Positions 1 to 64,000 of a stretch of DNA of 64,000 nt are shown in pieces. Below the pieces are notes generated by a model, which was not told the origin of the DNA, made no database searches, and saw nothing but the letters and a program-made list of their open reading frames with translations. Position 1 is the first letter of the stretch, and the number at the start of each line of letters is the position of its first letter. The DNA lies in assembly GCF_036711975.1 (NCBI RefSeq), contig NC_091971.1, forward strand, positions 4,161,501 to 4,225,500, read 5' to 3'. Position numbers and translations under genes: made by a program. The stretch comes from Onthophagus taurus. Taxonomy: Eukaryota > Arthropoda > Insecta > Coleoptera > Scarabaeidae.

Positions 1-3596
<3,596 letters not shown>

Positions 3597-3874
3597 TAAA
3601 CTAATTATTTATTTATTTACATCAATTTTTTATTAATTAAAAAAAAGATGAGGTTTTATAAAAATTTATATTTTATACGAATGATATAAGTTACATGGTG
3701 GATATGATGGGATGTTTTAGATCAAAACAAAGAAAAATGCGTCCACCGACCCAACATTTCCAAAAAATTAATTCTTTTACTTCCAAAAAAAAATCGTTTT
3801 TTAAGTCAATGGGGCAAATATATTTTAAATAACAAACTTAGAAACGGAATGATTTTTCATAAAAGATTCTTAAC

Positions 3875-4301
<427 letters not shown>

Positions 4302-4652
4302 TATAAAAAAGATTTAATTGAACTTTTTTAATAAATAAACCAGATGTGTTGCTACAAAGACTGTTGAAATCTATTTGACGGCGAGTTCGACGTCGACAAG
4401 CGTTAAATTTTGACACGTTGGCTCACGTCATCATTAACCAGGAACAACAAGACGACTTAGTTATAAAACGAAATATTACTAAATCTCACTAAATTTCTCC
4501 TCATTTTGTATTGGCGCCCCTGACAAGATTTATTTACGTTCGTTTTTCAAGTTTGGTTACGCTGGATATGAAACTGACAAGTGACATCTTGACATTTGAT
4601 AGTTATGACTGACATTTATAGAAAGTAGGTTCTTCGGGACGCGACCAAAAAA
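4302..4652. promoter_or_regulatory. Shared divergent promoter region (Sec61 beta / ZAD gene)
   Basis: These 351 bp separate two divergent start codons and contain no repeat family seen elsewhere in the window. A bidirectional promoter is inferred from gene orientation only; I see no convincing TATA box. Confidence 0.4.
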
Positions 4653-5914
4653 ATGTATTTTCTATCGAATTTTTGTCGCGTATGCGTAACTAGCGACGAA
4701 AAATTAACGCACATCGATAATCGCGATTATGATGCGATAAGTTATAGTGTTAAATTAAAAAGTTGTACGAGGATGGTAAATAAATTTTTTAATTTTTTTT
4801 TGAGGTGTATCTGTCATATTGATTTTTCTTCGTTTTTAATTCGCAGGTGTTGGAAATGGATAGTTGGTCGGCTTTTATATGCGAAAAATGTATCGTAAAG
4901 TTACGAATATCGTACGATTTTAATTTGATGTGTTGCAAATCGACTTCGGTACTAAAGAATTATCTAAGCGAGATTTTGGGTAACTCGGAAAATGAAGCGT
5001 CGAAAATCTTCGAAAATTCCCAAGTTAAAGTATCCATGCCGAAATTATCCCCCCAACAACTACCTAAAATGCAAAGAAAATACGTATCGAAAGGAATAAG
5101 GTGTTCGTTGCTAAAAGAACTTTTAACGAAAATCGAAGATGATAAGAAGAAAGAGAAAAAAGTTAAATCCCAATTAGTTAGTTTTAATATAAACGGTTTA
5201 AAACCTTTAATAAATTTTACAAAGTTTTATAATTACGGTTACAAACTTGAAAATAATCAAATTGAAAGTATTAAATACGATCCAACTCCTTTAGATAAAT
5301 TAACTGATTTTGTGAATAATTATTTTCGTATTAATTTTTCTCATTTTCACGATAATGTTAACGCCGTTTTGGACGAATCCGAACGGTGGTTAGATGAAAA
5401 CGACTTCGAGGAGATGTTAAAACCTTGCCCCGAATCGCAAGTTAAATTCGAAGAAGTCATAATTGAACCAGATATAAATATAAAAAAAGAAATTTACGAC
5501 GATGAATACGATAACGATTACGAATATAATTATCCGACGACGTCAGATCATATAAAAATCGAAAATATTAAAACAGAAGGAGATATTCATACTTTATCAC
5601 ATCCTTATTTAGGGCATACAGATTGTGATCAATCAAATCCAGGTAGTAGCAGTAATAATCAATGTTATTCGCCTTTAGATCAACAAAATCAATCATCATT
5701 AGAATTATTAAAAGAATTTACGGTTAAATTTAAAAAACACCGCGGATTTTCGCCCCAAAATTATAGGTGTAGAACGAGAAATCATCCGTTTATTAGTCCA
5801 CAATTAAAAAATCAATTTTTACATCAAGATTTTAGTTGTAATGTTTGTAAAAGAAGGTTTAAAAGTCACGGTTATTTACACGCACATCGCAGCAAAATGA
5901 AACATTGGCAATAA
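4653..5914 (+). CDS. ZAD-type zinc-finger protein with one C-terminal C2H2 finger
   Basis: A two-exon gene (4653-4775, 4847-5914) encodes 396 residues. The N terminus carries a ZAD-like zinc-binding arrangement: FCRVC near residues 8-12, then after the intron CEKC and a helical stretch with LMCCKSTSVLKNYL. The exon 1 to exon 2 junction is phase 0 (TRM|VLEMDSW). The middle is acidic and low in order (KKEIYDDEYDNDYEYNY). The C terminus has one C2H2 finger, FSCNVCKRRF...HAHRSKMKH (C-x2-C-x12-H-x5-H). ZAD proteins are arthropod transcription factors that dimerise through the ZAD; having a single C2H2 finger is fewer than usual. Target genes cannot be inferred. Confidence 0.85.
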
Positions 5915-6476
5915 TATTTTTATTATGTTAAGATATTAAATTTTAAGTTTTAGGTACAAATATTGCTCTAAAATCGAATTCATTGGTGTTGGTATGTGAT
6001 TGAACAGTTTTTAACGCGTTTTAACTTTTCATTTTGATCAAACTTTTATTATTCCTTGTTAAAATGTTGAAAAAATCTCAATTTTTTGTTTTATTAAAAA
6101 AAGAAAAACTGCAATTCACAAGTGATACTGCCCCCCTTTTATGACTGTGTGTTTTATTGTTGTTTATAAGATTATTTTATGTATTAGACTAATATATTAG
6201 GTAACTAATTAAATTATCTGGTTATCTGATACCTCATTGGTTACTGTTTGAAATATTACGTCTTATATAATATTATTACATTTATTATTGTGAATATTTA
6301 ATGATTTATTAAGTTAGGAGATAAGACTATTGTACACTTAAAGCATTTTCTTCTCGAAAAAAACATCAAACCAATTTTATTTTGTTAATAATACACAATT
6401 GAAATATAGTTTTTTTATATTAATATCTTTTTTTAATAGAACAAGCGGCCTTCTTTTTCTTTCTCTTCCCTAGAGT
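5915..6476. other. Intergenic AT-rich DNA
   Basis: I see no gene, RNA or repeat structure between the ZAD stop codon and the hAT element, apart from homopolymer-rich AT sequence that probably includes the ZAD gene 3'UTR. Confidence 0.5.
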
Positions 6477-8158
6477 CAGAGGCGGCGCTACCGGGGGATG
6501 CAAGGGGTGCCGCCTAAAAGGGGGCCCCGGCGCCTTTTTAATGTTTTCTCCAACAATATCTTATCTTTCTTTTGCAGTATTTAGACCTGTAAGCAGTAGC
6601 TAGTCTTCAGAAAGCAGTATTTAGTCTCCACAAAGCAATTTTAGTCTTTAGAAAGCAGTATTTAATGTTCCAGATGCTGTATTTAGATCTGTTCGCAGTA
6701 TCTAGTCTTCAGAAAACAGTATTTAGTCTTCTAGAAGCAGTATCTAGTCTTCTGCCAAAGTTATGTATGTTTTCTCCAAAATATTTTATCTTTCTTTTGC
6801 AGTATTTAGACCTGTTAGCAATAGCTAGTCTTCAGAAAGCAGTATTTAGTCTCTACAAAGCAATTTTAGTCTTTAGAAAGCAGTATTTAGTGTTCCAGAT
6901 GCTGTATTTAGACCTGTTGGCAGTATCTAGTCTTCAGAAAACAGTATTTAGTCTTCTAGAAGCAGTATCTAGTCTTCTGCCAAAGTTATGTATGTTTTCT
7001 CCAACAATATCTTATCTTTCTTTTGCAGTACTTAGACCTGTCGGCAGTATCTAGTCTTCAGAAAGCAGTATTTAGTCTCCACAAAGCAATTTTAGTCTTT
7101 AGAAAGCAGTATTTAGTGTTCCAGATGCTGTATTTAGACCTATCGGAAGTATCTAGTCTTCAGAAAACAGTATTTAGACTTCTAGAAGCAGTATCTAGTC
7201 TTCTGCTAACGTTATGTATGTTTTCTCCAACAATATCTTATCTTTCTTTTGCAGTACTTAGACCTGTCAGCAGTATCCAGTCTTCAGAAAGCAGTATTTA
7301 GTCTCCACAAAGCAATTTTAGTTTTTAGAAAGCAGTATTTAGTGTTCTAGATGCTGTATTTAGACCTGTCGGCAATATCTAATCTTCAGAAAGCAGTATT
7401 TGATCTTCCAGAGCAGTATCTAGTCTTCAGAAAGCAGTATTTTGTTTTTTAGAAGTATCTAGTCTTCTGCCAACGTTATGTATGTTTCATTCTTGATACT
7501 AACAGCTACTTCTTTCTGAGTGTCTATCATCATCTTTTTGGGAGCCTCTTATTATCTATACGGACCTTGTACCACCCGGTACCTCATTTCTGCAGCTGTT
7601 ACTTTGCTTTTGTGCTTATCCTGCATTGGCAAAGTTTCCGTATTGGTGATTTCCTGTGCAATAACAATGGGCCATTGGTTTCTTATTCATATTCCTCGCA
7701 TTTTTTTATTGAACACATAAATATTGCCATGAAAAATCATGTTTGGTTTATAATCAATTTTTTGTTTTCTCTGAACAGTAATTTCAGACTTCATATGGAC
7801 TTTGAACAATGTAATTCCTGTTTTTTGCTGAAGTCTAGTTTATAACTATTGCAATTTCAGACTTTTTCTTGCAAATTAACCTTCTGACCAGAGTATTCCT
7901 GACTATTCCCTTAAGTTTGGTTTTTCACCAGTATAGTTCTTAAATTTTTGCTGAAGTATTTTCTTTTTTAAGTTTATTTATATTTCTTTGATTATATATA
8001 TTTTTTTAATTAAAATGCATTTTATAATTTTTTTAAATTAAAATGAATTTTTAATTTTTCCCCCGCATTTTGGGCGCTCCCCATTCCGCCAAAATGCTTA
8101 GGGGGGGGGAGACTCCGGTTCCCGCACCCTGGCGCTTCATTTGCTAGCGCCGGCACTG
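6477..8158. mobile_element. Non-autonomous hAT-type DNA transposon with internal minisatellite
   Basis: The left end reads CAGAGGCGGCGCTA and the right end, reverse-complemented, CAGTGCCGGCGCTA (11 of 14 match). Both are flanked by the identical 8 bp CCTAGAGT (6469-6476 and 8159-8166), the target-site duplication size of the hAT superfamily. The ends are strikingly GC-rich (for example 6480-6535 and 8060-8158) against an AT-rich interior. No transposase is visible. Positions 6540-7480 are a tandem repeat of about 240 bp built from CAGTATCTAGTCTTC-like words; open frames there are by-products of the repeat. The exact duplication implies insertion recent enough to have kept its footprint. Confidence 0.85.
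6540..7480. repeat. About 240-bp tandem repeat inside the hAT element
   Basis: Roughly four units each contain TTTTGCAGTA, CCTGTCGGCAGTATCTAGTC, a block with CCACAAAGCAATTTTAGTC, and ATGTATGTTTTCTCC. Similar CAGTATCTAGTCTTC words recur in the inverted repeat at 30889-31350. Confidence 0.85.
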
Positions 8159-8424
8159 CCTAGAGTGCCCCCTAACGTGACGTTGGGGATCTCATTTTCT
8201 GAATTTTTCCCTCCTCAGCAAGACTTGCCAGACTAGCGCAATCTATATCTGTCTCTTCCTATGTTGTTCTCGGTTTAACTTCGATCATCCTCTCGGCCTG
8301 TATTAATTTCAGCAACATATTGAGCTCTTCTCAAATACGGCTGTTCTGTGCTCTATCTCGTCGTGTCTTTCCTGCAAGCTCTCTTAAAACGGCTAAATCA
8401 TACAACAATCTATCGCTGAATAAC

Positions 8425-8720
8425 AATTAAACCTAGAACTAACACTAGACCTAGAACTACACAATTAGAAAGTTTCGGGTTGTTTCTAGTTGTAGATCTA
8501 GTGTTAGTTCTAGTTTTACACTATCAGTAGAACTAACACAAGACCTAAAACTAGAATCATTCGGGTTTAGCCATCTTAAGAGACGTGCGGCTAAACCCGA
8601 ATGTTTCTAATTCTAGATCTAGTGTTAGTTCCAGTTTTATATCATTAGAACTAACACTAGACCTAGAGCTAGAATCATTCGGGTTTAGCCGTCTTGAGAG
8701 ACGTGCGGCTAAACCCGAAA
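8425..8720. repeat. CTAG-palindrome repeat, copy 2
   Basis: Alternating direct and inverted CTAGAACTAACACTAGACC blocks and TTTAGCCGTCTTGAGAGACG hairpins occur here, the same family as at 47660-50055. Confidence 0.85.
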
Positions 8721-8967
8721 CTTAATGTTATTTTAATGTTATTTGGGTTATATTTAAAAACATAATCCAAATGTTCTCAATGCAACGTGATTCTCTGGCC
8801 GCTACTTTTCGACTTTTCTGGTATGGTTGTTTCGTTAGTATATATTCTTATTCAGGCATTTAATTACAAATTAGTTAACATAAAATATACGAGCCCGTTT
8901 AAAGTTGGAAAACAACATAAATCTTCAAATTTAATACCGAATGAAATTCCTAACCTATATTTGACAA

Positions 8968-9005
8968 GACTCCTGATGATGGCTTAAGCCGCAACCGGTA
9001 GAGTC
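8968..9005 (+). ncRNA. Hammerhead-ribozyme-like motif (degenerate, PLE/retrozyme style)
   Basis: The order of elements matches a type I hammerhead: stem I GACTC (8968-8972), core CTGATGA (8973-8979), palindromic stem II GGCTTAAGCC (8981-8990), a GCAA segment where GAAA is expected, short palindromic stem III ACCGGT, then A and the closing stem I strand GAGTC (9001-9005). Hammerheads with such minimal stem III are known from Penelope-like elements and retrozymes. Two departures, an extra T after CTGATGA and C for A in GAAA, suggest that this copy is inactive. No reverse transcriptase is seen nearby. Confidence 0.45.
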
Positions 9006-9240
9006 AACAATAAATAATATATTGGAGTATTAAATACAGTTTTATTTTTCAAAGATAATAAAGATATTGCAATTTTGTCGATTTTTACTTCTTTCTAACA
9101 CAAAATCATTTTTATCTCCGAACTGGTTGCTGATAGAGTATTAACTTACCCACCATATTAATTTCGGGGCTTCCCAAAAAAGTAAACACTTTTCTTTATT
9201 ATACATATTATAAGCTACACATCATACATTTTAAAAACAA

Positions 9241-10161
9241 TTAACTTAAAAAGTTTATTAATACAATAATCATACTATTTAAGACCTTTCCGTTCATTAA
9301 TACACTACTAGCCGCTCTTTCTATAAAATATCGATTAGCATCTACTCTACAATAAACGGATAAATTTCTTGAACACGGTCCTAAACCCCAAGAAATAATT
9401 CCCACTTGAACTCTTCGTTCATATATAACCGGACCGCCACTATCACCTTTAGAATCGATTCCTTGGCTTTCACTAGGTATCGAACAAAATATCAGTTCAT
9501 CATTAAAGTATCTCGCCGCACTATTTTGATATAAAATTGAATAACACCCCGATTGAGTGACAACGTTGGTTTCTGCGCATTGCAAATTCCATTTTTCGTG
9601 TGGAATTCGTTCGGAGTTATTGCATTGATATTCGTTGCGACCATATCCTGCTATATAGACGGTTTTATCGCCGGTTAATAACTCATTAAACACATCGCTA
9701 CCGCCTAATTGGACAACTTTTGTTGTGTTCGTTATTTCGAAAGGTTCATCGAAGAGTATAACGCAGACATCAAACAAAATTCCTCCAGCAAACGATCTAA
9801 ATAGCGGGTGGATGATGATTTTTGAACTAAATTTTTGTTGGTCATACGTCCAACCTCCTTTTTTTAAATTGCTATAAGCGGTCACATTAATCCCTTTGTA
9901 GCAACAATGAGCGGCGGTTAGCACGGCATTCGGACTTATAAGCGATCCACCACAAGATTTTACCGAATTCAATCCATACATTATTTGTAAATAAACGTAA
10001 TATGAAAATTCGGTTTCATTGCATGGTCTACCTTCTCTTATTCCACTTATTTGTATTTGAACACCAAATGAATAGGATTTATTGTATGTAATACACGTTA
10101 ATATCGAATATATAAGATAAGAAATAATTTTTTTAAACAATGTTTGAAGGTTCATTGACAT
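9241..10161 (-). CDS. Secreted trypsin-like serine protease (S1 family), single exon
   Basis: An intronless frame encodes 306 residues. The N terminus has a hydrophobic signal-like segment (about residues 11-25, IISYLIYSILTCIT). The catalytic triad is His85 in LTAAHC, Asp131 in FDVCVI and Ser241 in GDSGGP. Several features are atypical. The usual IVGG activation motif is replaced by ISGIREGRPC (about residues 38-47). The loop before Ser241 reads GIDSKGDSGG, so the cysteine usually three residues before GDS-Ser is Ser. The C terminus is hydrophobic (SMIIVLINFLS), which could be a membrane or GPI-type tail. With those changes it could be an active digestive or immune protease or a specialised member; substrate specificity is not clear. 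A duplicate of its last codons and 3' flank lies at 13340-13470. Confidence 0.85.
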   Translation of the reverse strand: MSMNLQTLFKKIISYLIYSILTCITYNKSYSFGVQIQISGIREGRPCNETEFSYYVYLQIMYGLNSVKSCGGSLISPNAVLTAAHCCYKGINVTAYSNLKKGGWTYDQQKFSSKIIIHPLFRSFAGGILFDVCVILFDEPFEITNTTKVVQLGGSDVFNELLTGDKTVYIAGYGRNEYQCNNSERIPHEKWNLQCAETNVVTQSGCYSILYQNSAARYFNDELIFCSIPSESQGIDSKGDSGGPVIYERRVQVGIISWGLGPCSRNLSVYCRVDANRYFIERAASSVLMNGKVLNSMIIVLINFLS

Positions 10162-10261
10162 ATATAATCATTTTATGACGTACAATATTACGATTTTGAA
10201 AATTTTGGTTTGAAAGAATCTTGGAAAAATGTTGATCATTATATTAATCTAAATCTGGTCA

Positions 10262-10360
10262 TTATATTGTAGCGCCTCGGCCATAAGCGGCCTCGACTAC
10301 TCATCAACAGACTTAGACTTATAGATCTTTTGAGTAATTAAGCCGAGGCTCAGTGATTGA
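10262..10360. repeat. GCCGAGG repeat, single inverted copy
   Basis: The segment GTAGCGCCTCGGCC...GCGGCCTCG is the reverse complement of the core repeated at 22365-22965. A second AAGCCGAGGCTCAGTG follows about 60 bp on. Confidence 0.6.
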
Positions 10361-10600
10361 GATTATATTAACCTAAAACTTTTAATTATATTGTGGTAGT
10401 CTTCATATTGTGATGATAGTCATGATATTGTTTGGAATTTTTTTGCAAAACTGTACAATCATATAATCTTTGTTTTGACATAATCAAAAAAAAGAAATAA
10501 ATATCAAAACGTCAATCAAATGAATTTAATTTTTACTCCTCAATATAATTTCGACCGAAAATGTCATTAATGTGAACTATCTAACTAACGAATAAATATA

Positions 10601-11697
10601 ATGAAACAGTACATTTCTATAAAAAGTTAAGTTGAATTAAGTTTTTGATCCAACATAACCGATTATTTACGTTTTAGATTATAGATGGAAAATATACGAG
10701 GATATTAACGTGGTACGATTGTTAAGACTATTTTTTGCGGAACTCTTAGGAACCGCCATACTGGTGTTCCTTGGTTGTATGGCCGATGTTTTACTTGAAT
10801 CTAAAATACAGATTGCTTTTGCGTTTGGATTTGGAGCAATGGTGGCGATTGAAGTAAAAAAAAATCACAAAGGGACATATTTTCATTACTTTGCAAATGT
10901 ACTCTTAATTCTAGACTTTCATAAATACTTCTGGAGCGAATATAAACCCGGCAGTTTCCATCGGATTATTTATAATGGGTCGAAACGCTTTAATAGATTT
11001 ACCGCTATATATAATCGGTCAGTTCGTTGGAGGAATTGCAGGACATGCGTTGATGATGGTTTGTTCTTCAAAATAATTTATTTTTATGTTTTTGAAATGT
11101 TAATATTTTCGTATAGATAATACTTTCGAAGGATGATGAAAATAACTACGTGTCTGTAAAAGGTGTTCCATGTTGTTGTCCTATAAAAGGCTCATACGTA
11201 GGAGATTATCCAGCCTGTCTTTGCGAGTTTTTTCTAACATTTTTATGGGTTGTTGCTATCGGGGCTGCTTATGATTGGCGCAACAGAGATCGACTTGATT
11301 CAGTTTCAGCTCGGATCGGTTTGGTTATTACTGGTTTATATTTAGCTGGGGCAAGTAAAAATTACTACATTTTTTCGCACTTTTTATATTAATCGCAAAG
11401 ATAGTTTTAATAATAATGTATTATAGGCATCTATATCTGGAGCATCTATGAATCCAGCTAGAGCATTGGGTCCATCTGTAAATAATCACTTCTTCGATGA
11501 TTTTTACTGGGTAATAAATAGATTTTTTTATAACAATTTCATACTTGCATTTTTTGATATATATTTAGATGATATTTAGATATATATTTTTTTAGATATA
11601 TTATGTTGGACCTTTAATGGGTGGTATAATAGGATCAGTGTTCTACAGAGCACTTTTTCAAATACCAGAGCCTGGAGTTGATGATGTTGAAACCTAA
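10601..11697 (+). CDS. Aquaporin 1 of the cluster (MIP family, entomoglyceroporin-like)
   Basis: Major intrinsic protein, a plasma-membrane channel for glycerol and/or water. Exons 10601-10625, 10678-10853, 10915-11058, 11117-11350, 11427-11510 and 11596-11697 give 254 residues with consistent phases. The first exon (MKQYISIK plus one base, phase 1) is inferred; it fits the phase of the paralogues and leaves a 52-bp intron. The channel body starts LLRLFFAELLGTAILVFLGC. The first box is ANINPAV (N78-P79-A80) and the second ASMNPAR (N202-R205). The TM5 position of the water-selective His is Tyr190. Loop C contains a Cys cluster (PCCCP). The fourth intron uses a GC donor (GGG|gcaagt), which alone gives the correct phase and lines up with the paralogues. 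This is the only member on the plus strand and the only one with an intact first NPA. Confidence 0.88.
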
Positions 11698-11924
11698 CTC
11701 CGCTGCTACACCAATCTATTAAAAAGCTATTTAGATATAACTATATTTTTTTAATATATATTTCGTAACATTGCCCACTGGTATTGTTTTTAACATGTTC
11801 ATGTTGTTATGTTTTGGGGTTTGACTCAAAATAAAAGTTATTGCTCTCAAAAGAACTATGAATTTGCAATTAGATAGCTAATGATTACAGATTATAGATA
11901 TGCAGAATAGACAAGAGCACTGGA
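11698..11924. other. Spacer, no gene seen
   Basis: AT-rich sequence follows the aquaporin 1 stop and probably includes its 3'UTR; the satellite array begins near 11925. Confidence 0.4.
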
Positions 11925-13310
11925 AAGTACTATAGAAGAAAGAAACTCCGAATAGAAAAGCACTGGAAAGATGTTCTTATAACATCTACACCGCTCTTTA
12001 AATCAAAATGATGGGTATGTTTATGAATACACTGAAGTATTTGGAAGAAAAAAAGTTTTCTTAGTGAATGCTCTATCAGCAACCGATTTGGAGATAAACA
12101 GGATTTTGTGCGAAAAGAATGAAAATCGGTAAAATCGAGATATCTTTATTATTTCCCCATAACTTCTGCGCTACTCTTTAAATTAATATGGTGGGTAAGT
12201 TAATGTATTAATTGAAGTATTATGAACAAAAAATATTGTCTTAATGAATGCTCTATCAGCAACCAGTTCGGAGATAAAAATGATTTTGTGTTAAAAAGAG
12301 CAAGAAATCGACAAAACAGCGATATCTTTATTATCGCTCTTATAACATCTACACCGCTATTTAAATTAAAATGATGGGTATGTTTATGAATACACTAAAG
12401 TATTTCGAAGAAAAGAAGTGTTGTTAGTGAATGTTCTATCAGCAACCCATTTGAAGATAAACAGGATTTTGTGTGAAAAAGAATGAAAATCGGTAAAATC
12501 GAGATATCTTTATTTTTTTCCCCATAACTTCTGCGCTACTCTTTAAATTAATATGGTGGGTAAATTAATAAATTAATTGACGTATTTTGAACAATAAAGG
12601 TTCTCTTAATGAATACTCTATCAGCAACCAGTTCGGAGATAAAAATGATTTTGTGTTAAAAAGAAGTAAAAATCGACAAAATTGCAATATCTTTATTATC
12701 GTTCTTATAACATCTACACTGTTCTTTAAATTAAAATGATGAGTATGTTTATGAATATGCTGAAGTATTTCGAAGAAAAAAGTTCTCTTAGTGAATACTC
12801 CATCAGCAACCGATTTGGAGATAAACAGGATTTTGTGTGAAAAAGAATCAAAATCGGTAAAATCGAGATATCTTTATTTTTTTCCCCATAACTTCTGCGC
12901 TACTCTTTAAATTAATATGGTGGGTACATTAATAAATTAATTGACGTATTTGGAACAAAAAAGGTTCCCTTAATGAATACTCTATCAGCAACCAGTTCGG
13001 AGATAAAAATGATTTTGTGTTAGAAAGAAGTAAAAATCGATAAAATTACAATATCTTTATTATCGATCTTATAACATCTACACCGCTCTTTAAATTAAAA
13101 TGATGAGTATGTTTATGAATATACTGAAGTATTTCGAAGAAAAAAAGTTCTCTTAGTGAATACTCCATCAGCAACTCATTTGGAGATAAACAGGATTTTG
13201 TGTGAAAAAGAATGAAAATCAGTAAAATCGAGATATCTTTATTTTTTTCCCTATAACTTCTGCATTACTCTTTAAATTAATATGGTTGGTAAGTTAATGT
13301 ATTAATTGAA
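11925..13310. repeat. Satellite A, dimeric unit about 364 bp
   Basis: Tandem units of about 182 bp alternate in two diverged versions, making a higher-order unit of about 364 bp. The landmark GATAAACAGGATTTTGTGTG recurs near 12095, 12460, 12823 and 13187. The same family appears at 15640-17285, so it flanks aquaporin 2 on both sides. Confidence 0.93.
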
Positions 13311-13339
13311 GAATCTTGTTCGATGTGTGTGTTATACTC

Positions 13340-13470
13340 TTCGTATTAATGAACGGAAAGGTCTTAAATTGTGTTAATAAACTTTTTAAGTTAATTATTA
13401 TTATTTTATTTAAAAATGTGTAATGTCTAGCTTATGTAATACAGAAAAGTGTTTACTTTTTAGAGAAAGA
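13340..13470 (+). pseudogene. Duplicated 3' fragment of the serine protease gene
   Basis: The stretch TTAATGAACGGAAAGGTCTTAAAT...TTAATAAACTTTTTAAGTTAATT...AGAAAAGTGTTTACTTTTT matches the reverse complement of 9175-9300, i.e. the last codons and 3' flank of the protease, with small gaps. The rest of the gene is absent here. It is therefore a truncated inverted duplicate about 4 kb from the source. Confidence 0.75.
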
Positions 13471-13895
13471 AACCGTTTTTCAAAATTATATTTAGTTTTT
13501 GAGAAAAAAGTGTTCAAAATTGTCCAATTTTTAAGATGACGTAATTTTAGATCTTTTCATAAAAAAGGACATAGAAACCATCTTAAGGTGTAATATTTAA
13601 CAGGAATAACTTAAATACCTTTGATAACGTTTATTTTAGTCAGGTATTCGTTGACATTTAAAGAACTTGTTCTAAATACTTCAAATAAAACAAAAAATTG
13701 CTACTTAACAATAGATAAGTATTTATATTTATTTTATTTAACAGTTATATACAAGATGCGATCATTTCATTTTATACAAACTAACTCTATTCGAATGATA
13801 ATAACGTTAAAAAATTGATTTGTACCTGAATAGGTTAAAACTCCGTTCGGATTTTACAATTTTAATAAACATTTTTCATAAAAATAAATTGAATT
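13471..13895. other. Spacer next to the aquaporin 2 3' end
   Basis: AT-rich DNA in which I see no gene. The open frame at 13621-13818 has no domain and a composition like its surroundings. Confidence 0.4.
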
Positions 13896-15603
13896 TTAAG
13901 CCTTTTCGTTTAATGGGATTCCTTCAGGTGTCCTCGTTTTTTCCGGTTGAGATTTTGTAAAAGCAAACCTGTACAAGATAGCTGCAGCTGCTCCAGCACT
14001 TAACGGACCAACCCAATATACCCAATGACCGGCCCAATCTCCGTTTAATAAAGCCGGGGCAAAACTTCTTGCCGGATTCATGTTAGCACCAGAATAAGGT
14101 CCCTATAAATATAATGAATTAATTAAATAAGATCAAAATTAAATTTTATTTTACTTACACCAGCCATTGCTAAAACAGTGATCATAAATCCAAGACGAAG
14201 AGTCACAGAATCATGTTTATCCGTATTCCTCCAATCCCAAACAGCACAACACGTTAATGTTAGGATGAAAGAGAGGACGAATTCGTTTAATAAAGCTTGT
14301 GGGGCGGTGATTCCCGGGCCAAAAGCTGGGGAACAAGTTCCTACTGCAGCTTCGGGGCCTTTTAAAATTCCAGGTGGAGTCATAGCCTATAAATTAGTTC
14401 AAGGTTAAAAATGCTTTAATTTAAATGTGTAGAGTTTCGCGTTTAATGGCAAGAACTTGTTGAATAACAACTAAGTAAATTACCATGTAGTTCAGGGACG
14501 CTTGTTGCGAATAATCATCGATTACTTACCATTAAAGTGGCGTATCCGGCTAAAGCCCCCAAAAATTGAGCCAAAAAATAAATCGGAACTAACAATAAAG
14601 GTAAATGCCCTAAGATAGCAGCAGCTAATGTTACGATTGGGTTGATATGACCACCGGAAACGTGACCAAAACACTACAAAATAAAAAATTCTATGTTAAA
14701 ATCTAAAACGAAATTTTAAATGAATAATACAAGTAAATACAAAATTATGTCACGTTTAAAAGTGTTACAAATTTACGTTTTCATTCGTATATTTTCAGAC
14801 CTTCCCTTTTGGATAAAGTTCAAACGTTTCGTTTCGTTTCGTCTCAAGGCGCCATCACAAAGTTCATATATCCAAAATTAAAAACGAAACCGTTTAAATT
14901 TTTTTCAACCTCTAATAGCAACTAAAAAGAAGTCGAAATCTCTTTCTATTTATAATTTGAGTTAGTTACAGATTGTTTTTCCATTTACTAAAATTAGGAG
15001 AAGGAATCCTTATTGATCAAACCCTCACGACTTAAAAAACATGTTTGTTCTATTCCTTAGAAAAAAATTCTTAACTTCGTCAATCTTGTTGGTTTTATCA
15101 ATCGAGATGAAAATCGACGAAAACTGATTACACAAATTTTGTGTTTCGACCGAACTTTCTGCACCTAAATTTAGAACTCTTGGCAACAGGTACGGATTGT
15201 TGTTTATCTGGACCTTGTGATCTACACATTGTTGTTCGCTATCATCGTCGATTAAGGTTATTTGAAGAACCCGTAACCGTTTTGAAATCGATTCGTTATT
15301 TACGAATTATCGGGTTATTTGTTTTTTCTTATTCGGTGTTTATCGAATCAATAATCAGATTCAGGAATTTATGGGGCGATATCGCAGGAATAAATACGAT
15401 AATTGTTGTGGTTACCTGAATCGCCACCATCACGGCTAAACCGAAAATCCAGGCTATTGACTCATGAGGTTGGCCGATTGCTGTCAATTTAACGCATCCT
15501 TGGCAACCCAAAAACACCAAAACTGCTGTACCGAAGAATTCGCCGAAAAATTTGATTACTCTTTCGGCTGTATTGGAATTGTCGTTTACTACTATTTTAT
15601 TTC
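13896..15603 (-). CDS. Aquaporin 2 of the cluster (MIP family, entomoglyceroporin-like), start exon uncertain
   Basis: Minus-strand exons 15416-15603, 14530-14673, 14159-14386 and 13896-14102 encode 255 residues plus a partial first codon. Key segments are [19 protein letters not shown], the first box [10 protein letters not shown] (NPI instead of NPA), [20 protein letters not shown], and the second box [19 protein letters not shown]. The TM5 His position is Ala (LAMAG|GPYSG). The first exon listed begins with two bases of a codon, so a short phase-1 start exon must lie upstream, as in the paralogues. A candidate is ATGCCGG|gtaagt at 21645-21651 (minus), which would make a 6 kb first intron containing satellites A and C. 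The C terminus is polar ([19 protein letters not shown]). Confidence 0.9.
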
Positions 15604-15639
15604 CTGAAAATAAAAAAAAATGTATTTAATGAAATAAAT

Positions 15640-17285
15640 GGTACTCTTAGTGAAATGATGTATCGGCGATTTTGTGTGAAAAAGAATGAAAATGGGTAAA
15701 ATCGAGATATCTTTATTTTTTTTCCTATAACTTCTGCGCTTTTTTTAAAATTAATATGGTGGATAAGTTAATGTATTAACTGAAGTATTTTGAACAAAAA
15801 AGGTTCTCTTAATGAATACTCTATCAGCAACCAGTTCGGAGATAAAAATGATTTTGTGTTAAAAAGAGCAAGAAATCGACAAAACAGCAATATCTTTATT
15901 ATCGCGGTTATAAAATCTACACCGGTGTTTGAATTAAAATGTTGGGTATGTTTATGAATACACTGAAGTATTTCGAAGAAAAAAGGTGCTCTTAGTGAAT
16001 GCTCTATCAGCAACCGATTTGGAGATAAACAGGATTTTGTGTGAAAAAGAATGAAAATGGGTAAAATCGAGATATCTTTATTTTCGTTCCTATAACTTCT
16101 GTGCTTTTTTTAAAATTAATATGGTGGATAAGTTAATGTATTAATTGAAGTATTTTGAACAAAAAAGGTTGTCTTAACGAATACTCTATCAGCAACCAGT
16201 TCGGAGATAGAAATGATTTTGTATTAAACGGAAGTAAAAATCGAAAAAACAGCAATAGCTTTATTATCGTTCTTATAACATCTACATCGCTCTTTAAATT
16301 AAAATGATGGGATTGTTTATGAATACACTGAAGTATTTCGAAGAAAAAAAGTTCATTAGTGAATGCTCCATCAGCAATTGATTTTGAAATAAACAAGATT
16401 TTATGTGAAAAAGAACGAAAATCGGTAAAATCGCGATATCTTTATTTTCTTTCCTATAACTTCTGCATTACTCTTTAAATTAATATGGTGGGTAAGTTAA
16501 TGCATTAATTGAAGTATTTTGAACAAAAAAAGTTCTCTTAATGAATGCTCTATCAGCAATCAGTTCGGAGATAAAAATGATTTTGTGTTAAAAAGAGCAA
16601 AAAATCGACAAAACAGCAATATCTTTATTATTGTTCTTATAACATCTACACCGCTCTTTAAATTAAAATGATGGGTATGTTTATGAATACACTGAAGTAT
16701 TTCGAAGAAAAAAAGTTTATTAGTGAATGCTCCATCAGCAACCGATTTTGAAATAAACAACATTTTATGTGAAAAAGAACGAAAATCGGTAAAATCGAGA
16801 TATCTTTATGTTCTTTCCTATAACTTCTGAGCTACTCTTTAAATTAATATGGTGGGTAAGTTAATGTATTAATTGAAGTATTTTGAACAAAAAAGGTTGT
16901 CTTAATGAATACTCTATCAGCAATCAGTTCGGAGATAAAAATGATTTTGTGTTAAAAAGAGAAAAAAAATCGACAAAACAGCAATATCTTCATTATTGTT
17001 CTTATAATATCTACAGCGTTCTTTAAATTAATATGATGGGTGTGTTTATGAATACACTGAAGTATTTCGAGCAAAAAATGTTCTGTTGGTGAATACTCTA
17101 TATGCAACTGATTTGGAGATATAGAAGATAAAGTGTTGAAGTGAACAAAATACCTAAAAATTAAAGATATCTTCGTTATCTTCGCTATAACTTCTATATT
17201 ACTCCTTAAATTGAATCGATGAGTATTTATATGAAGTTTTTGAACTAGAAAGATACTCCTAGTAAAATCTTTTAGCAGCATCTTT
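15640..17285. repeat. Satellite A, second array
   Basis: This is the same unit of about 364 bp (two halves of about 182 bp) as at 11925-13310 and in the same orientation, with about 4.5 copies. Minus-strand open frames in it repeat with the array and are not genes. The array starts about 40 bp upstream of aquaporin 2 coding exon 15416-15603. Confidence 0.93.
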
Positions 17286-19005
17286 TACAATAAGAAAATT
17301 TTAATTAGACAATATTTGTAAATAATTGATTATAAATGAATATAACTTTCCAAATTTACCCAAATAACATTTTTATCAAATTATATTAGGTTAATAATAT
17401 AATCAATTCCGAATTAATTCTATAAACAGCATGCTATACAAAGATAAACGATTTAGATTTTCATAACCGAATTTCACGCAAATTTAACATTGAATTGATT
17501 ACTTCTTTAAATTTACGCAGTTAGCATTTATGACAAATTATTTTTAACCCGAGAATATGAAATATTTATAAAGTATCATTATGTGATAATATTAGAAGTT
17601 ACCGCTCTCGTTATTCAAAAGCCTCGCGAAGGTTGTTGTGTATGCAGTGAAAACTTTAGACTGTTTTAAAATAGTATCCAACGTGTTTGCTAAAACATAC
17701 TTTACCTGCACGCACTTAAAAAGGCTTTTAAAAATTCATCTATACATGTTAAATTATTTTACGTTAATTACACGTACTTCAATCATTATTAACATTTAGA
17801 ATTTAGTTTTTACTTTTAATTTCGATTTGAAATTGTACTTAGATTTGAGTGGTTTATTTGAATTAATTTGATGTGAAGATACCAACAATAAATGGGAGTT
17901 TATACCCCCGGTTAGTTTCTAATTTTAAATTAGCCTTTCTACGTCAATGGATAGATTTTACGTTTTCTCGTCAGTATTTATACGGGTGGACGGATTTATT
18001 TCTGGAGGAGCCTTTACGCACGTTATTGCACTTTACGATTTTCCAACAAAAATCTATTATATAATATATGTAATTTTAATTTTAACTTATCTAGTATTAA
18101 ATCATTTTGTAATAAGTAAGTTAATGTCTATAGACAAGTTTTAGACAGCATGAATCGCTCGTTTCTACAAGCCTTACGATTTCTGCATTTATAATCATGT
18201 TGTGGAATGTGCCTGCTCAGCAAGGTATTTAATATTAAAAATGTCAAACAGGTTAACATTTTTTGTTTAAACTAATCGGCAATGTTTCATGGATTCCAAA
18301 TAAATCAATATTATTTTTGTTGGAGATGAATAAATTTGTTTAAACAAATTTTGTGGTGAATGTTAAAAATAAATATTGATTTGATTTGATGTATTTTTCA
18401 ATGTGTTAATAAGTCAACAAGAAAACATAGCAAATTTGAATGAAATAGGCTCTTTGAAACAAATAAAAATATAATAATTAGTAAATTTGAGTTCCGGATA
18501 AATTGCAATTGCGAAGAAACGTTGCAATTTTTAATTGTTTCCTGCTCAGCAATGCCTGCGATTCTCACGTATCAATTTAACAATTAAGGTTAATGTTTCT
18601 ACCTATTTTTGCGATTACAATTTACGTAAAGTAGGAAAAAAATTATTAAGAAGCTAAAAAGATAGATAATGTTTATTTTTTTTCACTTGGAGAAGATCCA
18701 AAACGTTTTTCAGAAACATTCCTTATTACTTGAAATTTATGGCAACCCATAAACCAGTTCGCCGCAATTTTTTATGTTTAATTTATTTTTTCAAAACTTT
18801 ATTCAAGATTCAAAACTTGCAAATAAACCAATGACATTGGAATAAATTGCATTTAAATAATCCTACACAAACGAGTCTTAAAAAATACAATTTAATTTTT
18901 AAAATAGACTAATTCTACATTCTGAATAATAAAATCATTGTATGCTGCAGCGAGATAAATATTATAATAACATTGAATGGAGATGGGATGCGCTGGTACT
19001 CGAAA
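17286..19005. other. AT-rich spacer or intron
   Basis: I see no convincing gene. A plus-strand segment at 17960-18130 weakly resembles an aquaporin exon (see findings). The rest is AT-rich. Confidence 0.35.
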
Positions 19006-21010
19006 TAGATATTAATAGCTTATTATTAACGTATATTTTATATTACATATTATTAATCTTTATGAAAAATCCTTTAAAATGAATCCAAACACGACCTATT
19101 TATCTTTTAAACTTTGCGAGATATTTCAATTTTAAATTTTTTAGAAAATACAAGATGGCCGAAAACAAATGATTCCTAAATATTACGATAGATTATTAAA
19201 AAAGATTTAAAATGAGTCCAAACTCGACATATCTAGGAGCTATAACACCCAAGATATATAATTTTTATAAATTCAAGATGGCCGAAATCAAAATTTTTGC
19301 TGAGCGCCATCTACATTTGTAATTATAAATTTTACAATGTTAATAGAGTATTATGCAAACAAATTTGCGAGATATTTCGATTTTTACATTTTTCAAAAAA
19401 ATCTAAGATGGCCGAAAACAAATGATTCCTGAATACTATGATAGATTATTAAGAAACAAGTGAAATGAGTCCAAACTCGACATATTTAACTGTAATAACT
19501 CCCAAGATATTTTAATTTTTATAATTTCAAGATGGCCGAAATCAAAATTATTAGTTAGCGCCATCTATAATTGTGATTACGAATTTTATAATAGATATAG
19601 AGTGTTATATATCAAATTAGGTTAGAATTTTCTGATCTTTACGAAAATCTTATTTTTATGTGTTTTTGAAAAATTTTAGGCATTTTGAAGGTTATGAAAA
19701 TATGAAAATCACCTTTAATTTTTGAGATCCTTTAAAATGAACCCAAACACGACCTATTTATCTATTAAACTTTCCGAGATATTTCAATTTTTACATTTTT
19801 TCAAAATCCAAAATGGCCGAAAATAAATTATTTATAAATATTGTTATAGATAATTAAAAAACAAGTGAAATGAGTCCAAACACGACATATCTAACTTTTA
19901 TAACCCCCAAGATATCTTAATTTTTAAAATTTCAAGATGGCCGAAATCAAAATTATTAGTTAGCGCCATCTATAATTGTGAATTTTACAATAGATATAGA
20001 GTGTTATATATCAAATTAGGTTAGAATTTTCTGATCTCTACGAAAATCTTATTTTTATGTGTTTTTGAAAAATTTTAGGCATTTTGAAGGTTATAAAAAT
20101 ATGAAAATCACCTTTAATTTTTGAGATTCTTTAAAATGAACCCAAACACGACCGATTTATCTATTAAACTTTCCGAGATATTTCAATTTTTACATTTTTT
20201 CAAAATCCAAAATGGCCGAAAATAAATTATTTATAAATATTGTTATAGATAATTAAAAAACAAGTGAAATGAGTCCAAACTCGACATGTCTAACTTTTAT
20301 AACCCCCAAGATAAATTAATTTTTATAATTAAAGATGGCCGAAATTATTTAGCGCCACCTAGATTTGTAATTATCAATTTAGTAATAGATATAGAGTGTT
20401 ATACATCAAATTAGGCTAGAATTTCCTGATCTTTGTGAAAATCTTATTCTTTTTGTGTGTTTGAAAAAATAGTAACCTTAAAAATGTCAAAATCATGTTT
20501 AATTTTTGCGATAACCTCGTGTTTATACTTAATTTGTAGGATTTTTTTCGAAAATTAATTAATTACACAAAATTAATGTTTTAAGTAAGAACCGGAAGTA
20601 GCTCCAATCTCGGTTATCTTTAAAGCTGAATATGCCGTGTTTGTACTCAAATTAAAGCAAATTTTGTGAAGATTACATATTAATCAAAAAATGGATCCAA
20701 ACCCGACTTATTTATCTATTAAACTTAATTTTTACATTTTAAAAAAAATCGAAGATGGTCGAAAACAAATGATTCATAAATATTGCGGTTGATGATTAAA
20801 AAGCATGTTAAATGAGTCCAAACTCGACATATCTAGGTGTTATAACACCCAAGATACCTAAATTTTTATAAATTCAAGATGGCCGAAAACAAAACACTAA
20901 TAAATAGTGCCATCTATGATTTTAAAAGCGAATTTTATGACACATATAGGGTGTGATACATGAAATTAGGTTAAAATTTTCTTATCTTTACGAAAATCTT
21001 ATTTATTTTT
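19005..21010. repeat. Satellite C, unit about 400 bp with GATGGCCGAAA landmarks
   Basis: Repeated blocks carry AAATGAGTCCAAACTCGACATAT, CAAGATGGCCGAAATCAAAAT, TTAGCGCCATCTA and ATATAGAGTGTTATA. The best-preserved neighbours, starting near 19730 and 20125, are about 398 bp apart. Left and right flanking copies are more diverged. The GAGTCCAAA word also occurs at 23985-24770. Confidence 0.88.
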
Positions 21011-21237
21011 GTTTTTCTTTCAAAATAGTTTTGTATTAATGAATAAAAAGAAGAATTATTTAAAATAATAACCCAACCCATATTAAAACAGAAGTTCTTT
21101 ATCGAATTTAAATCTACTTTGTGACCTAAAACCTTGAAATTTTTTGTTTTGTAATTTCAGGTAAATGTTACATTGCTCTCGTTTAAATCTCAACTACAAT
21201 TTCTTTTTTGTCCTGCTTATTTTGATTTAATTCAAAA

Positions 21238-21535
21238 ATGGTTACTAAAAAGAAGGTAAAAAATAAAAACAGGTCAAAGAGTCAAGTTAAACCTATTGTT
21301 AAAGTGGCATTTGAAATTTTATTAGCTTTAAAAACTGAAAATGACAAAAACATCCTGAAAGTACATAAAACATCAAAAGGTAGCTACTTTAATAATCTCA
21401 TCTGAGACATTAAGTTAAGTTTAATTGTTTAAACAGAATAGTTGATGGTAAAAATAAAAATATCTGGAAGTGGCAAGGTAAACACATTAAAAATGAATTG
21501 TTTTCCACTTTAACTGTCAAAATAGGTAGTTATTA
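21238..21535 (+). other. Possible small spliced gene of unknown function
   Basis: An ATG at 21238-21240 follows a polypyrimidine-AG acceptor (21150-21160). It opens MVTKKKVKNKNRSKSQVKPI, a basic start, and continues VKVAFEILLALKTENDK...KVHKTSK to a GT near 21381. A plausible next exon after TTTAAACAG gives RIVDGKNKNIWKWQGKHIKNEL. I recognise no family. It could be a small basic nuclear protein or chance. It lies between satellite C and the GCCGAGG array. Confidence 0.2.
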
Positions 21536-22364
21536 AAATCGCTTTGATAAACAAATTACTTTTGAATATCTTTTTTTACATATACAAATTAATTAAATAT
21601 AAAAAAAACTTAAAAATAATTCAAAAAATGCTTTTTAAACTTACCCGGCATTTTTAAACTATTTTTTTTCCGAAAAAATTTAAAAAACAAAAATCACTCT
21701 TTTCTTATATATAATTTTTTGTCAATAGTTAATTCTTTATCATTCAAATTTAATTCAAAAATAATTATTATTAAAATTTGAAAACTACTTAATGCGTTCG
21801 AACACTTCGACCGAAGCGTATCGAATGAGATACACGTTTGGGTGCCGTTTCAAAATAAAAAAAAATAGTGTGTATCGTGGTGGGGCATTGAATATGTTAA
21901 ATACAACACACTGCAATCTACTTATAATAAACCGGGAGCTCGTTTCTTGGATTTTGCACTTTTACATTTCAAACTTGAAGAACCTATTTCGTAATCGACC
22001 TAATAATGATGGCGATTGCGAAATAAGCTAAGATGAAAGAGTTAACAGGGTTTATCGAAGGTTATCGATTTTAATACTCACTTAATTTGTTTTCTTGCAG
22101 ATTTACAAAAGGTTCTACAACCGCTTTAAACCACATCATTACGGTAATTTACTGGTGATTAAGATTGCAACAATGATTGTTTTAAGAAAGCTAGAAAATG
22201 ACTGAAAAAGTATCTGAAAGGGTTTCTTTCATTTCTATTAATGAATTTTTTATAAAGATTGAGTTACACGTGCCGATTTAATTTGAAAAAAGCAAATAGG
22301 TTTTTTTAATCATTTATATTGTTGATTAAAATAAAACATGGTAAATGCACGATTGTGTTTGTTT

Positions 22365-22965
22365 ACGCCGAGGTCGTTTACGGCCGAGGCACTAGTTTTG
22401 AAACCGCATCGATACAAAACTTGAAGACTTTATAAGATTTTTGATACTTTGTCTCACAGATTGCGTTTTAACACGATAAATGTACGATTTCGCCGAGGTC
22501 GCTTGCGGCCGAGGCGCTAGGTTTGATACCACATTGACACAAAGACTATCTAATAGTTGTCTGATAAGATTTTAAGGTGAACGATTTTGCTTGAGATTAC
22601 AATGCACTCAGGTTTAAGCCGAAAAATATATAATTTCGCCGAGGTCGCTTGCGGCCGAGGCGCTACCTTCGAAACCATATCGATACCAATGATAAAATTG
22701 ACAACTTTATAAGATTTTTGATACTTTGTCTCACAGATTGTGTTTTAACACGAAAAATGTACGATTTTATGTGATTTCGCCGAGGTCGCTTGCGGCCGAG
22801 GCGCTAGGTTTGATACCACATTAATACAAAGTCTATCTAATAGTTGTCTGATAAAATTTTAAGATAAACGATTTTGTTTCAGATTGCAGTACGCTCAAGT
22901 TTAAACTATAAAATACATGATTTCGCGCAAATTCGCCGAGGTCGCTTGCGGCCGAGGCGCTAAGT
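22365..22965. repeat. GCCGAGGTCGCTTGCGGCCGAGGCGC repeat array
   Basis: Five copies of a GC-rich core of about 26 bp occur near 22368, 22490, 22636, 22779 and 22936, separated by two alternating AT-rich spacers (one with TTTTTGATACTTTGTCTCACAG, one with TAATAGTTGTCTGATAAGAT). The pattern therefore repeats as a dimer of about 290 bp. The core contains two direct GCCGAGG copies. Isolated copies occur at 10262, 46490 and 51970-52140. Confidence 0.85.
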
Positions 22966-23620
22966 TTTTATACCATATTGATACAAGGTTTGTCTGATAA
23001 GATGATTTTGCTTTAGATTAATGTCACGGTTGCATTTTGTATCGCCTTGAGGCAGCCAAGAATTCGGCAAGCAGGTATCTAGGAGCTTCTGTTTTGCTTT
23101 CCACAGCCTTTATCTGGAAAGTGCCTGAAGGTTCGGTGCACCTTCAACACTGTCCCAATAACGGGTTAATGATGATATCAACACGTAGCTGCAAAGAGTG
23201 AAGGTGCAAGAATAAATGAAAACAGACTAAACGAAATAAAAAAAGTTCTGGCCGAGGCTCAAACGCTTATTAAATAGAAATTCAGTAGACATTGGCAGAA
23301 ATTCGTAAAAGCACGCTCCATCAAGAAGCTGTGGAGTATTTGGACTGCGTTATACAGCGACATTTTATCGTTTTTAGAGATTTTGATACAGTCTGGTGCA
23401 TCTTAGAAAAAATGCAGAATACCGAAAGACCTAAAATACCATTTGTATTAAAGGATAAAGCTAAGCACCAATCACGTTATATGATTTCAAGTCCGATTTG
23501 CATCATACGTCTAAGAACCGACTTAGATACGACACTTAGATACACCAAAAAATTCTACAATAGAAAGAATAGATGAATAGAATAAATGAATAAGATATCA
23601 CTATGTTGCATATTTTCATT
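22966..23620. other. Spacer with an unassigned open frame (23292-23576)
   Basis: A 94-codon plus-strand frame without an ATG start reads IRKSTLHQEAVEYLDCVIQR and so on. I do not recognise it and see no splice sites. Upstream, near 23245, another GCCGAGGCTCAAACG occurs. It may be a fragment of a dispersed repeat. Confidence 0.2.
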
Positions 23621-23624
23621 GCAC

Positions 23625-23900
23625 TAAAACTAGAAACCCGATACTTTCTAGTTCTAGGTCTAGTGTTAGTTCTAGTTTTACGCTAACACTATCACTAGAA
23701 CTAACACAAGACCTAGAACTAGAACCATTCGGGTTTAGTCGTCTGAAGAGACGTGGGACTAAATCCAAATGTTTCTAGTTCTCGGTCTAGTGTTAGTTCT
23801 AGTGGCAGTAATAGGTAACGCTAGTTAGCATAAGATATTACTATGGTTTATATTTTTATTGAACTAAAACTAGAACGGGAACTATAAACATTCAGGTTTA
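23625..23900. repeat. CTAG-palindrome repeat, copy 3
   Basis: It carries CTAGTTCTAGGTCTAGTGTTAG and its inverse, the TTTAGTCGTCTGAAGAGACG hairpin, and a TATTTTTATTGAACTAAAAC internal piece shared with the other copies. Confidence 0.85.
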
Positions 23901-23984
23901 GTCGTGAAAAAAATTTTTAGTTGTCAGCGTCAACTTTACTTTTATCATTATATTCGTAACCTTCATAAAATAACTTTTAAAATG

Positions 23985-24770
23985 AGTCCAAAGATGACGC
24001 ACTTATCTCAAAAAACAAAAAAGTTAGAATAAAAAATATGAGACCCGAAGTTAGCAACAATAAAGATAGCAATAACCTTTTAGTGAGTCCAAACATGACG
24101 CATTTCTCTCAAAAATCCAAAAAGTTCGAACTTTCAACGATTAATTTTGACATATTTGTCAATTTCATAAAAATTCATTTAAAATGAGTCCAAACTCGAC
24201 ATATTTGACTTTGATATTAATAGAGATACAATCACTTCCGGTTTGAAACGTCAACGTCAATTTTGACATATTTGTCATCTTCATTAAAAAACCTTTAAAA
24301 TGAGTCCAAAGATGACGCACTTATCTCAAAAAACAAAAAAGTTAGAATAAAAAGCATTAAACCCGAAGTTAGCAACAATGAAGATAGCAATTTAATGTTT
24401 AAATATTAATACCAACCTTAATTTTTGATTTTTTTTTATTATATATTTTTGTTTTTATGACAAATATTAAGACATTTTATAAAAATTAAGAATATGTCAA
24501 AATGACATTGACATTTCAAATCGGAAGTTGCTGATATCTCGAGTAATATTGGAATTAAACGTATCATGTTTGGACTCATTTTAAAGGATTTTTCACGACG
24601 ATTACAAATATATCAAAATTGACATTCTTAACCGGAAGTTGACCATAACTTCATTCATATTGAAGATAAATATGTCGTGTTTGTACTCATTTTAAAGGAT
24701 TTTTAATGAAGATTACAAATATGTCAAAATTGAGATTGACATTTTAAACCTGAAGTTAGTTATCATATAA
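23985..24770. repeat. GAGTCCAAA repeat cluster in both orientations
   Basis: TTAAAATGAGTCCAAAGATG-type blocks (23985, 24180, 24300) are followed by inverse copies (TTTGGACTCATTTTAAAGGA near 24570; a TTTGTACTCATTTTAAAGGA variant near 24680). This is a loose inverted repeat related to satellite C. Confidence 0.75.
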
Positions 24771-24811
24771 TAGTCACTTATCCGCACTTTCTTTTTATTT
24801 TTTTTTCTTTC

Positions 24812-25018
24812 TTAAATTTTTACACGAAACATCATTCTGACTCTAGTATTTGCGATTAAATTTACGCCACGACGTACAGAAACAGCCTGTATAATCGCAA
24901 AACGACTGACCAAGCGGATTCTGTTCTTGTGATGGCTGTCATCAGTGTTCTGTGATAAAAATAGATAGGCAGCAAGCAATTTTCCAATAGTTTGAGCCTG
25001 TCTATTCTGAGAAGTCAT
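24812..25018 (-). other. Unassigned 68-codon open frame
   Basis: A complete ATG-to-stop frame beginning MTSQNRQAQTIGKLLAAYLF. The flanks are repeat-derived. I do not recognise a family; it may be a piece of a dispersed element. Confidence 0.2.
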
Positions 25019-25224
25019 ATTTTTAGAAAGATGAAAACGAAAATATCGTTTTTCTCAACATTGTTCATTTGTCGCTTAGTGAAGTGATGCATAACGCGGT
25101 CCATTTAGTACAAGATTGTCACCGAAAAGATAAAAGTTGGAGAGGTGTAAAGCATCGTGAGGTACAACCCAACCCAACCCAGACTTTCAAATACTTGCTA
25201 ATATTTATTAAAAATTATATACAG

Positions 25225-26202
25225 GGTGTGTCAAATGTCTGGAATATAGCCAATAACTTCGCCATTTGTGATTTTAAAGAAAAATGTTTCAAATACAAGT
25301 TTCTGTATTAATCGTGGTGCATTTTTTGGCGATGTTTGCTTGTTTGTATTGTTTTTGTTCCATTACTATGGCAACCATCATTGTTCTCTATGCGATGAAC
25401 ATATCAAATCATATGGTTGTCTAAGAAAAATTATTGAATACTACATCGATATAAAAGTGGACAACGTTCAGTATTTAATTTAGCAATCTAATTTTATTTT
25501 TAACATCATCGATACAACTTGAAAAAATCTTGACATTTTATCTGTCAAAATTTTGTTATAGAGTACTGGTTTGGAACTTTAAGTAAGTTCGTATCCCTTT
25601 TATCCTATAATATAGAATTTAACGATTATTTCCATCTTTGATGTAATAATCATTGAAATCTTTATTCCGTAGATTTTTTTGTTTATGTAATGTCTATGAA
25701 TACAAGTCAAACAGGTTAACATGAAGCAAAATGTATTGTTATATTCCTTTTAAAAGTTGTTCTACAACTTTTTCAATCCTTTTTTTGTTACAGGTTAAAT
25801 ATGTACGTAGTTATACTATAGAATAAGCGTAGTAAATGTTTCTGGCATTACAGATTTCTTTATTTGTAAGTTTTAGAGCAATAACGAATCAATTTAATTA
25901 AAACTTTAAGTTTTTTGTTAAAATAATTAACTTACTAGACATAAACATTCCAACTTTTTCGTTACACCCTAAATACAAAACATTATTAGATTAAAATAAT
26001 CGGAATAATTATCGTAAATCGTCTTAAAACTAAACAATTCTTTACTTAATAGAGATAAACAAATCATTGTGGACGTTTTGTATGAATAATGGTGTCATTG
26101 ATATAAATAAAATTTAAAATGTTGTTATCGGTCAAGAGTCATCAGTTCGTGTGTAGATTTATAAACATATTTAATACTTAATAAGTTATTTTGTTATACT
26201 AT
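25225..26202. other. Spacer downstream of aquaporin 3
   Basis: It begins with CAGGGTGTGTCAAATGTCTG after a TATATA, like the terminus of a Tc1/mariner-type element; a diverged partner (TTACACCCTAAATA) lies near 25970. Nothing coding is supported. An aquaporin 3 3'UTR is expected near 26200. Confidence 0.3.
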
Positions 26203-29200
26203 TTAAATAACGGGTTCTTTTTCGGAACTTTTCGGTTGCTGATCTTTCCCTTCTATGGATATTCCGTGCATTAAAACGAATCGGTACAAAATCGGAGCTA
26301 TTAAACCTCCGCCTAAAATCGGTCCAACCCAATAAATCTAAAAAAAAAAATTAATCAATTTTATTACTAAATCGTTATGAAATTAATAAAAAATAGATGA
26401 CAAATGCAAATTAATACAGAAGTTTAAAAAAATAAATTATGTAATGTGATATCGATACAAAATAAGTTGGATTTATCGATTTGATAAATTTTTCGATAAG
26501 CTTTCAAAACAATATTTACATGGTGAGATAAAAATTTGTAATGCAAATAATGCTGTAATGGAGAATTTAAAGTTTACCATCCACTTTACATTCGTATCTT
26601 AATGTAAATACTACATGGGTTATCATAACTTTATGAACAAAGAAAGAATAATTTTTTTACCCAATGTGCGTCCCAGACTCCGTGAAAGATAGCTGGGACT
26701 AAACTACGTGCTGGATTTAATCCACTTCCAGTAAATTGTGCCTAATAACAAATAAAATAAGATATTAAACTTCTAGTACAATACTGCGCGTCTGAAGATG
26801 GATAGTCTTAATTCTAGTTTTAGTTAAATAAAAATATACTGAATAACAATTAAAACTAGAGCTAACACTAATACTACAACTAACACTAGATCTAGAACTA
26901 GAAACATTCGGGTTTAGCCGTGCGTTTCTTAACCCTCTGTGACAGAATTAAAATACACTGAGTAAATTAGTGTACTGAGTGTATTTTGGAGAACTAGACT
27001 TATTCTAAATTAAAGCTCAAAGCTTTCTCTTTAATATGGTGTATAATAATTGATGGGTTGGTTTGGAAAAATGTTAAGAAAAAAAATGTTGAAACAAATT
27101 TTACATTTTCGTATAACCTAGAAGTGTCAAAAAAGATGCTAATTTAAAAATTCCTGGAAGCCGTGTTTATTGAAATTAAGGAATGAGACTTATTTTAAAT
27201 TAAAGCTCAAAGCTTTCTCTTTAAAATGATGTATAATAATTGTTGGGTTGGATGGGAAAAATATTGAGAAAAAAATGTTGAAACAAATCTTACATTTTCG
27301 TATAACCTAAAAGTGTCAAAAAAGTTGCTAATTTAAAAATTCCTGGAAGCCGAGTTTATTGAAATTAAGGAATGAGACTTATTTTAAATTAAAGCTCAAA
27401 GCTTTCTCTTTAAAATGATGTATAATAATTGTTGGGTTGGATGGGAAAAATATTGAGAAAAAAAATATTTAAACAAAACTTACATTTTCGTATAACCTAA
27501 AAGTGTGAAAAAAGATGCTAATTTAAAAATTCCTGGAAGCCGAGTTTATTGAAATTAAAGAATGAGACTTATTTTAAATTAAAGCCCAAAGCTTTCTCTT
27601 TAAAATGATGTATAATAATTGTTGGGTTGAATGGGAAAAATATTGAGAAAAAAAATGTTGAAACAAAGCTTACATTTTCGTATAACCTAAAAGTGTCAAA
27701 AAAGATGCTAATTTAAAAATTCCTGGAAGCCGAGTTTATTGAAATTAAAGAATGAGACTTATTTTAAATTAAAGCCCAAAGCTTTCTCTTTAAAATGATG
27801 TATAATAATTGTTGGGTTGAATGGGAAAAATATTGAGAAAAAAAATGTTGAAACAAAGCTTACATTTTCGTATAACCTAAAAGTGTCAAAAAAGATGCTA
27901 ATTTAAAAATTCCTGGAAGCCGAGTTTATTGAAATTAAAGAATGAGACTTATTTTAAATTAAAGCCCAAAGCTTTCTCTTTAAAATGATGTATAATAATT
28001 GTTGGGTTGAATGGGAAAAATATTGAGAAAAAAAATGTTGAAACAAAGCTTACATTTTCGTATAACCTAAAAGTGTCAAAAAAGATGCTAATTTAAAAAT
28101 TCCTGGAAGCCGTGTTTATCGAAATTAAGGAATGTGACTTATTCTAAATTAAAGCTCAAAGCTTTCTCTTTAAAATGATGTATAATAATTGTTGGGTTGG
28201 ATGGGAAAAATATTGAGAAAAGAAATATTGAAACAAATCTTACATTTTCGTATAACCTAAAAGTGTCAAAAAACATGCTAATTTAAAAATTCCTGGAAGC
28301 CGTATTTATCGAAATTAAGGAATGAGACTTATTTTAAATTAAAGCTCAAAGCTTTCTCTTTAAAATGGTGTATAATAATTGTTGGGTTGGATGGGAAAAA
28401 TATTGAGAAAAAAATGTTGAAACAAATCTTACATTTTCGTATAACCTAAAAGTGTCAAAAAAGTTGCTAATTTAAAAATTCCTGGAAGCCGTGTTTATTG
28501 AAATTAAGGAATGAGACTTATTTTAAATTAAAGCTCGAAGCTTTCTCTTTAAAATGATGTATAATAATTGTTGGGTTGGATCGGAAAAATATTGAGAAAA
28601 AAAATGTTGAAACAAAGCTTACATTTTCGTATAACCTAAAAGTGTCAAAAAAGATGCTAATTTAAAAATTCCTGGAACACGTATTTATCGAAATTAAGGA
28701 ATGAGACTTATTTTAAATTAAAGCTCAAAGCTTTCTCTTTAAAATGATGTATAATCATTGTTGGGTTGGATGGGAAAAATATTGAGAAAAAAAATGTTGA
28801 AACAAATCTTACATTTTCGTATAACCTAAAAGTGTCAAAAAGATGCTAATTTAAAAATTCCTGGAAGCCGTGTTTATCGAAATTAAGGAATGAGACTTAT
28901 TCTAAATTAAAGCTCAAAGCTTTCTCTTTAAAATGGTGTATAATAATTGATGGGTTGGATTGGAAAAATATTAAGAAAAAAAATGTTGAAACAAAACTTA
29001 CATTTTCGTACGAGATAAGTCTGAAGACGCATAGCTAAACCCGAATGTTTCAAGTTCTAGGTCTAGTGTTAGTTCTAGTTTTACACTAGCATTGTTACTA
29101 GAACTAACTCTAGACCTAGAACTAGAAACATTCGGGTTTAGCCGTCTTGAGAGACGTGCGGCTAAACCCGTATGTTTCTAGTTCTTGCTAGAATGCTCTG

Positions 29201-30248
29201 CTTCTTTTAAGACGGCTAAATCCGAATGTTTCTAGTCCTAAATCTAGTGTTAAAACTAGAGTTAACACCAACACTAGACCTAGAAGTAGAAAGTTTCGGG
29301 TTTAGCCGTTTTCAGACGCCCTGCTAAACAGGTTTTTTTTTTCCTGTTTTGTATACAGAACATTGCAGAAACATTAATATTTATTTATTTTATTTGTACA
29401 CATTTGAATTACTTACAACTGCTAAAAATATCGCAGAAAGCATTAAACCAATCTTTAAAGCTAAAGAATCATGAAGTCCTTTCATTCTAGGATCCCAAAC
29501 TGAACAAAGAGCCATTACTAAAAGGAACGATCCGATCGTTTCAATGAAAAGTGCCTATTGATAAAAAAAAATAATAAATTAATTATGAAATTGAATCTTA
29601 TCTTACTATATTTATATCATTCCAAAGGATTATTTATTTCTATTTATATAACTTAATATGTTTAATTACCATTATACAATAAAATAAGATATCTCATTTA
29701 TGATTATTACCTGAACATCGGTGACTCCACTACTTGGGACTGTAACACATAAATGTTCTGCCGACGTTTCAGGAACTAATGCCTAAAAAAAATTTTGTTA
29801 AAATCATTTTTTAATACACCTTATTTATTACCATTATTAAACCATATCCAAGAAAAACCCCAATAAATTGAGCTAATACATAAAAAGGAAACATCGTAAT
29901 TTTAACCGTTTGCATTATTAAAGCTGCTATTGAAACGATTGGGTTGAAATGAGCGCCGGAAATGTGTCCAAATAACTACAAGTTCAATTAAAAATTAATT
30001 GCATTTTAATAAATATTAATTTACCTGAATGGCTAAAGCAATTCCTAAACCAAAATTAAAGGGATGAAACTGAAAACTCATATTTGGATATGTATTTGAA
30101 ATACATCCCATACAACCCAAAAATATATATGTTGCTGTTCCTAAAATTTCTCCCACCATTATAATTAAGGTTGATATAACTTTGAATTAAAAAAAAAATT
30201 AATAAATAAATAATAATATTAATAGTATTAATTACCTGTAGATTTCAT
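26203..30248 (-). CDS. Aquaporin 3 of the cluster (MIP family, entomoglyceroporin-like)
   Basis: Complete gene with seven coding exons on the minus strand: 30236-30248, 30025-30179, 29832-29975, 29711-29782, 29417-29554, 26661-26741, 26203-26337; 245 residues, all phases consistent. It starts MKST in a 13-bp exon with a phase-1 donor. Body: GEILGTATYIFLGCMGC, first box GAHFNPIVSI (N67-P68-I69, not NPA), second box GSGLNPARSLVPAIF (N183-R186). The TM5 His position is Phe171. The short exon 29711-29782 encodes the extracellular loop before TM4/5. Intron 5 (26742-29416) is filled with satellite D and palindromic repeat. The Arg of the selectivity filter is kept, and the TM2 Phe is kept (NFGLGIALAIQ). 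Glycerol transport is inferred from the missing His. Confidence 0.93.
26795..26940. repeat. CTAG-palindrome repeat, copy 4
   Basis: Partial copy in aquaporin 3 intron 5, starting at GCGCGTCTGAAGATGG and ending at TTCGGGTTTAGCCGTGCG. It directly abuts the satellite D side. Confidence 0.8.
26980..29010. repeat. Satellite D, unit about 187 bp
   Basis: About eleven tandem units carry GAGACTTATTTTAAATTAAAGC, ATGATGTATAATAATTGTTGGG, TTACATTTTCGTATAACCTA and AAAAATTCCTGGAAGCCG. Central units (27560-28120) are nearly identical, as expected from recent unequal exchange. The array is confined to aquaporin 3 intron 5. Confidence 0.95.
29015..29330. repeat. CTAG-palindrome repeat, copy 5
   Basis: It is inserted at the end of satellite D, between GTCTGAAGACGCATAGC and GTTTTCAGACGCCCTGC. 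Together with copy 4 the family brackets the satellite D array. Confidence 0.85.
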
Positions 30249-30575
30249 TTTTAATCTTGGTTAACTTCTCAAAATCACAATAGCAAATAAAGCGTTATAA
30301 TAATTTCGCATCGGCTTAAATAGTCGAGGAGAAATTTATTTATCTGATACACAATATCCAATACGGTATGAATTAATCCAATCGCAAAAATTGAGTAATC
30401 CGATCTTTTAAATCTCTTTATGATACAAGAATATTAACAACAACAATAACAAAATTTTTATCTATTGATAATTAAATGATTTAATAACATCAAAGGATAA
30501 ATAAACGAAAAATAACATAATTTAAAAAAAATTTTTATGATACAAAAATACTCGAATTAAAATGGTTGAAATGAA

Positions 30576-33500
30576 TTATTTTCTACCTGCTTTTGCTAAA
30601 CCTTCAATAAAAATGAATCTATAAAATAATGCTGTTCCGGCCGAACCTAATATTGGGGCTACCCAATATACCTAAATGAAGATTGAGAATTAATTAAAAG
30701 TGATTTAGTTAAAATTAAATTATTACCCAATGATCTTTCCACATGTTTTGGAAAATTGCGGGGGCTAAACTTCTTGCTGGGTTCATACTTGCTCCGGTAT
30801 ATTGGGCCTAAAAAGATTTTAATGCGTTAGTAGAACACAATTCGTATCAAAATCATTGATACGAGATAATCATCGATAATCATTGAGTACTTAGTCTTAT
30901 ACAATCATTTAGTCATCTATAAGCAAAATCAGATCTTCCATTTGTCATATCTAGTCTTATGAGAGCAGTATCTAGTCTTCTATTGGCAGTATTCAGTCTT
31001 TTGGAAGCAATATCCAATCTTCTAGTAGAATCTAATCAGATTCTTCTTGTGTAAGATTAGATACTGCTTATAGAAGACTAAATACTGTTTATTATATAAT
31101 ATAAAATTAGGTACTGCCAATGTAAGTCTAGACGGTGTTGCCAATAAAAGTCTGGATACTGCCAATAGAAGATTATATAGTGCTGGCAGAATATTAGATA
31201 TTACTTGCAAAAATATTAGAAGACTGGATATTGCTTGCAAAAGACTGAATACTGCCAATAAAAAACTAGATACTGCTCTCATAAGACCAGATATGACAAA
31301 TGGAAGATCTAACTTTGCTTATAGAAGATTAAATGATAGTATAAGACTAGATATTGCCAATAGAAGATTAGATGCTTCTTGCAGGTTTGTCATTAGCAAC
31401 CTCATTGCAACAATTTAAATTTTCGATTAAACTTTAATAATTCGTATAAAATCGATTTCTTGGAATATGAGTATGAAAATTTCCCAAAATGTTAATAAAA
31501 GTGTCCTCTTTCCAATGAACCAACACGTTTTGAAAAATAACTTTTCGTTTTTGAGAAAACTATATTTGAAGTTTTGATGTTACAATTTTCATCGATAATT
31601 TTCAAAATTCGCTATAAAATTAATTTCTGGAAGGATCCTTGTGGAAATATCTACAGTTATTAATTAAAGTGTCCTCTTTTTAATGCAAAAAGCCGTTTGA
31701 AAAAATCACCTTTAGTTGTTGAGAATTAAATTTTTGAAATGATCGACAATTTTTTCAAATTTAGCAATTTACGACAATTAAGTTTTAAAAATTCGTATAA
31801 AATCCATTTCTTGGAATATGAGTTTGAAAATTTTCCAAAGTGTTAATAAGAGTGTCCTCTTTCCAATAAACCAACACGTTTTGAAAAATAACTTTTAGTT
31901 TTTGAGAAAACAACATTTGAAGTTTTGATAAAATTTTCGATGTTGCAATTTTCATCGATAATTTTCAAAATTCGCTATAAAATTAATTTCTTGAAGGAAC
32001 CTTGTGGAAATATCACCAATTATTAATTAAAGTATCCTCTTTTTAATGCAACAAGCCGTTTTGAAAAATCGCTTTTAGTTTTTGAGAAATAAATTTTTGA
32101 AATGATCGACAATTTTTTCGAATTTTGCAATTTTCGCCGATTAAGTTTTAAAAATTCGTATAAAATCCAGTTCTTGGAATATGAGTATGAAAATTTCCCA
32201 CAATGTTAATAAAAGTGTCCTCTTTCCAATGAACCAACACGTTTTGAAAAATAACTTTTAGTTTTTGAGAAAACTATATTTGAAGTTTTAATAAAATTAT
32301 CGATGTTACAATTTTCATCGATAATTTTCAAAATTCGCTATAAAATTAATTTCTTGAAGGATCCTTGTGGAAATATCACCAATTATTAATTAAAGTATCC
32401 TCTTTTTAATGCAAAAAGCCGTTTTGAAAAATCACTTTCAGTTCTTGAGAAATAAATTTTTTAAATGATCGAAATTTTTTTTCGAATTTTGCACTTTTCG
32501 CCGATTAAGTTTTAAAAATTCGTATAAAATCCATTTCTTGGAATATGAGTTTGAAAATTTCCTAAAATGTTAATAAAAGTGTCCTCTTTCCAATAAACCA
32601 ACACGTTTTGAAAAATAACTTTTAGTTTTTGAGAAAACAATATTTGAAGTTTTAATAAAATTTTCGATGTTGCAATTTTTATCGATAATTTTTAAAATTC
32701 GCTATAAAATTAATTTCTTTAAGGAACCTTGTGGAAATATCACCAATTATTAATTAAAGTATCCTCTTTTTAATGCAAAAAACCGTTTTGAACAATCACT
32801 TTCAGTTCTTGAGAAATAAATTTTTTAAATGATCGAAAATGTTTTTCGAACTTTGCAATTTTCGCCGATTAAGTTTTAAAAATTCGTATAAAATCCATTT
32901 CTTGAAATATGAGTATGAAAATTTCCCAAAATGTTAATAAAAGTGTCCTCTTTCCAATAAACCGACACGTTTTGTAAAATAACTTTTAGTTTTTGAGAAC
33001 ACAATATTTGAAGTTTTAATAAAATTTTCGATGTTGCAATTTTTATCGATAATTTTAAAAATTCGCTATAAAATTAATTTCTTGAAGGAACCTTGTGGAA
33101 ATATCACCGGTTATTATTTAAAGTATCCTCTTTTTAATGCAACAAGCCATTTTGAAAAATCACTTTCAGTTCTTGAGAAATAAATTTTTGAAATGATCGA
33201 CAATTTTTCGAATTTTGCACTTTTCGTCGATTAAGTTTTAAAAATTCGTATAAAATCCAGTTCTTGGAATATGAGTTTGAAAATTTTCCAAAGTGTTAAT
33301 AAAAGTGTCCTCTTTCCAATGAACCAACACGTTTTGAAAAATAACTTTTCGTTTTTGAGAAAACAATATTTGAAGTTTTAATAAAATTTTCGATGTTGCA
33401 ATTTTCATCGATAATTTTCAAAATTCGCTATAAAATTAATTTCTTGAAGGATCCTTGTGGAAATATCACCAATTATTAATTAAAGTATCCTCTTTTTAAT

Positions 33501-36488
33501 GCAAAAAGCCGTTTTGAAAAATCACTTGCAGTTCTTGAGAAATACATTTTTGAAATGATCGACAATTTTTTCGAATTTTGCTATTTTCGCCGATTAAGTT
33601 TTAAAAATTCGTATAAAATCCAGTTCTTGGAATATGAGTATGAAAATTTCCCAAAATGTTAATAAAAGTGTCCTCTTTCCAATGAACCAACACGTTTTGA
33701 AAAATAACTTTTCGTTTTTGAGAAAACAATATTTGAAGTTTTAATAAAATTTTCGATGTTGTAATTTTCATCGATAATTTTCAAAATTCTCTATAAAATT
33801 AATTTCTGGAAGGATCCTTGTGGAAATATCACCAGTTATTAATTAAAGTATCCTCTTTTTAATGCAACAAGCCGTTTTGAAAAATCGCTTTTAGTTTTTG
33901 AGAAATAAATTTTTGAAATGATCCACAATTTTTTCGATTTTTACAATTTTCGCCGATTAAGTTTTAAAAATTCGTATAAAATCCAGTTCTTGGAATATGA
34001 GTATGAAAATTTCCCACAATGTTAATAAAAGTGTCCTCTTTCCAATGAACCAACACGTTTTGAAAAATAACTTTTAGTTTTTGAGAAAACAATATTTGAA
34101 GTTTTGATAAAATTTTCGATGTTGCAATTTTCATCGATAATTTTCAAAATTCGCTATAAAATTAATTTCTTGAAGGAACCTTGTGGAAATATCGCTATAT
34201 CAAGTACATTTCAAGATTTTTATATATTTCTATGTACAAATCAATCATAATATATAAGTAAAATCCTCAATTGATCAAATAACCCCATTTGAAAATTTTC
34301 CCCTTTAAAATGAAAAACAAACTGTAATAATTCATCATAATTCAAATGTAATAAATCAAAACATGTTAAATTCTGGTTACGCGTAATGTGTAGAAGTAAA
34401 TATAAGATTAAAAATTGATCATTAAAAAAATTAATTATCGATTAAACTTCTTCATAACTTGATGTGTTCGACAAGTTTAAGTACATTTCAAGATGTTCAT
34501 AATTTTTTTTTTAAACGAATCAATCATGAATACAAGTATCAAAAATTCCTCAATTAATCATATCAGAAGTAAATATAATCAAAATAAATAATCGTAGAGG
34601 AAGAACCTTTAGAAATAAGAGGAATAAATATAAAGACCAGAAAAATAATCGATCATAAATTGTTACAAGATTTTTCAAACAATCGAGATGACTTTTAATC
34701 TCAATCGATTCATAATCATAATTTATACAAGTATCTAATAATAAATTTACACATTTTTAGGATAATTGAACAGTAATAAAGTTCAAAATGTTTTATACCA
34801 TATTGATTATGCGGGATTAACAACGACAGGAATTATCTGGAATCAAGGTTTAGATTTATTGGGAAAAAAAGTATTTATCTGTAAAACTTAATTGGCTTAC
34901 CGTGGCTATAAAGATGCTCCCAAGAGTTAATCCGAACCGAATCGGAATTGAATCAGTGTTTTTCGTATTTCTATGATCCCAAACTGCACAGCAGATTGAA
35001 ATTAAAAATCCACTGATTATCATTTCTATGATAAAACCCTAAAAATTAAAAAGAAAACATAAATAATTCTCCTTCACATCATTGTAGAAGCCAAGAATAA
35101 AACTTTATGGATTCATTAGCCTAATTTGGTCTACACTCTATCAAATCCTTATTCTAACGTCAAAACCCTTTTGTACTATTATTCGCTTTAAAAGCACCCT
35201 TTTCAATGTATTTAAGCTTAAATCTCCTTCATATTAGATTAATTAGGTTCCTACAATAACTTATTAAGGGTAAAAAGTCATAAATGTTGAATTTACATGA
35301 TAAGATTGAAGAGTTTTATTAGCAAAGCCCCACATTTAGAATTATTACTCATTTACCCTTGTAGGCAAGCATCTTTATTCTGTAACAAACAATTTTCTAA
35401 CCGTAATAGAAACATTTTAAATACAAATTAAGGAGTAAAAAATGTTTAGATTCAATTAATATGAAAAAATCATCAATGTAGATCACCCAACATTAATTTA
35501 TAACGTTTTAGGAAGCTGTAATTCTTTTCAAGGTTTCTCAATTTTGAATTTTAAGTGAAAGTTAGGCAACCCAATATGCGCTTAAATGTGTAATTACTTC
35601 AAAAAAGTGATTTAACTCAAAATATTCAAGAAATATGAACAAATTGATTAATTCCAAAGAAAAATGAAGAATCTGTTAATAAAATTTGCTCTAAATAATA
35701 CTACAAAAGTTAATTACTTGATAAACTTTGATGTAGGGGTTGATTTGGGTCACACAAACTCCTTTATTATCATTTTCATTGGTTACTAACTAAAAAAGAA
35801 AATTAATGTAAAACAAGTTAAATGAAATAATTACGCTTTTTAACCATCAATAATCCGTATCCAAGTAAAGCACCAACAGTTTGACTTATAAAATATATAC
35901 CAGCTAAAACAAGATCAATTTTTTTTAGAATAACCGCAGCTATTGTTACACAAAGATTATAATGTCCACCAGAAATATGTCCGTACATCTAAAATCAAAT
36001 TATTTACTAATTTAGTTAATATTAAAAATTAATCTAGTTTAGTTTACCTGCACAGCAACTGCAACAGCTAATCCAAAACTTAAAGCACCAAAATGTGGAG
36101 CAAATGATACTTCTGCACCAATACATCCCATACAACCCACAAACAACAATGTGGCCGTTCCGAAGACTTCAGCAATGGCTTTTTCGAGTATCGTATAAAT
36201 ATTTTCATCTGAATTAAAAGAAAGAAGAAACATCGTTGATTTCCAAACGAAATTAGTTTTATAACTAAACTCAGAAACAAGATAAAACTAATCCATCAAA
36301 CCAATTCAACCACAATTTTTAATAAAACCATAAATTTATATTGCAGTTGTAAACCTCAACAAATACATAAAAACAGATTTTTCTCTCTAATCGTTTCTTT
36401 TTACCTCAATAATAATAAAATGAATTAATTTAATTAATTTACCTTCTTTCACGACTACTATTTCTGCATATTCCGGTTTTAAAGACAT
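30576..36488 (-). CDS. Aquaporin 4 of the cluster (MIP family), main first exon
   Basis: Seven minus-strand exons: 36443-36488 ([15 protein letters not shown], phase 1), 36048-36208, 35845-35988, 35718-35789, 34901-35038, 30727-30807, 30576-30671; 245 residues, the same length as aquaporin 3. Body: [17 protein letters not shown]. The first box is [10 protein letters not shown], so NPA has become N80-L81-C82; the second box [15 protein letters not shown] (N196-R199) is intact. The TM5 His position is Phe184. Splice sites and frame are clean, so this looks like a functional gene with an unusual pore rather than a pseudogene. Intron 5 (30808-34900) holds the palindrome at 30889 and satellite E. 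A second candidate first exon lies at 40360-40414. Loss of the first box could alter selectivity or gating; this is inference. Confidence 0.92.
30889..31350. repeat. Inverted repeat of about 120-bp arms (foldback type)
   Basis: The left arm (30889-31015: ACAATCATTTAGTCATCTAT, ATCTTCCATTTGTCATATCT, CTATTGGCAGTATTCAGTC) is mirrored by the right arm (about 31225-31350) at roughly 85% identity, around a core built of the same word set (GATACTGCCAATAGAAGA). The words resemble those inside the hAT element at 6540-7480. Confidence 0.8.
31400..34195. repeat. Satellite E, dimeric unit about 360 bp
   Basis: About seven to eight units alternate between a half with GTGTCCTCTTTCCAATGAACCAACACG and a half with GTATCCTCTTTTTAATGCAA; each half is about 180 bp and begins with related TCGTATAAAATCCATTTCTTGG / TCGCTATAAAATTAATTTCTTG. 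The array is confined to aquaporin 4 intron 5. Confidence 0.94.
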
Positions 36489-36904
36489 TGTTTTAATGTA
36501 ATTGAGGCGAATTTACTTTTAAAACTGCGTGGGGATTCGTTTTAATTTAATCCGTGATAGGGAATGGTAACATAATCTGAAGGTGTTAATGATAAAATAA
36601 AATGAATTGGGTTACAATAACAATTTTGATAGTTTAAAAAAAGTTTAAATTAATCGAAATAGTTTTTTTTTTTTAATTTAAACAAATATTAGTCTTGAAG
36701 TTCAAGTGAATTCTAATCTTTAAAAATAATCGTTTATCGAGATTTTATTTATAGATAAACGATATTTATAGATTTTTTTTAACACATGTAATAAAAATAA
36801 TTTTATCCGGATTATCTAAAAATTATTTATCGAAAAAAAAATTAAATAATTAGTAGTAATAAACAATAAATAAGTTTCATTTTATTGTTGTTGAGAAACA
36901 CATT

Positions 36905-37990
36905 GTATTTATTGTTGTGGTCAATCCGAGATTTTATCCGCTCTTCCTGTTGGTTTCCTTTGGAAAGGGGCAGACGTTTTGCCAAGATCTCATTTGGCAT
37001 CTTTAGTGCGTTGTCGACGTCTCCTGTTGGTAGTCTGTCTAGTGTTAGTTCTAGTAACAATGTTAGTGTAAAACTAGAACTAACACTAGACCTAGAACTA
37101 GAAACATTCGGGTTTAGCCGGACGTCTCTCAAGACGGCTAAAACCGAATGATTCTAGTTCCAGCTCTAGTGTTGGTTCTAGTAACAATGTTAGTTCTAGT
37201 TTTAGTTCAATAAAAATGACTGAATAACAACTAAGTCTAGAATTAACGATAGCACTAGAACTAACACTAAACCTAGAACTAGAAACATTCGGGTTTAGCC
37301 GCACGTCTCTCAAGACGGCTAAAACCGAATGATTCTAGTTCCAGGTTTAGTGTTAGTTCTAGTAACAATGTTAGTGTAAAACTAGAACTAACACTAGACC
37401 TAGAACTAGAAACATTCGGGTTTAGCCGGACGTCTCTCAAGACGGCTAAAACCGAATGATTCTAGTTCCAGGTTTAGTGTTAGTTCTAGTAACAATGTTA
37501 GTCTAAAACTAGAACTAACACTAGACCTAGAACTAGAAACATTCGGGTTTAGCCGGACGTCTCTCAAGACGGCTAAAACCGAATGATTCTAGTTCCAGGT
37601 TTAGTGTTAGTTCTAGTAACAATGTTAGTCTAAAACTAGAACTAACACTAGACCTAGAACTAGAAACATTCGGGTTTAGCCGAACGTCTCTCAAGACGGC
37701 TAAAACCGAATGATTCTAGTTCCAGGTCTAGTGTTAATTCTAGTAACAATGCTAATGTAAAACTAGAACTAACACTAAATCTAGAACTAGAAACATTCGG
37801 GTTTAGCCCTGAAAACGCTTTAGTCACACAATAACAGTTATTCAGTGCTTTAGTTTTGATTACGAGACTGCCACAACGCACTGAAGATGCCAGGTAAGAT
37901 CTTGGCGAAATATCTGCCCCTTTTCAAAGAGAACCAACAAGAAGAACGGATAAAATCTCGGATCGACCACAACAACACATACTTCACCAT
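36905..37990. mobile_element. Foldback-like element with about 130-bp inverted ends and a palindromic repeat core
   Basis: The left arm, 36905-37036 (TGTGGTCAATCCGAGATTTTATCCGC...GGCATCTTTAGTGCGTTG), is the inverse of the right arm, about 37866-37990 (CGCACTGAAGATGCC...CTCGGATCGACCACAAC). Between them lies an array of the CTAG-palindrome repeat. Each arm could encode a short matching peptide (QQEERIKSRIDHNN), but I recognise no protein. Element ends beyond the arms and any target duplication are not clear. It sits between the two alternative first exons of aquaporin 4. Confidence 0.65.
37030..37810. repeat. CTAG-palindrome repeat, copy 6 (tandem, about 121 bp)
   Basis: Five to six very similar units, each with ACATTCGGGTTTAGCCGGACGTC, TCTCAAGACGGCTAAAACCG and GTTCCAGGTTTAGTGTTAG, spaced about 121 bp apart (near 37408, 37528 and 37649). 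Minus-strand open frames here are artefacts of the array. Confidence 0.92.
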
Positions 37991-37999
37991 CCGTAAAGC

Positions 38000-38787
38000 A
38001 CTACGCATTACCATTACACATTGTATTCTTTATATACAACTTTGAAAAATTAATGAAAATATTAAATTCAGCAACAAAGTCTTATTAAGATAATGTGGAT
38101 TATTGGGTATTTTGCAAAAGAGGTGGAAATCCTTTAGGTAGCATTTTTAGGCCATGCGTTTGATCATATTGGTAAATATGAGGGCTCCATCCTGTTGATT
38201 AGGTTTTGTCTCTTGAATACAGCCGTTTTAACTCCTCCAACGAGTTGCGGTAAAATTAATGTTGTGTAATGTTAAGTACTGCGCCATACGAGTGATTCCT
38301 GGAGAGTGGGGTTCGCTTCTACGTGGTTCTTCTCTCTTAAGGGGAAGGCCAAGAGAGCCAGAATGAAAGTTTCCTCCGCGGGTGAAGGTTACTGCCCGAA
38401 TCCCATAAGCAAATGTGAGTGTGTTGACTCGTTCCATCTATTAAATATAGATAGTTCTGCGTTGATCGTAAGGTTCCATTCAAGCAATTGCAGCTTTATA
38501 TTAATGTTGTCATTCCTTTATCGCCAGTAACGATTCGGAAATTATTTCCATGAGTTAAGCGAAGTTAACGATGCTTCTCTAGAGCATTCAACTTTCTCTG
38601 GCAGTTTCCTTGATGCAAATTTTCGTTCAAATTTATTTGCTCTTCATCAAACGCAACTGGAAGAAAGTGAATCTTTGTGGTCAAAATTTCCACTTTTGAA
38701 CTTTGCATACTAATCACGTGCGGTTGTTTCAACTATGGCAATCTCTCCATTTTCTTCTTCTTACACTACATATCTCTGTTTATTATA
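38000..38787. other. Spacer, no supported gene
   Basis: It includes a GC-richer patch (38290-38440, with CGCTTCTACGTGGTTCTTC and CCTCCGCGGGTGAAGG) with overlapping open frames on both strands but no recognisable protein. It may be a fragment of a dispersed repeat. Confidence 0.3.
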
Positions 38788-39288
38788 CAGGGTGATTCTC
38801 AACCTATACGCATAAACTGAGGGATTTACTCCTCATGACGAATAATGATTAATAGGCGAAAAAATTTTAAAATAACATCACAAGTGTTAGAAGTTATTTC
38901 CCATATTTTCTATCAATTGGGCTCCCCGAATCCACGATCCCACACCAGCGCGGCCTAAACCAGGGTATTAGCGGATTGTCTGAGCAGCAGTATGTATCTG
39001 ATTTTGCAATATTTGCTGAGTATTAATTTCTGTGGCGTTAAACTATGCTTTTTAAGTGACCCGAAAGGTATAAATCAAGAGGATTGAAACCGAGCAATCA
39101 CTGTGGCCAGGCCATTGGACCATCTCGACCTATCCATCTTCCAGGAAACACATTATCTAGATGTCGCCGATTATATCGGATATCTAGGAAACTAAAAAAA
39201 CTTTTACTACAATTTTTTTCATCTTAGTCATTATTTGTCCTGAGGAATAAATCCCTCAGTTTACGCGTATAGGTTGAGAATCACCCTG
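38788..39288. mobile_element. Tc1/mariner-like element, internally deleted, with long terminal inverted repeats
   Basis: The ends CAGGGTGATTCTCAACCTAT and ATAGGTTGAGAATCACCCTG are inverted repeats extending over about 45 bp (to TGAGG/CCTCA), flanked by TA. The minus-strand interior keeps a piece of transposase resembling the C-terminal part of DDE_3-type proteins: WIGRDGPMAWPQ, then a leucine-rich LYLSG-like region and ATEINTQQILQNQI. The piece has stop codons and is about 100 codons at most, so the copy cannot make a full transposase. Confidence 0.8.
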
Positions 39289-39452
39289 TATATACATTAT
39301 GCCACCCATCCTATTGGCTGTGCTTTTATGTACCATAATATGTCTGCACCGTCTTGTACCTGTTTATATATCTTGTCTTTCAAAAACTCTTAATTTGTTT
39401 TCATCCTCTGTTGACATAGTCTAAGCTTCTCATACATCTCGATTTTAACAGT

Positions 39453-39787
39453 GAGTAGTATAGAAACGCCGATTCTAGACCGGAAATTGCACTTCCGTCA
39501 TCAACCCAATGTAAAAGGATAGGGAACGGTACCAACCTACGGCTGGGGAGGAAAAAAAATAGGTTGGTATTGGAAAAGTATCTAGATCTGGTGACTTTAA
39601 AAAAAAGTAACGTGCCACCTTGTGGCTGGTAGTGGAACTAAACCACTACCAACCAGGTAGACTGCTACTTTTTTTTCTCCCCAGCTGTAGGTTGGTACCC
39701 TTCCCTATCCTTTTACATTGGGTTGATGACGTCACGAAGGTGCGGAGGTGCAATTTCCGGTCTAGAATCGGCGATTCTATACTACTC
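39453..39787. mobile_element. Long-inverted-repeat MITE (335 bp)
   Basis: The ends GAGTAGTATAGAAACGCCGA and TCGGCGATTCTATACTACTC are the start of inverted arms of roughly 100 bp (CCGGAAATTGCAC, CAACCCAATGTAAAAGGATAG, CCAACCTAC). Both sides are flanked by CAGT. The element can fold almost completely into a hairpin. The right arm has an extra GTGCGGAGG/GACGTCACGAAG segment. No coding capacity. Confidence 0.8.
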
Positions 39788-39998
39788 CAGTGACATTTGT
39801 TTCGTTTACTGTGGATCCTAAATATCTGATGGTTTCTACTCTTTCAAATAAGTAATTTCTTATTTGAAATGTTAACTCCCAATATTTTAAATGTTTATAT
39901 AGTTACACAGCTATATACCTAATCAATTTGTGTAAATCCAAATCCTATTTGATAAAATTTATACAAACATTACTATTAAAGATAAGATATAACATATA

Positions 39999-40224
39999 AC
40001 ATAGTTATTCAACCGATGTTAGTTTGTGTTCGTGATACCCAGATGGCAGGGTGTATTAATTTATACATGAAATACAAGAATGAGGTTGTGCAGAATGAAC
40101 TAAGATTGGAAAGAAGTTATAAGTTGAAGTTGTTTAAAAATTGATGAGATTATGTATTAATTTACACATAAAGTACCCTGCCATCTGGGTATCACGAACA
40201 CAAACTGACATCGAATAACTATGT
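39999..40224. mobile_element. MITE (226 bp) with about 60-bp inverted ends
   Basis: The left end ACATAGTTATTC then GTTTGTGTTCGTGATACCCAG, ATGGCAGGGT; the right end is the inverse (ACCCTGCCATCTGGGTATCA ... GAATAACTATGT). It also has an inner TGTATTAATTTA block on both sides. No coding capacity. Confidence 0.8.
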
Positions 40225-40359
40225 ATATTTATAAACAAGGATATAATAATTAGAATTTGACCGTTAACATTTTCACATCATGTACTTATAATTATTTTTA
40301 TATTAAGTTGTGTTGTATAAATAATGTTAGAATAAAATTAATTAATTATTTAAAATTAC

Positions 40360-40414
40360 CTTTTATCACTTTTTCTTCTTTTGCCGGTGTTTCTTGATCA
40401 GGCGAATGAACCAT
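40360..40414 (-). other. Alternative first coding exon for aquaporin 4
   Basis: The minus strand reads ATG, MVHSPDQETPAKEEKVIK, then one base and a GT donor (AAAAG|gtaatt), i.e. phase 1. That is the same phase as the main aquaporin 4 first exon, so it would join to 36208 in frame. It lies between aquaporin 4 and aquaporin 5, and no nearer downstream acceptor belongs to a separate gene. An alternative promoter that changes the cytoplasmic N terminus is inferred. Confidence 0.6.
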
Positions 40415-40792
40415 TTCCACTATTTTAGATTAACAAACAAATCACAAAGGATATCGTGGGTTTCCGTTGCAAAATAAAATCAGAGCGACTTTAGATACGG
40501 TATTTTCGTCTTATCAAGTGAAAAAAAAAATTAAATATGCTTAGAAAACCGGTGAGTTATAAATTGATTTTGTCAGGCACCTTGAAATAACCGCAAATTA
40601 TTGCATCGTTAATTGGAAACAAAAACGAGTTATCATGTTGTTTACCTTTATTTTTATTAATTAATTTTTTAAAATTATAACTTTATTTTTGTATTATATT
40701 TTTCTTTTTTTAGAAAAAATAAATATAACAACAATAATAATTTAAGTAATTAATTTCTGGATTAATTTTTTTTTTGATAAGAATCTTTTTAA

Positions 40793-43700
40793 TTATGCTT
40801 TGGTACCATTATCGCCGATCTCGTCTAATTCTTGTAATTCATCGGGTTTTGCTACTTCAGGTTTTTCATAATATAAAAATTTGTAGAATAAAGCTGCAGT
40901 TATAGCGCCAGCTGTTGGTCCAACCCAATAAATCTACAAATTTAAATTACAGATTTCTGTAAATTTAATTAAATTTAATGCATTTGTATTATTTAGAAGA
41001 AATGAAAAATCTCTTTTTCCACATTGAGTTAAAACTAAAAACATTAAGGTTTAACCATATATCTTTCAAGACGGCTAAATCTGAATGTTACCAATCCTAA
41101 GTTTAGTGTTAGTTCTACTTTTAACTATTATTCAGAACTAGGTTGTTGTATATTTTTATTGTAGCAAAACTAGAACTAACACTAGACCTAGAACTAGAAA
41201 CATTCGGATTTAGCCGTCTTGAGAGACGTGCGGCTAAACCCGAATGATTCTAGTTCCAGGTCTAGTGTTAATTCTAGTATTAGTTCTAATTCTAGTTGTT
41301 ATTCTATGTTAGGTTATTGTATATTTTTTGCACAAATCTGATTTTATGGTACAAATGAGTTAAATAAAACATTAATTTTCTATATTTACCCATTGATTAC
41401 TCCATATTCCATTAAGTAAAGCGGGAGCAAAAGATCTTGCTGGGTTCATACTTCCTCCAGTGAATTGAGCCTAAAATAAAAAGAATTATAACATCACACT
41501 TAAAATTTAATTTAATAAAAAATTACGCTAGCACTTGCTAAACCAGTTATAGCAAAACCAAATCTTAACGGAAGTGAATCGGTGTTAGCATGATTTCTTT
41601 TATCCGTTATTCCGCAAAGAAGTAAAATAAGAATTCCGGATGTGATTGCTTCAATAGCAGTAGCCTAAAAAAAATATTATATGATTCCTTAATATTTTTT
41701 TATATATTTATGAGATTACTTGGAATGGTGAAATATACGGATTTGGTTGTGTCACGCAAAGATGATGAATTGTGCCGTTTCCACCCGGACTCGGTATATG
41801 AACCTCCGTGAAATGCTCGGTTAATAACAATTTAATAAGTCCAAATCCAAAAATGCCCCCCAACATTTGCGCTGTAATATAAATACCCGCCACTAATGGT
41901 TTCATAGCTCCAAAAATAACCACGGCTATTGTTATAATCGGGTTTATGTGTGATCCACTGATATGAAGGAATATCTAAGAATTCAAATTTGAATTAGATA
42001 TCGAAAAGTTTTTGGAGAATTTAATTTTTACCTGTACTATCACCATGACGGCTAAACCAAAAGTTAAAGCTGGCGCAAAACCGGGAAATGGATGTTTTAG
42101 GTCAAAAGCACACCCCATGCAACCAATAAATAATAACATTGCTGTTCCGAAAAATTCCGCTAGGAAAACTCTAATGATTGTTTCAAAAAATGATTTTTTA
42201 TCTGTTGCATCTAAAATTTTTAATTAATTAATTAAATATATATTCAATAAAAAATAGACATTTGGATTAAAACAATTTTATCTCAATGCTTAATTATCAT
42301 AAACCTCAAAGTTATCAATTTTTAACCACAACATAGCATGATTGTTCTAAATTCTAAGAATAAAATTAAGAAATCGTATCTCAAGAACCAATTGGGATAT
42401 TACGATAAAATAAGATACATTTTAAAGCAAATTTAATGAAGATGCAATGTGCCATAAATCATTTCTAATTTTTCATAAACCTCGTTGTTAGGAGTCATTA
42501 AGCTCAACCTAATAAATGTGACTATATTAGACATTTGGATTAAAAACATTGTATCTCAAGAAGGAATTGAGATATCGTTATGAAATAAAAAGCATTTTAA
42601 AGCAAATTTAATGATGGTATAATGTGCCACAAGTCATTTCTTAATTCCCATAAACCTCGAAGTTATCAATTTTTAAACACAACTCGACATGTTTGATTGT
42701 TCTAAATTCTAAGAATAAAATTAAGAAATCGTATCTCAAGAACCAATTGAGATATTACGATAAAATAAGATACATTTTAAAGCAAATTTAATGAAGATGC
42801 AATGTGCCATAAATCATTTCTTATTTTCCATAAACCTCGTTGTTATGAGTCATTAAGCTCAACCTAATAAATGTGACTGTTTTAGACATTTAGATTAAAA
42901 ACATTGTATCTCAAGAAGGAATTGAGATATCGTTATGAAAGGAAAAGCATTCTAAAGCAAATTTAATGATGGTATAATGTGCCACAAGTCATTTCTTAAT
43001 TCCCATAAACCTCGAAGTTATCAATTTTTAAACCCAACTCGACATGTTTGATTGTTCTAAATTCTAAAAATAAAATTAAGAAATCGTATCTCAAGAACCA
43101 ATTGAGATATCACGATAAAATAAGATGCATTTTAGAGCAAATTTAATGAAGATGCAATGTGCCATAAATCATTTCTTATTTTCTATAAACCTCGTTGTTA
43201 TGAGTCATTAAGCTCAACCTAATAAATGTGACTGTTTTTGACATTTGGATTAAAAACATTGTATCTCAAGAAGGAATTGAGATATCGTTATGAAATAAAA
43301 AGCATTTTAAAGCAAATTTAATGATGGTATAATGTGCCACAAGTCGTTTCTTAATTCCCATAAACCTCGAAGTTATCAATTTTTAAACACAACTCGACAT
43401 ACTTGATTGTTCTAAATTGTAAGAATAAAATTAAGAAATCGTATCTCAAGAACCAATTGAGATATCACGATAAAATAAGATACATTTTAAAGCAAATTTA
43501 ATGAAGATGCAATGTGCCATAAATTATTTCTTATTTTCCATTAACCTCGTTTTATGAGTCATTAAGCTCAACCTAATAAATGTGACTGTTTTTGACATTT
43601 GGATTAAAAACATTGTATCTCAAGGAGGAATTGAGATATCGTTATGAAATAAAAAGCATTCTAAAGCAAATTTAATGATGGTATAATGTGCCACAAGTCA

Positions 43701-45740
43701 TTTCTTAATTCCCATAAACCTCGAAGTTATCAATTTTTAAACCCAACTCGACATGTTTGATTGTTCTAAATTCTAAAAATAAAATTAAGAAATCGTATCT
43801 CAAGAACCAATTGAGATATCACGATAAAATAAGATGCATTTTAGAGCAAATTTAATGAAGATGCAATGTGCCATAAATCATTTCTTATTTTCTATAAACC
43901 TCGTTGTTATGAGTCATTAAGCTCAACCTAATAAATGTGACTGTTTTTGACATTTGGATTAAAAACATTGTATCTCAAGAAGGAATTGAGATATCGTTAT
44001 GAAATAAAAAGCATTTTAAAGCAAATTTAATGATGGTATAATGTGCCACAAGTCGTTTCTTAATTCCCATAAACCTCGAAGTTATCAATTTTTAAACACA
44101 ACTCGACATACTTGATTGTTCTAAATTGTAAGAATAAAATTAAGAAATCGTATCTCAAGAACCAATTGAGATATCACGATAAAATAAGATACATTTTAAA
44201 GCAAATTTAATGAAGATGCAATGTGCCATAAATTATTTCTTATTTTCCATTAACCTCGTTTTATGAGTCATTAAGCTCAACCTAATAAATGTGACTGTTT
44301 TTGACATTTGGATTAAAAACATTGTATCTCAAGGAGGAATTGAGATATCGTTATGAAATAAAAAGCATTTTAAAGCAAATTTAATGATGGTATAATGTGC
44401 CACAAGTCATTTCTTAATTCCCATAAACCTCGAAGTTATCAATTTTTAAACACAACTCGACATGTTTGACTGTTCTAAATTCTAAGAATAAAATTAAGAA
44501 ATCGTATCTCAAGAACCAATTGAGATATTACGATAAAATAAGATACATTTTAAAGCTAATTTAATGAATATGCAATGTGCCATAAATCATTTCTTATTTT
44601 CCATAAACCTCGTTGTTATGAGTCATTAAGCTCAACCTAATAAATGTGACTGTTTTAGACATTTGGATTAAAAACATTGTATCTCAAGAAGGAATTGAGA
44701 TATCGTTATGAAAGAAAAAGCATTTTAAAGCAAATTTAATCATGGTATAATGTGCCACAAGTCATTTCTTAATTCCCATAAACCTCGAAGTTATCAATTT
44801 TTAAACTCAACTCGACATATTTGATTGTTCTAAATTGTAAGAATAAAATTAAGAAATCGTTTCTCAAAAACCAATTGAGATATTACGATAAAATAAGATA
44901 CATTTTAAAGCAAATTTAATGAAGATGCAATGTGCCATAAATCATTTCTTATTTTTCATAAACCTCGTTGTTATGAGTCATTAAGCTCTACCTAATAAAT
45001 GCAAGAAAAAGCATTCTAAAGCAAATTTAATGATGGTATAATATTACGTTTTCGTCGTGTTTATTAATTCTAATTTCACAATGTATAATTAGGAGTAAAA
45101 TATAGCAATATACAAGTCAAAATTTGACGGAAAATAAACAGATACAATTTACAAAGAAACGAATTTAAATATTTACACTTACATTTTTTTTGTTAATTAA
45201 TTTAAAAAATTAAAAGAAATAAGGATTGTGTAATACCATTAAATATTTAATAATATTAATAATTAAGATGAAAGATATGGATTTTATTTTTGTTAAAAAT
45301 AGAAGATAACTTTGGGTCAAAGTTGATTTAAATGGATTACAGGGGGCAAGGAGTATTTGCGTAATGATTTATAAATGTTAAACATTATGATCGTCAAAAT
45401 TCTCGTTGAGTTTAAAAAAAATGCTAAAAGCTTTTCGATTGTATTGGTACATGAGTGTTTAATGGGATTGTAAATAAATAATATGAAATCTGTGCACTAA
45501 ATACATCGAAATATTAAGTACTTAATCAAATAAATAACTGTATCGATAAGAAATATATATATAATTTTCTATTATTTATTAATTTAGATTTCCTCCAAAA
45601 AATAATTCAAATTGAAAGATGAAAGAATTAACGAAACAGATAATATTTGTTATTTATGATTTTCTTTATCAATTTCAAATTTAAATTAAGTACAATAAAT
45701 TTTTTGATATAATATTCAAATAAAGCTTACCTTGAGACAT
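40793..45740 (-). CDS. Aquaporin 5 of the cluster (MIP family, entomoglyceroporin-like)
   Basis: Minus-strand exons 45731-45740 (MSQ plus one base), 42032-42210, 41720-41974, 41527-41664, 41390-41470 and 40793-40933 give 267 residues with consistent phases. Body: AEFFGTAMLLFIGCMGC; first box GSHINPIITI (N74-P75-I76); second box [17 protein letters not shown] (N203-R206). The TM5 His position is Ala191. Unlike aquaporins 3 and 4, the NPA-box exon and the loop exon are fused (255 bp), giving a longer extracellular loop (PSPGGNGTIHHLCVTQPN). The 3.5 kb first intron is almost entirely satellite F. The C-terminal tail is acidic (DELQELDEIGDNGTKA). An alternative first exon is at 47285-47327. Confidence 0.92.
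41030..41330. repeat. CTAG-palindrome repeat, copy 7
   Basis: In the last intron of aquaporin 5. It shows the TTTAGCCGTCTTGAGAGACG hairpin flanked by inverse CTAG blocks, plus the TGTATATTTTTATTG internal piece. Confidence 0.85.
42265..45045. repeat. Satellite F, dimeric unit about 350 bp
   Basis: Two related halves of about 175 bp alternate: one with AAACATTGTATCTCAAGAAGGAATTGAG and GATGGTATAATGTGCCACAAG, the other with AGAAATCGTATCTCAAGAACC and GAAGATGCAATGTGCCATAAAT. About eight dimers. A block of about 702 bp (two dimers) is duplicated in tandem almost perfectly (43023-43724 and 43725-44426). The array is confined to aquaporin 5 intron 1. Confidence 0.95.
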
Positions 45741-46140
45741 TTTTTTCAAAAATAATTTTTAATCCGATTCGGATTAACTTAATTTATTAAAAAATATTAT
45801 ATAAAATAGATGTTAATAAAAATGATCAAAGATCTTTTTTGCCCAAAAAGCAATGACGTACCACCTAACACTCGTAAACTACAAAACGTACTGGACAGAT
45901 TTATCTCAACAAGTCATATCTTATACGGCGCTTTTTAGAAAATAGGGATGTCGTATTATCGTGTTGATACTAAAACGTTGGTCGTAAAACAAGATCATTT
46001 GCAATCGATTAAAATCAATTTTATTATCTTGTAATTTTAATACAAGTGGTTATATTTCAATGCTTACAATTACTATTTTTATTGAATTATCAATTATATA
46101 AGATTTTAAAAAAAATAATTTATTATGTTTATTAAATTAT
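45741..46140. promoter_or_regulatory. Upstream region of the aquaporin 5 main first exon
   Basis: AT-rich and non-coding. Position next to the MSQ start exon suggests promoter function; I see no defined element. Confidence 0.25.
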
Positions 46141-46149
46141 GTGTATGAA

Positions 46150-46690
46150 AGGTTTTTGGACTTCATTACCAGAATTTTGTGTTCATTCCAACTCTTGTGG
46201 TCTTACTGCCATGTGAGTTCACCATTTTTACACCTTTACTTAGTTCTTAACAAACTAATCAGATGCTGGAGAAATATAGTGCATGCAAATATCTCAATTT
46301 TTTCCTTCCTATTAACAGTTCTAAACAGGTTCTTCATAGTGGTGACTTAGAAAAACATAATCTTATCACTTATCACATCTTCGATGAAATAAGCCCATAA
46401 TAATCGCAACATTGTTGGTCAATTTGATACCGGATGGCATCAATTGTAGTATCTCAACTTAATCATACACTCTGTTGAGTTTTGCCGAGGCATAATAATG
46501 TGATGATCACTTTCAAATTGATATTGACAGTGTTAATCACTGCCGCAAGGCATAACAATATGAGCTGTTCATCACTCAAGACGGCTAAATGTTTAAGGAA
46601 ATATATTGCATCAATAATAAATTTAAACAATTTATTATTAAATACTTATTTTATTGGCTCAGCTTCTAAAGAGTGGATTATATAAACGTC
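46150..46690. repeat. Dispersed repeat G, copy 1
   Basis: GTGGTCTTACTGCCATGTGAG, GTTCACCATTTTTACACC, TTGCCGAGGCATAATAATG, TCACTCAAGACGGCTAAATG and AATTTAAACAATTTATTATT recur in the same order at about 51870-52270. The intervening sequence has diverged and has gaps. It carries GCCGAGG words like the array at 22365. Confidence 0.75.
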
Positions 46691-47284
46691 GATTGATTTC
46701 GTTTCAATTGATTATATATCCGAGGTTTAATGATAGAGAACGATTGAATAACATTAATTGTACACCTTGAAAATCGAAATGTTAATGTCAATTGCAACGT
46801 TATAAAAGGTGAAAGCATTTTTGAATTATATCAGCTTTTCATTATATATTTGTTTAAATTAAATTCGATAAGCACACGAAATGTATTCGAGTAAACAATT
46901 AATTAAATAAATTTGTTATTGAATACAAATGGTGTGCGATAATTTCGATATTAAAATACATAATGGGTTGTGTACTTGAAAAAAGGAAAATTTAAGTCGT
47001 TACAATAACACTCCTCGAAATAAACAATAGACCTCGTTTTGTATGGATAAATTATTACGAAATTACTATTAAATTATATACACGTAAGTACATTTTATGC
47101 ATGTCTAGAAAATATATAATTACCAAAAATTATTTGAATCTTACATAATATATTAAATAAGATATATTAATTAATCAAATTTTTAGAAATTAAAATATAT
47201 CTTAATTTAATAAAGTGTTTTGTTTAAAATGTGCCTTACATCCAAACATTTAATTTAACAAAAAATTGTTGATTACATACTTAC

Positions 47285-47327
47285 ATTTAATAATGCGTAT
47301 TCGTATTTCTTCTAAAAACGATTTCAT
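47285..47327 (-). other. Alternative first coding exon for aquaporin 5
   Basis: The minus strand reads MKSFLEEIRIRIIK, one base, then a strong donor (AAAT|gtaagt), phase 1, and would join in frame to 42210 (giving a Tyr codon followed by ATDKKSFFE). Support is the consensus donor and correct phase only. Confidence 0.5.
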
Positions 47328-47659
47328 ATCTAACAGTTAAAAATCACTTTCTTTTTTTGGAAGACACGTTTCGGTTTGAAAACCAGTTTCATTCAACGTT
47401 TAAATACGAATGAAAACGTAACGGCGTAGCGTGATGTATTTTTACGTTGCCAAAGGAAATGGTAAAGCTTTGTTTTGACACTATAACAATCACGTTAACA
47501 AATCAACTAAATAAACATTATTTTGATTTCTTTATTCGCGAAATGATGCAAAATGGCTTAAAAAGAAATTTTTTATAAAGAGTGGGTTGATTGATTTCTT
47601 AACAAATTGTGTAAACGATTTTAGATTGGCCACATTTAATTCTAACTATTATTAACCTT

Positions 47660-50055
47660 TAGTTTTAGTTGTTATTCAGCGTTAGATTGATGTATATTTT
47701 AATTGAATTAAAAGTAGACCTAGAACTAACAATGCTAGTGTAAAACTAGAACTAACACTAGACCTGGAACTAGAATCATTCGGGTTTAGCCGCACGTCTC
47801 TCAAGACGGCTAAATCCGAATGATTCTAGTTCCAGGTCTAGTGTTAGTTCTAGTAATAATGTTAGTGTAAAACTAGAACTAACACTAGACCTAGAACTAG
47901 AAACATTCGGGTTTAGCCACACGTCTCTCAAGACGGCTAAATCCGAATGATTCTAGTTCCAGGTCTAGAGTTAGTTCTAGTAATAATGTTAGTGTAAAAC
48001 TAAAACTAACACTAGACTTAGAACTAGAAACATTCGGATTTAGCCGCACGTCTCTCAAGACGGCTAAATCCGAATGATTCTAGTTTCAGGTCTAGTGTTA
48101 GTTCTAGTAATAAGGTTAGTGTTAGTTCTAGTAACAATGCTAGTGTAAAACTAGAACTAACACTAGACCGAGAACTAGAAACATTCGGGTTTAGCCGCAC
48201 GTCTCTCAAGACGGCTAAATCCGAATGATTCTAGTACCAGGTCTAGTGTTAGTTCTAGTTTTACACTAGCATTGTTACAAGAACCAGGTCTAGTGTTAGT
48301 TCTTGTAACAATGCTAGTGTAAAACTAGAACTAACACTAGACCTAGAACCAGAAAGTTTCGGGTTTAGCGGCACGTGTCTCAAGACTGCTAAACACGAAT
48401 CATTCTAGTTCTAGGTCTTCTGTTAGTTCTACTGACCATGCCACTGTAAAGCTAAAACTAACACTAGACCTAGAACTAGAAACATTCGGGTTTAGCCGCA
48501 CGTCTCTCAAGACGGCTAAATCCGAATGATTCTAGTTTCAGGTCTAGTGTTAGTTCTAGTAACAAGGTTAGTGTTAGTTCTAGTAACAAGGTTAGTGTTA
48601 GTTCTAGTAACAAGGCTAGTGTAAAACTAGAACTAACACTAGACCAAGAACTAGAAACATTCGTGTTTAGCCGTCTTGAGAGACGTGTGGCTAAACCCAA
48701 ATGTTTCTAATTCCAGGTCTAGAGTTAGTTCTAGTAACAATGCTAGTGTAAAACTAGAACTAACACTAGACCAAGAACTAGAAACATTCAGGTTTAGCCG
48801 CACGTCTCTCAAGACGGCTAAACCCGAATGTTTCTAGTTCCAGGTCTAGAGTTAGTTCTAGTAACAAGGCTAGTGTAAAACTAGAACTAAGACTAGACCG
48901 AGAACTAGAAACATTCGGGTTTAGCCGCACGTCTCTCAAGACGGCTAAACCCGAATGTTTCTAGTTCCAGGTCTAGAGTTAGTTCTAGTAACAAGGCTAG
49001 TGTAAAACTAGAACTAAGACTAGACCGAGAACTAGAAACATTCGGGTTTAGCCGCACGTCTCTCAAGACGGCTAAACCCGAATGTTTCTAGTTCCAGGTC
49101 TAGAGTTAGTTCTAGTAACAAGGCTAGTGTAAAACTAGAACTAAGACTAGACCGAGAACTAGAAACATTCGGGTTTAGCCGCACGTCTCTCAAGACGGCT
49201 AAACCCGAATGTTTCTAGTTCCAGGTCTAGAGTTAGTTCTAGTAACAAGGCTAGTGGAAAACTAGAACTAAGACTAGACCGAGAACTAGAAACATTCGGG
49301 TTTAGCCGCACGTCTCTCAAGACGGCTAAATCCGAATGATTCTAGTTTCAGGTCTAGTGTTAGTTCTAGTAACAAGACTAGTGTAAAACCAGAACTAACA
49401 CTAGACCAAGAACTAGAAACATTTGGGTTTAGCCGTCTTGAGAGACGTGTGGCTAAACCCGAATGTTTCTAGTTCCAGGTCTAGAGTTAGTTCTAGTAAC
49501 AAGGCTAGTGTAAAACTAGAACTAACACTAGACCAAGAACTAGAAACATTCAGGTTTAGCCGCACGTCTCTCAAGACGGCTAAACCCGAATGTTTCTAAT
49601 TCCAGGTCTAGAGTTAGTTCTAGTAACAAGGCTAGTGTGAAACTAGAACTAACACTAGACCAAGAACTAGAAATATACGGGTTTAGCGGCACGTCTCTCA
49701 ACACGGTTAAATCCGAATGATTCTAGTTCCAGGTCTAGTGTTAGTTCTAGTAACAATGCTAGTGTGAAACTAGAACTAACACTAGACCAAGAACTAGAAA
49801 CATACGGGTTTAGCCGCACGTCTCTCAAGACGGCTAAACCCGAATGTTTCTAGTTCCAGGTCTAGAGTTAGTTCTAATAACAATGCTAGTGTAAAACTAG
49901 AACTAACACTAGACCTAGAACTAGAAACATTTGGGTTTAGTCGTGCGTCTTCAGACTTTCTAGTTCTAGGTCTAGTGTTAGTTCTAGTTTTAATTGTTGT
50001 TCAGCTCTTGATTATTAAATTAGACCTAAAACTTTCGGATTTAGTCGTTCATCTT
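47660..50055. repeat. CTAG-palindrome satellite, largest array (copy 8)
   Basis: About 2.4 kb of units about 120-185 bp long; between 48900 and 49300 the period is about 126 bp. Each unit holds two self-complementary modules: a hairpin GTTTAGCCGCACGTCTCTCA / AGACGGCTAAAC, and CTAGTTCCAGGTCTAGTGTT with its inverse AACACTAGACCTAGAACTAG around an AACAATGCTAGTGTAAAA loop. The ends carry GTCTTCAGAC-like and TTCAGCGTTAGATTGATGTA-like pieces shared with single copies elsewhere. It lies between the aquaporin 5 alternative exon and the RBM33 3' end. Open frames on the minus strand are by-products. Confidence 0.93.
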
Positions 50056-50627
50056 CGGACGCAAATTATGCATATTTGGCAATTATGGACTTACAATTTG
50101 TATAACTAAATATATAACCGCGTATATTGGAAAGTTAATTAATTAAAATATAAATTATTATAATTTATGGATTTGAGGAATAATAAAAAATTTAATTTAA
50201 AAAAAAAACACTTTAATTATTATCGATTATTTTAGATAATAACGAAAGAATAAATGCTTAAAGATAAGATGAGAAAAGAAAATAATATACATGATATTGT
50301 TTGATGACTTAGATTTAATCAATAATTATAAAAGTGAATGACTCTTAAAGTGTAGTGTTGATATACTTAAAAAAGTTTATTAAGCATTACACACACAAAA
50401 TTAATTTTTTCATTGTATTATTTTGCAAAATCTTTTGATCTAAGAAAAGCGTGTATATAATACATTTTTTTCTCATTCAACTTAAAATATATGAAATAAT
50501 TAATTAATAACAAGTAAATACATAGTAAAAAATAACTTAAATCTAAATATATTAAGTTTTATTATTTAATTATAAGAAAAGAATACAACAATGATGACGA
50601 AAAGTCGATAAAAAGTAATTAATAAAT

Positions 50628-53600
50628 TTATGTTTTTTTAAGTACAACTTGAATCATAGACAAATCTAACATAAAACGCTGGTATTTCTTATAAAACGTG
50701 TGAGCGGAAGCAACACTTTTGAACTCAATTGTTGCCTGACGCTCTATCGGTGATATTACCAAATTCTGCAAACACAAGGATAATAAGCGAAAAGAGAAAC
50801 ATCTTTTTTTGGTTTGTGTGTGCTTTTTAATATATTAGCTATATTATTTAGTTATGTTTCCATTTTGAAATGGCTTTATTCTTTTTAAAACGATTTTATT
50901 ATTACACGTAGCGTTTTAATGGAATAAATCCACAACAAAAAGGATTTTTATCACAGCTATGTTGGTGGTTGGTATTGCTTAAACAGCTAAGATACAACAA
51001 TATAAACACCTAAATCTACAATATAAATTTTATATTTTCAAATTTGTCACATGATGATAAATAATGACTTAAAATTCTGCATTATAGGCAATTTGAGATC
51101 TCAAAAACTGACTAAAGAAAACAATTAATAGTATGACATTGATAGATCATAAAGTACGAGGTATTTTATGAATTTTGTCTGCGTATTAGATATACATAAA
51201 GCATATCAGTAAGTAATGATAAATACAAATGACAGACAGTTTCGACGCAATAAGTTCCAAAAAAATATTCTCTTTCCATAAATAGTGGGGAAGTCCAAAT
51301 CCTTTTGGTTCTTGGTTGGGGAGAATTTGTTAGTTTATTCTTGGTAGTGCTTTGAAGTTCCAGTCTTTTTCCCACATAGAGTAATAGAGTCGATGGCAGC
51401 ACTCTCCATTTGTGTCTTTCCATAGATGGCAAAGAAGTCCAAATCCTTCTGGTTTTTGGTTGGGGAGAATCTGTTGGTTTATTCATCTTGGTGCTTTAGC
51501 GTTCTAATCTTTTTCCCACTCAAAGTTGATGTTGTACTCTTTAGCCCGTTTCTCCGCAAGATTTATTGTGAGTGTCGAGATCTGAATCAATTCATGTTTT
51601 TGTTTCTGATTTTATTTTTTGTTTAGCGTTGGGAGCCAATGAAGAGAAATGGATTTAAGACATCCTTATATTGTTCTTATGGTCAAGTTAAGTTGTGTGT
51701 TAATGCTGTTTACCCATACCGGTATAGATAGTTACACCTGGAAGAGAGAATCCAATCCAGAAATTGTACTACATCAATGTTATGGAAACCAGAAATAATA
51801 GTTGAAAAACTAAGGAAATGATATTACGTAAAAACGTTTCAACTCTAATGACAAAATGGTATTCCAGCTGTTGTGGTCTTACTGCAATGTGAGGTGAAGA
51901 TATTTTGCAACTATCGGAGTTCACCATTTTTTCACCTTTATTATCTCAGCTTAGTCATAGCTCTTTCAAGTTGAACCTCAGTCGTAAGCAACCTCGGCTT
52001 AAGTACTTAAAAAGTCTACACCTGATAAAGCCGAGACCATCATAATATGATAACCAGTTTTAAGGTGATTTAGTCTTAATTAGTCGAAAGATCTGTAACT
52101 TCATTTGATAAAGCCGAAGCAGATTGCGGCAGAAGCATAACAACATCAACCGTTCATCACTCAAGACGGATAATGTTTTAGGAAATATACTTCATCAATA
52201 ATAAATTTAAACAATTTATTATTAAATACTTATTTTATTAGCTCAGCCTCTAAAGAATGGATTACATATGGATAATAATGGAGTCAATGGCAGCACTCCC
52301 CATTTGTGGAAGTCGTTCCATAGATGGCAAAGAAGTCCAAATCCTTTTGGTTTTTGGTTGGGCAGAATCTGTTGGTGTATTCCTCTTGGTGCTTTAGTGT
52401 TTTAACCTTTTTCCCACTCAAAGTTGATGTTGTAGTCGTTTCATATTGCCGATTCATATTGCCAATGAAAAGAAATGGAATTAAGACATCCTGGTATTGT
52501 TCTTATAGTCGAGTTCAGTTGTGTGTTGATTTTAGAAGTACATGGATTGTTTATCCATACCGGCATAGAGAGTTAAGTTACACCTGGGAGACAGAATCTA
52601 ATCCAGAAATTGTACTTCATCAACGTGATGAAAACCAGAATAATTGAAAAACTAAGGAAATTATATTACCTAGTAGTTAAATCTGAAATAGAGAGAAACG
52701 TTTCAACTAATGACAAAATGGTATTTCCGCTTATAATCTTAATAAAACCTGTCTTTTCACTAGGATCAGAAATTAATGAACTATAAATTTATACTGCGCA
52801 AATTACGATCTGTCAGAGTTATATAAAATGATGAAATCTAATTAATTAATAGTACATCTAGAAAGGTTGCAAAATAGATCAACGCAATTGTTTATACAAA
52901 TGTCAGTTTACTTTAATAGTTTCTGAGATCCCAATCATGAAATAAAAGATTAAGATGCAATATACAAAAATATATTTCTATAGAAACCAGAGTGTACCCA
53001 CTTACTCTGTCATGCATAAAATGCAATATGTCAATATAATTTGACATTACAGTAAAACCTCGATATAACAGATCAATACGAGGATGTGTTCGGTATAGCC
53101 CAATAAAAATATATATAGCATTGTTACTAGAAGTTACACTAGACCTGGAACTAGAATCATTCGGGTTTAGCCGTCTTGAGAGACGTGCGGTTAAACCAGT
53201 ATATTTCTATTTCTAGTGTTAGTAGTAATCGTACACTAGCATTGTTACTAGAATTAACACTAGACCTGAAACTAGAATCATTCGGGTTTAGCCGTCTTGA
53301 GAGACGTGCGGCTAAACCCGAATGATTCTAGTTTCAGGTCTAGCGTTAGTTCTAGTGACAATGCCAGTGTAAAATTACTACTAACACCAAAGTCTTCAAA
53401 CGCACGGCTAAACCAGAATGTTTCTACTTCTAGTATTAATTCTAGTTTTAATTGTTATTCAGCGTTAGGTTGTGGTATATTTTTATTGAACGAAAAGTAG
53501 AATTAACACTAGACCTAGAACCATTATATTCCATTATATATTATGACAGTTAAACCTGACAGTTTCTAGTTCAATGTCAAATGTAAGTTCTAGTGACAGT

Positions 53601-56600
53601 GCTAAGTAGCACTAGTTAGCATTAGATATCACTGTGTTGCATATTTAATTCAATAAATTAAAACTAGAACTAACACTAGACCTAGAACCATTATATTCCA
53701 TTATATATAATGACAGTTAAACCTGACAGTTTCTAGTTCAAGGTCAAATGTAAGTTCTAGTGACAGTGCTAAGTAGCACTAGTTAGCATTAGATATCACT
53801 GTGTTGCATATTTAATTCAATAAATTAAAACTAGAACTAACACTAGACCTAGAACCATTATATTCCATTATATATAATGACAGTTAAACCTGACAGTTTC
53901 TAGTTCAAGGTCAAATGTAAGTTCTAGTGACAGTGCTAAGTAGCACTAGTTAGCATTAGATATCACTGTGTTGCATATTTAATTCAATAAATTAAAACTA
54001 GAACTAACACTAGACCTAGAACTAAAAAGTTTCTGGTTTAGCCGTGCGTCCTCAGACGCACGGCTAAACCCGAATATTTCTAGTTCTAGGTCTAGTGTTA
54101 GTTCTAGTTTTGCACTAGCACTCTCAATAGAACTAACACAAGACCTAGAACTAGAATCATTCGGGTTTAGCCGTCTTAAGAGACGTGCGGCTAAACCCGA
54201 ATGTTTCTAGTTTTAGTGTTAGTTCTAGTTTTGCACTACCACTATCACTACAACTAACACAAGACCTAGAATCATTCGGGTTTAGCCGTCTTGAAAGACG
54301 TGCGGCTAAATCCAAATGTTTCTAGGTCTAATATTAGTTCTAGTTTTAATTGTTATTCAGCGTTAGATTGTGCTATATTCTTATTGAACGAAACTAACAC
54401 TAGACATGTTGTTGCATTTTATGTGGGACAGTGCAAGTGCACTCTATATACAGGGTGTTCAAAAATTGGCGGATAATCTACATGTAACGACATTCTTCGT
54501 TCGATTCTAAAGCGAAAATCTTACATCTCCAGGAGGTTCTCGAAGGTCGAGTAATTTGTCCATAAATAATCATTAATATTCAATATCTGTTGATAAATAA
54601 ACTGTAATTTAGAATAAAAAGAATTTTGAAAACTAGTTTTTTGTTATTTTCTTTAGTTTTAAAGTTCGCTTTTAATATTTTTTCATTATCATATCTTCAT
54701 AAAAAGCACATTTGGCAACATAATAGAACAACATTTTAACATTAAGATTATCCGCCAATTTGTGAACAGCCTGTATAAGATAATCCTGTTAGGTAGCCTA
54801 TGTAAATACCTAACAATATGATTAACATAACTTAATGAGATTACTTAACAAGATCACCAAACTTGATCAAAAATAAAATGTCTAAACTCATTTTCGAAAT
54901 TATAATCGATGTTATTGTAAGTTCTCTAATTCACAAGTGTTTATATATTATATACGATACAAATTTTAAACATTTACTTCTTTAAAAAATTTAATTATCT
55001 ACAATAATTAATAAAAACATATAAAACAAATTTATCAACTTACATACTAAGAGAATCTTACTTAACGTAACTTACACTTTAAAAGATAATAACTAAGAAA
55101 AATACCCAATAATAATAAGAAATAAGGAGAGTTGCATTAATTATTTAACATCTAAAGCCACGATTAAAAAGAAGGTAACTTCAAGAAATAAAATCGAATT
55201 AACAAAAAAACAAAAATAAATAAAAAAATTTTTTAAGTAAAGTTAATTAAGAATAAGTTGATACCGATTTTTTTGGAGGATTTTGTTGGATGATATCTAA
55301 ACGGGAATTGGGATTGAGGTAATTTTCCACGATATACTTTTCAATCAAATATTAATAAATCATCAAAGGATTAAAAATCAACAAATTTTTAAAGAACTAA
55401 ATTAATTTCAACTTTTTAGAATTCCGGAATAAATTCACCATAATTATTATAAACAACCTTCTCACTATTTCATTAGCAATTTAAATAAGGTACTCTTATT
55501 TAATTCGCTTTTTTAAACTATAAAAATCAAAAAAAAAAATAATACCAAAAAGATGAATTATAATCAACATCATTTAATGTTTTTATTTGTATATCACAAA
55601 ACTTATTAGCTATTCTTTTTTTTTTTAAGTGATATAAGAAATAATTACAAAAAAAATCCTGACTGTTTAAATCCTTACTTTTGAAATGAATTAATATGTT
55701 TAATAAAAAGAAACGAAAATTTGAGTTTGATTAAAAAAATAAAAATATCAAAATTCTGAAATGTATTTTCAATTCTTTCCGAATATGAACTACACAAACT
55801 TTCTTACCTTAACGTCACCGACTCCCTTGCACAGTTTTCGCAATTTGACTTCCGTAGAACCGGTAGCCAAATTGCTTACCACAACGATCGATGTGTCGGG
55901 CAGCGTATCGTCCTTAGCGATAATCTTCCTGTTCGACAGGAACGAAGTGACCGCGTTCTTATCGACAGCTGTACACGAATTACTCTCAACATTAACGTCG
56001 TTAACCGTTACATTTTTTTGTTCGTTTACAATATTATTATTTTCTATCGTTTTACTCCATTTTAACGAGTTCGTCAACACTTTGGATGTAACCAACGGTT
56101 CCGAAACGATATCGCCACTACCACCTGCAGCCGCGTTTTTCCTACGCTCTTCTTTCCGCCTCAAAATTTCCTCCCTCAATTTTTTTTGTTCTTCGATAAG
56201 GAGACGGTATTTCTTCACAGTTTCATCTTCCTCTTCTATTCCTTTTTCAATCTTAATCGTTATTTCTGGTTGCTAAACAAAAAATTTTAAAACACTTCAT
56301 AAACACAAAATAAATACAAACCTTCGTATTCAGTGGGATATAATCCGCCACTTTTACTTGTTGGAGGTTAGTTCTCGTTTGAGGGGACGATTTATTGAGA
56401 AATCGTTTTCTAGCTTGGGGTCCTGCTAAATTCCGATGAGTTTCAACTGAAACCATTTTGTTTCCTCCTCTAACTGCAAAATTCCGTTGAAAATTATTGT
56501 TTTTAGGGGGAGATTCAAAACGTGGCTGTTGAATGTAGTTATTTTGTTGAACAACAGGTTGTTGAAAGGGAGCTGGGTTCGCACAACCTATAGATGTCAT

Positions 56601-58190
56601 TGTAGATGAATTGTTATTGTTATGGTATTGTGTAAATTGGTTAAAACCATTAATAGGCTCATGTTGTGGCGCATAAATTGGCTGCTGGTAAAATGCTTGT
56701 TGCACATTTTTTTGGGGGATGGGTTGAATGTACTGTTGGTTATTAATGGGAGGTATAAAAACGTTAGAAGCAGCTGAGGCGACAACGCCTATTTTTTGTG
56801 GTATTAAATATCCAGAGTGGATCTAAAATTATTAAACCTTACATTTTTTTTTAAATCTAAACTAAATATTAATACCTGTTGTTGGTGGGGTTGTTGACAA
56901 GATTGATTCCATGGGTTATTTTGAACCGGATTTTGCGCCCAAGGTTGTACATGAATAAGGGGCTTTTTATTTAAGTTTTTATCCCAAACTAAACTTACTA
57001 AAAATTAAATTCATCAATTCTAATTAAGATGGGAAGTTCGAGACAACTCACTGTTATTCCTTACAGGAACATGTCCCTTAAAGTGCGGATTTATTAACAC
57101 TCGCTTATTTTGAGTGTTATTTTGAAAGTTATTTCGTCTCTGGATATAATTATTATTTCTGTAACCGCCTCGCATTGAACGTTTATTTCTGTTATCGCTC
57201 CAATTACTTTTAATTGGACCTGAAGATTTTAACTGAACCTCAACTAAAAAAGAGAGGTTTCTTTTTAATAATCAAAGCTAATAACAAGTTAACCCAGAGC
57301 TGGACAAAGTGTAGTATACCCAAAATGTTTCATGGTTAAGTATTATTTTATATTCATACTACTTCAAATTATAAACTTTATTTAATAATATCAAAGGATT
57401 TACAATAGGTGGTTGCTTATAAAAAAATAATCTTAGATTAACAACATATCAAAAACTACTTACCTAACAAATCATACAGCAATGAAAATAATTAACACCT
57501 TGAATTCACTGCACTGGGGATAAAACCTAACATCACTAGTACACACATGAGGTAACAAAAATAAATTTATTATCTTATCATAAATTTAACCACTTCCTGA
57601 GATGTTGCAGTTTTGCTGAAGAATACATATTCTCAAATTTGTCCAGCTCTGATCTAACCCAATTTAAATAAAGGCAAAGTATCAACACAAACGCTAACTA
57701 GGACCTATAAAAGCTGCTTATAAATATAACCAAATAAAAACTAAATCACATACAAGGGATTTTTATTATTATCCTAATACTAAATGAGGAGAAATCTAGA
57801 AAGTTAAAAAATAAATTACAAATAAAATTCTCTTACCTTGTTTTATGGGGCGTTCAGAATGAAACCTATCTTCTCGCTCAAAGGTCTCATCACCCTCTAC
57901 TCAAAGAAAATGAATAAAAATCAAATCCAATAAAATAATAAACCACAAACCTTCTTCAATGATATTCCCACTGTCGAGGTCTAAAATTTCACCATCCTGC
58001 AATTCAGGGTTATGCTGTTCTTGCTGTTCGTATTCCTCCTCTAAAAGTGCCTCCTCTTCTTCGGCACCTATATCCCCTATATCATCACTATGATATTCCG
58101 GGGAATTCAATAAATCATCTACCGCACTATAAAAAAAGATTATTAATTACCCCAAATAAACATATTTTAATGATACAACCTCGAAGACAT
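50628..58190 (-). CDS. RBM33: RBM33-like RNA-binding protein
   Basis: Minus-strand exons 58180-58190, 57951-58126, 57837-57899, 57052-57243, 56876-56997, 56322-56822, 55808-56272 and 50628-50765 give 555 residues with consistent phases. Features in order: acidic N terminus (SSSAVDDLLNSPEY, EEEEALLEEEYEQQE), an Arg/Asn-rich part with INPHFKGHVPVRN (a motif I associate with RBM33), a Gln/Asn/Pro-rich middle, a charged helix KKYRLLIEEQKKLREEIL RRKEERR (about residue 373 on), and a C-terminal RRM-like fold (SIVVVSNLATGSTEVKLRKL ... RQATIEFKSVASAHTFYKKY). The RRM is split by a 5,042-bp intron full of repeats. Vertebrate RBM33 is longer and functions in mRNA export and m6A demethylation; here the family call rests on motif order. 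Confidence 0.82.
51420..51865. repeat. Dispersed repeat H, copy 1
   Basis: Begins AGATGGCAAAGAAGTCCAAATCC; includes GTTGGGGAGAATCTGTTGGT, TTTTTCCCACTCAAAGTTGATG, GACATCC...TATTGTTCTTAT, CCCATACCGGTATAGA and CCAGAAATTGTACTACATCAA. It matches 52325-52730 throughout, and a partial inverse or direct piece occurs at 51290-51345. Open frames on both strands come from the repeat; no known domain. Confidence 0.8.
51870..52270. repeat. Dispersed repeat G, copy 2
   Basis: Partner of 46150-46690, here sandwiched between the two copies of repeat H; it carries AACCTCGGCTTAAG and AAAGCCGAGACCATCATAATATG words. Confidence 0.75.
52325..52730. repeat. Dispersed repeat H, copy 2
   Basis: Same order of blocks as 51420-51865. 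Copies H-G-H therefore form a compound structure of about 1.3 kb in the RBM33 intron. Confidence 0.8.
53105..54420. repeat. CTAG-palindrome repeat, copy 9, with an inner 172-bp tandem
   Basis: Palindromic units as above. Between about 53500 and 54000 there are about three near-identical units of roughly 172 bp with CATTATATTCCATTATATAT, ATGACAGTTAAACCTGACAG and GCATTAGATATCACTGTG. Confidence 0.9.
54451..54773. mobile_element. MITE (323 bp), TA target site
   Basis: The ends CAGGGTGTTCAAAAATTGGC (then GGATAATCT) and AGATTATCCGCCAATTTGTG (then AACAGCCTG) are inverted repeats of about 30 bp, flanked by TATA on both sides, typical of Tc1/mariner-class non-autonomous elements. No coding capacity. 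Confidence 0.8.
54800..55800. other. Intron sequence of the RBM33-like gene, no structure seen
   Basis: AT-rich DNA; nothing recognisable up to the RBM33 donor at 55807. Confidence 0.4.
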
Positions 58191-58540
58191 TTTTAATATA
58201 CCACCAAAAATGTTTGTTGCTGAATACGCGTTTGACAGAAATATAACGCGCTTAAATCAGCTGAAAAGAAAGTACAGTGCGTTCCATTTCGTCCGAAATT
58301 TTTTATGGATATTATAAACTGTTTCCATTCTCACTTTTAATAACAAATACAAAAATCGAAATTACTTCAACATTTAAATTTAATCATTTCACAGTTTATT
58401 TTAATATTAATACATTCCCCGGTTAATTTCGATTTGTAATTCAAAATATTCGTCCCAATATTTTAGTAGGTCTATACATAAATGTCAAATGAAATCGATG
58501 TATTTTTAAGCTAACTTCGCTTTTAACATAACCTCAAAAA
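58191..58540. promoter_or_regulatory. Shared divergent promoter region (RBM33-like / OSGEPL1)
   Basis: These 350 bp separate two divergent ATGs and contain none of the dispersed repeats. Bidirectional promoter inferred from arrangement. Confidence 0.45.
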
Positions 58541-61500
58541 ATGTTAAAAATTCAAAAATTACCCGGCTTAAAATCATATAATTATTTTAATAAACAATTA
58601 ATTCGTCGGTTCTTTTCTAGACAATTAATTTTAGGTATAGAAACATCTTGTGATGACACCGGTTGTGCTATAGTGGATGAAAAAGGGAATATTTTAGGGG
58701 AAGCTCTACATTCACAGCAACAAATACATTTAGAGTATAAAAATAAATAGTTTTATTAATTTGAGTCTAAATCTATTGATTTTGTAGTAATGGAGGGATT
58801 ATTCCTCCTATAGCACAAGATTTACACAGAAAAAACATTGAAAAAGTCGTTTGGGATGCTTTAGATAATGCTGCATTAAGAATCGATGATGTAAACGCAA
58901 TTGCAGTTACTGTTAAACCTGGTAAAAGTAACAACAAAAATGTAATATAAACATTATTGGTTTTATTCCTCAAAGGTTTACCTATGTCTTTGGAAATTGG
59001 TACAAAATACAGCAAATATTTATGTAGACAACACAACAAACCATTAATCCCAATTCACCATATGCAAGCGCACGCTTTAACTGCAAGGATGATCAAAAAA
59101 ATTAATTTCCCTTTTCTTGTTTTATTAATAAGCGGGGGTCACTGCCTTTTAGCGCTTGTAAAAGATGTGGAAACGTTTTTATTATTGGGCGATTGTCAAA
59201 ATGATGCTCCAGGGGAAGCATTTGATAAAGTAACTTTTTATGCACTCTTTAAACGAATAGAATATAGAATGAAATACTTTTTAGACAGCGCGACGATTAA
59301 AATTAAAAAACATTCCCGAATTTTCAAAAATGTCAGGCGGTCAAGCAATCGAAGTTGCCGCCTCTAAATGTACAGATCCCGGTCGATTTCAACTTTCTGT
59401 ACCACTACAACATTACAAAGATTGCAACTTTAGTTTGGCAGGGACAAAAACGCAAGTTTTACGAGCGATTCAACGCGAAGAAAAGCAATATGGTAATACA
59501 AATTTTATGAATTAACTTTTATTTTTCTTCTCCTGATCCTTATGCCTAGTGGTATAAATCTTTTTTCTATTCCTTCATCTACTTCTTCCACTCCTTCCGG
59601 TTCTTGGCTACAATTCCCCTCTTCTTCTTATCCTTATTCTTTGCTTTAAATACATTTTTTACTATTGTGTTATGTTCCATTCTAATTATGTGAGAGTACC
59701 AGTTTAGTTGCTTTCTCTCTATTTTGCTGATTATCTCCTTTTGATCTACTTTTCTAGTTCCTTATCTTATCCCACTATTTTCTGTAAAAATTTTATTTCC
59801 ATTGCTATGATCTTTCCTTCTTGTGTATCTTGGAGTGTCCATGATTCACTGGCATATATTAATACACTTTCAATTTTATCTTTTTATCTATTTCCTTCCC
59901 AAAAATAGTTCTGTTTAGAGTATGATATATGTTGTTTGTTTTCCTTATTCTTGCATTTATGTCTAAATCTATCCTTCCAATTTGTAATATTATACTGCCC
60001 AAGCACTCATATGATGATACTTCTTCTATCTTTTGTTCCTTAATAAATATTGCTTTCGGGTTATTTCTTATTTCCTTTTTATTTGTTATCACAATGTTAC
60101 ATTTATTTTTGTTGAATTCTAATTCTTCATCTTTTCAATTCTTTCTGTACATATTTCAACCAACTTCCTTGCCTTTTTATGGTTCTCTGCTATCAGTATT
60201 TCTTCCACGACTCTCTTCATTCGACCAGTGTGTTCTCTTTGCCTGATTATTATATTTTCTCATTCGACACACCTCCATAGCTTTATTTCGCATTATCTCT
60301 TTAAAAATTTATCACCTTTCCTTCAGTGTAAAATTCTCTGTTTGTTCTAATAGTTTCTGTCCATATTTCAACCATCTTCCTTGCCTTTTTATGGGTTTCT
60401 GCTATCAGTATTTCTTCCATGACTCTCTTCATCACCAGTGTGTCTCTTTGCCTGATTATTATATTTTCTCATTCCACACACCTCCATAGCTTTATTACGT
60501 TTATCTCTTCAAAAATTCTCCACCTTTTCTTCTGTGTTAAATTCTCTGTTTGTTCTAATAGTGTCTGAAATTCGTTGTTTGTTTTTTATTTTAGTATTTT
60601 AGTCTTTCTTCCTCCAGCCTTAGTTTATGGATGTTTATTTTCGTGTAGGTTTTCATCACTTTTCTTCAGATTTCTATATTATTAATAGTTGCCATGACTA
60701 GTCTGGTTGGTTCCCATTTCTGCTTCAGTCTTTACCTCCTCATCAATAATACTCTTAGCATTCCTTTCTTCCGCCACAAACGTTTATTTATCTTGCCTCC
60801 TCTGACTCCACATAGTGTTTGAAAACAATAAGTCGTTTATTTGACAAAATTCCAGCATTCTCTGCCCACTTCTATTCATCACTGCCTCTCCCTGATCCCC
60901 ATATTCTCCTATACTACTTCCCCCCTTGTGTATATCATTACCTATTTTCGCATTCCAGTATCTAATTATAATTACTTCTTCTCCTTGTTCTCTGGATTTA
61001 TCGAAGGTTTTCTGCAGACTTGATTTATTATATGTATTATATCTTGTATTTATTCTTCTTCTGTCCCTTTCGTTGGTGCATAGATTTAGGGGCATACTTA
61101 TTTACTCTTTATTTACTCCTACTCCCTCCTTACTTCATATATTTTCTTGGACTCCTGAAAAGAATAGACCACAAGTATTTGATGACTGTATGCTTCCCCT
61201 TCCCTTCTTTTTTGCTTCTCTAATTTCCATTATTTTTATCCCAACCTCTCCATCTCCTCCATTATTTTCCTTTCCTATTTTCTTCTTGCTTCTCTTTGTG
61301 TTCATACATATTCCTGCCATTTTCCACGTCAGTAAAGAAGTCTGCTCTTCTTTCTGCACTTATTATTATTATTGCTGCCAGGCTGAGGGTCCTCTCATCA
61401 CCGCGACCTATAAGATCTATTGTAACTTTAGCCCTCCAAAAGTTTAGGGCTAGTTATTGTAGGTCCTTAATGAACCTTAGTATTGCTCCAAGGTTTTTTC

Positions 61501-62700
61501 CTTTATGTCAGTAAGTGTCAAAAGAGCTTTACCGAAAATTGTATGTCTTAGACGACCTCTGACGACGCATTTATACAGTATATGTCCAGCCGTTTCTGAC
61601 TCGTCGTTGTAAAGTCGACAAGTTTGATCCCCAGTTTGTCTAATGTGGAAGAGATGGTATTTTAGATCCCCTTTGCTAAGGCATAAAACCTCTTTGGTTT
61701 TGTTTTGCGTACTCTTCGCTTGTCTATGACCTGGAAGTTTTTTCCAGCTTAAAGCTACCTTTGAAGCTCTCCCAACTGTTAATTATCTGTATTAGGTGGC
61801 TTTTTTGTAGTCCACAACCGGGTTGGGGTCCAATAAAGGGTGTTTTCACTGCCTCTCTGGCCAGCTTGTCCGCCTCCTCATTGCCCTCAATGTTTTAAAC
61901 CCACCATAGAGTAACATCATTGCCCCTAGCGAGTTCTCTCAGGTTGCTGGTACACTTTCTGATCAGTGCGGAGTGACACGTGTAGGCCTGAATTTCGTTT
62001 AGGGTGGCCCGACTGTCTTTCTGCACTTAGTTTTTTGAATTTATAGGGCTCTTTTTTTCTTTTTCCATATTGTCATGTGATCTTTCTGAATCCTGCCAGC
62101 TTCTTCATCCACTATCATCCCATCGTCGTTTGCTTCATCCTTTACAATTATTTTGTTGCATTGTAAATGAGCTTTAACTCCTTTCAAATTTTTAGGTGTC
62201 CCTCCTGATGGAATAATTCCCCATGCTTACGACTTAAGCGCATCTTTTTTATTAATCGTAACAAGACATCTTTGTCAAAGAGTACAACGCGGAATGGAAT
62301 ATTTAAATCGAAAAGACATGATGGGCGAGAAAAAGACTTTGGTCGTTTCCGGTGGGGCTGCTTGTAACAATTTTATCGCGAAAGGGTTGCAAATTGTTTG
62401 CGACGAGATGGGATACGATTTAGTGAGGCCCCCAAAGAAGTTATGTACGGATAATGGGGTGATGATCGCGTGGAATGGAATGGAAAAGTATTTAATTCAA
62501 ATTAAGAATATTTACAATTAATAAACGATTTTTTTAGATGGTTAATTAATAGTGGTATAACTACTGATTACGATTCGGTTTTTACAGAAAAACGTTGTGA
62601 TTTAGGGCCAAGAAGTTTAATTGATGATTTAAGAAACGAAGCTATTAGTTGTAAATGGATTAAGTTGACGCAATTGGCTCAACCTGAAGCGTTTAGATGA
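58541..62700 (+). CDS. OSGEPL1: OSGEPL1 (mitochondrial TsaD/Qri7 family tRNA t6A37 synthase)
   Basis: OSGEPL1 catalyses N6-threonylcarbamoylation of A37 in mitochondrial tRNAs. Exons 58541-58734, 58788-58921, 58976-59229, 59285-59492, 62196-62487 and 62538-62700 give 414 residues in frame, the length of the human protein as I recall it. The N terminus is basic without acids and amphipathic (LKSYNYFNKQLIRRFFSR), fitting a mitochondrial presequence. Family motifs: LGIETSCDDTGCAIVD, NGGIIPPIAQDLHRKNI, metal-binding HHMQAHA, ISGGHCLLALV, DAPGEAFDK, FSLAGTKTQVLRAI, LVVSGGAACNNF and TDNGVMIAWNGMEKW. Intron 4 (59493-62195) carries two LINE remnants. The stop is 37 bp from the stop of the convergent GTPase gene. 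Confidence 0.96.
59520..61360 (-). mobile_element. Non-LTR retrotransposon remnant (endonuclease and reverse transcriptase parts)
   Basis: On the minus strand the frame near 60784-61095 resembles the end of an apurinic-type endonuclease domain: YWNAKIG (usually GDWNAKIG), GEYGDQGEAV and NRSGQRMLEFCQINDLLFSNT. Downstream, 59859-60092 resembles the thumb region of a LINE reverse transcriptase: SSYECLGSIILQIGRIDLDI, NARIRKTNNIY and KIKLKVY. The style is of RTE/craniofacial-development-protein-2-like elements. Stops and frame changes separate the pieces. A segment of about 212 bp is duplicated in tandem (about 60143-60354 and 60355-60567). Confidence 0.75.
61363..62030 (-). mobile_element. Second LINE remnant: RNase H domain and C-terminal zinc knuckle, 3' end
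   Basis: The minus strand encodes, in one region, DSRATLNEIQAYTCHSALIR, NDVTLWWV, NIEGNEEADKLAREAVKTPF and then, after a frame change, LFHIRQTGDQTCRLYNDESE followed by TAGHILYKC. These are the RNase H and C-terminal Cys/His parts of an I- or Jockey/R1-like LINE. The 3' end runs into an (AAT)n tract near 61363-61375. The copy is 5'-truncated inside RNase H. Confidence 0.8.
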
Positions 62701-62737
62701 TAATAAAAACAAATTTGTTGTAAATAAATTTTAATTT

Positions 62738-64000
62738 TTAAACTAAACGCGGTCCTTTTTCTTTTTGCAACTCAATGGTATCCTTTAAAGTTTTAAATTC
62801 GTCTACTTTGTTATCTTGGTAACAAACGTCTAAAAGAGTTCTTAATTTATTTTTTAAAACTTCAATATCTTCTTTATTTGTTTGAGCTGATATTGCTAAA
62901 ATTTGTTGGAATTTTAAAGGAATTTCAGGTCGAATCTCAATGGGGTATTCTCCAAAATAATCTGGAAATATCAAATTTTATTATTATTATTATTAAAAAA
63001 TAATTTTAATTTTACCAGATAAATGATTAATTTTCTTTTTAACTTCGAGATATTTCTCATTCGCCCCCTCCACATCCATTTTATTAATAACAATCATTGT
63101 TGGCTTATTTAATAAATCTGGATTATACATTTCCAATTCTTTATTTAATAAAATGATGGTATCAAAACAATTTCTAAAAGGATGTTGTGGACTTAATTGG
63201 AATCCATTTACATCAACAACCAACAAAATCATTTTTGTTCGTTCCACATGTTTTAAAAACTTATGTCCCATACCTTTATTAATATGAGCCCCTTCAATCA
63301 ACCCTGGTAAATCGGCCATTGAAATTTGTCTTAAATCTTTATAAGAAATTATTCCTACATTTGGTCTTATTGTTGTAACTAAAAAATTAAATAATTAGTA
63401 TTTTTTTATTATGATTTCTTTTTATCTTACATGGATAACTAGCTATTTTTGGATTAGCCTGTGAAACAGCTTTTAACACCGTACTTTTACCAGCATTAGG
63501 AAAACCAACTAATCCAATATCCGAAATCAATTTTAAATCCAATTTAATCGAATGACTTTCACCAATTCTCCCAATATAATCATTTTTTGAATGACCCCCT
63601 TGCCCACCTTTAGCAACAATTATTTCTTCACCCTCTTTATTTATTTCCCCCAATTTTGCACCATCATCTGTAAGTATACTTATGCCTGTTGGAACCTCAA
63701 TTTTAACATTTTCCCCAGGAACTCCTAATATAAAATTATGTGTACTATTTCTTCCATGTTTAGCAGCGATTTTTTTAGTTTTATGTGCAGATCTAACGTT
63801 TTCTAAAGTAAGATTTTCATTCCCAACTAAATATACATTTCCACCTTGTCCACCAACCCCTCCAAACCTGTAAATTATTTGAAAATATTTCAAGATTTTT
63901 TTAAATTTTTAGGTTAAATTTACTTGGGTAAACCGTTTCCACCTGATCCTGCTTTAACAAATAATCTTAATGTATCTATAAAACCAGATTGTAAATATTT
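62738..64000 (-). CDS. GTPBP10: Obg-family GTPase, GTPBP10-like (3' part; start outside window)
   Basis: Mitochondrial or nucleolar Obg GTPases act in large ribosomal subunit assembly. Minus-strand exons 63924-64000 (continuing beyond the window), 63431-63867, 63016-63378 and 62738-62961 join in phase. The Obg glycine-rich fold is visible (VKAGSGGNGLPKFGGVGGQG, AKGGQGGHSKNDY), followed by the G domain: G1 GFPNAGKST, switch I region ASYPFTTIRPNVG, G3 DLPGLIEGAH, G4 NKMD, and a C-terminal helix region. The convergent 3' end is 37 bp from OSGEPL1. Assignment to GTPBP10 rather than MTG2 rests on overall look and length of the C terminus. Confidence 0.9.

Follow-up and report, generated by a model that had tools for sequence, protein, structure and literature searches.

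The five aquaporin-family (MIP) genes that adjoin one another at about positions 10602-42210 of the window, which is the whole 64,000-nucleotide stretch of Onthophagus taurus DNA analysed here, very probably form a tandem array of insect entomoglyceroporins (Eglps) of an ordinary kind. The Eglps are channels of the water-selective branch of the aquaporins (AQPs) in which the His of the selectivity filter in TM5 has been replaced. Tandem clusters of such genes have already been described and are common in insects with complete metamorphosis, and repeated tandem duplications have been documented in the Holometabola (PMC4518291). The five genes, labelled A to E, and their start exons are as follows.

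10602..11697, plus strand: MIP gene A, exons 10678-10853, 10915-11058, 11117-11350 (GC donor), 11427-11510 and 11596-11697
10602-10626, plus strand: likely start exon of A, read by eye
13896..15603, minus strand: MIP gene B, exons 15603-15416, 14673-14530, 14386-14159 and 14102-13896
26203..30248, minus strand: MIP gene C, seven exons including the start exon
30248-30236, minus strand: start exon of C, 13 nt, phase 1, clear
30576..36488, minus strand: MIP gene D, exons within 36208-30576
36488-36443, minus strand: single candidate for the start exon of D
40793..42210, minus strand: MIP gene E, exons 42210-42032, 41974-41720, 41664-41527, 41470-41390 and 40933-40793
45740-45731 or 47327-47285, minus strand: two candidates for the start exon of E, the latter being the choice of the sequence-only reading

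These models were assembled by hand from exons, and when the whole genome was searched with Pfam MIP, exons of A, B, C, D and E all scored above the cut-off. Splice borders inside the models are AG/GT, with the GC donor in A as the sole exception, and every one of the five belongs to the MIP family and has the second NPA motif and the filter Arg. An early model of B, longer by a single residue where two exons meet, scored 180.8 bits against Pfam MIP. The sequence-only reading had announced five MIP genes, one on the plus strand and four on the minus, with a 144-bp NPA exon in four of them, and in each of these respects it is borne out: Pfam matches and spliced frames that are open throughout hold for 5/5, A lies on the plus strand and B to E on the minus, and the 144-bp exon recurs in A, B, C and D, while E carries it as part of a fused exon of 255 bp. 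The tiny start exon with a phase-1 split that the earlier reading had described fared less evenly, being clear in C, likely in A and represented by candidates in D and E, with none for B in a scan for start exons at its threshold. The same scan returned no candidate for A, whose start exon has a weak donor (GTTAAG). Because E has two candidates, the outer limit of the cluster at 47327 is unsure.

Three further MIP genes (F, G and H) lie on the same contig (C6) as the window, and these eight genes form a single clade outside Drip, Prip, Bib and two AQPs of solved structure (support 100/99, or 91/100 once E. coli AqpZ and GlpF join the tree), the insect references being this genome's own Drip, Prip and Bib and nothing else. 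With this tree check run, and with the TM5 His gone from 5/5, the earlier description of A-E as Eglp-like is upheld. One might instead take A-E to be water channels of the Drip/Prip type that have lost the His, given that Drip is the closest outgroup of the eight (at a support of just 80/75, the deep branches being weak) and that in Prip, too, introns bound both ends of a 144-bp NPA exon. We consider this most improbable, since the eight stand together on a long stem and Drip and Prip exist in the genome as distinct genes, each of which keeps the TM5 His and lacks the intron that precedes the second NPA in all eight. AU tests that grouped A-E with Drip, with Prip or with Bib, leaving out F, G and H, were each rejected; they get little weight because the constraint also separates A from G and H. 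The Drip/Prip water channel class was set aside for A-E (TM5 His in 0/5, separate clade), as was the classical aquaglyceroporin class of the GlpF/AQP3 type. The GlpF filter, W-G-F-R, is found in none of the eight, and E, the only one scored, matches AQP1, AQP0 and AQP4 best (up to 117 bits, with AQP1) as against 72 bits for GlpF and 56 for AQP3, a ranking that fits Eglps and is unlike classical aquaglyceroporins. By exclusion and by their filter, A-E are best read as Eglps. Within the clade, A groups with MIP genes 2.7 and 3.7 Mb distant, and AU tests reject A-E alone as a clade (p 0.00077) while allowing B-E (p 0.26); as judged from these trees, A-E are not the product of one local burst.

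The shared intron positions to which the sequence-only reading had drawn attention are true of the cluster, but they do not diagnose Eglps, since they are common to Prip (the NPA exon) and to Bib. The intron preceding the second NPA was for this reason dropped as a clade marker: Bib carries a phase-0 intron that falls in the same column of the alignment, next to a gap of four residues in the Bib sequence.

The pore filters and NPA motifs of the cluster are more varied than its gene structures.

A: ar/R filter F-Y-A-R, motifs NPA/NPA
B: ar/R filter F-A-A-R, motifs NPI/NPA
C: ar/R filter F-F-S-R, motifs NPI/NPA
D: ar/R filter F-F-A-R, first NPA motif NLC
E: ar/R filter F-A-G-R, motifs NPI/NPA

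In the alignment, the TM5 His is missing from all eight MIPs of the contig, in which this position reads Y, A, F, F, A, N, I and V (in the cluster an uncharged residue throughout, Tyr in A, Ala in B and E, Phe in C and D). It is present in Drip and Prip of the same genome and in AqpZ, AQP1 and AQP0, and is likewise missing from Bib, whose filter is S-S-gap-R. Among Eglps a small TM5 residue (Ala, Ser or Val) is usual, not universal. Residues of this glycerol-admitting type occur in B and E and not in A, C or D. With Ala, Ser or Val at TM5, the passage of glycerol has been demonstrated experimentally (PMC4518291). The published Eglps resemble those described here in the replacement of the TM5 His, in forming a clade of their own beside Drip/Prip and in their tandem clusters (Finn et al. 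2015, PMC4518291); they differ in that 73% of the substitutions across the 207 published Eglps are Ala or Ser, as compared to the mixture above, and this genome departs from them further in its eight copies and in the NLC of D. If published experiments on other Eglps are a guide to transport, B and E would most likely allow passive movement of glycerol, urea and some water along the gradient, and A, C and D, with their bulky aromatic TM5 residue, would most likely have an altered selectivity and be weak glycerol channels or none. One TM5 residue is nevertheless insufficient to fix permeability, since some salmon louse Glps that carry the TM5 His pass glycerol (PMC4539701).

The aromatic TM5 residue of A, C and D, together with the first motif of D, in which Asn-Leu-Cys replaces NPA and the Pro is missing, could also indicate that these three are copies in decay or do not act as channels. 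This is unlikely: reading frames are intact in all five, 8/8 preserve the filter Arg and the second NPA, and altered NPA motifs are found as well in the Eglps of two other beetles. In Rhyzopertha dominica, 3/4 Eglps have an altered NPA, and the four genes (Eglp1-4, as compared to eight here) share a scaffold on which two are neighbours and the other two lie far off, much as the eight genes here share one contig, some adjacent and some distant; its Drip (minus strand) and Prip (plus strand) are ~82 kb apart on another scaffold, an arrangement much like that on contig C10 here (PMC8956072). For Dendroctonus armandi, the available portions of the source describe two Eglp genes, EglpA1 and EglpA2, with NTA as the motif of A1 and, as in B, C and E, NPI as the first motif of A2 (DaEglpA2); NLC was not found in these descriptions (PMC6688586). 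An elaboration of the Eglp reading, which we regard as decidedly unlikely, is that the genes are split by filter into a glycerol type (B, E, H) and an aromatic or Asn/Ile type (A, C, D, F, G) carrying another solute, that D would work with a novel central constriction in spite of the missing Pro in its first NPA, and that all of them would share their expression with the glycerol kinase (GK) linked to the cluster. That gene and those between it and A are listed here.

1..1185, plus strand: 3' part of the GK gene, which starts ~785 bases before the window
3893..3961, minus strand: Sec61 beta exon (PF03911, 30 bits, over the cut-off; the only genome match listed)
4823-5914: 363-residue open frame between GK and A, without a Pfam match
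9241-10167: trypsin gene between GK and A

The sequence-only reading had placed a GK gene 7 kb upstream of the cluster and had proposed that the locus could be a neighbourhood for glycerol uptake and phosphorylation. As a rival explanation, such a neighbourhood would be held together by selection in the manner of bacterial glpF-glpK. The GK gene is genuine, with an FGGY_C match of 110.4 bits at 347-865 and a model that covers E. coli GlpK end to end at 47% identity (233/492 aligned residues), the model consisting of open pieces joined by eye with some exon ends unsettled; its distance from A is ~9.4 kb, with other genes between. It is one of ~4 GK-like loci in the genome, and with four such loci scattered randomly, one would fall this near any of four Eglp loci with a probability of ~0.15%, a figure that is post hoc because the GK-Eglp pair was chosen by the earlier reading among many possible pairs. 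In E. coli the glycerol channel gene also lies near the kinase gene, but there the two are 22 bases apart on the same strand, whereas here ~9.4 kb and other genes intervene and 4/5 channels are on the strand opposite to GK, and a glpFK-like channel-kinase unit was rejected on these grounds. The other GK-like loci (~3) are on contigs C1 and C2, which lack any Eglp, the eight Eglp-like genes being confined to C6. Glycerol kinase has 0 occurrences in the main text of the R. dominica paper (PMC8956072), and a literature search, in the portions of text available and among the matches listed, returned no report of GK-Eglp linkage in insects. The glycerol reading is weakened further because Ala is found at TM5 only in B and E (3/5 channels lack a permissive residue), because A-E are not one local burst and because the genome has other GK-like loci. 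A selected neighbourhood is very unlikely, and the suggested relevance to cold or desiccation tolerance has no basis in the sequence. As part of the preferred reading, an ordinary Eglp cluster, GK would be a normal metabolic gene, its proximity probably due to chance or inherited gene order.

Satellite arrays with 180/360-bp units were also weighed as a trait of the cluster. They were dropped as such: for the three units examined, genome matches number at least 353, 237 and 207, respectively. Satellites near genes have been described in Tribolium euchromatin, according to the available portions of two reports (PMC3411249, PMC5844308). Telomere-type repeats were uninformative as to the insect order, TCAGG having 0 matches and TTAGG two that overlap at a single site on contig C3, and a telomerase RNA-binding domain was detected neither in the genome nor in the controls. 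For pieces of EcR and USP the best Protein Data Bank match is in each case a chain of entry 2nxx, from Tribolium castaneum, which is compatible with a beetle without being proof of one.

Overall, the cluster is ordinary and its pore diversity mildly interesting. The GK link would be of importance only in the event that further beetles share it. With Ala, Phe or Tyr at TM5 of its five adjacent paralogues, one of which has an altered first NPA, the locus offers a compact natural series for testing the reach of the single-residue rule by which replacement of the TM5 His with a small residue makes a glycerol channel.

Of 23 exon matches listed in a search of the whole genome (290.8 Mb, 33 contigs) for the Pfam MIP family, nine lie in the window (4161501-4225500 of contig C6) and resolve into five aquaporin-family genes, A to E (~10602-42210). 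The models were built by hand from six-frame translations, with splice borders checked by script, and reading frames are intact in all five, so that the five MIP genes claimed by the sequence-only reading are borne out, as is their arrangement (plus strand for modelled gene A, minus strand for the other four). Internal splice borders are AG/GT with the single exception of a GC donor in A, where relatives have a GT-AG intron in place of the GC-AG intron at 11351-11426. The 144-bp exon with the first NPA motif, noted for four of the five genes, stands as a separate exon in A to D; in E it forms part of a 255-bp exon. The tiny start exon is clear for C (13 nt) only, with one candidate in D and two in E. 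Among the matches listed, the genome encodes 12 MIP genes, including eight entomoglyceroporin (Eglp)-like genes that all lie on the window's own contig, C6. Those beyond the window are:

C6, ~0.836 Mb: F, Eglp-like MIP gene
C6, 1.469 Mb: G, Eglp-like MIP gene
C6, 7.877 Mb: H, Eglp-like MIP gene
C10: Drip and Prip, one MIP gene each
C8: Bib, one MIP gene
C5: AQP12-like, one MIP gene

Drip, Prip, Bib and AQP12-like are presumptive names, assigned by eye from sequence motifs rather than from a database, and we infer that Prip is one gene joined from two loci ~24 kb apart.

A to H form a single clade (support 100/99 in a tree of 13 proteins, and 91/100 in one of 15 that adds E. coli AqpZ and GlpF), apart from the genome's own Drip, Prip and Bib, in line with the entomoglyceroporin-like assignment of the sequence-only reading; the nearest outgroup, weakly, is Drip (80/75). 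Within the clade, A groups with G and H (100/99), and C, D and E group together in the 15-protein tree (83/86), with no resolution in the 13-protein tree. A to E as a clade of their own were rejected (p 0.00077), and the cluster is therefore not the product of one local burst. The shared intron positions are indeed common to the cluster genes but are not diagnostic of them: both introns that bound the 144-bp exon occur in Prip too. All eight Eglp-like genes have, and Drip and Prip lack, a phase-0 intron that falls after TM5 and ahead of the second NPA motif; because Bib has an intron at the same alignment column, this intron is probably old and was lost in Drip and Prip. One additional intron is limited to C, D, E and F. 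An acidic tail, PEPGxxDV, possibly a sorting or binding motif, is common to the C-terminal ends of A and two related channels (in stretches L021 and L022).

The eight Eglp-like genes outnumber the Eglps of the species in the reports cited here, with four in Rhyzopertha dominica (PMC8956072), two in Dendroctonus armandi (PMC6688586), four among 12 aquaporins in the medfly (PMC5034548) and three in the honey bee (PMC7505460). In R. dominica, every Eglp likewise lies on one scaffold, two of them adjacent, and ~82 kb separates Drip from Prip, which are on opposite strands (PMC8956072); C10 is much alike, with ~65-90 kb between a minus-strand Drip and the plus-strand exons of Prip. Fragments of EcR and USP from this genome each find their best structure-bank match in a chain of entry 2nxx, and the host is therefore probably a beetle. 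Repeated tandem duplication of Eglps is described in Holometabola (PMC4518291), and the cluster described here is an ordinary one of this tandem kind, bigger than that of R. dominica or D. armandi.

The sequence-only reading suggested that the locus could be a neighbourhood of glycerol uptake and phosphorylation that included GK, the glycerol kinase at the window's left edge (plus strand, end at 1185). Our GK model, pieced together by eye from open stretches, is 47% identical to E. coli GlpK over 492 residues and keeps its RET, GDQQAAL and GTGCF stretches; in the DGG motif Asn replaces Asp, giving VNGG as against VDGG in E. coli GlpK and the paralogue at 9.07 Mb on C2. Between GK and A lie Sec61 beta, an open frame (4823-5914) with no Pfam match and a trypsin gene. 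A genome-wide FGGY search gave 11 matches, grouped into seven loci; of the six read by eye (the C7 locus aside), we take four to be GK-like by motif and two not. The window's GK is the only GK-like locus close to an Eglp-like gene, and the chance of a pair this close is ~0.15% with four GK loci placed randomly, a figure that applies to a pair chosen after the fact. Among the papers listed in literature searches (20 of 526, and 4 of 4), none dealt with linkage of GK to Eglps in insects. In a moth, the case that a Drip-type channel and glycerol kinase act through glycerol in rapid cold hardening is based on RNAi and a predicted interaction (PMC6428837), and a second moth paper restates it (PMC10652857); the cited portions of both make no mention of gene neighbourhood. 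The link between GK and the Eglp cluster is unproven and probably incidental. Upstream of GK (L019, 36-541 and 2350-3333) are stretches that by eye look like parts of two genes, one for a long-chain acyl-CoA synthetase and one for an acyl-CoA thioesterase; if real, they would make up a run of lipid-metabolism genes.

Satellite arrays with units of 180-190 or 355-379 bp (11978-13311, 15668-17121, 26996-29010, 31424-34193 and 42289-45001) occupy most of one long intron in C and one in D, and also lie on both flanks of B and just upstream of the first exon modelled for E. Genome matches to the three units tested number at least 207-353 per unit, and one family reappears inverted upstream of GK. 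A second tandem-repeat family (units ~115-175 bp; 8481-8719, 37254-37808, 47727-49940 and 53116-54347) contains an inverted repeat around CGGGTTTAGCCG, its arrays being 64-86% related. Two genes lie near the window's right end:

58951-59367, plus strand: TsaD-like gene
63387-63908, minus strand: Obg-like GTPase

Pore-filter residues, taken from alignment to AQP1, are given in the order TM2, TM5, LE1, LE2, with the first NPA motif; the second motif is NPA in all eight Eglp-like proteins.

A: F-Y-A-R, NPA
B: F-A-A-R, NPI
C: F-F-S-R, NPI
D: F-F-A-R, NLC
E: F-A-G-R, NPI
F: A-N-A-R, NPV
G: V-I-A-R, NPA
H: V-V-A-R, NPA
References with TM5 His: Drip and AQP0 F-H-A-R, Prip F-H-S-R, AqpZ F-H-T-R, AQP1 F-H-C-R
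Reference GlpF: W-G-F-R
Bib: S-S-gap-R

The filters of GlpF, Drip, Prip, AqpZ, AQP1 and AQP0 are all as expected. The TM5 residue of A, C and D (Tyr or Phe) is larger than His, which makes it doubtful that these three would serve as glycerol channels. In the sections cited from Finn et al., TM5 His is absent from all 207 Eglps examined, Ala or Ser makes up 73% of the substitutions, and a His-to-small change suffices for glycerol entry (PMC4518291); the rule points to B and E, and also H, with small TM5 residues, as the likely glycerol channels. Among the published cases, some salmon louse Glps are an exception, conducting glycerol despite TM5 His (PMC4539701), water transport is demonstrated for honey bee Am_Eglp 1 (PMC7505460), and D. 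armandi EglpA2 carries NPI (PMC6688586), as do B, C and E. The most interesting lead from this cluster is its range of TM5 residues, together with the NLC motif of D.
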